Part shown: positions 1 to 64,000 of the stretch, piece after piece
Layout of the letters: the number at the start of each line of letters is the position of its first letter
How positions within the stretch are numbered: position 1 is the first letter of the stretch
Source: Chondrosia reniformis
Lineage: Eukaryota; Porifera; Demospongiae; Chondrillida; Chondrillidae
DNA: 64,000 nucleotides
NCBI GenBank assembly: GCA_947172415.1
Contig: OX359190.1
Span: forward strand, 3,472,001 to 3,536,000
Direction of reading: 5' to 3'
The notes under the pieces: generated by a model
What the model was told of the DNA's origin: nothing
Databases searched by the model: none
What the model saw: only the letters and a program-made list of their open reading frames with translations
Position numbers and translations under genes: made by a program

Positions 1-613
1 TCGGTTCTGATGTGGCATGCTGAGTGCAACACTCTCCAAACCATAAGTAAGGACAGGGACAATGACAGAGTTGAAGAGACGGATCTTGGTCTGTTGCTTA
101 ATCTTGCGTTGGTACCACAGAATCCTGCTGAGTGAGCTGAAGGCTCTTGAGGCCTTACTGATTCGTGCTTCTACTTCAGCATTGAGGCTGCAATCATCAC
201 TCATTGTGCTGCCAAGATATTCAAAGTTGGAGACTACCTTAACTGGGTCAGAGTCTGGTCGGAGTGTGATGGCTTCTGGTCTGGGGAATTGCTCTCTGAC
301 TGAGTCTCCAGATGGTAAGACAGCCATGGTCTTGGTCTTCTTTGTGCTGATTGTGAGGCCCATCTGCTGACACTTCTCATCCAATGATTGTAGCATGGCC
401 TTCAAGTCTTCCCATGAGGCAGCCACCAGGGTCATGTCATCGGCATACTCCAGGTCAGAGATCAAAGTCCTGCAATTGAATCTGCGGTTGCCCACGAGCA
501 TCCCTTCAGGTTGGTACAACATCACTACGCCTCGACCTAGGCTCCTATGTTGCTCTAGTGCCATGTGAATGACTGCATCAAAGTACATGTTGAACAACGT
601 AGGTGACGTATAT
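1..613 (-). mobile_element. Non-LTR retrotransposon reverse transcriptase fragment (LINE)
   Basis: The minus strand is open from about 613 to the window edge and reads as the second half of a LINE reverse transcriptase. Visible motifs are SPTLFNMYFDAV (the block before the catalytic motif), EYADDMTLVAAS with the catalytic YADD at 436-447, STKKTKTM, and FEYLGSTMSDD followed by a KASRAFSSLSRILWY thumb-like stretch. The piece is 5' truncated and continues past position 1. It sits upstream of the first visible STAT exon, so it probably lies in a STAT intron or 5' flank. The clade (RTE, CR1 or related) cannot be fixed from this fragment. Confidence 0.85.
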
Positions 614-986
614 ACACATACATACGTATGTACAGTATATATACGTATCTGTACAATAACATAGCAATAAATAGCATGAATGTTTAAAAATTAAAAAGTA
701 CACTTTTTAGATTAGTTCCCTACACTTGACAATCTTTTATTTTCATGAAGGATCCTTGGTTGCCATGATTCTTTTAGGAAAACCCAGATCCCATAGTTGG
801 CATTTTAAAGTAGTCATTAGATTCACAATGCAGCTGCCCTAATACATATTGTAGTCAAAGACTGTTCTCATATAGCTTTATTCTCTGTTTATCAATAAAT
901 TTTCAAGTAATTTATTCTTGCATGGGGTCACAAAAATGACATTATCTAACAGTACCTGGTATTGTTGCTCTTACGTGTGTACATAG
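614..986. other. AT-rich non-coding stretch upstream of STAT exon
   Basis: No coding exon or element end is recognised here. It contains ACGTA/TACGTA-rich short repeats (for example around 605-650) that recur throughout the window. It is probably a STAT intron, because the exon starting at 987 begins in mid-protein. Confidence 0.5.
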
Positions 987-3900
987 GTGTGATGCCAGTA
1001 TGAACAGTGGAGAATTACTGAACTATAAGAAGACAATGGAATTGCAGCCTTCTACTGGTGTCCTTGCCTGCACATTTAACAGCATGGTGAGCATATCACA
1101 TGCACATTACATGTACATCATGACAGTGTTCTCCATTATCGACTCGATCAATATTTTATCAAATTTATGGTGCAAACCCACAGTCGTGTCACAGGATTAC
1201 GAAATGGATGGCAATTAAATTATACCAGTTGATTGTACAATTCATGTGCAAAGACTTTGATGTGCATAGAAAAATCATGTCCTGTAATATTCCAGTGATT
1301 TTCCACTTTACAAAATGAATTTTCCTTTGCTGCATTTAACCAGTATGCTCGCTTTTCCCACGTCTTTGCTGTAGCAATTGAAGAAAATCAAGAGATCACC
1401 AGAAAGAAGAGGAAATGAGGTAATCAATGGTCCTACCTTAACACTAACACATCTCCCTATATTTACATATTCACATATCTTCATAATATCTCTATTTAGT
1501 CAGTAATGGAAGAAAAGTTTACATTGCTCTTTCAAACTCAAGTGAATATTGGTGGAGAGATTAATGTAAACATCAAAGTGATGTCACTTCCTGTAGTGGT
1601 CATTGTCCATGGCAACCAGCAGCCGCAAGCTGAATTCACAATCTTCTGGGACAACTCATTTGCAGAACCTGTAAGTGGACATTATAAAAATAGTATACAG
1701 TATTTTTCTGAATAGAGGCCCCGGCTGGAATAAAATAGAAGCCCCGGCTTCTATTTTATTGCAGTCATTTTTGACCCTGCTTCAATTCGAGCTGGGCTTC
1801 TATATAATAAGTTAAATAAAAACATTCAAAAATGAAGTTAAAAGTAGGGATGGCACTATAATAGTGATTGGTACATCTAGAAAAAGTAACGAAACAAGAA
1901 AGTGATCATATGGTAAGGCTAGCATTGCAGAAGTGGCATACTGAAACTTAACTATACACATCACTTCTATGTTTGGGCGCATCATGGATATACTAGAAGT
2001 AGGGATCGATGCGCCCAAACATAGACACCGTACTCTATGATTAGCTAAAATTGGTGTTGGTTTAGATATTCGCAGTACATTCCTCAGCCTTCAACTTAAC
2101 GGAGACATCGTAGGACTTTCGCTTTGACATCGCTACTGCAGCGGAAACTGGTTAGACATCGCGATCAGTTCGCACCTCGACTGACGTGTCTATTAGTGAT
2201 ATTCGGCCGCTATTCGAGATCGGCTTCTATTCAACAATAATTAAAATTATTATTAATTACCATTCTAATTTATTGCATGAAATTTATCAATAACAAACAC
2301 AGGACCCCCTGAAAAACCAGTTATTGACTGTTGAAGGGGCATTTTCCTGTTAAAAATATAAAATAAATAAAGAATAAAATAAGTAGACTGTAATCAATGA
2401 ATCAAAGCGTAATATCTAATAACTCACCACTATCTACTTTTCTATTTTATACATAACTACACATTAAATAATTACTTAATTTATGGATACTAAAAAACTA
2501 GAATTTATTTCTTAGCATTGATCTTAATACGTAAGCAATACTGTATTCATAAACTCTTCTATCTAATAACTCATAAACTGTTATCCGTCAAACACAAGAT
2601 ATTCCGTATATCTGCCTCCTTGTAGAATCGTAATCCATTTCAAACACCGGATTTAGTGGATTGGCCAAAGTTAGCCGAAGCTTTGAAGGCATTTTTTGCA
2701 AGTACCACTGGCAGAGGATTGACACCAGGCAATCTAAACTATTTGGCACACAAACTAATACCTTCATTAGGTAAGGGAGAAGGAAGGCCATCTTTATATA
2801 TCTGTATACCTGTCCAATGAAAAAATGGCTCCATGTCTCTTCAGGGCATGATGAGGACCCTTCCAATTACAAGGTTGGCAGGCAGGCTGTGGGAAAGGAC
2901 ACTTTGAAAGGTGTCATGTTCACCTTCTGGTCGTGGTTTTATCAGGCAAGGGAATTAGTTGTGACTTGTTTCAAAAAGGAATGGGAAGCAGGGTGATTTA
3001 ACCATCCATGTCTCTGTCCATCTATCTGTTCATTTATCCATTTCTCTACTTTGTTAAATTTTCAATTTATCAATTTATTCATCCATCCATCCTTCTATTT
3101 ACTCTTCCATCCATCTATCCATCCATCCATCCATCCATCCATCCATCCATCCGTCCGTCCATCCATCTACTCTTCCTCTGCAGTCTGATTGAAGGTTTTA
3201 TTGATAAGAATGAAGCTCACACAAAACTTGCACAGTGTGTTCCAGGTACATTTTTAATGAGATTCAGTGACACAGGCATAGGGGGCATATCAATTGCTTA
3301 TACAAGAAGTAAGCCACATGATCCAAGTGTTGGTCACATGACCCTATTATTAGTCACATGATCCAAGTGTTGGTCACATGACCCTATTGTTAGTCACATG
3401 ATCCAAGTGTTGGTCACATGACCCTATTGTTAGTCACATGATCCAAGTGTTGGTCACTTGACCCTATTACTGAAGCTGCGGTCATGTATGGTATGTATGT
3501 CAACTTGTGGATACTTCATCTGACTGTTTATTCTGTTAGATGTTGATACAATTGTTGGTTCAGAAGTTTACAGTGTTCAACCATGGACAAAGAATGACTT
3601 ACAGCATGTCCGTCCATTCTCTGCCAGGTACATATGCATGGTGTAATTGGTACCAAATGACATTCAATCTGCCAATTGGCAATTTGACTTTCTGCAAGTG
3701 AAGGCAAATGCTCCCCTCCCTTAAAGAGGCACTTTTCAGAGTGTGGTCTAGTTATTATAAGACCTTGCAAGTGTTTACTGGAGATACTGTACATTCCAAG
3801 CATGTGTATGTTATAGCAGTTGACTACACTCAACCTTTACTGGACATGTATGTGTGTGTATGTATGAAGTGTTCTAACACTGCTTGCTTACATTGTGAGC

Positions 3901-6245
3901 CATTTTATGAGATTTATTAATCCATGCTTACTCTGTATATAGGTATTCCCTAAGTGATTAGTTGAGGAAAATAGTCTATTCTAGTAATATTTACCTTAGC
4001 CTCGTATTGATGTCAACCATGTCAATAAAAAAATGGTCTTTATAGTATTTGTGGATTAAATAAATTGGTTACCTTTGAATGACAATGTGGTTACTATTTC
4101 AACTTTGGCTTTTAGATAAAAGAATCAAGCATCTTGACTGCTTCTTTGATTTTTTTCTTATCTTGATTCAGAATTAGAGATTTGGAAGAGCTGCTTTACT
4201 TGTATCCCTGTGTTTTGAAGAATGAAGCATTTGCAAAATTCTATCCACGTATGTTTAGTATGAATTACATTATAAACCCTCAGTATGTTGTGCCTGAATG
4301 GTATGCAGGTAAATATACCAACTGGAACACTACCACCTGCATCATGTCACTTTGTCTGTATTAACAGATATCCATAATTTCATTGGCTTTCCTTCATGTG
4401 ACTTATTATGTTTTAAATTGTACAATAATCTCGAGGCGTTTTGGGTTTGTTTATTTATTTATGACTTTTTTAAATTTTTTAATCAATATTATTTTAAACT
4501 ATCATTACATTTTCTATTTAAATAACTTAAATTTCTCATTACATAGCATATATTTCTCTTGAAATATTCTACGTACCTGATTGTCTTAGCCTATACAATA
4601 TACCTCATTTAAAAATAACCTTCAACATTTTAATAGTTGTGGTTTATTAATCAGTTGATGGTTCATTAAATAAACTGTGTACATCACAGTAACCTACATA
4701 AGTTCTTGTTAAGATTCACAGTTAGGGTAATTTGAGACTCCCAATTCCTTGGATCTCATATTGTCTGGATAAGTGAGGTTTTATGTACTCTTTCTTATTG
4801 GCCCATTCAGAGCCTATTGATGAGTCAGCAGATCCAGCTAAGTATGTGGGATGCACTGTGGTGGTCTCGCTACACCCTCCTGGATCATCCCGAACAAACA
4901 CTGAAGTTTCAATGTGAGTATACATAACTGTTGTATACTGTTGTATACCTGTTGTATACCTGTTGTATACCTGTTCAATGTTTTAAGGTATCTGTTTAAT
5001 GTAAAACAATAATTTTAATTTTAAACACTGATAATAAGGAGAATTTTTGAGACTTGATTGAAATGGTCACTTTAAGTAGAGACTGTCATAGAGAGGTGAC
5101 CATTCCACTGTACACGGAGTGTTCCTCACTTTGTTGCAGGTCCTTACCTCCGAGCAGTCCGATGATAAGGCCAGACAGCATTGGACAGCCCTCCCCCATG
5201 CCACAATACAGGTTACATGTAAGTGTATACCAACATGTGTGCATGCATGTATACATACAGATTAGCCTATGGATGGTGGTAACCAAAAACCCATGGATGA
5301 CAGCATTGTCTGGATTGGTTGGCTATCTTAACCCATTGCTTAAGATAGCCTCTCTCACGTTCATACTTGTGTGTGTCTGTGTGCATGTATATGTAGATTC
5401 ATACTGTGACTTGTGGTAGTCAGTGGACATCTATGACCCTATTAGGATTACATCATCATCAGCACTATTTAAGATCTCTCACTTGAAATGGGCTAATGCA
5501 GGTCAGCTTGATCTGGCATAGCACTGGTGGTGTTTTGGATTTGGTTTCCAGTATTTGTTTGCAATACTTTAATGAAACGGTTGTGGTTTGATTGTTATAT
5601 ACGTAATAGACTACAATACTTTGTTAATAACTGATCACTTTTTCCTACCACAGAACCAGCCCTCTCCATTGCAACCTTTTGGAGTGAGTCATTGCATAAT
5701 ACTCACACTTGTTTATTAGAAACAGATAATTACTTACTGAATACATATTATAAGTGTTTACAAACAGCTATCTCAACAGAAGAACAAAGAGTCCAAGAAG
5801 GCTCTTGTATCCTCGTCCAAAGCTATCTAGGTTTAATTTTCTATAATTCTGAACTTACAGTTTTCTCTCTCCTTTTTATCCTGTACGTAGTATGGTATGT
5901 ATAAAAAGAATACTCATATAAAATTCTTCATAGGTAGAAAGTATTTAGATCAGTGAATGCTAAATTATTAGACAAATGTGATTTCTAGTAAATAAATTCA
6001 GTTAAAATACTCTAAATTGTATCTTCACTGTTTTAAGGCATACGTATCTGAGGTATTTGTTACATTTAGTCCTATTAGAATGCCACTTGCCATGATATTG
6101 GTGGAATCATGTTTTATTAGTGTTTTACATACCTACCATTTTTCATTTTTCCTCCAAATAGAATGAACATGAAGAATTTCCCCAACCTCCAGGCGCACAG
6201 GGACTGTTTAATTCTACTTTTGATGGGCGATCACTTTACCACTAA
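987..6245 (+). CDS. STAT transcription factor, C-terminal two thirds (12 exons)
   Basis: STAT proteins are latent transcription factors that dimerise through SH2-phosphotyrosine contacts. Exons whose phases fit: 987-1086, 1375-1419, 1500-1670, 2626-2770, 2845-2992, 3184-3308, 3540-3627, 4172-4248, 4811-4913, 5140-5218, 5654-5683, 6162-6245 (TAA), giving about 397 residues. Landmarks: SLPVVVI (DNA-binding domain, exon 3), [12 protein letters not shown] (linker), FTFWSWF, SH2 block [10 protein letters not shown] with the phosphotyrosine-binding Arg, [12 protein letters not shown], the expected activating Tyr in DPAKYVGC (exon 9), then a short proline-rich tail ending RSLYH. N-terminal and coiled-coil parts lie upstream of the window. 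No in-frame stop or frameshift was seen, so this is probably the functional parent of the two partial copies at 20.4 and 38.0 kb. Exon edges are by eye. Confidence 0.88.
1709..2232. mobile_element. MITE-like element in STAT intron
   Basis: The left end begins TGAATAGAGGCCCCGGCTG. The right end, read on the minus strand, begins TGAATAGAAGCCGATCTC, so the two form imperfect terminal inverted repeats. Internally there is a hairpin with 15-bp arms at 1729-1743 and 1746-1760, and a second perfect palindrome at 1967-2024. No transposase frame is seen. It lies between STAT exons 3 and 4. The superfamily is not assigned. Confidence 0.5.
1967..2024. repeat. Perfect 17-bp inverted repeat, 24-nt loop
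   Basis: Arm 1967-1983 (CTATGTTTGGGCGCATC) is the exact reverse complement of 2008-2024. Such a perfect GC-containing hairpin is conspicuous in this AT-rich intron. It sits inside the MITE-like element at 1709-2232, so it may be a nested element end. Confidence 0.8.
3080..3170. repeat. (ATCC)n microsatellite at duplication breakpoint
   Basis: Tandem ATCC/ATCT/GTCC tetranucleotides fill the STAT intron just upstream of the SH2 exon at 3184. The same kind of repeat (CCATCC, CCGTCC) marks both block junctions, at about 20365-20395 and 37915-37970, where collagen sequence switches to STAT sequence. Confidence 0.9.
3315..3470. repeat. 40-bp tandem repeat (about 4 copies) in STAT intron
   Basis: A 40-bp monomer containing CACATGATCC and GGTCACATGACCC repeats with starts at 3315, 3355, 3395 and 3435. 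It lies just downstream of the SH2 exon. The U3 copy (about 38130-38225) has fewer and more divergent monomers, and U2 has only a remnant. Confidence 0.9.
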
Positions 6246-6825
6246 TCATCGAGCCACCGAAAATCGCTATTTGTTACTACCACTTCAACTTTTGTTTCTT
6301 TCCTAGACAACATTCTTAGCATCTCAGCTTGCCCTTCTCTCCATTCTTATCTAATATGTGTGCTTAGTGTATCTCTTTTTATAAACACACACTCACACAC
6401 AAATGTAATAATCCACAGGAAGTTACTAGAGTTTGTATTTAAACATTATTGTTTGTATGCTGCAGCTAAATAATCCATTTTATATTTGTATGATTAATGA
6501 TTACTGTAAAATGCTAATTGTCGCAACCATCAAAGCATCTATATATATGAGGCTGCATGCATGGTTTTAAAAGTGCATTTCCTGCAGGAATGGTTTCTGC
6601 CTCATGTTATATAGGCTATTTAATAGCCATAAATAAAGACATTTAAAAATGAACTTATATAGAAAACAGGATGGCCAGACCAAACTAAACTGATGAAATG
6701 TTACAAAATGTGTCACTTTGTAAACAAGCAACTCTGACAGTATTTCAATAATACAAGTTCTCAAATCACCATCACACTCTCCCAAGTTGTCAGTTGGTGT
6801 TGGTTGCTAAAGTGTATGGACCTAC
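6246..6825. other. Spacer between STAT and CARD remnants
   Basis: No exon is recognised. The first part (to about 6590) is conserved in U2 (22767-23125) and U3 (40848-41200), as expected for STAT 3' UTR and flank. The segment that in U2 and U3 carries possible minus-strand exons (23.3-23.8 and 41.46-42.0 kb) is missing here. Confidence 0.5.
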
Positions 6826-7273
6826 CCATATTCTGGTGTCCCCTTCCAGTCTGTTAGTCACTTCTTCATGTACGTTTATACATAGTCTCTTACAGAAAAT
6901 ATAAACACTTGGAAGTATTTTACTTCTCAAGTGTTCCAAAAAGATTTCGTATTGATTATCCGACAAATGTCATCTGTAATTAGCTGTGTTCCATCCACTC
7001 CTTGCAAGAGTTGGTTGGCAATTTCTTTGATACTATTATTGCATTAATTATTAAATTATTATGCAATAAACTGAAAACGTCACACAACAGCTGTTTTACA
7101 GTGAATATGTACTCACCATCACACTCCCGAGTTGTCAGATGGTGTTGTATGACTAACAACTTCAGGTCCTCCAGCAGCTGTTTCTATGCCAGTACAGGCC
7201 TAGGCTAGGTAGACTGGTCTTTATAGAGAAGGAACTGGTCTCCATTAAATCAAAGACCATCAGTCATAGCAAA
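6826..7273 (-). pseudogene. Degenerate linker-CARD module, U1
   Basis: Minus strand 7273-7117 resembles the linker exon of the GTPase genes (QFLLYKDQST, then a PSDNSG-like end before a GTGAGT donor) but carries stops and a small insertion. It is followed by 7043-6826, a CARD-like exon (ANQLLQGVDGTQL, FLEHLRSK) that lacks its 5' part and has an internal deletion compared with 44429-44742 and 24026-24344. No Death-domain exons follow it. It is a decayed second death-fold gene downstream of the GTPase gene. Confidence 0.6.
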
Positions 7274-7439
7274 CTACATAGAATATGAAAATAAAACACT
7301 GGGCATGCAAGGTGTATGAACATGTTATACTAGAGTGATAGTTGCAATTTGTGTAACTATACTACTAGGCAACCAGTTTCTCCTCTATTAAAAGGCTACA
7401 ATGTAATTAAATAATTTTGGAACAGAAAAATTACTCAAA

Positions 7440-7668
7440 ATTTGACAAATCAATTTTATTATATACTTATATCAACAGGGTTATACTCTTCTCCGCATTG
7501 CCTTATACGTATATACATTTTTCTCTCTTGTTGTAAAGATTCGCATAGAGCTTATTTACCTTCTCTACCAGTTGTTCAAAATACCTTTCTGGCAAATTTT
7601 ATCATGTATTATGTAAGAATGTATTACATGTAGCAGTGCTGGTATCGTCCAGAAGGGACCCAGCGCCA

Positions 7669-7725
<57 letters not shown>

Positions 7726-7990
7726 GAGGTAGCCGCAGACTGTACAAAACAGAAACAGTAGCATCTGTAATTCAGAGACATTACAAACATGTTTCATACT
7801 TCATTGGACTTGCTACACACTGCTACTTGTAGCTAGATAGTCTACCTCTCTGAGGTTGTTCGGGTCAACTGGTTTGATTTTCACTGCACTAGCTGTAACA
7901 AGCTTCCTCTATACAATCCATGATTGACTACAGACCAGTAGTCATGTATACTTCCATTTTATGTTCTAATCTACACTGAGACATCTCTCT
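7440..7990 (-). pseudogene. Decayed copy of the coiled-coil gene, U1
   Basis: The stretch is collinear with the coiled-coil gene at 54702-55114. The 3' part (7460-7800) matches its second exon and the 7855-7970 part matches its first exon. The reading frame is destroyed: a (CA)n array interrupts the exon, the donor GTAAGT has become ATAAGT, and the start region no longer opens the homologous frame. Confidence 0.6.
7672..7722. repeat. (CA)n microsatellite
   Basis: An uninterrupted CA dinucleotide run of about 25 units. It is absent from the homologous position in the coiled-coil gene near 54880 (which reads CGCACGCAG), so it expanded inside a former exon. Confidence 0.95.
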
Positions 7991-8211
7991 CAACTGGAAC
8001 AGGTCGACACCATATATTTTACAAAACGTATTTTTGTCCCTAAACATGAACTGATGAAGGGAGAAGTATTTAGTGTGTATAATATACCATGGTCCAAGGA
8101 TTTTATATAAATTAACAATTAACAAATAGAAATTAAAACTGATTGACTAAATAAGTTAAAAATTGAGCAAGTTACAAATATAGAGACGAGAGAGACGGAT
8201 AAATTTGAAAG

Positions 8212-11200
8212 CTACATTCCAAATTTGAAATCAGTTTTCAGTTTCTCAAGAATCTCTTCATGAATCTGATAGTCATTAGATGTTCGTTGAAGAACTGTAC
8301 AAAACAGCTTCAAACTCTCCTCCGTACCAGCATTCAGTAAGTGCTTTAAGAAGATTTTGTTTGCTTCCTTTTTGCTCTTTGCATTCTCAATCTCATCATA
8401 CACCTCTTCAGTAACCAGTGACATTCCATCCACTCCCTGGTAGAGGTGGTCACATATCTTGTCGACAGTGAGGTTTCCCAAGAGGTAAACCCAGTGATTG
8501 CCTTTGAGCTTTTCTTTCCAGCTCTCTGTACCAAAATAATATAAACACTGAGTCATTCAACAATACTATGTGCAAAATTATGTACATAAATGTACATAAA
8601 AGCAAAATTTAATGTGCATTATTTAGTGTTACAGTGAATACGCACTCACCATCACACTCTACTGAGTTGTCAGATGGGTTTGGCTGTCCAACAACTCCGG
8701 GTCCTCCAGTACAGGTAGACTGGTCTTTATAGAGAAGGAACTGGTCTCCATCAAATTCCACATTACCAGCCACGCTCAACTATATATTCAGAAGCAGATA
8801 TAAAAATCAATAAATTACTTGTGTTGAAAGAATAACAATAATAGAGACAGTAGCAGAAGATCACAATGTAAAATAGACGTACAGTCAAAAATTGTTATAT
8901 ATTCGTGAAAAAACCTATCTGTTGAAAAATAATATTATGAAAACTTACATTGGTGTCACTGTCCTGTTCCTTAGCAACCCAAACAGACTCTCTTGGAGTT
9001 AGTCCAGTCATCTTGTTCAGTCTGGTACACAGACCTGTTCTCTGGTTGTCACCTTCAAATCGCAAAAGATGCAAACTGGAGCCCTCACAATTCTGGTGAC
9101 TGCAAATGACCCCATTCTCTAAAGTGGCTTTCTCCTCAAGAAACTCTGCATCAAATACTACCTCACTCACGTAACAAATGCGCTCGTACATCTCCCTTCT
9201 GATGTGCCTGCAGAGCTCAGTCAAGGACAGACTTAGCTTGGGAAAGTGCTGAGGAACCAACAGTTGGAGTTGAATGAGGTCTTCCTTTTGGGAAAGAGCA
9301 ATGTGGGCATCTTCTTGTGTGAAAAAGAACTGTGTACAGCCTGATTGGTTGTGATAGTACCTCCACTGCCTTCCTCTCAGCTGGACTGGGCTGACTTCCT
9401 CCTCCTTGAGTGCTTGTCTGCCACTGGCAATGTCCACAGCCAGTCTGTGGAATAGACCAGTCGGTACACAGCTGTATCTGTGATGTTGGTACTTGGAATG
9501 AAAGGAGAAAGTGAATCCCAGAGTGGCCACAGATGCTTCAGGTAGGTGGATCTCCCTTTCAGGAAGGGCTGTTGGAATGAAGTAGTGTGTCTCCTTCTCT
9601 CTCGCTTTGGCTGCAATACCAATTTTTACCAAGACCTCCAGGAGCCATCTTGTTGGGATGTCAGCATCAATGCCTAGCTCTTGAAACAAATCTTCAGAAG
9701 TTGCTTCAGGAATTTCTCCAGTTTTCTTAAAAATACGTAATTCTGGATGAGACAATTTACTTGGGCCATACTGGACTGATAGCACTTTGGACATTTCCTT
9801 GTACAGAAAGGTTGCATCTGTACAGATCCACTGCTCTTTGTACTCACCCAGGTCAAAGTACAAATAGAACCCAAGGCAATGAAACAGGTTCAGCAGTGTA
9901 AGGAATTGTCCGTCAGCATCTACCGGTTGGATGTATTGGCATCGGAGGCAGAACTCTTTCAGTTCTGTGAACTTCCACATCTTCTTTTTCACGCTAGATG
10001 TGATTAGTTGCAGGCAAAACCAAACTTTGGGAACTTTCAATGCTAACCGATTCTTGGAAGCTGTAAGCTGAGAGCGAAGGGCATTAACTACTTTGCAAGT
10101 GTGATCCTTCATCGCGCTGTCTCCCTGTAGTTGACTGTCTAATAGAAAGTAGCTACCAGCACCTTCGTAGACAACTGCTTCTGGGGGAAAAACCCTGTTG
10201 CCATCATAAGGCTTGTTGTCCATTTCCTCTAAAACCTTCTTGTTGTGGTCCAGTAGAGTTCTCTTAGCATCAGGATCTTCAGGAAGATGGGAAAGGTGAG
10301 TGCCAACAAGGAAAATGCGAAGTTGGGGCTCATTAGGCATGTCAAATGCTTTCAACTGCCGCTTGCTCTTCATAGACATTGTGTAGGCAGCTGTAATGGA
10401 CTCCTTCATTAATTCCCAGGTTGAACGGCTGTTGGCGTTCTTCTCTTCAGTGACTCCATCTCGACAGAAAGCATTGACATACGGATCTGTCAACCTCTCT
10501 GAAGCTTTAAAGACATGCAGAAAGTTGCAGGGAAAGTCCAGTAGGAGTGGAACGACATTCTGAAAGGAGGGCTGGCCTCCTGTGTCAAGGAGGTAAATGA
10601 ACTTACACTTCTTTTCATCAAATTCTGCTTCAGTGGAGAGCTTGTGCTTCAGCAGGAACCTGTCCCTGGCTTGCTCCAGTAGATCTAATGGGTCTTGCAC
10701 TGCTAAAGCCTCATTGGTATCATCTCTATGGCTAGGAGGAGGCGGAGGGGAGTTGGAGACGTCGGTTGGCAGCTTGGTCGTCTCACTGGCTACCTCTGGT
10801 GCCTTGATGATACCATCAGGCAAAGTGGCATCATTAGATGAAGCCTGTGGAAGAGAGGCAGGTGGGACTTCTAGAGTGCCGCCTGGAAAGACCTCCCTTT
10901 TCTCCATCTTAACCTTTGAAATAAGCTGCCCTAGCTTTTCATCTGTTAAAACTTTCCAGGAAGAACCAACTGCCAAACATTTAATGAAATCATACTTCTC
11001 TTCCTCTCCCTGGCTCCCCTTCCCCTGGCCTTCCTTTCCCTGGCTCCCCTTCCCCTGGCCTTCCTCTCCCTGGCTCCCCTTCCCCTGGCCTTCCTCTCCC
11101 TGGCTCCCCTTCCCCTGGCCTTCCTCTCCCTGGCTTCCCTTCCCCTGGCCTTCCACTCCCTGGCTTCCCTTCCCCTGGCCTTCCATTCTCTGGTTTTCTT

Positions 11201-11429
11201 CTCTCTGGTATTCCTCTAACCGATCTGTTCTTCCATTGTCAGCAATTGTGGCCACTTCAGGAGCTTCCAGCACTCCAGTGCTAGTTTTGTCTTCTCTTGC
11301 TGTGTTGTAGAGTAGGTAGTGCTTCAGTGAGGTTTTACCAACTCGAGGGCCTCCTGTTAGGAAACAGTAAAAGATGTTAACCTCAACGGAGCCATGCCCT
11401 TCTATGGCTTCTTCATACCATTGGGGCGC
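8212..11429 (-). CDS. P-loop GTPase-COR-CARD protein, U1 copy
   Basis: Three phase-consistent exons: 11429-8949, 8779-8650 and 8525-8212 (TAG), about 974 residues from the first visible exon; 5' exons were not found. Exon 1 starts with a ROC-like GTPase: Walker A GGPRVGKTS at residues 26-34, G3-like DTGGQ at about 282-286 and LVGTH at about 374-378 in the G4 position. Between Walker A and G3 lie six EGQGKGSQGE-type decapeptides and a proline-rich stretch. A COR-like half follows (KVWFCLQLITS, LNLFHCLGFYLYFDL, WICTDATFLYKEM). The middle exon is a Cys-containing linker (TCTGGPGVV). The last exon is a helical death-fold domain, best read as CARD-like (VDHLYQGVDG-type helices, EEVYDEIENAKSKKEA, ending TDFKFGM). 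It is probably a cytoplasmic signalling scaffold or immune sensor; that role is inferred from domains only. Confidence 0.78.
11009..11193 (-). repeat. 30-bp in-frame coding minisatellite (GEEGQGKGSQ)
   Basis: Six near-identical 30-bp units encode ten-residue Gly/Gln/Lys/Glu repeats in the GTPase gene. U2 has two units (about 27610-27670) and U3 about five (about 47155-47300). The number changes without disturbing frame, so this is a length-variable hydrophilic insert. Confidence 0.9.
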
Positions 11430-13047
11430 CTATATTGTACAAAACAAAACATAAAATAAACAGAAGTAAATTATTATTGCATCTTTCATATTAATATACG
11501 TACGTACGTAGTTAGAACAATTGTCTTGACTCAATGTTTACAGTTCTCAAGTCTATATACGTAGCTAGTTATATAAAAGTGTGAGGTTTAAAAGGTTTAA
11601 TGAAGCGGATATTAAGATTTGATCAACGTTGGTATCAAAAATATTTCATTTGCTCCTAACACAAAAGGAGTACAGGAATAAACGCTTAATAAACATACGT
11701 ACGTAAACAACTATAAACAATTGTATGTTAAAGAATTATCATCTACATAGATTAACTTTTAAGGCTTCTACAAATGTAGTGCTACTTCTATTGTTGAGTA
11801 TATCAGAGAGTACGGTAGTACTCTCTATGTAGGGATGGTACTGGTTGTTTCGTTTTCCCCATACATTGGTATAGGAGCGAAATTCCGAATTAGGCTGAAA
11901 ATCGCCGAAACGAGACTATGTAGAGTTAAATATAGAACAGCCATGCTATAAATTGGCCTTGAAGGCAAGCGACCGTGTATCGTTGGCAAATGAACGAACT
12001 TTGAAATCTCCCATTTTCGTTTTTTTCTTCTTCATCTTCTTCTTCATCTTCTTCATCTTCTTCGCCCGCTGTAACTAAAAAACGAAATAAGCCTGCGGAC
12101 TACTTCTAAAGCGAAAATACTCTAAATTTTCCGAGCTGTATTCTTTTGTAGAAGCGAGAGCGATAACGCTATTATTGAGTATGACAGTTTTCATGGCCCC
12201 AGAGTCAAGACCTCAATAAATTCGCCATTTTAATGACGTCATAATCAGTCGAACATTGCAAAACCAAATTGGTTTAAAATACAACGAATTCCTAGCTTAT
12301 GCTCCATAAAAAGTACAGAAACTAGAGAACAATAGCTATGACTGAATCCTACAAGCAAGGGTGTTGTATGATTCATGCATATATAGCTAATGCTTCACTG
12401 TGTAACATCCCTTTCTTGTTTCTCTGCTTTTTGTGCCATCCCTACATCTTCACTATTTTTGTAGAAAATTTTTATTGTTCTCTAGTTTATCATGAAGTAG
12501 AGGATGTACACTTTAATTTAGAATGAGATTGACTAGTCTAATGTACAGGCTACACAGACATTACAACATTTAGAACTATTTTACAGTTCCAACAATCTAC
12601 CCTCCCACCCTAACCAAGATGAGATATGGCAGAGGACCATACAGACTGTCCACTGTTGTCAGATCAATTCACTTGTGTGTGGGTCTTGGTATGAGGCTAA
12701 TTGCATTGTGTGTTGCTTACACCAAATCAGTTCGAGTAAATATTAATGTATCTTCTAATACATACATACACTGCTGGGAAGATGTCCAAATATAGAAACT
12801 AAAAGCAGTCTAGTATAAGGTATAGAACTGACCCAAGTTGAACAACTTATTCTTAATAAATGTTATAAAGTAACAAACACTCAAATTGACAATTGTTCCA
12901 AAAATCAATCATGAAGTAGAGGATGTACACTTTAATTTGGAATGGGATTGACTAGTCTAATGTACAGGCTACACAGACATTACAACATTATAACATTTAG
13001 AGGTACGTACATATTTTGCACTACATCAAATCAGTTTGAGCAATGTA

Positions 13048-13534
13048 CAGTGGGGTATAGCTAACCATTTAAACGTGTGCTACTCCTCGAGTATTTGTGC
13101 GAGTAATTATAATACTCACAATCGTTAACACCTTTGGCACAACAATTGTATTATACAGCACATATATTGTGGTATGAAGTTTAAGATTGCAAGCGTAAGA
13201 ATGCCAAGAAAACATACATATCTCTGTACAGTGGCTGGAATCGAAATACATCGAATCAATGTCAGACATACGTATCATTGGCGACTTATTCAAGATTGAT
13301 ATAGGAATGAAAATCACTCAACTGTAGTGAATTTAATGGATTGGATTTCTCCTCAGGGGAAGAGAAACAAAGGCCAAGAAAACATGCTGCCATCTCAGCT
13401 GTGACTTTCAGACCTATAAGAACCTTTAGAGGCGCAAATAAATTTCGTTGTAAGTAGCACCTTTGGCGTTTTACTCGTGCGAGTACTCTAGCAAAAATGC
13501 ATGTTACATGGCTAACTACTTTTAATCCCCACTG
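13048..13534. mobile_element. mariner-type MITE with TA target duplication
   Basis: The ends are CAGTGGGG and CCCCACTG, flanked by TA on both sides, as in Tc1/mariner elements. The arms extend imperfectly inward (GCTAACCATTT versus GTTAGCCATGT). Empty sites exist in the window: U2 at about 28552 and the neighbouring repeat block at about 12740 run straight from GAG(C/T)AA.. to TTAATGTATCTTC. A copy lacking a clean left end is in U3 (about 48070-48582). It encodes no transposase. Confidence 0.8.
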
Positions 13535-14612
13535 TATAAATGTATCTTCTAATACGTACACTAAAAGATGGCCAAATATAGGAACTAAAAGCAGTCTAGT
13601 ATGAGGTACAGAACTGACCCAAGTTGAACAACTTATTCTTAATAAACGTTATAAAGTAACAAACACTCAAATTGTCAATTGTTCTAAAACATGCTGTACA
13701 TTGCCCAGTGGAGAAGAGAAGGAGAAACTCTGTATCCTAATCCAAAACACTCACTATGTTTAGTTAACTATAGATTATTCCTACATATGTACATAATTTT
13801 ATGCACAGTGCAAGTTGTGTTTTTAAACAAAGAATTAAAAATTAATTATCAAACCATTGGAAGTTATGTTTGTAAACAAACAAACAATTAAAAGGTCACT
13901 AATTATCAAACTGCTGGAAGTTGTGTTTATAAACAAAACAAACATGGATGGATTAGAATAGGAATATTTGGTTCAATCACTTTTAGAAGTACGTAAGCTT
14001 CAATATTCAAAAGATTAGATGTTTACAAATCAATTGCAAATACCATACATTTTAGAATTGGAAATAAATTAATTTCTTAATTCCCTTATACGTACATCAT
14101 ACGTAGGACCAAAAAGTGACGCATAACACATTTATGATAAACAGTAGCTTCACAAGAATGTTGGGAAACAATAGGTAACCATTAGTCACAACTCAGTCAA
14201 TCCCACAAGTGTATGCATAAGGACTTTTCAGTAATGTTAAAATGAGGAAAATTTGATAGCCTGCATAAATTAAATCCTTGTGGCCTTTGAAGGCTGTGCT
14301 AGCACAATAGTATCTTAGTTGTAGGTACGTGGTCTACTTTTCTAAGACCTTTTACACGTTACTCCCTACAAAATGCACATGCTATGTAGCAATCATGGTG
14401 TATACGTACATATCAGGCCATACGTAGGTATACAAATGATGATTCAGTAACTAAATCCACTTATAATGGTTTATCCTTTGACCTTTGAGTGTCTAGAGAA
14501 ACAGTATTAGTAAGTCTTTGAATCAACCAGATCAATTCACATGTGAGTAGGTGTTGGTAGGAGGCTAATTGCATTGTGTTTATGGACCTCAAAAGAGGTT
14601 GAATACGTAATA

Positions 14613-14814
14613 TATGCACCACCAAAATTCTCAAAATATATATACGTATAGATGGTCATTTTTCTAACACACTGCTTGCAAATGTACATAGCAACTAAAA
14701 GCTATCTAGTATAAGGAAACTCTTTGAATCTATGTACGTATACAGACAGTGTGTTAGAAAAATGGTCATCTACGTACGTATGTATAAATATTTTGAGAAT
14801 TTTGGTGGTGCATA
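14613..14814. mobile_element. Foldback/MITE element, U1 copy
   Basis: Left arm 14615-14675 (TGCACCACCAAAATTCTC...TTTTTCTAACACACTGC) is the near-exact inverse of the right arm 14745-14812, leaving about 70 bp in the middle. The element is too small to encode a transposase. Homologues are at 30264-30425 (U2, right end eroded) and about 49565-49620 (U3, left arm only, truncated by another repeat). Confidence 0.8.
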
Positions 14815-14823
14815 AATTATTAT

Positions 14824-14849
14824 GCTGATGAAGACCTCTGGGTTGAAAC
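14824..14849 (+). ncRNA. Hammerhead-ribozyme-like core (weak)
   Basis: CTGATGA is followed by a short stem-like segment (ACC TCT GGGT) and then GAAAC, the two conserved strands of a hammerhead core in the right order and spacing. Related sequences are at 30444-30468 (core altered to GAAAT), and on the minus strand at 49688-49663 and 54315-54290, where the middle stem is GACCC/GGGT(C/T). Helices I and III and the cleavage site could not be built with confidence, so this may simply be a retroelement end. Confidence 0.25.
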
Positions 14850-15184
14850 GTTCAATTTGTTTTTAAATACAATTGTTGCTGAGTCTCAATAAATTAGGAT
14901 ACATATACGTACAGACATATCCACTCAACAATGTAGTATATCATTCTCAAATGATAAGAATTCTACATTCTCGATGATAATGTTACTGAAAAAAACTATT
15001 TTACTACGTATACCTTTATGCTACTTGAACAAGGAACACCAGATTTCAAAACATGGTACCTCTCTCAGTCGAATGATCTGACTAGTATTATGACAACATA
15101 TTCACTGCTAAATGGCTGCAAGTATAAAGACTTAATTGGTAGCAATTTACCCTTTCTACTGTTGGCAAGTGGCTCAACTAACAA

Positions 15185-16310
15185 TCTATAACTAATCACT
15201 CGTACGTACACAGGACGAGAAAACATTCAAGTTGAAACATGCACGTATACGTACGTAGGTCTACATACAAGCGACAATAAACACTCTAAGTAATCAGACA
15301 ATGAAGCTAACAATTCTAGCGGATAACACTTGGAACGCTTTACTTTCTCACTTCAAATGTAAAGAGCAAGGAAGACTTAACAGTCTTCGTTAGTGGAAAC
15401 ACTTAAACACGTACGTATCAGCGCTCGTAGGACACACTCGTACGAGAACATTAATCTAAAGTAATACAAGTCTTAATTGTTAACATTGAAAATGTTAACA
15501 ATGTTTCTATTTTAAAGTGTACGCGAAGCGCACAACAAATGTTAACATAACTTGTACTGTAATTAAAACACTTAGCTAAACTGTTAAATGCTTCCTATAT
15601 AGGAGACATCATTACTTTCTCGAGTGCTTCACATAAACTTAACACAAGGAGCTTTTAGAGAACAGAAACTAGACACTTCTAGTTCGGCAAAGTCAATGAC
15701 AGTTCTATTTGACTTTATCTCTCTTACACTTATTTCAACAAGGTAGACTATACTGTTACTGATTTAAAAACTTAGTAATCATCTGCCTAAGATCTAGACG
15801 TTGACGACTATTTTTCACTGGTAAAATGGCTGACTTTTGGCTGCCAAATAAAACTTTGTAGCAATTTATTCAAATTGTTGTTACTCAGTTAGCAGTTTAT
15901 TAATTGTGTCTATTCATTATGCGCTCCTGCACCATCTTATAACTAATCACCCGAACGTACACAGGACGAGAAATTAATATTCTGCAAAAAATTACACGCA
16001 AGAAACCGTTTTACAACTTTTATAAAACGTACACACTCTACTTTCTCCTTCAAATGCAAAGAGCGGATGATACAAGAAGACTTCTAACAGTCCCCGTTAG
16101 TGGAAACAAGTTAACACTTAAACTCGTGAGAGCGTTCGTAGGACACACTTGTACGAGAACTTTAAAGCAATACAAGTCTTGTTAGCATTGACACGCACTT
16201 CGTGTACACTGAGCGCACAAGTTAGGTGACTCTAACAAGGGAAATAAAACCTTCTAATGTTTCTATTTGAAGGAGAAAGTGCACGCGAAGCAAGGAACGA
16301 ATGTTAACAA
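15185..16310. repeat. Pair of diverged direct repeats near kelch gene end
   Basis: A block containing ACACAGGACGAGAAA, CGTAGGACACACTCGTACG and TCTAAAG.AATACAAGTCTT occurs twice, about 750 bp apart (15190-15560 and 15950-16310). The pair is retained in U2 (30820-31200 and 31340-31950) and U4 (59350-59720 and 59980-60345). It lies beyond the 3' end of the kelch exon and could be untranslated or regulatory sequence. No reading frame is kept. Confidence 0.65.
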
Positions 16311-16359
16311 AACTTTTAATACTTTAATGTAATGTTTTGTAATTAAATAAGTTACTAAC

Positions 16360-17924
16360 CTCAACTGCAATATCGTACTGTACAGCTCTTGTCTCATATT
16401 GTCTTATTTCTCCTCCTCCTGCAATGGTGAGAAACGTAGTTCCGTTGAGGGAAGCCGTACAATTGAAGTGATAAGACGTTTCTTTACTAATTTGTGTCCA
16501 CTTCTTCTTCTCGAAGATGAAGATTCCTTTTGGACCTACTATGACTGGTAGGGTGCTGTATTGTAAAAGTGAACTGAACTCTGTTGCATTCTTGAGCTGT
16601 TCCCAGTGATATACAGCATTATTGGTAAGTGAAGCCATAAAATTCTTCTTATGCATTCTCCAAAAATATCCATTGTACCAGTAGTAGATGTAAATGTATT
16701 CACCACACAATGCCATGTGGTGATATGATAATGGTAGAGGAAGTTTCAGATTCGACTGGATCCACTTTTTCTTCTTAATATTCAGGAATTCAATTGTGTC
16801 TACATCTATGCCATCTGCTTCTTCTCCTCCAAACACAATTACTAAGTCTTCCATTGCAAGAACACCTGGACTGTATCGGGCAGTGTGCATTGGAGGATAT
16901 AGCTCTAACCATTCTTCACCTGTCCATGTCACTAGCTTGTTTGTAGGAGTGTGATGAATGTCTCTACCTCCTATCAGAGTTAACTGATCTTTTATGATGG
17001 TGGCTCCACTGTAATAATACAGAGATGGAGGTAGTGTTGACCATTTCTTCGTTAGTACATTGTATACCTGAACGGTCCGGTTAGATGTTGTATTTTCACA
17101 GAATCCACCGCAGACAAATACTCTTTCGTTAATTACAACTACTTTTCCAAATTGAGTTCCAAATGTCGCTTCCGGTATTTCAGTTGATTTCAGGAAGTGA
17201 CCTCCTCCAGCTGTCAGAAGGTCACTTCGAAATACCTAGTTAGAGACAAGAAAGGAAAGATAATATTCACTATTTGGAGGAACTGAATGACATGGAAGGA
17301 GCAAGTTCTCTAGCAGCTTATTGCAAGAACACTTTGAGGCCTGTAAGTGCCGTAAATCTTCTTGTCTAAATATTCTTAACGTGCATGCATGGCTCATAGT
17401 TTAATAATGCTCATATTTTAAACTTTATAACGTTTACAGTGACAAACTAATTGCCACCAGTAGAGGTTATTCAGTTACGGAAAGATTACGAATCAGTTCC
17501 TCGCTTTCTAACTTGTCCCCTAAAAGGATATGAATCGCGTGTGTCTCTTCGCTCTATAGTTGACTGGTTTGGTTTAGGTTTTACACGGACCCAACAACTG
17601 TAATTGAAGTACACGAGCCAGCCAAGTATTCCTTTCTAAACAAACCCAATCGAACAGAAACTAGTCTCTGCCTACGTATGTGTGCCAGTTAGTCCCGACA
17701 GGTTCACTTACAATATCTGTTCTAGACTTGGCCAACTACTTCTAGAGTTAAGATTAAGTCGCATTTCTTAGTGAATGTATTTCGTGTGTAACTAATGTCT
17801 TCTCAAACCAAGCGAGTTTAATTTTGGCAGTGAATTCGGACCAGTAATAGTTAACACTCCTATAAACTGTTTAGTTAACAAGAGACTTATTAAGTAAACT
17901 CACGTTCTCCACGTCCCTGTTCAT
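16360..17924 (-). CDS. Kelch-repeat protein, U1 copy
   Basis: A short first exon 17924-17904 (Met-Asn-Arg-Asp-Val-Glu-Asn, then a GTGAGT donor) joins in phase 0 to 17235-16360, a fully open 292-codon exon. Kelch signatures recur: VFVCGGFCENT, VYNVLTKKW, LTLIGGRDIHH, LVTWTGEEW, DLVIVFGG, FLNIKKKKW, HHMALCGEYIYIYYW. Kelch blades form a beta-propeller used for protein binding. The exon can end at the GTTAGT donor at 16359; otherwise it reads on to a stop at 16324 after ...FNYKTLH. It is about 75-80 percent similar by eye to the U2 and U4 copies. No BTB or signal peptide is visible. The start choice rests on conservation with U2. Confidence 0.72.
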
Positions 17925-17971
17925 TATCCTCACTAAGGCAAAACTGAAAACTACTTAACTGACCGCACTGT

Positions 17972-18440
17972 TACTACCAGGCGTGAACGCAGTTCAGACC
18001 CTCGCTGCCATCCATTTTGTACTGTAACATGATATATCGTTAGATTAAAAATATGGAAGTCAATATGGCTGCTCGTTTTGAGTGTCCCGAAGAGAAATTA
18101 GTATATAGTCCCCGCTATTCCTGTAAGTGAATCGAAAAATGTTTTCCACAGGAAAGTTTAAAGTCGTTCTTGTTGTAATTTTGTAGCCCATTTTACGCTG
18201 TTGTTTACATTGAAATGTCAACCGTCGTTCGATACCTCACTGTTGGCCCTCTAGGATGTAGAGTAAGATGGTCTTCTAGCCCGTTTGTAACTTTATCTAC
18301 ACAAAATTTAGATATGGGCCTAAATAAACGGGAAAAATTTATTTGCCACACCTTTAAGCAATTATTTGCGTGGGCAACCTCGAACCTCGATCCTAAGCGA
18401 CGGAAACAATTAACCTCGCTATACCGCTCGGTAATAACGA
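17972..18440 (+). other. U1-specific insertion with an unidentified reading frame
   Basis: Relative to U2 (about 33600) and U4 (about 62480) this block is inserted near the kelch promoter. It is less AT-rich than its surroundings. It contains an ATG at 18053 (MEVNMAARFECPEEK..., ending at a GTAAGT) and a second ATG at 18215 that opens a 147-codon frame (MSTVVRYLTVGPLGCRV..., LNKREKFICHTFKQL) running on into duplicated sequence. I do not recognise either product. No terminal repeats or poly-A were identified. Confidence 0.4.
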
Positions 18441-18745
18441 CAGTATTCCGTATTGAACTATTGGCGGCAGATCTGAGTGTTGTCCCGCTATTCTTGGGGG
18501 AAAACATTTCCAAATATAGTAAGGTATGCAACACATTTCGAAATGTTTATATACGTAGCGAACACTATATTGACTCAATCATTCAACTATATGATTCAAC
18601 TATATATGTAGCAGAACAAGCTAACTATGTATTGTGTTACAACTTACCAATCAAATAATAGGTAGCATTAACTCCTTGAAGCGTACATTTCCATTTTAAT
18701 CTAATCACTATATATCACTACATGTGTATGTATATATATGTATAG

Positions 18746-20360
18746 GGTTCTAGAGGACCTGCAGTTGGTCCTGGTAACTCGGGACAACAGGTCTACCTGG
18801 AACAGGTGGAGATCGTGGTGCAACTGGTGCAGCTGGTGCAGCTGGTGAACAAGGAGCTGATGAATCTGCTGGTCTTGCTGGTCCACAGGGAATTACTGGT
18901 CCTAAAGGTCAGACTGGACAACCGGGTCAATGTGGCAAAGATGGCAGACCTGAAGGCATACTTATGATTGGTAACTATGCAACTTAAAACAGGTCCAAGT
19001 GTGTTTAATCTGTTACCATGGCTACATAAGTCAATTCATGTTGTGTCCTCAGGTGCAGGGAGCCGAGGGTCCCATTGGTGCTACGGGAATAAGAGATGAT
19101 CTTGGTGCACCAGTAAGCTGTCATACATAGAAAGTATTATCATGAAAATGTCTTGACTGTCCATTATACAAAGTGACTTGCATTCCTACGACTGTGGGGC
19201 CTGGCAGGAGGTCAAGGCCCTGCTGGAGATCCAGGAGATGATGGAGCAGCAGGACGTGTGGGACACGAAGGAGCCGGAGGTGCAAGAGGAGGGTCTGGAG
19301 ATGGTGGACCTACGGGAGCCCAAGGACCTAATGGTAGTGATGGTGGTCTAATAGGGCTTAAGGGTGCTAGGGGAATGTGTGGTGAGCCAGGATATGTTGG
19401 AGAACTGGGTGATGCTGGAGATGTGGGCATAGAAGGAAATGTTGGTCTCCCTGGTCCACAAGGACCTGCTGTAAGTATATGTGTGGAATGTATTGCTGAT
19501 CATTGATAGTATTTGATGACTTATTACACACACTGTAAAATATTAATATTCTTTTTTTACACTCTATGATGTATAATTATTAAACTGTCATCAGCTAGAG
19601 TGCTCTTCTCCCTATTACTGTACAGGGCAGTGAGGGTGGACCTGGTTTAGCTGGAGGTGACAGGTGACATGGGTCCAGTGGGTCCACAAGGCTTCTGTGG
19701 TGCTGATGGTTTGCCAGGTCGTGATGTGTAAGTAAACCTCTATATACACTAACTGTGGACCCCACTAATGTATGTATACTAAAGGTAATTATAAGCACTT
19801 TAGAAGTTAAATGTAAACACATTTTAATCAATTTGAAAATAATTATTTAATGTCAACTCTAGGATGGGATAGGTAGCAGATGTCCAGCTGGAAGCAATGG
19901 AAGAGAGATATATACACACGTAGTTAGTTATAGTTGTTGAAATGTGGAGGTGACCTTTAGAGACCTCAATGTGTTTGCTGTCCTGTAGGGTCCAACCGGA
20001 GGTAGGGGAGAGAGAGGAATTGATGGAGATGTTTGAGATCCTGGTGTTGATGGTGTTCCTGGTAGACCAGGTGCACAAGGCCTGAGAGGTGTACAAGGAA
20101 CAAGAGGTCTGGAGGGTGCTCGTGGTGCTTCTTGTCTTGATGGTAACCATGGTGACCAAGGGCCCACTGGAGAGACTGTAAGTCTTACAAATAATATATC
20201 ATACTAGATTGCATAGTACACTTTCCTTTGATTATATGTAGATATTAGATGATGTGTTTAGATTTTATGCTGAGGAATATGACGATGTAGTACCTTTAGA
20301 AAATAATGGTTACTTTTCCTTAACCCTGCATGAAGCCAACTTAACTAATAATCATATATA
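18746..20360 (+). pseudogene. Collagen-like gene segment, U1 (degraded)
   Basis: Gly-X-Y exons: 18746-18970, 19059-19112, 19198-19470, 19626-19727, 19989-20177, then 20242 onward (FRFYAEEYDDVVPLENNGYF, non-collagenous). The 19198-19470 exon is a clean collagen repeat (GAAGRVGHEGAGG, GPTGAQGPNGSDGG). Lesions: one base is missing after GGACAACAG in the first exon; the AG acceptor before 19198 is GG; 19626-19727 lacks about 60 bp present in U2; and TGA replaces a Gly codon in the 19989 exon (GATGTTTGA). The gene is cut off at about 20365 by the block junction and runs into STAT sequence. The U2-equivalent early exons are deleted. It is probably non-functional. Confidence 0.75.
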
Positions 20361-20410
20361 TGTATCATATCCATCATCCGTCCGCCCGTCCATCTACTCT
20401 TCCTCTGCAG

Positions 20411-22766
20411 TCTGATTGAAGGTTTTATTGATAAGAATGAAGCTCACACAAAGTGACTCAGGCATAGGGGGTATATCAATTGCTTATACAAGAAGTAAGC
20501 CACATGATTCAATTATCAGTCACATGACCCTATTATCAGTCACACGAATCATTGATGATGTATGGTATGTATGTTAATACGTGGATACTTCATCTGACTG
20601 TTTATTTTGTTAGACGTTGATACAATTGTTGGTTCAGAAGTATACAGTAGTAGAAGTAGAAGTATACAGCGTTCAGCCATGGACAAAGAATGACTTACAG
20701 CATGTCCGTCCATTCTCTGCCAGGTACGTATGCATGGTGTAATTGGTATCAAATGACATTCAATCTGCCAATTGGCAATTTGACTTTCTGCAAGTGAAGG
20801 CAAATGCTCCCCTCCCTTAAAGAGGCACTTTTCAGAGTTTGGTCTAGTTATTATAAGACCTTGCAAGTGTTCTACTGGAGATACTGTACATTCCAAGCAT
20901 GTGTATGTTATAGCAGTTGACTCCACTCAACCTTTGCTGGACATGTACGTATGTGTGTGTATGTATGAAGTGTTCTAACACTGCTTGCTTACATTTTGAG
21001 CCATTTTATGAGATTTATTAATCCATGCTTACTCTGTATGTAGGTATTCCCTAAGTGATTAGTTGAGGAAAACAGCCTATTATAATAATATTTACCTTAG
21101 CCTCGTATTGATGTCAACCATGTCAATAAGAAAATGGTGTTTATAGTATTCGTGGATTAAATAAATTGGTTACCTTTGAACGACAATGTGGTTACTATTT
21201 CAAGTTTGGCTTTTAGATAAAAGAATCGAGCATCTTGACTGCTACTTTGATTGTTTCTTATCTTGATTCAGAATTAGAGATTTGGAAGAGCTGCTTTACT
21301 TGTATCCCTGTGTTTTGAAGAATAAAGCGTTTGCAAAATTCTATCCACGTATGTTTAGTATGATTAACATTATAAACCCTCAGTATGCTGTGCCTGAATG
21401 GTATGCAAGTAAATATACCAACTGGAACACTACCACCTGCATCATGTCACTTTGTCTGTATTAACAGATATCCATAATTTCATTGCCACTCCTTCATGTG
21501 ACTTATTCCAATTATGTTTTTGGATTTATTTATTTATGACTTTTTTAATCAATATTATTTTGAACTATCATTACATTTTCTATTTAAATAACTTTAATTT
21601 CTCATAACTTCCACTGTACATGGAGTGTTCCTCACTTTGTTGCAGGTCCTTACCTCCAAGCAGTCCGATGATAAGGCCAGACAGCATTGGACAGCCCTCC
21701 CCCATGCCACAATACGGGTTACATGTAAATGTATACCAACATGTGTGCATGCATGTATACACACAGATTAGCCTATAGATGATGGTAGCCAAAAACCCAT
21801 AGATGACATCATTCTATGCATTGGTTGGCTATCTTAACCCATTGCTTAAGATAGCCTCTCTCTCACGTGCATACATACTTGTGTGTGTCTGTGTACCTGT
21901 ATATGTAGATTCACACTGTGACTTGTGGTAGTCAGTGGACATCTATGACCCTATTAGGATTATATTATCATCAGCACTATTTAAGATGTCTCACTTGAAA
22001 TGGGCTAATGCAGGCCAGCTTGATCTGGCATAGCACTGGTGGTGTTTTGGATTTGGTTTCCAGTTTTTGTTTGCAATACTTTAATGGAACGGTTGTGGTT
22101 TGATTGTTATATACATAATAGACTACAATACTTAACTGCTGTTAATAACTAACAACTTTTTTCTACTGCAGAACCAGCCCTCTCCGTTGCAACCTTTTGG
22201 AGTGAGTCATTGCATAATACTCACACTTGTTTATTGGAAACAGATAATTATTTACTGAATACATATTATAAGTGTTTACAAAAACAGCTATCTCAACAGA
22301 AGAACAAAGTGCCCAAGAAGGCTCTTGTATCCTCATCCAAAGCTATCTAGGTTTAATTTTCTATAATTCTAAACTTACAATTTTCTCTCTCCTTTTTATC
22401 CTGTACATAGTATGGTATGTATTAAAAGAATACTCATATAGATTTCTTCATAGGTAGAAAGTATTTAGACCAGTGAATGCTAAATTATTAGACAAATGTG
22501 ATTTCTAAATAAATTCAGTTAAAATACTCTAAATTGTATCTTCACTGTTTTAAGGCATATACGTATCTGAGGTATTTGTTACATTTAGTCCTATTAGAAT
22601 GCCACTTGCCATGATATTGCTGGAATCATGTTTTATTAGTGTTTTACATACATACCATTTTTTCCATGTTTCTTTCAAATAGAATGAACATGAAGAATTT
22701 CCCCAACCTCCAGGCGCACAGGGACTGTTTAATTCTACTTTTGATGGGCGATCACTTTACCACTAA
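20411..22766 (+). pseudogene. Duplicated STAT 3' fragment, U2 (decayed)
   Basis: Homologous exons: 20411-20494, 20614-20723, 21272-21348, 21646-21724, 22172-22201, 22683-22766. The SH2 exon has a 41-bp deletion that removes the PGTFLMRFS block and its phosphotyrosine-binding Arg and brings TGA into frame. The next exon has a short internal duplication (AGTAGTAGAAGTAGAAG region). The exon carrying the activating Tyr (4811-4913 in the parent) is deleted together with about 500 bp around 21598. The upstream half of STAT is absent; collagen exons precede it instead. Confidence 0.88.
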
Positions 22767-23316
22767 TCATTGAGCCACCAAAAATTGCTATTTGTTACTA
22801 CCACTTCAATTTTTGTTTCTTTCCTAGACAACATTCTTAGCATCTCAGCATGCCCTTCTCTCCATTCTTATCTAATATGCGTGCTTAGTGTATCTCCTTT
22901 TATAAACACACACTCACACACAAATGTAATAATCCACAGGAAGTTACTAGAGTTTGTATTTAAACATTATTGTTTGTATGCTGCAGCTGAATAATCCATT
23001 TTATATTTGTATGATTAATGATTACTGTAAAAATGCTAATTGTCGTAACCATCAAAGCATTTATATATATGAGGCTGCATGCATGGTTTTAAAAGTGCAT
23101 TTCCTGTAGGAATGGTTTCTGCCTCATGTTAGGCTAATAGCTAAAGTAAAAATAAATGTACTTAGAATCATGGATGGCCAGTGCATGTTGTAATGGATAG
23201 CACATCGAAACAAGACGGTGATCATGAAAGATACACCTCTTATACCTCACCCTCCCCTTCTCCCACCTATGCTCCTTTCCTTAAAACATTTCCTCTCCAT
23301 TACCTCCCAGTCAAAT

Positions 23317-23830
23317 TTAATTAATAAGCAGGGATAGTCTTAAGAATGACTGTAAGGTAATCTTTATTTTTGTATATATGCGTTGATTTAGCTGTTGTTG
23401 TGAGGCTACTACAGTAGGTCCTGTTCTAGTAGGAGGAGAAGGAGTGCCATCTTGACCTACAGAGAGGGGAAGGGGTAGATTAGACAATGGAACTAGACTC
23501 AACTGGAAACCTATAGCTACGTACATGCATGTTATATGGAGAGATGCATGAGGTGGGAGGTGAGGTGGGATGGTGCAATGGTAGTTGAGATGGAGGGAGT
23601 GCATAGAGGGTGCATTATGTACACGGATATATACCCTACCTGCACAAATACCTTCATCTCCTATATCTTGAAATAGGAAACTATAATCTGTTGAATTGGG
23701 CTCCCTCTTTCCTTCCCAGGATGGAGGTTCATCTTGTAGCTGATATGACTGGCATTTTCTTCCCCTCTCTCAGTAATGTGCAAGTACAGCTTCTTCTCAA
23801 CTACAGAACAACAAATAGTTATATAGAGAG
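23317..23830 (-). other. Possible minus-strand exons of unknown gene, U2
   Basis: Between 23815 and 23680 the minus strand is open with a coding-like composition (EKKLYLHITERGEENASHIS, then YKMNLHPGKERG). Farther on, 23530-23330 reads FQLSLVPLSNLPLPLS, then GPTVVASQQQLNQR. The U3 counterpart (41990-41459) keeps the second part but has stops in the first. The family is unknown. It follows the CARD exon at 24026-24344 on the same strand, so it may be 3' exons of that gene. Confidence 0.3.
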
Positions 23831-24025
23831 CAATGAGAAAGTACAGTAGGAAGATGGTTGTATATAATTTGGTAGCAGACCAATCTGAACTGATGAAATG
23901 TTACAAAATGTGTCACTTTGTAAACAAGCAACTCTGACAGTATTCTAATAATACAAGTTCTCAGTTCACCATCACACTCTCCCAAGTTTTCAGATGGTGT
24001 TGTTTGCTAAAGCGTAAGGACCTAC

Positions 24026-24344
24026 CCATATTCTGGTGTCCCCTTCCAGTCTGTTGGTCACTTCTTCATGCACCTCATAGTCTCTAACAGAAAATATCAA
24101 CACTTGATAGTGTTTTACTTCTCAAGTGTTCCAAAAAGATTTCATTTGCATCTTTCTTGGTTACAGCATGATTGATTATCTGATAAATGTCATCTATAAT
24201 TAGCTGTGTTCCATCCACTCCTTGCAAGAGTTGGTTGGCAAATTCTTTGATACAGAGATTCTCTAGCAGGTACTGTATACGTAGACCTGATGGAGTTGAG
24301 TTAAGTTGTGATGGCATTGTACAACCTCTCGCCACTACTGGCAT
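24026..24344 (-). pseudogene. CARD-like exon, U2, frameshifted
   Basis: A second death-fold exon lying downstream of the GTPase-COR-CARD gene (ENLCIKEFANQLLQGVDGTQ, NHAVTKKDANEIFLEHLRS, SSVDIFC). Compared with 44429-44742 it has lost about 22 bp after DIFC, giving an immediate TAG. Its 3' boundary (ATATGG then GTAGGT) is kept. Only a fragment of the upstream linker survives (about 24355-24400). No Death-domain exons follow. Confidence 0.65.
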
Positions 24345-24692
24345 CTACATACACAAAGTTGTCAGATGGTGTTGGCTGTTTAACAACTTCAAAAATTGAG
24401 CAAGTTACAAATATGAGAGATGAGAGACACAGATCATGATCATACTTATTAATCCATTTTATGCCCTAAACTACATTGAGACATCTCTTATATATATAGC
24501 TGGAGATCGACACCATATATATGTACAAAACATATTTTTGCCTCTTTAGATAAATGGTAACACAAGTATTACATCAAACTGGACGGATTATAATAAATTG
24601 ACAAATAATATTTTTATAAAGAAATTAAACTGATTGACTAAATAAGTCCAAGTTACAAATATTGAGACAAGAGACACAGATAAATTTGAAAG

Positions 24693-27600
24693 CTACATTC
24701 CAAATTTGAAATCAGTTTTCAGTTTCTCTAGAATCTCTTCATGAATCTGATAGTCACCAGATGTTTGTTGAAGAACTGTACAAAACAGCTTCAAACTCTC
24801 CTCTGTACCAGCATTCAGCAAGTGCTTTAAGAAGATCTTGTTTGCTTCCTTTTTGCTCTTTGCATTCTCAATCTCATCATACACCTCTTCAGTAACCAGT
24901 GACTTTCCATCCACTCCCTGATAGAGGTGATCCACTATCTTGTCGACAGTGAGGCTTCCCAAGAGGTAAACCCAGTGATTGCCTTTGAGCTTATCTTTCC
25001 AACTCGCTGTACCAAAATACAATAAAATGAACACTTAATCATTCAACAGTATTATGTACATACATATATAAGCAAAATTTAATGTACTATTGATACGTTA
25101 TTTAGTGTTATAGTGAATATGCACTCACCATCACACTCTCCCAAGTTGACAGATGGTGTTGTTTGTCTAACATCTTTTGAATCAGGTCCTCCAGTACAGG
25201 TAGACTGGTCTTTATAGAGAAGGAACTGGTTTCCATCAAATTCAAGACCATCAGTCATAGCAAACTACATGGAAAACAAAATGTAAAATTACATAGTAAT
25301 TCTATAATAAAGTTTGAGAAATTGTATATCATCAGCCTTGTAAAGTTACCGATTCACTTGTAAAGTTAGTGAAAATTTCCAATTCACTTAACATTGAAAG
25401 TATGAGAAACACAAAAACTGAAATGTCAATTTTGAATAAGTTCCAGATCACCTGGAATACACCTCATACGTATACACCTTGGTGTGCTGTATAGTGCTGT
25501 ATGGTACAGGCAATTGCACTGCATGTAGCTTACAAACTTACAGAACTGGTGTCGTTTATATATTCTGTAGTAACCCAAATCGACTCTCTTGGAGTAAGTG
25601 GCTTTATTTCATCCACCCTGGTACATACACCTGTCACCTGACTATCGGTTTCAAAGCGCAAAAGATGCAAACTGGACTCAATGCAATTTTTCAGACAGCA
25701 AACAACTCCATCCTCTAAAGTGGCTTTCTCTTTAAGAAACTCTGCACCAAACACTGCTTTGCTCACATGACAGATGCGCTCGTACATCTCCCCTCTGATG
25801 TGCTTGCAGAGCTCAGTCAAGGAAAGACTTAGCTTGGGAAAGTGCTGAGGAACCAACAGTTGGAGTTGAATGAGGTCTCCTTTTTGGGAAAGGATAATGT
25901 GAGCACTCTCTTGAGAGAAAATGAACTGTGTAGCATCTGATTTACTGGGGCAGTACCTCCACTGTTTTCCTCTCAGCTGGACTGGGCTCACGTCCTCCTC
26001 CTTGAGTGCTTGTCTGCCACTTGCAATGTCCACAGCCAGTCTGTGGAATAGACCAGTTGGTATGCAGGTATATCTCTGATATTGGACAGAATGGAATGAG
26101 AAAGTGAATCCCAAAGTGGCCACAGATGCTTCAGATAGGTGGATCTGCCTCTCGGGAAGGGCTGCTGGAATGAAGTAGTGTGTCTCCTTCTCTCTCACTT
26201 TGGCTGCGATACCAATTTTTATCAAGACCTCCAGGAGCCATCTTGTTGGGATGTCAGCATTGATATCTAGCTGTTGAAACAAGGCCTCTGAAACAGCTTC
26301 AGGAATTACTCCTTTTTCCTTGAAGTTACGTAGCTCTGGACTTGAAGATTCACTTGGACCATACTGGACTGATAGCACTTTGGACATTTCCTTGTACAGA
26401 AAGGTTGCATCTGTACAGATCCACTGCTCTTTGTACTCATTCAGGTCAAAATACAAATAGAACCCAAGGCAATGAAACAGGTTCAGCAGTGCAAGGAGCT
26501 GTCTGTCAGGATCTACTGGTTGGATGAATTGGCATCGGAGGCAGAACTCTTTCACTTCTGTGAACTTCCACATCTTCTTTTCCACACTAGATGTGATTAG
26601 TTGCAGGCAGAACCAAACTTTGGGGACTTTCAATGCTAACCGACTATTGAAATCTGCAAGCTGAGAGCGAAGGGCATTAACTACTTTGTAAGTGTGATCC
26701 TTCATCTTGCTGTCTCCCTGTAGTTGACTGTCTAATAGAAAGTAGCTACCAGCACCTTCGTAGACAACCTCTTTTGGGGGGAAAACCCTGTTGCCATCAT
26801 AAGGCTTGTTGTCCATTTCCTCTAGAACCTTCTTGTTGTGGTCCAGCAGAGCTCTCTTAGCTTCAGGATCTTCAGGAAGATGGGAAAGGTGAGTGCCAAC
26901 AAGGAAAATGCGAAGTTGGGGTTCATTAGGCATGTCAAATGCTTTCAACTGCCGCTTGCTCTTCATTGACATTGTGTAGGCAGCTGTAATGGACTCCTTC
27001 ATCAATTCCCAGGTTGAACGGCTGTTGGCTCTCTTTTCTTCAGTGGCTCCATCTCGACAGAAAGCATTGACATACGGATCTGTCAACCTCTCTGAAGCTT
27101 TAAAGACATGCAGAATGTTGCAGGGAAAGTCCAGTAGGAGTGGAACGACATTCTGAAAGGAGGGCTGGCCTCCTGTGTCCAGGAGGTAAATGAACGTACA
27201 CTGCTTTTCATCAAATTCTGCTTCAGTGGAGAGATTGTGCTTCAGCAGGAACCTGTCCCTGGCTTGCTCCAGCAACTCTAGTGGGTCTTGCACTGCTAAA
27301 GCCTCAGTGGTATCATCTCTACCATGGCTAGAAGGAGGAGGAGGAGGAGGAGGGGAATTGGGGACATCGGTTGGCAGCTTGGTAGTCTCACTGGCTACCT
27401 CTGTTGTCTTGGTGATACCATCAGGTAAAGTTGTATCATTATATGAAGCCTGTGGAAGAGAGGCAGGTGGGGCTTCTAGAGTGCTGCCTAGAAAGACCTC
27501 CCTTTTCTCCATTTTAACCTTTGAAATAAGCTGCCCTAGCTTTTCATCTGTTAAAACTTTCCAGGAAGAACCAACTGCCAAACATTTAACGAAATCATAC

Positions 27601-27926
27601 TTCTCTTCCTCTCCCTGGCTCCCCTTCCCATGGCCTTCCTCTCCCTGGCTCCCTTTCTCCTGGCCTTCCATTCTCAGGTTTTTTTCTCTCTGGTATTCCT
27701 CCAACCGATCTGTTCTTCCGTTTGTGTCTCCATTGTCAGCAATTGTGGCCACTTCAGGAGCTTCCAGCACTCCAGTGCTAGTTTTGTCTTCTCTTGCTGT
27801 GTTGTAGAGCAGGTAGTGCTTCAGCGAGGTTTTACCAACTCGAGGGCCTCCTGTTAGGAAACAGTAAAAGATGTTAACCTCAACGGAGCCATGCCCTTCT
27901 ATGGCTTCTTCATACCACTGGGGTTC
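24693..27926 (-). CDS. P-loop GTPase-COR-CARD protein, U2 copy (best preserved)
   Basis: Exons 27926-25542 (795 codons, open), 25264-25129 and 25006-24693 (TAG), phases 0 and 1 as in U1, about 943 residues from the first visible exon. Walker A GGPRVGKTS is near the start, a G3-like DTGGQPSFQNV follows, and FLVGTH replaces the canonical NKxD. The COR-like half includes VWFCLQLITSSVEKKMW and LFHCLGFYLYFDL. It has only two decapeptide repeat units against six in U1. The middle exon differs (MTDGLEFDGN..., DSKDVRQTT), and the CARD-like exon is nearly identical to U1 (VDHLYQGVDGKSL). It is likely the active family member here. N-terminal exons upstream of 27926 are not recognised. The pathway is inferred. 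Confidence 0.82.
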
Positions 27927-28629
27927 CTATATCGTACAAAACAAAACATATAATAAACAGAAGTAAATTATTATTGCATCTTTCATATTAATATACGTAC
28001 ATACGTAGTTAGAACAATTGTCATGACTATATGTTTACAGTTCTCAAGTCTATATACGTAGCTAGTTATATAAAGGTGTGAGGTTTAAAAGGTTTAATGA
28101 AGCGGATATTAAGATTTGATCAACGTTGGCGTCAAAATATTTCATTTGCTCCTAACACAACAGGAGTACAGGAATAAACGCTTAATAAACATACGTACGT
28201 AAACAACTATAAACAATTGTATGTTAAAGAATTGTCATCTACATAGATTAACTTTTAAGGCTTCTACAAATGTAGTGCTACTTCAATTGTTGAGTATATA
28301 TCATGAAGTAGAGGATGTACACTTTAATTTAGAATGAGATTGACTAGTCTAATGTACAGGCTACACAGACATTACAACATTTAGAACTATTTTACAGTTC
28401 CTACAATCTACCCTCCTACCCTAACCAAGATGAGATATGGCAGAGGACCATATGGACTGTCCACTGTCGTCCGATCAATTCATTCGTGTGTGGGTCTTGG
28501 TATGAGGCTAATTGCATTGTGTGTTGCTTACACCAAATCATTTTGAGCAATGTATTAATGTATCTTCTAATACGTACACTGCTGGGGAAGATGGCCAAAT
28601 TACAAATTACAAATTACCTGAACGTTCAA

Positions 28630-28920
28630 CGGGCGTTGAACGTTTTAGAAAACGGTTCGTGAACGTGTACGTGTATTTAGGCTAAACCCGGCCATTTTGA
28701 GGTAGGAATGCAAGGCGTTAATAAAGCTGAAATGATTTCACAATTCGATGTCCGAAGTTGACACAATTTTCGACATTCTCAGCAATTATCAACTACGCAT
28801 CTATACGTTAGCATTTTGAGACGGGTCTGTTTTCGAGAACGGACGGGTACGGAACGGGTACGGGTACGGGCGACCGACGGCCGTCGAATGTTCATGTTAC
28901 AATAATTTGTACCGTACGTA
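28630..28920. repeat. U2-only insertion, GC-richer
   Basis: About 290 bp absent from U1 and U3, placed within the block homologous to 12560-12780. It contains GAACGTTCAACGGGCGTTGAACG near its start and iterated ACGGGTACGG near its end. It has no long frame. It may be a non-autonomous element; its ends were not resolved. Confidence 0.45.
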
Positions 28921-30263
28921 CACTACTGGGAAGATGTCCAAATATAGAAACTAAAAGCAGTCTAGTATAAGGTATGGAACTGACCCAAGTTGAACAACTT
29001 ATTCTTAATAAACGTTATAAAGTAACAAACACTCAAATTGTCAATTGTTCCAAAAAGAGAAGAAGAGAAGGAGAAACTCTGTATCCTAATCCAAAACACT
29101 CGCTATGTTTAGTTCCCTAAAGTAGATGCGGCATGTAAGAGAAATGGTGTGATAGATTATTCCTATACAGTGTGTATATAATTTTATGCTAAGTGCAAGT
29201 TGTGTTAATAAACAAACAAACAAACAATTAAAATCTAATTATCAAACCATTGGAAGTAATGTTTGTAAACAAACAAATAATTAAAAGGTCAATAATTATC
29301 AAACAAACATGGAATTTTTGGTTCAATCAATTTAGAAGTAAGCTTCGATATATAAAAAGATGAGAAGTTTGCAAATCAATTGCAAATACCATCTACTAAA
29401 GTATCCAAAACAATCACTATGTTTAGTTCTCTATAGGCCTTTACTCGGTAAGTAGATGTAGCTTGTAAGAGAAATGGTGTGATAGATTATTCATACAGTA
29501 TACCCTAATTTTTATGCAAAGTAGTGGAAGTTTATGAACAAACAAACAATTAAAAGGTCACTAATTATCAAACTGCTGGAAGTTGTGTTTATAAACAAAC
29601 AAACATGGATGGATTAGGATAGGAATGTTTGGTTCAATCACTTTTAGAAGTACGTAAGCTTCAATATTCAAAAAGATGAGATGTTTGCAAATCAATTGTA
29701 AAAACCATACATTTTAGGATTGGAAATAAATTAATTTCTTAATTCCCTTATACGTACATCATACGTAGGATCAAAACACATTTATGATAAACAGTAGCTT
29801 CACAAGGATGTTGGGAAACAATAGGTAACCATTAATCACAACACAGTCAATCCCACAAGTGTACGCATAAGGACTTTTCAGTAATGTTAAAATGAGAAAA
29901 ATTTGATAGCCTGCATAAATTAAATCATTATGGCCTTTGAAGGCTGTGCTAGCACAGTGGTATCTTAGTTGTGGGTACGTGGTCTACTTTTCTAAGACCT
30001 TTTACACATTACTCCCTATACAATGCACATGCTATGTAGCAATCACAGTGTATACATACATGGCAGGGGATAGGTATAAAATAATGATTCAGCAACTAAA
30101 TCCTCTTATAATGGTTTATCCTTTGACTTTTGAGTGTCTAGAGAAACAGTATTATTAGTAACTCTTTGAATCAACCAGATCAATTCACATGTGAGTAGGT
30201 GTTGGTAGGAGGCTAATTGCATTGTGTGTTTATGGACCTCAAAAGAGGTTGAATACATAATTT

Positions 30264-30425
30264 ATGCACCACCAAAATTCTCAAAATATTTATACATAGA
30301 TGGCCATTTTTCTAACACACTGCTTGGAAGATGTACATAGCAACTCTTTGAATCTATGTACGTATACAGACAGTGTGTTAGAAAAATGGCCATCTACGTA
30401 TAAATATTAGAGAAGTTTGGTGATA
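30264..30425. mobile_element. Foldback/MITE element, U2 copy
   Basis: Same family as 14613-14814. Left arm TGCACCACCAAAATTCTC and right arm ending near TTTGGTGATACAT surround a shorter centre. The right end has accumulated changes. Confidence 0.75.
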
Positions 30426-31998
30426 CATACGTAAATTATTATGCTGATGAAGACCTCTGGGTTGAAATTTAAAGTTCAGTTTGTTTTTAAATGATTGTTG
30501 CTGAGTCTCAATAAATTAGGATACGTATAAGTACAGACATACCCACTCAAACAATGTAGTGTACCATTCTCAAATGATGAGAATTCTACATTCTCGATGA
30601 TAATGTTACTGAAAAAACTATTTTACTATACCTTTATGCATTTACTTGAACAAGGAACACCAGATTTAAAAATACAGTACCTCTCTCAGTCGAATGATCT
30701 GACTAGTACTATGACAACATATTCACTGCTAAATGGCTGTAAGCTTAAAGACTTAATTGGTAGCTTTACCCTTTCTGCTGTTGGCAAGTGGCTCAACTAA
30801 CAATCTATAACTAATCATTTGTACATACACAGGACGAGAAAGCATTCAAGTTGAAACATACGTACGTATGTAGCTCTATACATACACACGACAATAAACA
30901 CTCTAAGTAATTAGACAATGAAGCCAACAATTCTAGCGGATAATACTTTGAACGCTTTACTTTCTCACTTCAAATACAAAGAGCAAGGAAGACTTAATAG
31001 TCTTCGTTAGTAGAAACAAGTTAATATACTTAAACATGTACGTATCAGCGCTCGTAGGACACACTCGTACGAGAACATTAATCTAAAGCAATACAAGTCT
31101 TGTAAACATTGCAAATAGGAAATAAAACCTTATAATGTTTCTATTTTAAAGTGTATGTGAAGCGCGCAACGAATGTTAACATAACTTGTACTGTAATTAA
31201 AACGTTTAGCTGGAGTCTATTATATTTTATTCTATTATTTACTCAAATTATTGTTCTATTATTTACTCAAATTGTGGTTAGCAGTTTATTAACTGTGTCT
31301 ATTCATTATGCGCTCCTGCAACATCTTATAACTAATCACACAAACGTATACACAGGACGAGAAATTAATATTCTGCAAATTACATAAAAAATCTTAGATA
31401 CCATTTTCCTACATGCTATTTGCCTATTCTGTAGAAAGAGCCTATAGGGAAACTAAACCTGAAGAGAGCTTTAGATGAAGATACAGGAGTCTTTTTTTGT
31501 TCCTTCTTTACCCTTCTTTCATCTTCTTCTCCACTGGGTCAGACAGCCGTTTCTGGGAATTCCACCCTTCATCAGTTATCCCGGGAGTCTTTGTCTTTTT
31601 CTTTATCTTGATCTTCTGTGAATCCTTTTAAGAACCGTTTTACAACTTGTCACTTTTATAAAACATACACACTCTACTTTCTCCTTCAAATGCAAAGAGC
31701 GGATGATACAAGAAGACTTCTAACAGTCCCCGTTAGTGGAAACAACTTATAACACTTAAACTCGTGAGAGCGTTCGTAGGACACACTTATACAAGAACTT
31801 TAAAGCAATACAAGTCTTGTTAGCATTGACACACGCTTCATGTACACTGAGCGCACAAGTTAGCTGACTCTAACGAAGGAAATAAAACCTTCTAATGTTT
31901 CTATTTGAAGGAGAAAGTGTACACAAAGCAGCGCAACGAATGTTAACAAGACTTGTAATACTTTAATGTAGTGTTTTGTAATTAAATAAGTTACTAAC

Positions 31999-33547
31999 CT
32001 CAACTGTAATATCATGCTGTACAGCTCTTGTCTGATATTGTCTTATTCCTTCTCCTCCAATGGTAAGAAACGTAGTTCCGTTGAGGGAAGCCGTACAGGT
32101 GTTGTAATAAGACGTTTCTTTACTAATTTGTGTCCACTTCTTCTTTTCGAACATGAAGATTCCATCTGGACCTACTATGACTGGTAGGGTGCTGTATTGT
32201 AATAGTGAACTGTTCACTGGTGCATAATTGAGCCTTTCCCAGTGATGTACATCATTATTGGTAAGTGAAGCCATAACATTCTTCTTATTCATTCTCCAAA
32301 AATATCCATTGAACCAGTAGAAGATGTAAATGTATTCACCACACAATGCCATGTGGTGTTCTGATAATGGTCGAGGAAGTTTAAGATTCGACTGGATCCA
32401 CTTTTTATTCTTAATATCCAGGAATTCAATTGTGTCTACTGATCTGTAATCTGCTCCTCCAGACAAAATTATTAAGTCTCCAATAGCAAGAACACCTGGA
32501 CTGGTTCGGGCGGTGTGCATTGGAGGATATAGCTCTAACCATTCTTCACCTGTCCATGTCAGTAGTTTGCTTGTAGGAGTGCCATGAGTGTCTTCACCTC
32601 CTATCAGAGTTAACTGATCTTTTATGATGGTGGCTCCACTGAGAGAATACGGAGATGGAGGTAGTGTTGACCATTTCTTCGTTAGTACATTGTATACCTG
32701 AACGATCCGGTTAGATGCTGCATTTCCACATTCTCCCCCGAAGACAAATACTGTTTCTGTAAGTGCAACTGCATTCCCTAATCGAGTTCTAATTGTCGCT
32801 TCCGGTATGTCAGTTGATTTAAGGAAGTGACCTCCTCCAGCTGTCATGAGGTCACTTTGAAATACCTAATTAGAGACAAGAAAGAAAAGATAATATTCAC
32901 TGTTTGGAGGAACTGAATGACATGGAAGGAGCAAGTTCTGTAGCAGCTTATTGCAAGAACACTTTGAGGTCTGTAAGTGCCGTAAATCTTCTTGTCTAAA
33001 TATTCTTAACGTGCATACGTGCATGCATGGCTCATAGTTTAATAATGCTCATATTGTAAACTTTATAACGTTTACAGTGACAAGCTAATTGCCACCAGTA
33101 GAGTAACAGAAAGGTTATTCAGTTATGGAAAAGATTACGAATCAGTTCCTCGCTTTCTAACTTGTCCCCTAAAAGGATATGAATCGCGTGTGGCTCTTCG
33201 CTCTATATAGTTGACTGGTTTGGTTTAGGTTTTACACGGACCCAACAACTGTAATTGAAGTACTCGAGCCAGCCAAGTATTCCTTTCTAAACAAACCCAA
33301 TCGAACAGAAACTAGTCTCTGAATGTATGCCAGTTAGTCCCGACAGCGCAGGTTCACTTACAATATCTGTTCTACCATTAGACTTGGTCAACTACTTCTA
33401 GAGTTGTTATAGTGTTAAGCTTAAGCTATTATAATGTCTTTTCAAACCAAGCGAGTTTTGAATTCGGACGAGTAACAGCTAACACTCCTATAAACTGCTT
33501 TAGTTAACAAGAGACCTATTAAGTAAACTTACGTTCTTCTTGTTCAT
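31999..33547 (-). CDS. Kelch-repeat protein, U2 copy
   Basis: First exon 33547-33533 (Met-Asn-Lys-Lys-Asn, GTAAGT donor), phase 0, joined to 32865-31999, an open 289-codon exon. Kelch motifs: VFVFGGECGNAAS, VYNVLTKKWSTLPP, LTLIGGEDTHG, LLTWTGEEWLEL, DLIILSGGADYRS, FLDIKNKKW, HHMALCGEYIYIFYW, TFLTIGGEGI. A predicted beta-propeller for protein binding. The 3' side shows a GTTAGT donor directly after TVEV at 31998, or a readthrough stop at 31963. Its upstream neighbour is the collagen-like gene on the opposite strand, so the two genes share a divergent promoter region (about 33550-33760) that is conserved in U1 and U4. Confidence 0.75.
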
Positions 33548-33549
33548 TA

Positions 33550-33760
33550 TCCTCAGTAAGGCAAACGAAACGAAACACTGAAAACTACTTAGCAAATACG
33601 TTACTGCCCGCACTGTTACTATGCCGTTACTATAGCGATCGTATTCCTTATACCTATTGGCGGCAGATCTGAGTGTTGTCCCGCTATTCTTGGAGGAAAA
33701 CACTTCCTAATAAAGTAAGGTATGCAACACATTTCGAAATGTTTATATAGCAAACACTAT
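33550..33760. promoter_or_regulatory. Candidate bidirectional promoter between kelch and collagen genes
   Basis: A block containing ATTGGCGGCAGATCTGAGTG and TTGTCCCGCTATTCTTGG is kept almost unchanged in U1 (about 18460-18545), U2 and U4 (about 62520-62605), while the surrounding bases drift. It sits between the first kelch exon (-) and the start of the collagen region (+). Conservation plus a divergent layout suggests promoter or 5' UTR. Short open frames on the minus strand here are an alternative explanation. Confidence 0.35.
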
Positions 33761-33789
33761 ATTGACTCAATCAAGCCTCAACTACATCC

Positions 33790-36700
33790 TTCAATTCAAA
33801 GACATTCAACTTGTTGTACTTGGAACATGTAGAGATTGTGCTGCAGTGGTGTGTCTGGTGAACAAGGAGCTCCTGTATTGGTTGGTAGTAGTGGTCCCCA
33901 GAGGTCAGACTGGAGAACAAGATCAGGATATGGCAAGGATGGCTGACCTTCAAGTTGTACTTAACATGAGGATAGGGAATGAGATTCCCAGTTTATTGAC
34001 CCTGCCAAATGTACTGAGGCACATTCAAGTATGATCACATATCTAATCTACTGCACCACCTCAATGATTTAATTCTCCTCCATGCAGCCGTTATGAGAGG
34101 TAAAGCTTGTCCTGTTTTCTGGATCGTAGGAACTAGTTCTAGCTATCTATGTAAAGAGTGTATAAAGGTGTTCAAAGATTCGACTACTTTACAGCATTAC
34201 AAGGTAAGAAGTGGAATGTCAGTTTCCAAGTGATGAAGGACACAGCCTCTCCTTTGTGGTACAACTACCAGTGTAACCAGTTGAGACACTCGGCAATGAC
34301 AATGAGGTCGCCTCAGCTGGTGACTACAAGTGCACCTCTGTACTGGGACCAGCAGTAATGTTGAGGAATGTGCTATTTCAGGAGAACTTTGTCAATAAAA
34401 GGTATATCGCTCTCTATATGCATGAATTGACTGGATTAACGAGGATTTTCTGACCATTTGAAATCCACTTTTAACCTGTGGAAGTGTATGTACAATACAT
34501 TATTTTATGAGTTGATAATATGATGTATGAAATTTATTTGTAGTTTGCACGGATGTGTCTTGTAGTTGTTTTGTGAGGTCTACATTCTATAGGATCTTAA
34601 TGAGGAAGTACTAATCCCATGAATAACATTATGAGAGCCCTTAAATTGAATTATTCATATCATAATGTTATTCATTTGTTCTCCTTCCCTTTAGAGTGCA
34701 AGTGTGGCTGGTGCCAAATGTAAAGGATGACACCTCCTACTTCTACATCATTTCAGCTGTGCTATATATAGTAACAGTGTTGGGTCCACTTCTGGCTGTG
34801 ATGGATCACCTGATGATCCTGGTGTATCTGGTGAAAATGGTGTGGATGGCAGACCTGGACGTAGTGGAGACCAAGGAAAGCTTACATGGTCAGAAAGGAG
34901 AAATGGGACCCATAGGGTCACAAGGAACCAGAGTGAGTGGATTTACATATCAGAGCCAATAGTGCTATTTGTTCAAGATAATAATCTTTTATTCAGGGTA
35001 TTCAAGGATTACCTGGATAAAATGGAATGTGGCTATCTAGGAGTAACTAGGAAAAAGGACTTAAAGGGGTCAATTGGGAAGGTTTTCATGGTAACCATGC
35101 AGTCAAAGGTGCTCAATAGATTATCCATGGTTCAGAGACTGAGGAAGTTGATATATTAATGGTAGTTGATACACCATGCAGGAGTTGATGGTCCACATGG
35201 AGATTAATTCAACAAATATTATAGGGAGGAAGGGGAGACAGAGGTTTTGATGGAGAACCTGGTAATGTATGTGCTGTTGGAGATCCAGGCAGCAATGGTA
35301 ACCATGGTGACCCTGGTAAACACGGGGATCCTTGTATTAATCCTCCCTCTGGAACAGCTGGAGCAGCAGTAAGATAAATTGTAGTTATAGTATGCATTCA
35401 ATAACCTGATAGTCATTCTCCTCATGAGTGGGCCCAATTGAAGCATACTGCATGTTGGTCGACTACATTTCATTCTCTGTAGGGTGTGAGTGGTCTTACT
35501 GGCACAACTGGTTTACAAGGTACCAAAGGTGCCAAGGGAGATGTATAAGTTCTACTGGGGCACAATGTGATTAAGGAGAAAAGGTCAGTTAAAGAGTTGG
35601 TAAAGATCTTACATATATAGGTAGCATCCTGTAGACTAGATATATCTTGAGTATGTTTTCTATCATTATTTTTATTACATTAATTTGTGACAATGTCTGA
35701 TATTGTATGTGATTCACTGGTAGGGTAGCGAGGTGACATTGGAGCTCCTGGAGGTGATGGTGCAAGTGGAGCTTCTGGTACTGATGGTATTAAGGGAGCA
35801 AAGTGCATCTCTATATCATCTGGTCCACAAGGTGCAGCAGTGAGTACAGCATTTATATGAATAACTGTAGTGTTGATCAAAGTAGCATTCTCAGACATCA
35901 TTTTAGAGGGAAGTAAACTAATGTCACAGGGCAATTGGTTTTATTGACCAGTTCTAGGCCATGGAGTCTACAATTGTCCTCGGCAGTACCTCATGCAGTA
36001 TTGTCTCCTATTATATTAATATGGCAAATGTTAAATTTGCACTTGTTTGAACTGGTGGTGATTCAACTATATATGTAGCAGAACAAACTAATTATGTATT
36101 GTGTTATAAAATTTTGCAACTTATTAATCAAATAATAGGTAGCGTCAACTCCTTGAAGTGTACATTTCCAATTTTGTTTTGCATAATCTAATCACTATAT
36201 ACCTATATCACAACATGTGTATGTATACATATGTATAGGGTTCCAGAGGACCTGCAGTTGGTCCTGGTAACTCGGGACAACAGGGTCTACCTGGAACTGG
36301 TGGAGATCGTGGTGCAATTGGTGCAGCTGGTGAACAAGGAGCTGCTGGTCTTGCTGGTCCACAGGGAATTACTGGTCCTAAAGGTCAGACTGGAGAACCA
36401 GGGTCAACGTGGTAAAAATGGCAGACCTGAAGGCATACTTATGATTGGTAACTATGCAACTTAAAACAGGTCCAAGTGTGTTTAATCTGTTACCATGGCT
36501 ACATAAGTCAATTCATGTTGTATTCTTAGATGCAGGGAGCCGAGGGTCCATTGGTGCTACGGGAATAAGATGTGATCTTGGTGCACCAGTAATCTGTCAT
36601 ACATACAAAGTATTATCATGAAAATGTCTGACTGTCCATTGTATAAAGTGACTTGCATTCCTACGACTGTAGGGTCTGACAGGAGGTCAAGGTCCTGCTG

Positions 36701-37900
36701 GAAATCCAGGAGATGATGGAGCAGCAGGACATGTGGGAAACCAAGGAGCCGGAGGTGCAAGCAGAGGGTCTGAAGATGGTGGACCTACGGGAGCCCAAGG
36801 ACCTAATGGTAGTAATGGTGGTCTAATGGGGCTTAAGGGTGCTAGGTGAATGTGTGGTGAGCCAGGAGATGTTGGAGAACTGGGTGATGCTGGAGATGTG
36901 GGCATAGAAGGAAATGTTGGTCTCCCTGGTCCACAAGGACCTGCTGTAAGTATATGTGTGGAATGTATTGCTGATTGTTGATAGTATATATTTGATGACT
37001 TGTACAGTGTTGCACACTCTGTAAAATATTGATATTCTTTTTTACACTCTATGATGCATAATTATTAGACTGTCATCAGCTAGAGTGCTCTTCTCCCTAT
37101 TACTGTACAGGGCAGTGAGGGTGGACCTGGTTTAGCTGGAGGTGAAGGGCTATGGGTGATGATGGAACAGTGGGAAGTGCTGGTCCCCAAGGTGCCCAAG
37201 GAGAACCAGGTGACATGGGCCCAGTGGGCCCACAAGGCTTCCATGGTGCTGATGGTTTGCCAGGTCGTGATGTGTAAGTAAACCTCTATACACACTCACT
37301 GTGGACTCCACTAATATATATATACTAAAGGTAATAATAAGCACTTTAGAGGTCAAATGTAAACACTTTTTAATCTATTTGAAAATAATTATTTAATGTC
37401 AACTCTAGGATGGGATAGGTAGCAGATGTCCAGCTGGAAGCAATGGAAGAGAGATATATACATACGTAGCTATAGTTGTTGAAATGTGAAGGTGACCTTT
37501 AGAAACCTCAATGTGTTTGCTGTCCTGTAGGGTCCAACTGGAGGTAGAGGAGAGAGAGGAATTAATGGAGATGTTGGTGATCCTGGTGATGAAGGTGTTC
37601 CTGGTAGACCAGGTGCACAAGGCCTGAGAGGTGTACAGGGAACAAGAGGTCTGGAAGGTGCTCGTGGTACGTCTTGTCTTGATGGTCTCCATGGTAACCA
37701 AGGGCCCACTGGAGAGACTGTAAGTCTTACAAATAATATATCATACTAGATTGTATAGTACACTTTCCTTTGATTGTATGTAGATATTAGATTTTATGCT
37801 GAGGAATATGAATATGTAGTACCTTTAGAAAAAAGCGGTTACTTTTTCTTAACCCTGCATGAAGCCCACTCAACTAATAATTATATATATGCCTATCATA
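33790..37900 (+). pseudogene. Collagen-like gene (with Ig-like exon), U2
   Basis: Exons recognised: decayed collagen 33820-33950; Ig-like 34204-34401; 34695-34932; 34997-35090 (with stop); 35225-35368 (clean GDRGFDGEPGN, GSNGNHGDPGKHGDP); 35483-35542 (clean); 35724-35839; 36239-36447; 36536-36588; 36673-36945; 37111-37273; 37531-37719 (clean GERGINGDVGDPGDEG); 37784 onward. Lesions: an extra G after GGAGAACCAGG in the 36239 exon, one base lost in the 36536 exon, TGA at 36847-36849, a frameshift in 37111-37273, and a 13-bp deletion in the last exon. It was probably a secreted or matrix collagen-like protein with at least one Ig domain. This copy is broken, and its 3' end is replaced by STAT sequence. 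Confidence 0.72.
34204..34401 (+). pseudogene. Ig-like domain exon with in-frame stop, U2
   Basis: In one frame the exon reads ECQFPSDEGHSLSFVVQL, a TAA stop (34274-34276), then LGNDNEVASAGDYKCTSVLG. The D-x-G-x-Y-x-C signature and a first Cys some 45 residues earlier fit an immunoglobulin fold. The U4 copy (62817-63014) has the same stop at 62887-62889, so the stop predates the duplication, or a tiny intron hides it. Confidence 0.5.
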
Positions 37901-37982
37901 TGTATCATATCCATCCAGTCATGATCCATCCGTCCATCCATCCGTCCATCCGTCCGTCCATCCATCTACTCTTCCTCTGCAG

Positions 37983-40847
37983 TCTGATTGAAGGTTTTAT
38001 TGATAAGAATGAAGCTCACACAAAGCTTGCACAGTGTGTTCCAGGTACATTTTTAATGAGATTCAGTGACTCAGGCATAGGGGGCATATCAATTGCTTAT
38101 ACAAGAAGTAAGTTACCTGATTCAATTATCAGTCACATGATCCTATTATTAATCACATGATCCAAGTGTTGGTCACATGACCCTATTGTTAGTCACATGA
38201 TCCATGTGTTGGTCACATGACCCTATTACTGAAGCTGCGGTCATGTATGGTATGTATGTCAACTTGTGGATACTTCATCTGACTGTTTGTTCTGTTAGAT
38301 GTTGATACAATTGTTGGTTCAGAAGTGTACAGCGTTCAGCCATGGACAAAGAATGACTTACAGCATGGCCATCCATTCTCTGCCAGGTACATATGCATGG
38401 TGTAATTGGTATCAAATGATATTCAATCTGCCAATTAGCAATTTAACTTTTTGCAAGTGCAGGCAAATGCTCCCCTCACTTAAAGAGGCGCTTTTCAGAG
38501 TTTGGTCTAGTTATTATAAGACCTTGCAAGTGTTTACTGGAGATACTGTACATTCCAAGCATGTGTATGTTATAGCAGTTGATTCCACTCAACCTTTACT
38601 GGACATGTATGTGTGTGTATGTATGAAGTGTTCTAACACTGCTTGCTTACATTGTGAGCCATTTTATGAGATTTATTAAGCCATGCTTGCTCTGTAGGTA
38701 TTCCCTAAGTGATTAGTTGAGGAAAACAGTCTATTATAATAATAGCCTCATATTGATGTCAACCATGTCAATAAGAAAATGGTCTTTATAGTATTCGTGG
38801 AATAAATAAATTGGTTACCTTTGAACGACAATGTGGTTACTATTTCAACTTTGGCTTTTAGAGAAAAGAATCGAGCATCTTGACTGCTACTTTGATTGTT
38901 TCTTATCTTGATTCAGAATTAGAGATTTGGAAGAGCTGCTTTACTTGTATCCTTGTGTTTTAAAGAATGAAGCGTTCGCAAAATTCTATCCACGTATGTT
39001 TAGTATAATTTACATTATAAACCCTCAGTATGTTGTGCCTGAATTGTATGCAAGTAAATATACCAACTGGAACACTACCACCTGCATCATGTCACTTGTC
39101 TGTATAGACAGATATATATAATTTCATTGGCACTCCTTCATGTGACTTATTCCAATTATGTTTTTAATTGTACAATAATCTCATGCGGCGTATTGGGTTT
39201 ATTTATTTATGACTTTTTTAATTTTTATTGATATTATTTTGAACTATCATTACATTTTCTATTAAATTACTTAAATTTCTCATTACATAGCATATATTTC
39301 TCTTGAAATATTCTACGTACCTGATTGTCTTAGCCTATACAATATACTTCATTTTAAAAAACCTTCAAAATTTTAATAGTTGTAGTTTATTAATCAGTTG
39401 ATGGTTCGTTAAATAATAAACTGTATACATCACAGTAACCTACATAAGTTCTTGTTAAGATTCACAGTTAGAGACTCCTAATTCCTTGGATCTCATATTG
39501 TCTGGATAAATAAGGTTTTATGTACTCTTTCTTATTGGCCCATTCAGAGCCTATTGGTGAGTCAGCAGATCCAGCTAAGTATGTGGGATGCACTGTAATG
39601 GTCTCGCTACACCCTCCTGGATCATCCCGAACAACCGTATACCTCTTGTATATCGTATACTGAAGCTTCAATGTGAATATACATAACTATTTTAAGTAGA
39701 GTCTGTCAAAGAGAGGTGACCGTTCCACCATACATGGAGTGTTCCTCACTTTGTTGCAGGTCCTTACCTCCGAGCAGTCTGATGATAAGGCCAGACAGCA
39801 TTGGACAGCCCTCCCCCATGCCACAATATGGGTTACATGTAAGTGTATACCAACATGTGTGCATGCATGTATACATACAGATTAGCCTTTGGATGATGGT
39901 AGCCAAAAACCCATAGATGACATCATTGTCTGCATTGGTTGGCTATCTTAACCCATTGCTTAAGATAGCCTCTCTCTCACATGCATACATACTTGTGTGT
40001 GTCTGTGTGCATGTATATGTAGATTCATACTGTGACTTGTGGTAGCCAGTGGACATCTATGACCATATTAGGATTACATCATCATTGGCACTATATAAGA
40101 TCTTTCACTTGAAATGGGCTAATGCAGACCAGCTTGATCTGGCATAGCACTGGTGGTGTTTTGGATTTGGTGTCTAGTTTTTGTTTGCAATATTTTAATG
40201 AAACGGTTGTGGTGTGATTGTTATATACGTAATAAACTACAATACTTAACTGCTGTTAATAACTGATCACTTTTTCCTACCACAGAACCAGCCCTCTCCG
40301 TTGCAACCTTTTGGAGTGAGTCATTGCATAATACTCTAACTTGTTTATTAGAAACAGATAATTATTTACTGAATACGTACATATTATAAGTGTTTACAAA
40401 CAGCTATCTCAACAGAAGAACAAAGAGCCTGAGAAGGCTCTTATATCCTCATCCAAAGCTATCTAGGTTTAATTTTCTATAATTCTAAACTTACAGTTTT
40501 CTCTCTCCTTTTAACCTGTACATAGTATGGTCTGTATAAAAAAATACTCATATAAACGTTTTCATAGGTAGAAAGTATTTAGACCAGTGAATGCTAAATT
40601 ATTAGACAAATGTGATTTCTAAATAAATTCAGTTAAAAAAATTCACAGTTTTAAGGCATACGTATCTGAGGTATTTGTTACATTTAGTCCTATTAGAATG
40701 CCACATTGCTGGAATCATTAGTGTTTTACGTACCTACCATTTTCTCATGTTTCCTCCAAATAGAATGAACATTAAGAATTTCCCCAACCTCCAGGCACAC
40801 AGGGACTGTTTAATTCTACTTTTGATGGGCGATCACTTTACCACTAA
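37983..40847 (+). pseudogene. Duplicated STAT 3' fragment, U3
   Basis: All eight homologous exons are present: 37983-38107 (SH2 block intact, [11 protein letters not shown]), 38299-38386, 38917-38993, 39548-39673, 39760-39838, 40286-40315, 40764-40847. The Tyr exon keeps DPAKYVGCT but has about 23 extra bases after SSRT that introduce a stop, and the final exon has TAA right after Asn-Glu-His. DNA-binding and linker exons are absent. It is preceded by collagen exons, so any transcript would be chimeric. The intact SH2 segment is notable, but the copy as a whole is probably a pseudogene. Confidence 0.82.
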
Positions 40848-41458
40848 TCATCGAGCCACCAAAAATCGCTATTTGTTACTACCACTTCAATTTTTGTTTC
40901 TTTCCTAGACAACATTCTTAGCATCTCAGCATGCCCTTCTCTCCATTCTTATCTAATATGCGTGCTTAGTGTATCTCCTTTTATAAACACACACTCACAC
41001 ACAAATGTAATAATCCACAGGAAGTTACTAGAGTTTGTATTTAAACATTATTGTTTGTATGCTGCAGCTAAATAATCCATTTTACATTTGTATGATTAAT
41101 GATTAGTGTAAAATGCTAATTGTCGTAACCATCAAAGCATCTATATATATGAGGCTGCATGCATGGTTTTAAAAGTGCATTTCATGTAGGAATGGTTTCT
41201 GCCTCATGTTATGTTAATAGCTAATTAATAATAGATATAAAGTAAAATATATAATAGCCATAAATAAATAAAAATTGTACTTAGAATCATGGATGGCCAG
41301 TGTTGTAATGAATAGCACATCGAAAGAAGACAGTGATCATGTAAGATATACTTCTTATACCTCACCCTCCCCTTCTCCCACCTATGCTCCTTTCCCTATA
41401 TAACATTTTTCCTCTCCATTCCTTCCCAGTTGAATTTAATTAATAAGCAGTACTAGTC

Positions 41459-41990
41459 TTAAGAATGACTGTAAGATGGGTCTTTATTTTTGTATATGCA
41501 TGTGCGTTGATTTAGCTGTTGTTGTGAGGCTACTACAGTAGGTCCTGCTCTAGTAGGAGAAGGAGTGCCATCTCGACCTACAGAGAGGGGAAGGGGTGGA
41601 TTAGACAATGGAACTAGACTCAACTGGAAACCTACGTACATACATGTTATGTGGAGAGGTGAGGTGGGAGGGTGAAAGATGGAGCTAGGGACTGCATAGA
41701 GGGCATGCATTATACAAGCAGATACCCAGATATCTGCACAAATACTTTCATCTCCATTAATTATTGTACATATATCTTGAAATAGGAAACTAGAAACTAG
41801 AATCAGTTGAGCAGAAAATACATAAATTACACAAAATTATAATTGTTAGAATATTACTCTAAACACTTACAAGTTTCATTCTCTTACAGTACCTTCATAG
41901 GAGTCATAATTATTCCCTCTTTCTTCCTTGGGTTAAGTATGGAGGTTCATCTTGTATAGCTGACATGACTGGCCATTTCTTCCTCTCTCA
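41459..41990 (-). other. Possible minus-strand exons of unknown gene, U3
   Basis: Counterpart of 23317-23830. The FQLSLVPLSNPPLPLS and GPTVVASQQQLNQR segments are retained, while the EKKLYLYKLTDS part now contains stops. No family is recognised. Confidence 0.25.
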
Positions 41991-42359
41991 ATACTAGCTG
42001 TCAGTCAGTTTGTACAAGTACAGCTTCTTCTCACCTACAAAACAACAAATATATATTATATTTATATATAGCACAATGAGAAAGTACAATAGGAAGATGG
42101 TTGTAATTTGGTAGAACAGACCAATCAATATCTATATAAACTGATGAAATGATAAACACAATCTGGTGTAGACCCTTTAGAATTTGGGTCATTTTCAGCT
42201 ATTTCTTGTACACTGTACAAATTTACAATATGCACTTGTACAAGAAACATGCAGCTGCAAAGTCTGACCATGAATAGCTGCTATTTAAGATTGTGTTATT
42301 ACAAATGTGTCACTTTGTAAACAAGCAACTCTTGACATATTCAGTATTCCAATAATACA

Positions 42360-42553
42360 AGTTCTCAGTTCACCATCACACTCTCCCAAGTTGTCAGATG
42401 ATGTTGTTTACTAAAGCGTAAGGACCTACCCATATTCTGAAGTGTGTAAGGACCTACCCATATTCTGGTGTCCCCTTTCCAGTCTAGATCTGTTAGTCAC
42501 TTCTTCATGTACCTCATAGTCTCTTGAGGTTTGTCAGAGGATCTTACATTACA
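42360..42553 (-). repeat. CARD-exon 3' remnant forming a direct repeat
   Basis: The sequence GGACCTACCCATATTCTGG...CTTGAGGTTTGTC.GAGGATCTTA at 42440-42553 repeats the 3' half of the CARD exon at 44420-44512 in the same orientation. A 21-bp internal piece (GTGTAAGGACCTACCCATAT) is itself doubled at 42415-42460. The two copies flank the Death-domain exons. Confidence 0.7.
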
Positions 42554-42990
42554 ATTCAGTATTCTTTTGTTTCGTATTCATAACAAATTACATATTTCAT
42601 AAAGTGACAAACAGAACTTGCTTAAATACACTGATGACAGTAAAAATACAAATTTGTGAATAATAATGAAATTAGTTTATAAAATATATTATGTACACAG
42701 TTGATCTACGAAGAGGAATGTTCACAAGATCAATGTTGAAATCCATTTCACTGTATGCAACCCTATAAAGAAATAAAAGTATTGAAATATATACCATTAC
42801 ACTGTACACTGTACATCCACGTATGTACTGGGAATACTATAATGTCATACAATGATCAAAGACATGAGTAGGTCTGGACACCACACTGGTGGATGTATGT
42901 TAAGTATCTGCTAAATAGTCATATCAAATGAGATTAGTGAAATATACAATGTCAACCCTCTATCTAGGAGCTGTATTATTATTAACCTTA

Positions 42991-44957
42991 CTACTTGAGT
43001 GTTTTGGCCACTTTACTAAATCCACTCTTCTCCAGTGCTTCAACAAGGACAGATACTGTAGCGTTATCTCCTTGTTCGTCATGCCATGACTCCAAGGCTG
43101 CGACAAAGACTTCAGATGGATCGTTTGAACCAGCTTTTTCTGCCTCTACAAAGATGTCCCTTGTAACTCCTAAACGTCTGCACACTGGTTTCCACCTGGT
43201 GACAGCTTCAGAATCAGCTACATCTTGAAGTTGGCAAATAGTCACTCTCTGTCGCAAGCTGTCCTCGGCTAAAGATACATGTAATACCAAATATGTAAAA
43301 CTGGATATCGGGAATTGACTGTGTGTGCCTAAAGAATGTGTGTTTTGGCCACATGCACAAACAAAGTGAAGTAAATGGCTTTCCTCCTTACCAACTGGTG
43401 TAACTGGCATTGGTGGGTTGGTGTCCATGGCTTGTTTTGATTTGTCTGGTTCACAGGGCCCTATGAATATTACAAAATGGTGACGATGCAAATGTTTACA
43501 CAATGCTATAAATTGAACATATTACTTTGTGCATCTTGTACAAAGTATGTATATATACAGTGGAAACTAGCTAACACGAGAACGCTTTACACAAATTTAT
43601 TGCTTTAGACTAATAAAATTGGAAAACAGAGTCCTTAAAATACAAAAAGCTACCGTTTCAATACGTAATGTTAACAAACTTTGGTGACTGATTATAAATA
43701 ATACGTAGTTAAATTAACGTAATATGGAAACGAAGAAGAAACAAAAGTGCTATTTTATTGATTATATATTTGATTATTATTGTGTTGAAACTTTCACAAA
43801 GACACAGACTACACGTACTTTTAACCATATATGGAGCTGTATATTTTAAAAAACTTTATAATACTGTATTATGTACTATTGTTTAACAAGAACTACTGAT
43901 AACAAGAACTAAAAGACATGGTACCCAGAAGTACTAGTTAACCAGTTTCCACTGTATGTATCTGTTAAAACTCACTTGATTTTCCTGACCTCAAAGGCTG
44001 ATCTCCCTAATGCAGTAAAATGATATATAGAGAATAGATAATATAGCAAGGTACATAACAGCACACATGTGAGATCAAAGTGATAATCAAACCAATAATC
44101 AAGGAATCACAGACAAACATTACAAAGAGGACAAATATGAAGAAGAAATTGCTGGGAATCAAACCCAGGATAGCTGGTTATGACCACCAGTGCTCTCCAA
44201 TGAGTACAATTGTCATTACAAAACATTCACGTTTCTTCTCTTATAACAACTACTACAAAGTAATTACGTAGATACCACATTCCCACTAGTGTGATTCTCT
44301 TTATCAAAATGACCTCAAAATCATATGTAGGCACTCACAGTATAGACTACCTACGTACATTCACGTTTCTTCCCAAAGGTACACAAGACGGTGTAGAATA
44401 CATAATATGCTGAAGTGTACGGACCTACCCATATTCTGGTGTCCCCTTCCAGTCTGTCAGCCACTTCTTCATGTACCTCATAGTCTCTTGAGGTTTGTCG
44501 GAGGATCTTACAGAAAATATCAAAACTTGAAAGCGTTTTACATTTGAGGTGTTCCAAGAAGATTTCGTTTGCATCTTTCTTGGTTACAGCATGATTGATC
44601 CTTTGAAAAATGTCATCTGTAATTAGCTGTGTTCCATCCATTCCTTGCAAGAGTTGGTTGGCAATTTCTTTGATACAGAGATTCTCTAGCAGGTAGACCC
44701 TATGATGGAGTTGAATAACATTTCTCCATCCGCAAATGGCATCTACATATGAATACACAAAGATATAAATCATTATGCAATAAACTGAAAAAGTTGTACA
44801 ACAGCTGCATTAGTGAATATGACTCACCGTCGCACTCTCCCGAGTTGTCAGATGGTGTTGGCTGTCCAACAACTTCAGGTCCTCCAGTACAGGTAGACTG
44901 GTCTTTATAGAGAAGGAACTGGTCTCCATCAAATTCCACTTTACCAGCTACGCTCAA
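42991..44957 (-). CDS. Linker-CARD-Death domain exons, U3
   Basis: Five exons join in perfect phase: 44957-44828 (linker, QFLLYKDQSTCTGGPEVV), 44742-44429 (CARD-like, NLCIKEIANQLLQGMDG, FLEHLKCKTLSSFDIFCKI), 44006-43976 (GDQPLRSGKS), 43460-43392 (PCEPDKSKQAMDTNPP) and 43268-42991 (Death domain, TAG). The last exon shows the Death-fold pattern RWKPVCRRLGVTRDIF, FVAALESWHDEQGD, ATVSVLVEALEKSG. CARD and Death domains recruit partners by homotypic contacts. The exons continue in frame from the GTPase exon at 45123, so this was the 3' end of a GTPase-COR-CARD-Death protein; whether it is still expressed with the broken upstream exon is unknown. An internal promoter would be needed for a stand-alone protein. 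Confidence 0.7.
44148..44222 (-). repeat. tRNA-Met-like pseudogene or SINE head
   Basis: The minus strand reads GAGAGCACTGGTGGTCATAA, CCAG, a short variable loop, then CCTGGGTTTGATTCCCAG. The T arm and B box (GGTTTGATTCC, one change from consensus) are clear, and a CAT anticodon sits in an anticodon-like hairpin with an extra base. The D arm and acceptor stem do not close, so it is not a working tRNA. It lies in an intron of the CARD-Death gene. Confidence 0.5.
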
Positions 44958-45122
44958 CTATTCAGAAGCAGATATAAAAATCAATAAATTACTTGTGTTG
45001 AAAGAATAACAATAACATACGTAGGTAGGTATTAAAGAGCAGCAAGATTAGAATGTAAAAATAGACAGTTAATAATCGTTACACTTGTAATAAGGTCTAT
45101 TTTGTTGAATACATAAACTTAC

Positions 45123-47544
45123 ATTAGTGTCACTGTCCTGTTCTTTAGCAACCCAAACAGACTCTCTTGGAGATAGTGACTTCACTTTGTTCAGTCTGGT
45201 ACACAGACCCCTTCTCTGGTTGCCATCTTTAAATCGTAGAAGATGCAAAGTGGAGCCCTCACAGTAACGGCAATTGACACCATCCTCTAAAGTAGCCTTT
45301 TGGGATAAAAACTCGCTTCCGAAAATGACTTTACTTACAAAAGCAATTCGCTCTTTCATTTCCATTCTGATATACTTGCAGAGCTCATTCAAAGAGAGAC
45401 CAAGCTGAGAAAAGTCTCCTGGAACCAGCAGTTGGAGCTGAATGAGGTCCTCCTTTTGGAAAAGGACAATGTGGGCATTATCTTGGGAGAATAAGAATTG
45501 TGTACTGTCAGATTGACTGGGACAGTACTCCCACTGGCTTTCACCAATGTATGCAGGCTTGATCTGCTGATCCTCAAGTGCTTGTCTGCCACTTGCAATG
45601 TCCACAGCCAGTCTGTGGAATAGACCAGTTGGTATGCAGGTATATCTCTGATATTGGACAGAATGGAATGAGAAAGTGAATCCCAAAGTGGCCACAGATG
45701 CTTCAGATATGTGGATCTGCCTCTCAGGAAGGGCTGCTGGAATGAAGTAGTGTGTCTCCTTCTCTCTCACTTTGGCTGCGATACCAATTTTTACCAAGAC
45801 CTCCAGGAGCCATCTTGTTGGGATGTCAGCATTGATATTGAAACAAGGCCTCTGAAACAGCTTCAGGAATTACTCCTTTTTCCTTGAAGTTACGTAGCTC
45901 TGGACTTGAAGATTCACTTGGACCATACTGGACTGACAGCACTTTGGATATTTCCTTGTACAGAAAGGTTGCATCTGTACAGATCCACTGCTCTTTGTAC
46001 TCACTCAGGTCAAAGTACACATAGAACCCAAGGCAATGAAACAGGTTCAGCAGTGCAAGGAGCTGTCCATCAGCATCTACCGGTTGGATGAATTGGCATC
46101 GGAGGCAGAACTCTTTTAGTTCTGTGAACTTCCACATCTTCTTTTTCACGCTAGATGTGATTAGTTGCAGGCAGAACCAAACTTTGGGGACTTTCAATGC
46201 TCACCGATTCTTGGAATCTGCAAGCTGAGAGCGAAGGGCATTAACTACTTTGTAAGTGTGATCCTTCATCTTGCTGTCTCCCTGTAGTTGACTGTCTAAT
46301 AGAAAGTAGCTACCAGCACCTTCATAGGTAACTGCTTTTGGGGGGAAAACCCTGTTGCCATCATAAGGCTTGTTGTCCATTTCCTCTAGAACCTTCTTGT
46401 TGTGGTCCAGTAGAGCTCTCTTAGCTTCAGGATCTTCAGGAAGATGGGAAAGGTGAGTGCCAACAAGAAAAATGCGAAGTTGGGGCTCATTAGGCATGTC
46501 AAATGCTTTCAACTGCCGCTTGCTCTTCATTGACATTGTGTAGGCAGCAGTAATGGACTCCTTCATCAATTCCCAGGTTGAACGACTGTTGGCTCTCTTC
46601 TCTTCAGTGGCTCCATCTCGACAGAAAGCATTGACATACGGATCTGTCAACCTCTCTGAAGCTTTAAAGACGTGCAGAAAGTTGCAGGGAAAGTCCAGTA
46701 GGAGTGGAACGACATTCTGAAAGGAGGGCTGGCCTCCTGTGTCCAGGAGGTAAATGAACGTACACTTCTCTTCATCAAATTCTGCTTCAGTGGAGAGATT
46801 GTGCTTCAGCAGGAACCTGTCCCTGGCTTGCTCTAGCAGCTTCAGTGGGTCTTGTACTGCTAAAGCCTCAGTGGTATCATCTCTATGGCTAGGAGGAGAA
46901 GGAGGTGAATTGGAGACAGCGGTTGGCAGCTTGGTCGTCTCACTGGCTACCTCCGTTGTCTTGGTGATATCACCAGGTAAAGTGGTATTATTAGATGAAG
47001 CCTGTGGAAGAGAGGCAGGTGGGGCTTCTAGAGTGCTGCTTGGAAAGACCTCCCTTTTCTCCATTTTAACCTTTGAAATAAGCTGCCCTAGCTTTTCATC
47101 TGTTAAAACTTTCCAGAAAGAACCAACCGCAGAACATTTAATGAAATCATACCTCTCTTCCTTCCCCTGGCCTTCCATTCCCTGGCTCCCCTTCCCCTGG
47201 CCTTCCCCTCCCTGGCTCCCCTTTCCCTGGCCTTCCTCTCCCTGGCTCCCCTTTCCCTGGCCTTCCTCTTCCTGGCTCACATTCCCCTGGCCTTCCATTC
47301 TCAGGTTTTCTTTTCTCTGGTATTCCTCCAACTGATCTGTTGTTCCGTTTGTGTCTCCATTGTCAGCAATAGTGGCCACTTCAGGAGCTTCCAGCATACC
47401 AGTGCTAGTTTTGCCTTCTCTTGCTGTGTTGTAGAGCAGGTAGTGCTTCAGCGAGGTTTTACCAACTCGAGGGCCTCCTGTCAGGAAACAGTAACTGATG
47501 TTAACCTCAACTGAGCCATGTCCTTTTATGGCTTCTTCATACCA
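45123..47544 (-). pseudogene. P-loop GTPase-COR exon, U3, broken
   Basis: Homologous to 8949-11429 and 25542-27926. It keeps DTGGQPSFQNV, FLVGTH, the COR-like half and about five decapeptide repeats. A TTA-to-TGA change gives a stop at 46201-46203 (AATCGGTGA). An 8-bp deletion near 45838 (CAGCTAGA in U2, lost here) shifts frame. Its C-terminal quarter differs more from U1 and U2 (DQQIKPAYIGESQWEYCPSQ) than the rest. The donor at 45122 is intact and leads in phase to the linker exon at 44957. Confidence 0.85.
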
Positions 47545-48616
47545 CTACAAAACCAATCATATATCAGAAATAGAAGTAAATTACACATTGTCAAATATTT
47601 AATTGTATATTTCGTATTTACATAGTTTCAACAATTGTCTTGGTTCAATGTTTACAGTTCTAAAGTCTATAGGTTCATTTTAACATATTCTCTGGTAGGT
47701 AACAGAAATATTTCATTTGCTCCTAACACTAAAAGGAGTACAGGAATTTGTATTTAATGTTTGACAATAAACAATCATATGTTAAAAAATAATCTATCAT
47801 CTAAATTAACTTTCAAGGCTTCCTTTCATGAATTCTACTGACTTTTCTAAACTTCTTAATACTATATACAGCATATCTTGTTTATTGCTACTTCACTTGT
47901 AGAGTTAATGTATAATCATGAGCTACTTCAATCATGAAGTAGAGGATGTACACTTTAATTTGGAATGAGATTGACTAGTCTAATGTACAGGCTACACAGA
48001 CATTACAACATTATAACATTTAGAGGTACGTACATATTTTGCACTACACCAAATCAGTTTGAGCAATGTATAGCTAACCATTTAAACGTGTGCTACTCCT
48101 CGAGTATTTGTGCGAGTAATTATAATACTCACAATCGTTAACACCTTTGGCGCAACGATTATATTATACAGCACATATATTTTGGTGTGAAGTTTAAGAT
48201 TGCAAGCGTAAGAAGCCAAGAAAAGATACGTATCTCTGTACAGTGGCTGGAATCGAAATACATCAAATCAATGTCTGACATATCATTGGTGACTTATCCA
48301 AGATTGATATAGGAATGGAAATCACTCATCACCATTATGCAACTGTAGTCAATTTAATGGATTGGTTTCCTCCTATAAATGCTCAGGGAAGAGAAACAAA
48401 GGCCAAGAAAACATGCTGCCATCTCAGCTGTGACTTTCAAACCTAAGAATCAACTTTAGAGGGGCAAATAAACAATAAATTTCAATGAAATTAGCACTTT
48501 TGGTGTTTTACTCGTGTGAGTAATCGAGTACTCTAGTGAAAACGCATGTTACATGGCTAACTACTTTTAATCCCCACTGTATTAATGTATCTTCTAATAT
48601 GTACACTGCTGGGAAG

Positions 48617-48781
48617 ATGGCCAAATATAGTAAAGTTGAACAACTTATTCTTAATAAATGTTATAAAGTAACAAACACTCAAATTGTCAATTGTTCCAAA
48701 ACATTTAAAGTTATGTACATGACAAGACATGCTGTACATGGCCCAGTGGAGAAGAAGAGAAGGAGAAACTCTGAATCCTAA
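48617..48781 (+). other. Small 54-codon open frame, U3 only
   Basis: ATG at 48617 reads MAKYSKVEQLILNKCYKVTN and ends VEKKRRRNSES with TAA at 48779-48781, a basic C-terminus. In U1 and U2 the same DNA contains a 35-40 bp segment (AACTAAAAGCAGTCTAGTAT) that breaks the frame right after MAKYRN or MSKYRN. No Kozak-like or splice support is seen. It is probably a chance frame created by a deletion in a repeat block. Confidence 0.2.
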
Positions 48782-49629
48782 TCCAAAACACTTGCTATGT
48801 TTAGTTCCCTATAGGCCTTCACTCTAAAGTAGATGTAGCATGTACGAAAAATGGTATATTAGATTATTCCTACAGTATGTACATAATTTTATGCACAGTG
48901 CAAGTTGTGTTTATAAACAAACACACAATTAAAAGGTCACTAATTATCAAACTGGAATACTTGGTTCAATCAATTTTAGAAGTAAGCTTCAATATTCAAA
49001 AAGATGAGATGTTTTCAAATCAATTGCAATACCATACGTTTTAGGAACTATCGGAAATAATTAATTTCTTCCCTTATACGTTTGTTATAGTACTAAAAGT
49101 GACACATAACACATTTATGGATAAACAGTAGCTTCACAAGAATGTTGAGGAACAATAGGTAACCATTAATCACAACTCAGTCAATCCCACAAGTGTATGC
49201 ATAAGGATATTTCAGTAGTGTTTAAATTAGGAAAATTTGATAGCCTGCATAAACTAAATCATTGTGGCCTTTGAAGGCTGTGCTAACACAGTGGTATCTT
49301 AGTTGTGGGTACGTGGTCTACTTTTCCAAGACCTTTTACACGTTACTCCCAACACAATCAATGTATACATACATATCAGGCCATACGTAGGTATACAAAT
49401 GATGATTCAGCAACTAAATCAATGTATCCTTTTAATGGTTTATCCTTTGACTTTTGAGTGTCTATAGAAACAATATTAGTAACTCTTTGAATCAATTCAC
49501 ATGTGAGTAGGTGTTGGTAGGAGGCTAATTGCATTGTATGTTTATGGACATGAAAAGAGGTTGAATAATTTATGTATCACCAAAATTCTCAAAATATTTA
49601 TATGTAGATGGCCATTTTTCTTTAGAGAG

Positions 49630-49765
49630 TTTTTTTCTTCTCGATTTTTCTATCTACCAAACGTTTCAACCCTGGGGGTCTTCTTCAGTGACCAAAGTCG
49701 AAAGATGAACCTTTACAAACATAAGTTCGACACAGTTAGAAGAAACCCTTATTCTATTAATGTAG
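49630..49765 (-). mobile_element. Retroelement fragment with hammerhead-like hairpin, U3
   Basis: Contains CTGAAGAAGACCCCCAGGGT then TGAAACG on the minus strand (49688-49660), next to a segment encoding MNLYKHKFDTVRRNPYSI on the plus strand (49706 onward). The same two modules occur at 54160-54315 and a weak match at 57870-57915. It interrupts the foldback element. Penelope-like or other retroelement origin is possible. Confidence 0.4.
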
Positions 49766-50631
49766 TATATCATTCTCAAATGATAAGAATTCTACATTCT
49801 CGATGATAATGTTACTGAAAAAAACTATTTTACTGTATCTTTATGCTACTTGAACAAGGAACACCAGATTTAAAAACACGGTACCTCTCTCAGTCGAATG
49901 ATCTGACTAGTACTATGACAACATATTCACTGCTAAATGGCTGTAAGTATAAAGACTTAATTGGTAGCAATTTACCTTTCTGCTGTTGGCAAGTGGCTCA
50001 ACTAACAATCTATAACAAATCACTTGTACGTACACAGGACGAGAAAACATTCAAGTTGAAACATACGTACGTACGTAGGTCTACATACACGAGACAATAA
50101 ATACTCTAAGTAATCAGACAATGAAGCTAACAATTCTAGTGGGTAATACTTCGAACGCTTTACTTTCTCCCTTCAAATGTAAAGAGCAAGGAAGATTTAA
50201 CAGTCTTCGTTAGTGGAAACACTTAAACACGTACGTATCAGCCCTCGTAGGACAAACTCGTACGAGAACATTAATCTAAAGCAATACAAGTCTTGTAAAC
50301 ATTGAAAATAGGAAATAAAACCTTCTAATGTTTCTATTTTAAAGTGTACGCGAAACGCACAACAAATGTCATAACTTGTACAGTAATTACATTACAATCT
50401 ATTTGACTTTATTTATCTCTCTTACAACTTGTAATCATCTGCCTAAGATCTAGACGTTAACGACTATTTTCACTGATAAAATGGCCGACTTTTGGCTGCC
50501 AAATAAAACTTCGTAGCAATTTTACTCAAATTGTTACTTAGTTAGCAGTTTATTAATTGTGTCTATTCATTATGCGCTCCTGCAACATCTTATAATTAAT
50601 CACACAAACGTACACAGGACGAGAATTTTTT

Positions 50632-51745
50632 TATTATTATTATTATTATTATTGATTTAAGTGCTTCATGTGCAGTTGCACACTAGGGCTAAATTTGCCC
50701 AATGCAGCACTATATACAATAAACATTGACACCAGTATATGCATATACACACAGAAACAGTTCTGATTATCACCCCATACAACAGACAGTTATATATGTC
50801 TGTCTATACATCTTCCTCTTAGTCCACTACGTAGCCCCAAACCAGCTCTTTAATCTTTCCAGTCTCCAATAATCATGGTGCCATAGTGATTCCACCTCCA
50901 CCAATAACTTTTCTGAGCTGTTAAGCTCAAACCACCATATATATTTACCGTTCCTTCTCTTGAAAAGTCTTTCTACTTTTACCCCCCTTGCTTTGTCAGT
51001 ACCAATGCAGACACCAATTTCTTTTTGGACCTGATTTACATTTATTAGCCTGCCAGTCCCCCACAACTTCCTAATTCCCTTCTTTCTTCTTTTACCCTCT
51101 GCTGAATTCAAAGTGCCAGCAGTCAATACCATTTCCACTTCAGAATCTTTACCAACAAAAGTTCCTTGTTTCTTCATCTCAGTGCTTGTGCTCTCCAGTT
51201 TGCCGATTAGAGTTCTAATTTCCACACATCTCTCTTCAGTCCTTTGTGTTAATTCATCGATTCTAACTGCCATTTCCTCCTGTAAAGAGCTAAGACTTTC
51301 CTGCACTTCTGCAGTCGCTTTGCAACTGACCTCGACTCTGTCTAAAAGCGCTTGCCACCGCATCAAAATGTTGGTCGAGCAAAAGAAGCAAAGGAAGTGC
51401 ACGTCATCCTTAGCGACAACCACCTGAGCCACTCGGTAGCAAGTAGGATGCGACCAGCATGTGCAGCCCTCGCAACAAACCCAGTCTCTCTTGTCCTTAG
51501 CTGCTGACTCTCTGTTCTTCCCGCAAATACAGTTAATAACGTCCGTTTTGCACGGAGTGTTTGCCGACTCTCCCTCCTGCCTTACAACTGCGCTTCCCGT
51601 AAAACTCCCTCTGCACCTTCGCGTGGGTGTCTCAAGCGCTCCCAAAGCACCTTTATCTAGCAAATTTGCCTGTCTTGCATCATTTACTGGCATTTTACCA
51701 CCACAACAAATCGACTACTTCTTCTCCAAACGTATCCTAGCAACT
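50632..51745 (-). mobile_element. LINE-derived element carrying a PHD-finger ORF1
   Basis: The element runs on the minus strand from about 51745 and ends in an (AAT)n tail at 50662-50632, typical of several non-LTR retrotransposons. It contains the single-exon ORF at 51693-50827 and a 3' untranslated region of about 190 bp. No reverse transcriptase is present, so it is a non-autonomous or incomplete insertion. It interrupts the U3 spacer at ACACAGGACGAGAA. A target duplication could not be checked because the far side is not the same locus. Confidence 0.65.
50827..51693 (-). CDS. PHD-finger ORF1-like protein, 288 residues
   Basis: An intronless frame starting at the ATG at 51693. Residues 55-105 form a C4HC3 PHD finger: Cys55, Cys57, Cys73/74, Cys77, His82, Cys85, Cys102, Cys105 (motifs CICGKN, CCEGC, SHPTCYRV, CFFC). 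A coiled-coil-like stretch follows (about 125-175: LQEEMAVRIDELTQRTEERC), then a basic segment (EGKRRKKGIRK) and a C-terminal region WWFELNSSEKLL. PHD plus coiled coil is a known ORF1 layout in CR1-like LINEs, where it aids ribonucleoprotein assembly; that assignment is by analogy. The intact frame suggests a recent insertion. Confidence 0.75.
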   Translation of the reverse strand: MPVNDARQANLLDKGALGALETPTRRCRGSFTGSAVVRQEGESANTPCKTDVINCICGKNRESAAKDKRDWVCCEGCTCWSHPTCYRVAQVVVAKDDVHFLCFFCSTNILMRWQALLDRVEVSCKATAEVQESLSSLQEEMAVRIDELTQRTEERCVEIRTLIGKLESTSTEMKKQGTFVGKDSEVEMVLTAGTLNSAEGKRRKKGIRKLWGTGRLINVNQVQKEIGVCIGTDKARGVKVERLFKRRNGKYIWWFELNSSEKLLVEVESLWHHDYWRLERLKSWFGAT

Positions 51746-52227
51746 ATATAAACTATACATAAGACAAGCTGACAGAGATTGCCCAAGTAATCTTTCACAG
51801 ATGTTCAAATGAGCCTTATGAAATTCAGTGTAACCTCTCTAGGATGGTCACTTATGTACTTAGACACATATTATGTGGTGTAGAGAGTACATACTATTCC
51901 TATATAGTACTCCCGTACTCTCTGATAGTGGCCACTTCAAATACATTTCCTTTGAAAACTATGACATTATTTGTTCGTTACAAAATACATATACAGTTGG
52001 TAGACCATACAAGTTTACCAGACTAGATATGAGAGATGTGACTTGTGGAGACACTGACCTGTGGCACAAGACCAGAGTCCCCCAGTCTTCCGCCTCCCTC
52101 AAACCATCCTGGACCGTAAAAGAACACTTTAAACTTGTTTTTCAATCCCTCAATGTTCCAAGCAGTCTTTAGGATGTATATGTAGTGAAAGTACTGAACG
52201 TAGAGTGTGTTGAAGGAATTGGTGAAC
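51746..52227. other. Unassigned stretch before the microsatellite
   Basis: No homologue elsewhere in the window and no convincing exon. Short open frames on the plus strand (51844-52172) lack recognisable motifs. Confidence 0.4.
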
Positions 52228-52487
52228 AGATGGATGGGTGGATGGATGGATGGGTGGGTGGATGGATGGGTGGGTGGATGGATGGGTGGGTGGATGGATG
52301 GGTGGGTGGATGGATGGGTGAATGGAGGGATGGATGAATGGATGGATGGATGGATTAATGGATGGATGGATGGATTAATGGATGGATGGATGGATGGATG
52401 GATGGATGGATGGATGGATGGATGGATGGATGGATGGATTAATGGATGGATGGATGGATGGATGGATTAATGGATGGATGGGTGAGT
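52228..52487. repeat. (ATGG)n microsatellite
   Basis: About 260 bp of GATGGATGGGTGG-type tetranucleotides. It is the reverse-complement class of the CCAT/ATCC arrays found at the block junctions. It fortuitously encodes a Trp-Met-Asp-Gly repeat frame. Confidence 0.95.
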
Positions 52488-52643
52488 GGAGAACATACCT
52501 TTTCCATGTTTTCTGCTATCTTAAGTCTACCTTGATATCTACCTACAGTTTCCATGGCAACCTCAAAGGAAGAAGCCTCTACTAAGGAACACATCCGATG
52601 TAAACATTCAGACAATGCATTTCATCTCTCTTCTTCCAAGAGT

Positions 52644-53811
52644 AGCTTCACTCTACATTAGTGAGACGAGGAGGATATGACACGACTAGGCACTTCACTC
52701 TACATTAGTGAGACGAGAAGGATATGACACGACTAGGCACTTCACTCTACATTAGTGAGACGAGGAGGATATGACACGACTAGGCACTTCACTCTACATT
52801 AGTGAGACGAGGAGGATATGACACGACTAGGCACTTCACTCTACATTAGTGAGACGAGGAGGATATGACACGACTAGGCACTTCACTCTACATTAGTGAG
52901 ACGAGGAGGATATGACACGACTAGGCACTTCACTCTACATTAGTGAGACGAGGAGGATATGACACGACTAGGCACTTCACTCTACATTAGTGAGACGAGG
53001 AGGATATGACACGACTAGGCACTTCACTCTACATTAGTGAGACGAGGAGGATATGACACGACTAGGCACTTCACTCTACATTAGTGAGACGAGGAGGATA
53101 TGACACGACTAGGCACTTCACTCTACATTAGTGAGACGAGGAGGATATGACACGACTAAGGCACTTCACTCTACATTAGTGAGACGAGGAGGATATGACA
53201 CGACTAGGCACTTCACTCTACATTAGTGAGACGAGGAGGATATGACACGACTAGGCACTTCACTCTACATTAGTGAGACGAGGAGGATATGACACGACTA
53301 GGCACTTCACTCTACATTAGTGAGACGAGGAGGATATGACACGACTAGGCACTTCACTCTACATTAGTGAGACGAGGAGGATATGACACGACTAGGCACT
53401 TCACTCTACATTAGTGAGACGAGGAGGATATGACACGACTAGGCACTTCACTCTACATTAGTGAGACGAGGAGGATATGACACGACTAGGCACTTCACTC
53501 TACATTAGTGAGACGAGGAGGATATGACACGACTAAGGCACTTCACTCTACATTAGTGAGACGAGGAGGATATGACACGACTAGGCATTTCACTCTACAT
53601 TAGTGAGACGAGGAGGATATGACACGACTAGGCACTTCACTCTACATTAGTGAGACGAGGAGGATATGACACGACTAGGCACTTCACTCTACATTAGTGA
53701 GACGAGGAGGATATGACACGACTAGGCACTTCACTCTACATTAGTGAGACGAGGAGGATATGACACGACTAGGCACTTCACTCTACATTAGTGAGACGAG
53801 GAGGATATGAG
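52644..53811. repeat. 47-bp minisatellite, about 25 copies
   Basis: Monomer starts at CACTTCACTCTACATTAGTG and ends ATGACACGACTAGG, 47 bp, measured from consecutive starts at 52691 and 52738. Copies are almost identical. Two 48-bp variants (CTAAGG instead of CTAGG) lie 377 bp apart (about 53157 and 53534), that is eight monomers apart. The first full copy has GAGAAGG and one late copy has GGCATTTC. 47 is not a multiple of three, so it is non-coding. Confidence 0.97.
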
Positions 53812-54475
53812 ACAAGTACGCAAGTCAATAAAGTAACTATGTACATGAAAAGGGTCAATTTGGGTGATCTGGATCATTTAAAGGTTTTAATACTGATGTA
53901 CATATTATAGAGTAACCAGCCACTTGGAAAGCTACGTATAGTTCAGATCTCATTAGAAGAGTCAAAGGGCTCTGTACAATTGATAACACCCGTTTCCCTG
54001 TTATAATAAAATTTAATTCTTTTTCCTCATAATATGTGTAAATAATCCTTTTCTCACACCTTGATAATTTACTAGTAAGCTATGAGATCCGGAACCAAAG
54101 GAGGCACAAGAGTACGTATATCTGGTGGAGTACATTTGTAATATGAGGGTGACTGCTTCACAGTTGAATGAGGACATAATGGAATAAGGATTTCTTCTAA
54201 CTGTGTTGAACTTATCTTTGTAAAGGTTCATCTTTCGACTTTGGGAGCGTCTAGAGACCCAGTTTTTCTTGTTGTTCTTTCTGCCAAACGTTTCGACCCT
54301 GGGGGTCTTCTTCAGTGACTGATGTTGGTCTTCAAGGTGTCTTCATTTGATGAGGTAATTGAAAATGGCGGGAAAAGATGCTATAAACAAGAACAATATG
54401 ATAGTAATAATATGATACGTTTTACATAGTTTTACTTTTCTGCAATTCTGCTCCTTATGGCTTGCACTACTGAGT
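53812..54475 (-). mobile_element. Retroelement fragment with hammerhead-like hairpin
   Basis: On the minus strand 54318-54013 is one open stretch beginning SLKKTPRVETFGRKNNKKNW and containing MNLYKDKFNTVRRNPYSI, related to the fragment at 49630-49765. Its start overlaps the motif CTGAAGA, GACCC-CCA-GGGTC stem, GAAACG (54315-54289), which resembles a hammerhead core with a perfect helix II. The rest of the interval shows nothing recognisable. Confidence 0.4.
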
Positions 54476-54701
54476 CCTACACATAAGAATTGACATCAAA
54501 CACCAAACACTTCACAAACAACTTGTTAGGCAAGCTACACGTATGTACATACAGAGCTGCTGTGATAGTTGGAATTGGTGTGTTTCCTAGGCAACCATAG
54601 AGGTGGGATTCATAGCTACAAAATGTAACTCTAAATTTGATATGGAATTTGGAACAGAAAAAACACTCAAATTTTGACTGATCACCTTCATTAACACTTA
54701 C

Positions 54702-55114
54702 ATCAACAGGGTTATACTCTTCTCTTATACATGGTCTCTCTTTTTGTAAAGATTCACATAAAATTTCCAGCTTATTCGCTTTCTCTACCAGTTGCTCAAT
54801 CTCTGCATCTTTCTGGCGTATCTTATCAAGTAAGGATGCATTGCCTGTGCTGATATCGTCAAGAAGGCACAGCATAGTCGCACGCAGTGAGGTGGCCGCC
54901 AAACTGTCCAAAACGGTAACATCTGTATTCAGAGACATTACAAGCGCGGTTCATACTTCATTGGACTCGCCACACACTAAATACACAAAACACTTGCAGT
55001 TAGTCTACCTTCTGAAGGAAGGTTATTCAGGTCGACTGGTTTGATCTTCACTGCACTGTAGCCAGCTTCCTCTATTCGATGATTGACAACGGACCAGTGG
55101 TCATACTTATCCAT
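54702..55114 (-). CDS. Small coiled-coil protein gene
   Basis: Exon 1 55114-55009 starts MDKYDHWSVVNHRIEEAGYS and ends ...NLPSE at a GTAGAC donor. The best phase-matched acceptor is at 54923, giving exon 2 54922-54702 (VTVLDSLAATSLRATMLCLL, then a heptad-like LLDKIRQKDAEIEQLVEKAN) and a GTAAGT donor after YNPVD. If that donor is not used, the frame reads on to a stop at 54477. The coiled coil suggests dimerisation; the family is not recognised. Decayed copies exist in U1 (7440-7990) and, as scraps, in U2 (about 24420-24560), always just downstream of a CARD module. More 3' exons may lie below 54700. Confidence 0.55.
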
Positions 55115-55145
55115 TTTATGTTCTAAACTACGTACAGATATCGGT

Positions 55146-55332
55146 AGATGGCACATGTACAGAGTACTGAAATGATTACGCAATATACTATAAAACATAT
55201 ATACTATATAATATATAATATAATATAATATAATATTATATAGTACATATACTATATTATATTATATTATATAGTATATTTGTTATATAATATATTGCGT
55301 AATCATTTCAGTACTCTGTATATGTGCCATCT
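55146..55332. mobile_element. Long palindromic MITE
   Basis: The left arm AGATGGCACATGTACAGAGT... (about 41 bp to ...CGCAATAT) is the near-perfect inverse of the right arm ending ...GTGCCATCT at 55332. The centre is nearly pure AT (TATAATATAATA). The element could fold into a single long hairpin. Confidence 0.85.
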
Positions 55333-55830
55333 GCCCAGATTTCTCTTTCCACTAGACCTTGCCACCATATTTCCAAACGCTTTTCGCCTCTATAGATAAG
55401 CGATAACACAAGTGTTACATCAAGATTTTAACAAGCTGCTGAAGGAGATATACGCATATATACATTAATCAAGGACATTAATTAGTACTATTATTATTAT
55501 ATATTCAAGTGAACCATGTATATGTGCAAAATACTCTCATGCATCACTAATTAAACCAAAAGAAACAGAAAACCTTGTAAATAAATTGTAGTTCTCAGAA
55601 AATACATTTACAAATGTCTGAATTATCAATGCAAAGTTGTCCAATTCTCTAGACCGTTCCAATTGATCGAACTTAAATCGTGATCGTGACGTTAACTCTT
55701 TACCAGAATCATGATCGATTGAAAGCCATTTTGTTATATAAAATATTGCAAAAATGTTCATTTACATATAATACATTATAAAAGATATACATAACTAATG
55801 TACTAAATAGTACGTAAACTAAAGAGTTAA

Positions 55831-58800
55831 TTACAAATGAAAAACAAGTGAAAGTTGCTTGTCCTCTTGTAGTTTCTGGAGAATCTCTTCATGTACCGGA
55901 TACTTGACAGATGTATCTTGAAGCACTTTACAAAACAGCCTCAATGTCTCCTCTGTACCAGTACTCAGGAGGTGACGGAGAAAGATTACATTGGATTCTT
56001 CTCTGCTCTTTGCTGCTTTGATTTCATCGTAAACCTTGTCTGTAATTAGTGGCTTTCCACCCACTCCCTGGTATAGTTCGTTGACTATGTTGCCAGTGGC
56101 GAGGTTTTCAACAAGGTAAACCCAGTGTTTGGCCCGTAAGGTCTGCTTCCAACTGCCTCCTTTACCACTACACTCTCCCGAGTTGTCAGATGGTGTTGGC
56201 TGTCTAACAACTTCAGGTCCTCCAGTACAGGATTTGGATTGTATTGCTTCTTTCCAATTGTCTGGAACATCTACACAACAAATGAATTTACAACAATCAT
56301 TACATCATGTAAGAAACAACAGTTTTAAATACAATCTTCTATCTGTAGTCTGTAAATTACTACATGTACAGGTAGCAGGAACAGAAAAAAATTAAAATAT
56401 ACACTCAATCCTCCCTTATCCAGGCACATTGGGACTGGACCCTGTCCATAACTTATGATCAAATATGCCCGGAACTCAGAAAACACGAAGAATATATAGC
56501 TGCTTTTTATGCAAATTGAGTAAGCTATGACGCTTGCTGTGTGAAGAAAATGAATTTCAAAATTGACTTCACCCTTCGCTGCCGAACTTGTCAACTTTTA
56601 TGATTCTCGGTGACTAACAAGAACGGTAAATATGTTTGCCTTCAAAAAAATGGACCTCGAATAGGACATACGTATGCCATTGCCCTTTAGTTAACTTGCT
56701 GACTCAGCAACCGCTTCATGCTGCCCGGTAGAGGGATGTGCCTGTATCTGGGGGATCCGGATAAGGGAGGATTGAGTGCATAAACAGCATTATTTCAAAT
56801 GACATACCTACGAATGTTCATGTTATATACGTACATGCATGAATTGTATAGTTATGCATTGCAGGACCCCAGGTAGAGAATAGGGTCAATGAACGCATTG
56901 AAGAATGCATGACCAAGATAAAGAACAAGAAAAAGACAAAGATTCCCAGGGCCAATGATGAAGGGTGGAATTCCTAGAAACAGCTGTCTGGCCCAGTGGA
57001 GCAGAAGAAGAAAGAGAAGACTCCTGTATCTTCATCCAAAGCATAGGCATAGCATGTAGGAAAATGGTGTATTATATATTTCACGTATATACGTATATAG
57101 GATACCTTGCTGATGTCTTGTTAGAGCTTTAGCTCCTGAATCATCCTTGAAGGTTGAACCTATATGCAACAGATGTAGATTTTAAGAGGAACTAATTGAC
57201 AGATCAAACAAATTACAACTTACCTTTTATATTTGTAGAAAGATAACAATGAAAACTGAAACTGTCAATAGATGAAACTCCTTGTAGAGACACATTTTCA
57301 TAAGGTGAATCTTTAGAAGTGGACCCACAATTTGGTACAAGAGTGAGAAATGGGGGATACATATCCACTTCAAAGTCATCTTTTAATTTCTTTTTATTTC
57401 CGATTGGATACACAATATCTTCCTTCTCAATCTGTATATATACACAATATAAGGCCAATCCATGATACTAAATAAGTGAACGGAAACACATGCATGTTGC
57501 TAGTTATATCACATTCTAAAGGAAGACGTATACACTCAACATTTTCAAAAGTATAAGTTTTTGCAATGTGAATTTTGTATATCTTAGTTGGTGACCTCTT
57601 TAACTACATAAGTATGTATAATAAGAGGGCTATACATACAATTCACCTTAAAGGACAGACTAAATTAGAAGGAAAATGATTTACGTATGTAGATCACAAA
57701 TCCTTTAATGTGGAAAATCTCAAGGTAGATGACCAGCATATTCAAGGTGTCCTTCAAATGGAGATTTCAGTGTATTAATTTTAAGGCAGGTCAACCTCAA
57801 ATATTAATTTAATAAATTTATTATAGCAAAAATAAAGCAAAGCATCTTTAGATGCTCTGCAAGTCGAAAGATGGTCCAACTACATGATAAGTTTGACGCA
57901 GTTTTATTCTATTAAGGGAATTAATATTAGTTAAATTTGGATGATAATACATTAATTTACCCCTTTTAAGTTATATACACTATACAGCAATAGTCATTGA
58001 AATTCCTCAAAACACATCCATTTTAAACTACTGTATTACATGTATATGGAATCCTGTGTACTACTAACCTGTAAAGGTCCAGTAATTACACCATGGCAAC
58101 CAGACTCCAGCTTACACTTCAATATTTCTCCCCCTTCCAAAAATTTGAATTGACAAGGCTGTCCAACTCTGCTAAAAACTTTCCAATGCTTTTTTAATAT
58201 CTAGAGGATGCACATAAATTAAGTAAAACTAGAAAACATTTCTATAAAAAGAAAACACAAACCTGGATCCAAACATTATGTTTGTAAGTAGCAGCTATTC
58301 GTGTGGTTATACTATTATCCTTTGACTCCCACTTCCAAGCAGAAGCAAGATACTCAAAAGGATCATTTAAACATGAAGCTTTAGTAAAGAGGGTGCAGTG
58401 TCCTGTGATGAGGAAATCCCTGCCATTACCGGTCCCTTCATAGTCCTCAAATGTGAACTTGTTATTCACAGGAGAGTGAGGTGCCATCATCATCTTCACT
58501 TTGTCAGCGTCTGCACTCCAGTGAGGAAGGTGGAGGGTGATGGGACTCTTGATGTCTTTACTGTTGTAGTGGATGTACACCACAGGGCTGGCCAGTTTAT
58601 GACCATCTGGTGCCACCAGAGGACCATCCATTATAATACCATATCTGATCTGCACCTTCCTCTTCTCAGCAACAGCTCCCTCTGGTACCTCCAGATGAGT
58701 GACGTCACTCTCCATCGGTCTGTCCCCTTCCGGTTCTAAACTGAACCTTCCTCCAGTTTGGTCTACTTGAAGAGACTCTATCCCAAATGGGATCCAACAC

Positions 58801-59006
58801 AGCTGGTCTAGTTGCTCTTCATGGTCTGTGAATTAGACAATGTAACAGAAGCATGCAGTACTCATACATAAGAGGTTATTTAGGATCCATATACCGTAAA
58901 TAATTAATGTATTGCACACATACGTACATACGTACATACAGTATACGTACGCACCTAATTCATGAGAGGAGGGATCCAGTGACTCAGAACCAGACACTAG
59001 GGAACT
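55831..59006 (-). CDS. ZU5 domain-CARD protein
   Basis: Six exons with matching phases: 59006-58955, 58825-58263, 58200-58069, 57431-57224, 57159-57106 and 56270-55831 (TAA), about 482 residues. Exon 2 holds a ZU5 domain (TGGRFSLEPEGDR, SDVTHLEVPEGAVAEKR, then VVYIHYNSKDIKSPITLHLP), the fold found in UNC5, ankyrin and PIDD proteins. Exons 3-4 may be a UPA-like segment (HWKVFSRVGQPCQFKFLEGG, EVDMYPPFLTLVPNC), and exon 5 is a short linker. The last exon fuses the Cys-containing linker (KSCTGGPEVVRQPTPSDNSG) with a CARD-like domain (VNELYQGVGGKPLITDKVYD, RHLLSTGTEETLRLFC) homologous to the 3' exons of the GTPase genes. No lesion was seen. 5' exons are not found and may have been lost at the 59.24-kb junction. 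A death-fold signalling adaptor is the inferred role. Confidence 0.8.
56400..56780. mobile_element. MITE with 22-bp terminal inverted repeats, pogo/Tigger-like ends
   Basis: Left end CACTCAATCCTCCCTTATCC at 56402 and right end GGATAAGGGAGGATTGAGTG at about 56759-56778 are exact inverses, with TA outside both (56398-56399 and 56781-56782). The CCTCCCTTATCCGG-type end resembles pogo/Tigger elements. It lies in the intron between the last two exons of the ZU5-CARD gene and has no coding capacity. Confidence 0.75.
56870..57035. repeat. Dispersed repeat shared with 31480-31630
   Basis: Contains AAGATTCCCAGGGCCAATGATGAAGGGTGG-like sequence and GAAGACTCCTGTATCTTCATC. The reverse complement occurs at 31480-31630 in the U2 spacer. 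Part of it is open (ERIEECMTKIKNKKKTKIP), possibly a LINE ORF1 tail. It is in a ZU5-CARD gene intron. Confidence 0.5.
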
Positions 59007-60359
59007 CTAACAAAGCAATTGATACATAGGTAATATTTAGTAACTCCTAAATGACAATGTAGTTTTAACACTTTCTTACATTCCCTTATAAGGTTAACAA
59101 TAAACAATAGTTTACCCACAGGGGCAGTCTGTGTTTCTAAACAAACATTCTTTGACAATTCAGTCAGTAGGTCAATATTATTGGTGATGCTTAACTTTAG
59201 GAAAATTAGCAAGAAGCATCTTTAGAGAACAGTCAATTCAGCCAAGTAATACATATTCACTGCTAAATGGCTGTAAGCATAAAGACTTAATTGGTAGCAA
59301 TTTACCCTTTCTGCTGTTTGCAAGTGGCTCAACTAACAATCTATAACTAATCACTCGTACGTACATATGACGAGAAAACATTCAAGTTGAAACATATACG
59401 TATACGTACGTAGGTCTACATACACGCGACAATAAACACTCTAAGTAATCAGACAATGAAGCTAACAATTCTAGTGGATAATACTTTGAACGTTTTTTTT
59501 CTCATTTTAACTGTAAAGAGCAAGGAAGACTTAACAGTCTTCGTTGGTGGAAACACTTAAACACGTACGTATCAGCGCTCGTAGGACACACTTGTACGAG
59601 AACATTAATCTAAAGCAATACAAGTCTTAATTGTTAACATTGAAAATAGGAAATAAAACCTTCTAATGTTTCTATTTTAAGGTGTACGCGAAGCGCACAA
59701 CGAATGTTAACATAACTTGTACAGTAATAACATTACAATCTATTTGACTTTATTTATCTCTCTTACACTTACTTCAACAAGGAGAACCTGATTTAAGAAC
59801 TTAGAATCATCCGCCTAAGATCTAGACGTTGACGACTATTTTTCACTGGTAAAATGGCCGACTTTTGGCTGCCAATAAAACTTTGTAGCAATTTACTCAA
59901 ATTGATGTTACTTAGTTAGCAGTTTATTAATTGTGTCTATTCATTATGTGTTCCTGCTCCATCTTATAACTAATCACAAGAACGTACACGCGACGAGAAA
60001 TTAATATTCTGCAAATTACACGCAAGAAACCGTTTTACAACTTGACACTTTTATAAAACGTACACACTCTACTTTCTCCCTTCAAATACAAAGAGCGGAT
60101 GATACAAGAAGACTTCTAACAGTCCGTTAGTGGAAACAAGTTAATACTTAAACTCGTGAGAGCGTTCGTAGGACACACTCGTTCGAGAACTTTAAAGCAA
60201 TACAAGTCTTGTTAACATTGACACGTGTTTCGTGTACACTGAACGCACAAGTTAGGTGACTCTAACAAACCTTCTAATGTTTCTATTTGAAGGAGAAAGT
60301 GCACACGAAGCGCGCAACGAATGTTGACAAGACTTGTAATACTTTAATGTAATGCTAAC

Positions 60360-61229
60360 CTTAACTGCAATATCGTACTGTACAGCTCTTGTCTCACAGT
60401 CTCCTCCTCCTCCTAATCCTCCAATGGTGAGAAAAGTAGTTCCGTTGAGGGAAGCCGTACAATTGTAGTCATAAGACGTTTCTTCGCTAATTCGTGTCCA
60501 CTCCTTCTCGAAAATGAAGATTCCTTTTGAACCTACTAGGACTGGTAGGGTGCTGTATTGTAAAAGTGAACTGTCCTCTGGTGCATTCTCGAGCTGTTCC
60601 CAGTGATGTACATCATTATTTGTAAGTGAAGCCATAAACTTCTCCTTATTCATTCTCCAAAAATATCCATCCCAGTTGTAGATGTAAATGTATTCACCAC
60701 ACAATGCCATGTGGTGTAGTGATAATGGTAGAGGAAGTTTAAAATTCAACTGGATCCACTTACCATTCTTAATATCCAGATATTCAATTGTGTCTAATAC
60801 TTGTCTGTAATCTGCTCCTACTCCTCCAGACACAATAACTAAGTCTTCAATAGCAAGAACACCTGGACTGTATCGGGCAGTGTGCATTGGAGGATATAGC
60901 TCTAACCATTCTTCACCTGTCCATGTCAGTAGCTTACTTGTAGTGCCAAGAGTGTTCCAACCTCCTATCAGAGTTAACTGATCTTTTATGATGGTGGCTC
61001 CACTTTGAGAATACTGAGATGGAGGTAGTGCTGACCATTTCTTCGTTAGTCCATTGTATACCTGAACGGTCCGTTCAGATGCATTATTTTCACATCTTGC
61101 CCCGTAGACAAATACACTTTTGTTAAGTGCAACTGCCTTCCCTAATTGAGTTCCAATTGTTGCTTCTGGTATTTCAGTAGATTTCAGGAAGTGACCTCCT
61201 CCAGCTGTCAGGAGGTCACTTTGAAATAC
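60360..61229 (-). CDS. Kelch-repeat protein, U4 copy (start codon altered)
   Basis: An open 290-codon exon with the same kelch blades as U1 and U2 (VFVYGARCENNAS, LTLIGGWNTLG, DLVIVSGGVGADYRQ, YLDIKNGKW, HHMALCGEYIYIYNW). The first-exon homologue near 62390-62415 reads ACG where U1 and U2 have the ATG start, although the GTAAGT donor is intact. The kelch exon lacks an early Met before ...YPPMHTARYSPG, so translation would have to start elsewhere. It is either a regulatory variant or an early pseudogene. Confidence 0.6.
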
Positions 61230-61775
61230 CTAATTAGAGACAAGAAAGAAAAGATAATATTCACTGTTTGGAGGAACTGAATGACATGGAAGGAGCAAGT
61301 TCTCTAGCAACTTATTGCAAGAACACTTTGAGGCCTGTAAGTGCAGTAAATCTTCTTGTCTAAATATTCTTAACGTGCATGCATGGCTCATAGTTTAATA
61401 ATGCTCATATTTTAAACTTTATAACGTTTATAGTGACAAGCTAATTGCCACCAGTAGAGTAACAGAATGGTTATTCAGTTACGGAAAGATTACGAATCAG
61501 TTCCTCGCTTTCTAACTTGTCCCCTAAAAGGATATGAATCGCGTGTGTCTCTTCGCTCTATAGTTGACTGGTTTGGTTTAGGTTTTACACGGACCCAACA
61601 ACTGTAATTGAAGTACACGAGCCAGGCAAGTATTCCTTTCTAAACAAACCCAATCGAACAGAACTAGTCTCTGAATGTAGTCCATACCAGTTAGTCCCGA
61701 CAGCGCAGGTTCACTTGTTATAGTGTTCACTTACAATATCTGCTCTACCATTAGTGTTAAGCTTAAGTTCTACTA

Positions 61776-62190
61776 CAGGGCCGTACCTAGCTATGGGGCA
61801 GGGGGGCAACTGCCCCTCCCCCCTCCCCCCAGAGAAACTGGCTTTAGAGTATAATGAAATACTATTTGTGTTCATAGCAGCTTGCTACTGAGCTATCATA
61901 GACTTACCTGCCCCAATGAGCTGCTTCAGTCGAGGTTTCGCTCGTCCGACATCCTGCTACCGGGTATATACGTACGCACAAGTACCGCTGTTTACTGTTC
62001 TAAAATACACTTAGCTGCGCATAATTTATGCGCATACGCATGCAGGGTACACGTGTACCTGTTATAGCGGTGATTTTGGTCGAAGATGTGCCCATTGCAA
62101 CAGCTCAGCACAACTGACGATCGAGGATTCATATGGATGTGGATATGGAGATGGTTGCCCCCCCTTGCAAAAAAGTTATGTACGGCCCTG
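61776..62190. mobile_element. hAT-like MITE, U4 only
   Basis: Ends CAGGGCCGTAC and GTACGGCCCTG are inverted, with GGGGGGCAACTGCCCC near the left and GTTGCCCCCCC near the right end. Flanks TTCTACTA and TACTACTA differ at one base, consistent with an 8-bp hAT target duplication. It is absent from the matching sites of U1 and U2. No transposase. Confidence 0.75.
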
Positions 62191-62816
62191 TACTACTACT
62201 ACTACTAACTACTTCTAATGTTAAGCTTAAGTCGCATTTCTTAGTTCGGCTATTTGAATGCATTTCGTGTGTAACTAATGTCTTTTCATACCAATCGAGT
62301 TTTCATTTTGGCTGAATTGAGCTACAGTCGGACCAGTAATAGTTAACACTCCTATAAACTGCTTTAGTTGACAAGAGACCTATTAAGTAAACTTACGTTC
62401 TCCCTGTTCGTTATCCTCAGCAATGCAAACGAAAAACTGAAAACTTGAAACACTTAGCAAATACTTTATTGACCGACCGCACTGTTACTATGCGGTTACT
62501 ATATAACGACCGTGTTATATTCCAACTATTGGCGGCAGATCTGAGTGTTGTCCCGCTATTCTTGGAGGAAAACACTTCCAAATAAAGTAAGGTATGCAAT
62601 ACATTTCGAAATGTTTATATAGCAAACACTATATTAATTTAATCAAGTACATTTGCTAAGCATCCCTTGCCACTCTAATCGATACAACAGTTACTATACA
62701 TCTCATGTGAACTATTTCCTTATAGCATTTGCGTAGTTCATTTTTAATTAAATTGTTCATGTATCTTTTTCCATAAGGGTATTAATGTCAGGTATGAAGT
62801 TCCATTAGATTTCAAG

Positions 62817-63674
62817 GTAACAAGTGGAATGTCGTTTTCCAAGTGATGAAGGACACAGCTTCTCCTTTGTGATACAACTACCAGTGTAACCAGTTGAGAT
62901 ACTTGGCAATGACAATGAGGTCACCTCAGCTGGTGACTACAAGTGCACCTCTGTACTGGGACCAGCAGGAATGTTGAGGAATGTGCTATTTCAGGAGGAC
63001 TTTGTCAATAAAAGGTATATTGCTCTCTATATGCATGAATTGACTGGATTAACAAGGATTTTCTGACCAATTGAAATCCACTTTTGAACCTGTGGAAGTG
63101 TACATACAATACATTATTTTATGATTTGATAATACGATGTATGAAATTTACTTGTAGTTCACACAGATGCTCTTCCAGTATTTAGCTAGTTAAGTGTTCT
63201 ATATGATTATATTCCTTTGGATTAGTGTTGCTTTAGTGAGGTATTGTTGTTTTGGTCTGCATGTTATGCTAAAGAACCTTAATTACTCAAAGATAATATT
63301 CTTGACTAGTCTCTCTATAGCCAGTGGAGGTCACATGTTCAGAGAGGGTAGTTGTTTTGTGAGATCTACATTCCATAGGGTCTTAATGAGGAAGTACTAA
63401 TCCAATGAATAACATTATGAGAGCCCTTAAATTGAATTACTTATATCATAATGTTATTCATTTGTACTCCTTCCCTTTGCTGGTGCCAAATGTAAAGGAT
63501 GACACCTCCTACTTGTACGTCATTTCAACTGTGCTATATATAGTAACAGTATTGGGTCCACTGGTAAATATAACTGTCCTGATGCTGATCTCCTAACTAG
63601 GCCAACAAGGTCAGATGGTCCCCCAGGTCCACCAAAGGGAGTCGCTGGATCATCTGGTCCACAAGGTGCAGCAG
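62817..63674 (+). pseudogene. Ig-like and collagen exons, U4 (reduced)
   Basis: Ig-like exon 62817-63014 (ECRFPSDEGHSFSFVIQL, TAA at 62887-62889, DNEVTSAGDYKCTSVLG), a VKDDTSYLYVISTVLYIV segment at 63480-63560, and a collagen scrap at 63604-63674 (PGPPKGVAGSSGPQGAA) fused by deletion to the end of the exon that is 35724-35839 in U2. The window stops just before the homologue of the 36239 exon. Confidence 0.6.
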
Positions 63675-64000
63675 TTAGTACATCATTTATATGAATAACT
63701 GTAGTGTTGATCAAAGTACAAATAATCATTCTCAGACATACTTTTACAGGGAAGAAAACTAATGTCACAGGGCAATAGATTTTATTGACCAGTTCTAGGC
63801 CATGGAGTCTACAATTATCCTCGGCAGTACCTCATGCAGTATTGTCTCCTATTATATTAATATGGCAAATGTTAAAATTTAAACTTTTTTGAACTGGTGG
63901 TGATTCAACTATATATGTAGCAAAACAAGCTATTGGGTTATAAAATTTTACAACTTATTAATCAAATAATAGGTAGCGTTAACTTCTTGAAGCGTACTTT

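Follow-up and report, generated by a model that had tools for sequence, protein, structure and literature searches.

The window analysed here, a 64,000-nucleotide stretch of chromosome 2 (C2) of the sponge Chondrosia reniformis, carries three copies of a GTPase exon with death-fold exons downstream, raising the question of what gene these copies belong to and whether they represent an immune receptor family. A sequence-only reading had described three GTPase-COR genes that differ in their C-terminal domains and internal repeat number.

Units, 3' ends and neighbours in the window

The exons of the three units are the following.

8949..11429, minus strand: unit 1 (U1) ROC-COR GTPase exon, in which the variable 30-bp repeat occupies 11000-11184; Pfam below cut-off, acceptor and donor present (locus L034)
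8645..8761, minus strand: U1 linker exon (stretch matched by tblastn)
8212..8523, minus strand: U1 CARD-A terminal exon (CARD match 8224-8523; Pfam CARD E 0.0042, below cut-off)
6829..7249, minus strand: U1 decayed linker and CARD-B remnant; broken frame, no Death match nearby
25542..27926, minus strand: unit 2 (U2) ROC-COR GTPase exon; Pfam below cut-off, splice sites present
25129..25264, minus strand: U2 linker exon, bounded by GT-AG with fitting phase
24693..25006, minus strand: U2 CARD-A terminal exon (CARD match 24705-25004; Pfam CARD E 0.00028, below cut-off; AF2 and Foldseek support)
24029..24272, minus strand: U2 decayed CARD-B remnant; broken frame, no Death match nearby
45123..47544, minus strand: unit 3 (U3) ROC-COR exon of a pseudogene, interrupted by a TGA at 46201-46203 and by a frame change near 45840
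44828..44957, minus strand: U3 linker exon
44429..44742, minus strand: U3 CARD-B exon; Pfam CARD E 0.00028, below cut-off
43976..44006, minus strand: U3 mini-exon of 31 nt between CARD-B and Death, shared with locus L036; phase judged by eye
43392..43460, minus strand: U3 short exon preceding Death, shared with L036; phase judged by eye
42991..43268, minus strand: U3 Death-domain terminal exon; Pfam Death E 2e-9, above cut-off

All three GTPase-COR copies are present, as part of a larger gene and family, and the number of 30-bp internal repeats does differ between them (6.2 in U1, 2.2 in U2 and 4.6 in U3). The tandem repeat unit is a segment of ~17 kb and not the GTPase alone. The proposed C-terminal split is found as CARD in U1 and U2 and CARD plus Death in U3; however, U3 is a pseudogene because its GTPase exon contains the in-frame TGA and the frame change, and it was rejected as a model of a working CARD-Death architecture. 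An intact counterpart of the U3 layout, with an open GTPase frame followed by CARD-B and Death, lies at C2:8294086 (L036). The second linker-CARD genes that had been placed downstream in U1 and U2 were likewise rejected as working genes, their frames being broken.

Across the family, CARD-A and CARD-B plus Death recur as alternative 3' ends, and at least one copy holds both sets as phase-compatible alternative exons. The twelve chromosome 2 matches that we labelled CARD-B (47-52% identity, stop-free, 5 of 12 checked in sequence) all have a Death exon within 3 kb, as against 1 of the 75 other chromosome 2 CARD matches at 60% identity or more, fragments included, with Death within 1.7 kb. Three further unlabelled matches (C2:1324060, 2988851 and 3496078) resemble broken CARD-B, and the Death exon itself is found in 13 copies at 83% identity or more.

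Exons of other genes lie among the units.

37996..38124, plus strand: STAT SH2-like exon; like further STAT copies near 3197-3313 and 20424-20511, it was duplicated along with the unit
55858..56304, minus strand: linker and CARD exon adjoining a ZU5 exon and not a GTPase; its CARD shares 98% identity with the CARD of GTPase copy L044
58245..58832, minus strand: ZU5 domain exon upstream of that linker and CARD exon; Pfam ZU5 1.2e-5

The STAT neighbour pointed out earlier is real, but all 14 STAT_bind exon matches of the genome search fall within C2:2.83-3.54 Mb, inside the array, so the STAT exons are co-duplicated and their nearness says little on function; STAT adjacency was accordingly rejected as functional evidence. 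Collagen-like exons have also been duplicated along with the array.

Domain content and family size

Profile searches identified the expected domains, with Roc, COR-A and CARD remaining below the Pfam cut-off in the copies shown. COR-A was matched in 17 of 17 family members (best E 1.1e-5, the U1 and U2 scores below cut-off) and Roc in 16 of 17 (best E 0.0012, again below cut-off in the copies shown), COR following directly after Roc as in ROCO proteins. Alignment by hhalign with an unambiguous COR protein encoded elsewhere in this genome spans COR-A and the start of COR-B, with an E of 0.0018 and a probability of only 15%. In the 17-member alignment the G1 P-loop GG(P/S)RVGKTS and the G3 motif DTGG are conserved, while G4 reads GTHLS in all 17 and lacks Asp. 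The G4 guanine-specificity motif is expected to hold an Asp. Since the G4-G5 region of Roc domains departs from the classical motif (PMC6337361), we take the Asp-less G4 as a variant and not as grounds for exclusion from ROCO; GTP binding may be altered in these GTPases. The GTPase family profile gave no match to PDB sequences at E 1, and an NCBIfam scan returned nothing useful.

Structure prediction had been suggested as a check. The U2 CARD model (AF2, pLDDT 93.9) has six helices, and its top Foldseek matches are mostly CARDs (rank 3 is a designed protein), including the APAF-1 CARD 1cy5 (TM 0.76/0.82); the best Foldseek E was 0.12, none reaching 0.001. Together with Pfam, which found CARD in 8 of 10 members (best E 0.00036), this identifies a six-helix death-fold CARD. 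A CARD profile search of the PDB gave three matches, none named CARD, and was not used. The Death domain of U3 scores 37.9 bits (Pfam cut-off 22.6). The AF2 model of ROC-COR, built from two sequences, reached a pLDDT of 29.5 and was set aside. NACHT and LRR are absent from the Pfam scans, and none of the best 101 of 139 NACHT candidates in the genome falls inside the window. The family is not an NLR family, although it may work in an NLR-like manner.

The genome-wide count, also suggested beforehand, yields at least 147 GTPase matches (150 of 151 candidates scored), of which 74 form a close core with 71 on chromosome 2, and a local family of only three copies was rejected on this basis. Uncollapsed haplotypes were rejected as the source of copies: at the protein level, matches to the long exon diverge from U2 by 8-29%, and a QV of 69.8 has been published for the primary assembly. 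In 66 of the 74 core copies the GTPase frame stays open for 733 aa or more, and in 8 it is shorter than 700 aa. A CARD exon lies downstream of 71 of the 74 and a Death exon downstream of 12 of the 74; no CARD was detected in the other 3 among the best 150 of 227 CARD candidates scored (149 of these 150 and all GTPase and Death matches entered the linkage count, an overlapping CARD match at C2:3114872 being left out). All counts from the genome searches are lower bounds.

A kelch exon upstream of the GTPase

Each unit has a further exon on the same strand, 4-13 kb upstream of the GTPase exon (slashes mark splice junctions).

16360..17235, minus strand: unit 1 kelch beta-propeller exon; Pfam Kelch_1 7.3e-18, acceptor ctaactag/GTATTT, donor GTTGAG/GTTAGT
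31999..32865, minus strand: unit 2 kelch exon; Pfam Kelch_6 1.8e-14, splice sites present
60360..61229, minus strand: unit 3 kelch exon, which ~13 kb now separate from the GTPase exon of U3; sequence match, Pfam and splice sites

The kelch repeats are clear from Pfam and from PDB kelch proteins matched at E 3e-15; judging by its motifs, the propeller is probably six-bladed. These exons are most likely the N-terminal exon of the GTPase genes, as suggested by their placement and splice signals. A same-strand upstream kelch exon with no GTPase between is found for 67 of the 74 core GTPases (64 within 8 kb), using all 150 scored kelch matches; in the remaining 7 none was detected among these best 150 of 219 candidates. 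In a strand control within 8 kb that dropped the requirement for no intervening GTPase, kelch lies upstream on the same strand in 65 of 74 and downstream on the same strand in 8 of 74, and on the opposite strand in 0 of 74 in either direction. Among 30 fetched loci the GTPase exon is internal, flanked by AG and GTAAGT, with the acceptor at the identical place in 27 (AG 9 nt further on in 3) and the donor present in all 30. The kelch donor GTTAGY occurs in 9 of 9 examined, the kelch-GTPase join runs from phase 0 to phase 0, and the linker and CARD joins keep phase in the copies read.

Alternatively, the kelch gene and a ROC-COR-CARD gene could be separate neighbours multiplied as one segment, with kelch a standalone adaptor and the GTPase having its own start, which we regard as quite improbable. 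Segmental duplication would hold neighbours together whether fused or not, 37 of the 104 kelch matches with at least 54% identity have no linked core GTPase, and an in-frame ATG, a possible start codon, sits at the GTPase acceptor (ATGCAG/) in 14 of 30 loci. However, the three window copies have the acceptor, their reading frame offers no ATG ahead of the P-loop, and the kelch frame overruns the conserved donor and then stops at differing points among copies. Phases also agree, and order and strand are constant across clusters. In a second subfamily (L049, one locus read) this kelch exon is followed by exons for a coiled coil and a Death domain, which fits a shuffled N-terminal exon. Further upstream, a putative short first exon before kelch is broken by indels in some of 6 copies, and in a comparison of 13 upstream flanks 4 of the 7 inspected extend to the kelch end (L036, L038, L044 and L048). 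The likely product of the joined exons, read from splice sites and phase, would be kelch - ROC-COR - CARD or kelch - ROC-COR - CARD - Death.

The two parts of this predicted protein have diverged differently. Uncorrected pN/pS over the kelch exon is 1.015 (0.72-1.48, 7 genes) and 0.997 (0.73-1.43, 4 genes) in two clusters, compared with 0.39 (0.33-0.47) and 0.37 (0.31-0.44) for ROC-COR of the same genes and 0.44 for CARD-A (ungapped, stop-free matches at 25 of 30 loci, also uncorrected). Corrected pairwise dN/dS, the only comparison to include the L049 kelch, is 0.54-1.37 for kelch and 0.30-0.39 for GTPase. Within the kelch exon, 20 loop columns have ratios of 3.05 (1.50-8.68) and 2.23 (1.46-4.56) in the two clusters and the remaining columns 0.82 and 0.88, and no permutation out of 10000 reproduced the difference in either cluster. 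The loop columns were picked after both alignments had been seen, and KLHL3 contacts were looked up later. Several of them align by within-blade position with the contacts Ser432, Ser433, Phe355 and Phe402, while His498 and Arg528 align in another repeat register; the column equivalent to Tyr449 (138) is outside the 20 and within the 25 most variable, these alignments spanning only three of the six blades. The kelch exons tested were the longest open frame per stretch, a choice that favours open frames, and the truncated C13 kelch (L054, 150 aa) entered the pN/pS values and not the column tests.

An overall kelch ratio near 1 could by itself reflect relaxed constraint, and the array could be a by-product of unstable DNA drifting with no immune or recognition role, as the mean kelch ratio, the 8 short core frames, the U3 pseudogene and the duplicated STAT and collagen-like exons would all permit. 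We consider this very improbable, in view of the 66 open GTPase frames, the purifying selection on ROC-COR and CARD-A and the clustering of changes at loop positions in both clusters. Moreover, six array kelch exons are all open over their full length where 4.7-5.9 stops per pair are expected neutrally, and stops occur in only 3 of the 104 kelch matches. As read from these alignments, the pattern is that of a putative recognition domain joined to a switch and a signalling domain that are both conserved. The suggestion of an immune family with copy and domain turnover is strengthened by the 74 close copies, the recurrent CARD-A versus CARD-B-Death ends and the diversifying partner exon, but it had missed the kelch exon and underestimated the family size.

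Proposed receptor class and known systems

We think it likely that a single gene of several exons is present here in tandem copies, and that its product, probably an intracellular receptor, is organised as kelch, ROC-COR, linker and death-fold end. The N-terminal propeller would act as sensor, ROC-COR with the repeat-bearing insert in its G domain as nucleotide switch and dimeriser, and CARD-A, or CARD-B plus Death, as signalling end. A ligand docking on the variable propeller face may shift the ROC-COR state or oligomer, perhaps through GTP switching, so that clustered CARD/Death domains could draw in caspases or other CARD/Death adaptors as homotypic partners and elicit a defence or cell-death response. 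The copies keep changing as segments are duplicated in tandem, repeat numbers shift, COR-B segments are exchanged and one of the 3' modules is lost. A variant overlapping this receptor model, which we hold to be somewhat unlikely, is that the propeller reads self or symbiont proteins in allorecognition or symbiont tolerance, with CARD/Death gating cell death; copy number, diversified face and death-fold ends would suit allorecognition equally with defence, and the C. reniformis specimen is bacteria-rich, with 53 binned bacterial genomes described in PMC12181767. Nothing in the present results separates this variant from pathogen recognition.

On balance we lean towards reading the family as innate immune receptors of a class new to animals, kelch-ROC-COR-CARD(-Death). 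Its dozens of germline genes, arranged in clusters, would have a propeller face under positive selection and a conserved GTPase and CARD, and would give this sponge an equivalent of NLRs built on ROCO proteins. In animals, NACHT/NB-ARC switches are thought to be the main basis of large germline-encoded sets of intracellular sensors. If the proposal is correct, a ROC-COR switch does the same job with kelch replacing leucine-rich repeats and the death fold at the opposite end, and some animal ROCO proteins (the LRRK2 and DAPK1 family) form a receptor class whose binding face is diversified and whose ligands can be sought. With exons of one gene contrasting as they do, and with two alternative CARD/Death ends, function can be tested directly on existing RNA data of this species.

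Several known systems share parts of this layout. Kelch-containing Roco proteins are found in Dictyostelium. APAF-1 and other propeller-NTPase-CARD proteins likewise combine a beta-propeller sensor, an NTPase and a CARD, and the APAF-1 CARD is among the nearest folds; APAF-1, however, has an NB-ARC ATPase, WD40 propellers and an N-terminal CARD, an order reversed relative to the sponge family. DAPK1 differs in its N-terminal kinase and ankyrin region and is not known to carry kelch or CARD. It is nonetheless similar in joining ROC-COR to a death domain at its C terminus and in lacking LRR (PMC6337361). Kelch-containing Roco proteins of the kinase-bearing group join the propeller and ROC-COR in one protein but carry kinase domains, and 'CARD' does not appear in the text of PMC6320773. 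The placozoan Trichoplax adhaerens, an early-branching animal, has at least 17 ROCO proteins, with ROC-COR, CARD and death domains among them; the partners are otherwise TPR, LRR, AAA, MBT, SH3 and TIR, 'kelch' is absent from the main text of PMC4104024, and its account of the family mentions no large array. In brown algae, LRR-ROC-COR proteins (9-47 genes) are candidate immune receptors; this ROCO family, too, has expanded, its repeat sensor diversifies and its exons turn over, but the sensor is LRR, with one exon per LRR, the genes are mostly dispersed and not in tandem, and the arrangement described as simplest places LRR before ROC-COR (PMC11378527). Finally, sponge NOD-like receptors (e.g. 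Dysidea avara) share a sensor, a nucleotide switch, CARD/Death and large lineage-specific expansion, and NLRs are defined by NACHT and LRR (PMC12909245), whereas the sponge family described here is built on ROC-COR and kelch with the signalling domain at the C terminus.

The ROC-COR GTPase exon and its copies

Self-comparison resolves most of the window into a tandemly repeated segment of ~17 kb whose plus strand carries STAT exons and whose minus strand carries those for kelch, GTPase and CARD. The GTPase exons of the three units (U1-U3) have weak Pfam matches to Roc and COR-A.

GTPase exons of the window
8949-11429, minus strand: GTPase exon of U1
25542-27926, minus strand: GTPase exon of U2
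45123-47544, minus strand: GTPase exon of U3, with a stop and a frame change; Roc alone matched in the pieces scanned

The ROC and COR domains named in the sequence-only reading hold up in Pfam profile searches, with weak and divergent matches to COR-A in 17/17 family members (best E 1.1e-5) and to Roc in 16/17 (best E 0.0012). In a profile comparison the family aligned from COR-A into COR-B (E 0.0018, probability 15%) with an unambiguous COR protein encoded elsewhere in this genome (around C14:5979899, the prefix C denoting the chromosome; 76.8 bits). None of the 17 aligned members has the Asp usually present in the G4 motif, and the profile evidence supports assignment of the exon to a divergent form of ROC-COR. 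U3 is a pseudogene because its GTPase reading frame is stopped by a TGA (46201-46203) and shifts near 45840.

The local expansion proposed at first extends well beyond the window: at least 147 genome matches were found to a 110-residue GTPase query (150 of 151 candidates scored). A core of 74 copies shares ≥81% identity with the query, 71 on chromosome 2 and one each on chromosomes 12, 13 and 14, and 66 of the 74 retain an open frame of ≥733 residues. The chromosome 2 copies lie in same-orientation runs at 0.60-1.51, 1.71-1.83, 2.51-2.99 and 3.46-3.55 Mb; four lie outside these runs. A further 57 matches (31-45% identity) fall mostly in other tandem clusters (C10, C6, C4, C8, C3), and five of them have a CARD match downstream.

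As to the rest of the array, all 14 STAT_bind exon matches of the genome search lie within it (C2:2.83-3.54 Mb), the STAT copy at 20424-20511 appearing broken in the tblastn alignment. Unit 3 contains a 47-bp tandem repeat (52646-53810; 24.7 copies, 99% matches) and a PHD-finger ORF (50830-51714; Pfam E 0.00045, below cut-off), perhaps part of an inserted mobile element. Between its kelch and GTPase exons a ZU5 exon is followed on the same strand by linker and CARD exons (55858-58832), the CARD being 98% identical to that of the GTPase copy L044. These exons may form a kelch-ZU5-CARD or ZU5-CARD gene, an arrangement resembling the tails of CARD8 and NLRP1.

The upstream kelch exon and the downstream CARD modules

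The simplest reading of exon order and splice sites is a single gene encoding kelch - ROC-COR - linker - CARD(-Death). A same-strand kelch exon with no intervening GTPase lies upstream of 67 of the 74 core GTPases, within 8 kb in 64; dropping the no-GTPase-between condition, kelch lies within 8 kb upstream of 65 and downstream of eight, and on the opposite strand on neither side. The GTPase exon is internal, with acceptor and donor sites at 30/30 fetched loci: the acceptor AG is at an identical place in 27 and 9 nt later in the other three, and the donor is GTAAGT throughout. The kelch donor is GTTAGY in 9/9, with phase 0 on both the kelch and GTPase sides. In 4/7 inspected copies from outside the array (L036, L038, L044, L048), the sequence preceding the GTPase exon shows homology to the end of the window kelch exon and the DNA that follows it. 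One observation counts against a single gene: 14/30 loci carry, right at the acceptor, an ATG that is in frame, which the three window copies lack.

A separate kelch group occupies C2:1.87-2.2 Mb. None of its 22 listed matches is paired with a core GTPase, and in 12 of them a Pfam Death exon follows at a distance of up to 12 kb; at the one locus read (C2:1975401-1982300), frames of coiled-coil-like and SLKEGD-repeat type come after kelch, together with a Death exon. The group looks like a second kelch-based death-fold subfamily, and it fits the kelch exon being a shuffled N-terminal exon. At C7:2865172-2868054 a kelch match (54%) has a family CARD (72%) 2.6 kb downstream with no GTPase match between.

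At the 3' end, a CARD of one of two exon types (CARD-A, CARD-B) lies downstream in 30/30 fetched loci. In U2 the GTPase, linker and CARD exons would join in phase via GT-AG sites, and the AF2 model of this CARD has six helices (pLDDT 93.9). Its nearest solved folds are for the most part CARDs, with APAF-1 (1cy5) among the best (TM 0.76/0.82), although Foldseek returned no match below E 0.001 (best E 0.12). In U3, CARD-B and the Death exon are separated by two small exons, the first of 31 nt; the distant copy L036, which has an open GTPase frame, keeps this chain with its phases. Among the CARD matches listed on chromosome 2, a Death exon lies within 3 kb of 12/12 labelled CARD-B and within 1.7 kb of 1/75 others; the copy at C2:1307467 has CARD-A, CARD-B and Death, the matches all stop-free. 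The architecture initially called unstable is explained by a choice of two 3' modules and the frequent loss of either one. Turnover between CARD-A and CARD-B-Death does recur; U3, however, is a pseudogene, and the downstream CARDs of U1 and U2, read as a second gene, are broken CARD-B remnants behind CARD-A.

Substitution in the kelch propeller

Selection ratios came from two sets of genes with paired kelch and GTPase exons (4 and 7 genes), by a method that takes no account of gene conversion, which seems present here because COR-B segments are common to copies whose G domains group elsewhere. The kelch pN/pS was 0.997 (bootstrap 0.73-1.43) and 1.015 (0.72-1.48) in the two sets, against 0.37 and 0.39 for ROC-COR, and CARD-A gave 0.44 (0.36-0.55; 25 exons). 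All six array kelch exons are open, where neutral drift would be expected to place about five stops between any two. In 67/67 pairs the kelch exon matched its query at a lower identity than the GTPase exon did, both queries being modelled on window copies.

The excess of replacements is concentrated in twenty loop columns, defined by a rule framed after the alignments had been seen (in each of six blades, the pair of residues that precedes a strand and the one or two that follow GG or its equivalent), which gave pN/pS of 3.05 (1.50-8.68) and 2.23 (1.46-4.56), the remaining columns giving 0.82 and 0.88; 0 of 10000 random column sets reached the observed pN in either cluster. Several of these within-blade positions align with KLHL3 Ser432, Ser433, Phe355 and Phe402 and, in another repeat register, Arg528 and His498 (residue letters confirmed for 11/11 residues), in alignments spanning three of six blades, the rest matched by analogy. 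All six are named as WNK4 contacts in an excerpt of PMC4019986.

Proposed mechanism and known relatives

We propose that the kelch propeller would act as sensor, ROC-COR as a nucleotide-controlled dimerising switch, as excerpted text describes this module (PMC6337361), and CARD and Death as the polymerising or recruiting end. A ligand bound to the variable face of the propeller might then release or assemble the CARDs, which could start a death or defence programme. Two other sponges responded to microbial patterns with altered expression of CARD, DEATH and kelch-motif genes (PMC6208332, in excerpt), which may belong to other families; these responses offer suggestive context for such a mechanism.

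NACHT matches number at least 101 in this genome, with 44 on chromosome 7, and the family therefore runs parallel to NLRs. No description of kelch-ROC-COR-CARD genes was found in the titles, abstract openings and excerpted passages of the open-access PMC papers listed, and the family is possibly a new receptor class. Excerpts of PMC11378527 give 9-47 ROCO genes in brown algae, more than in other reported organisms, with four in human and 11 in Dictyostelium. The family is a ROCO variant of a kind already known: in the parts of the sources available, ROC-COR is combined with CARD and death domains in Trichoplax (PMC4104024), with kelch in a kinase-bearing Roco group (PMC6320773), and with TIR, or with kinase, death and TIR domains, in sea anemones (PMC5094078).
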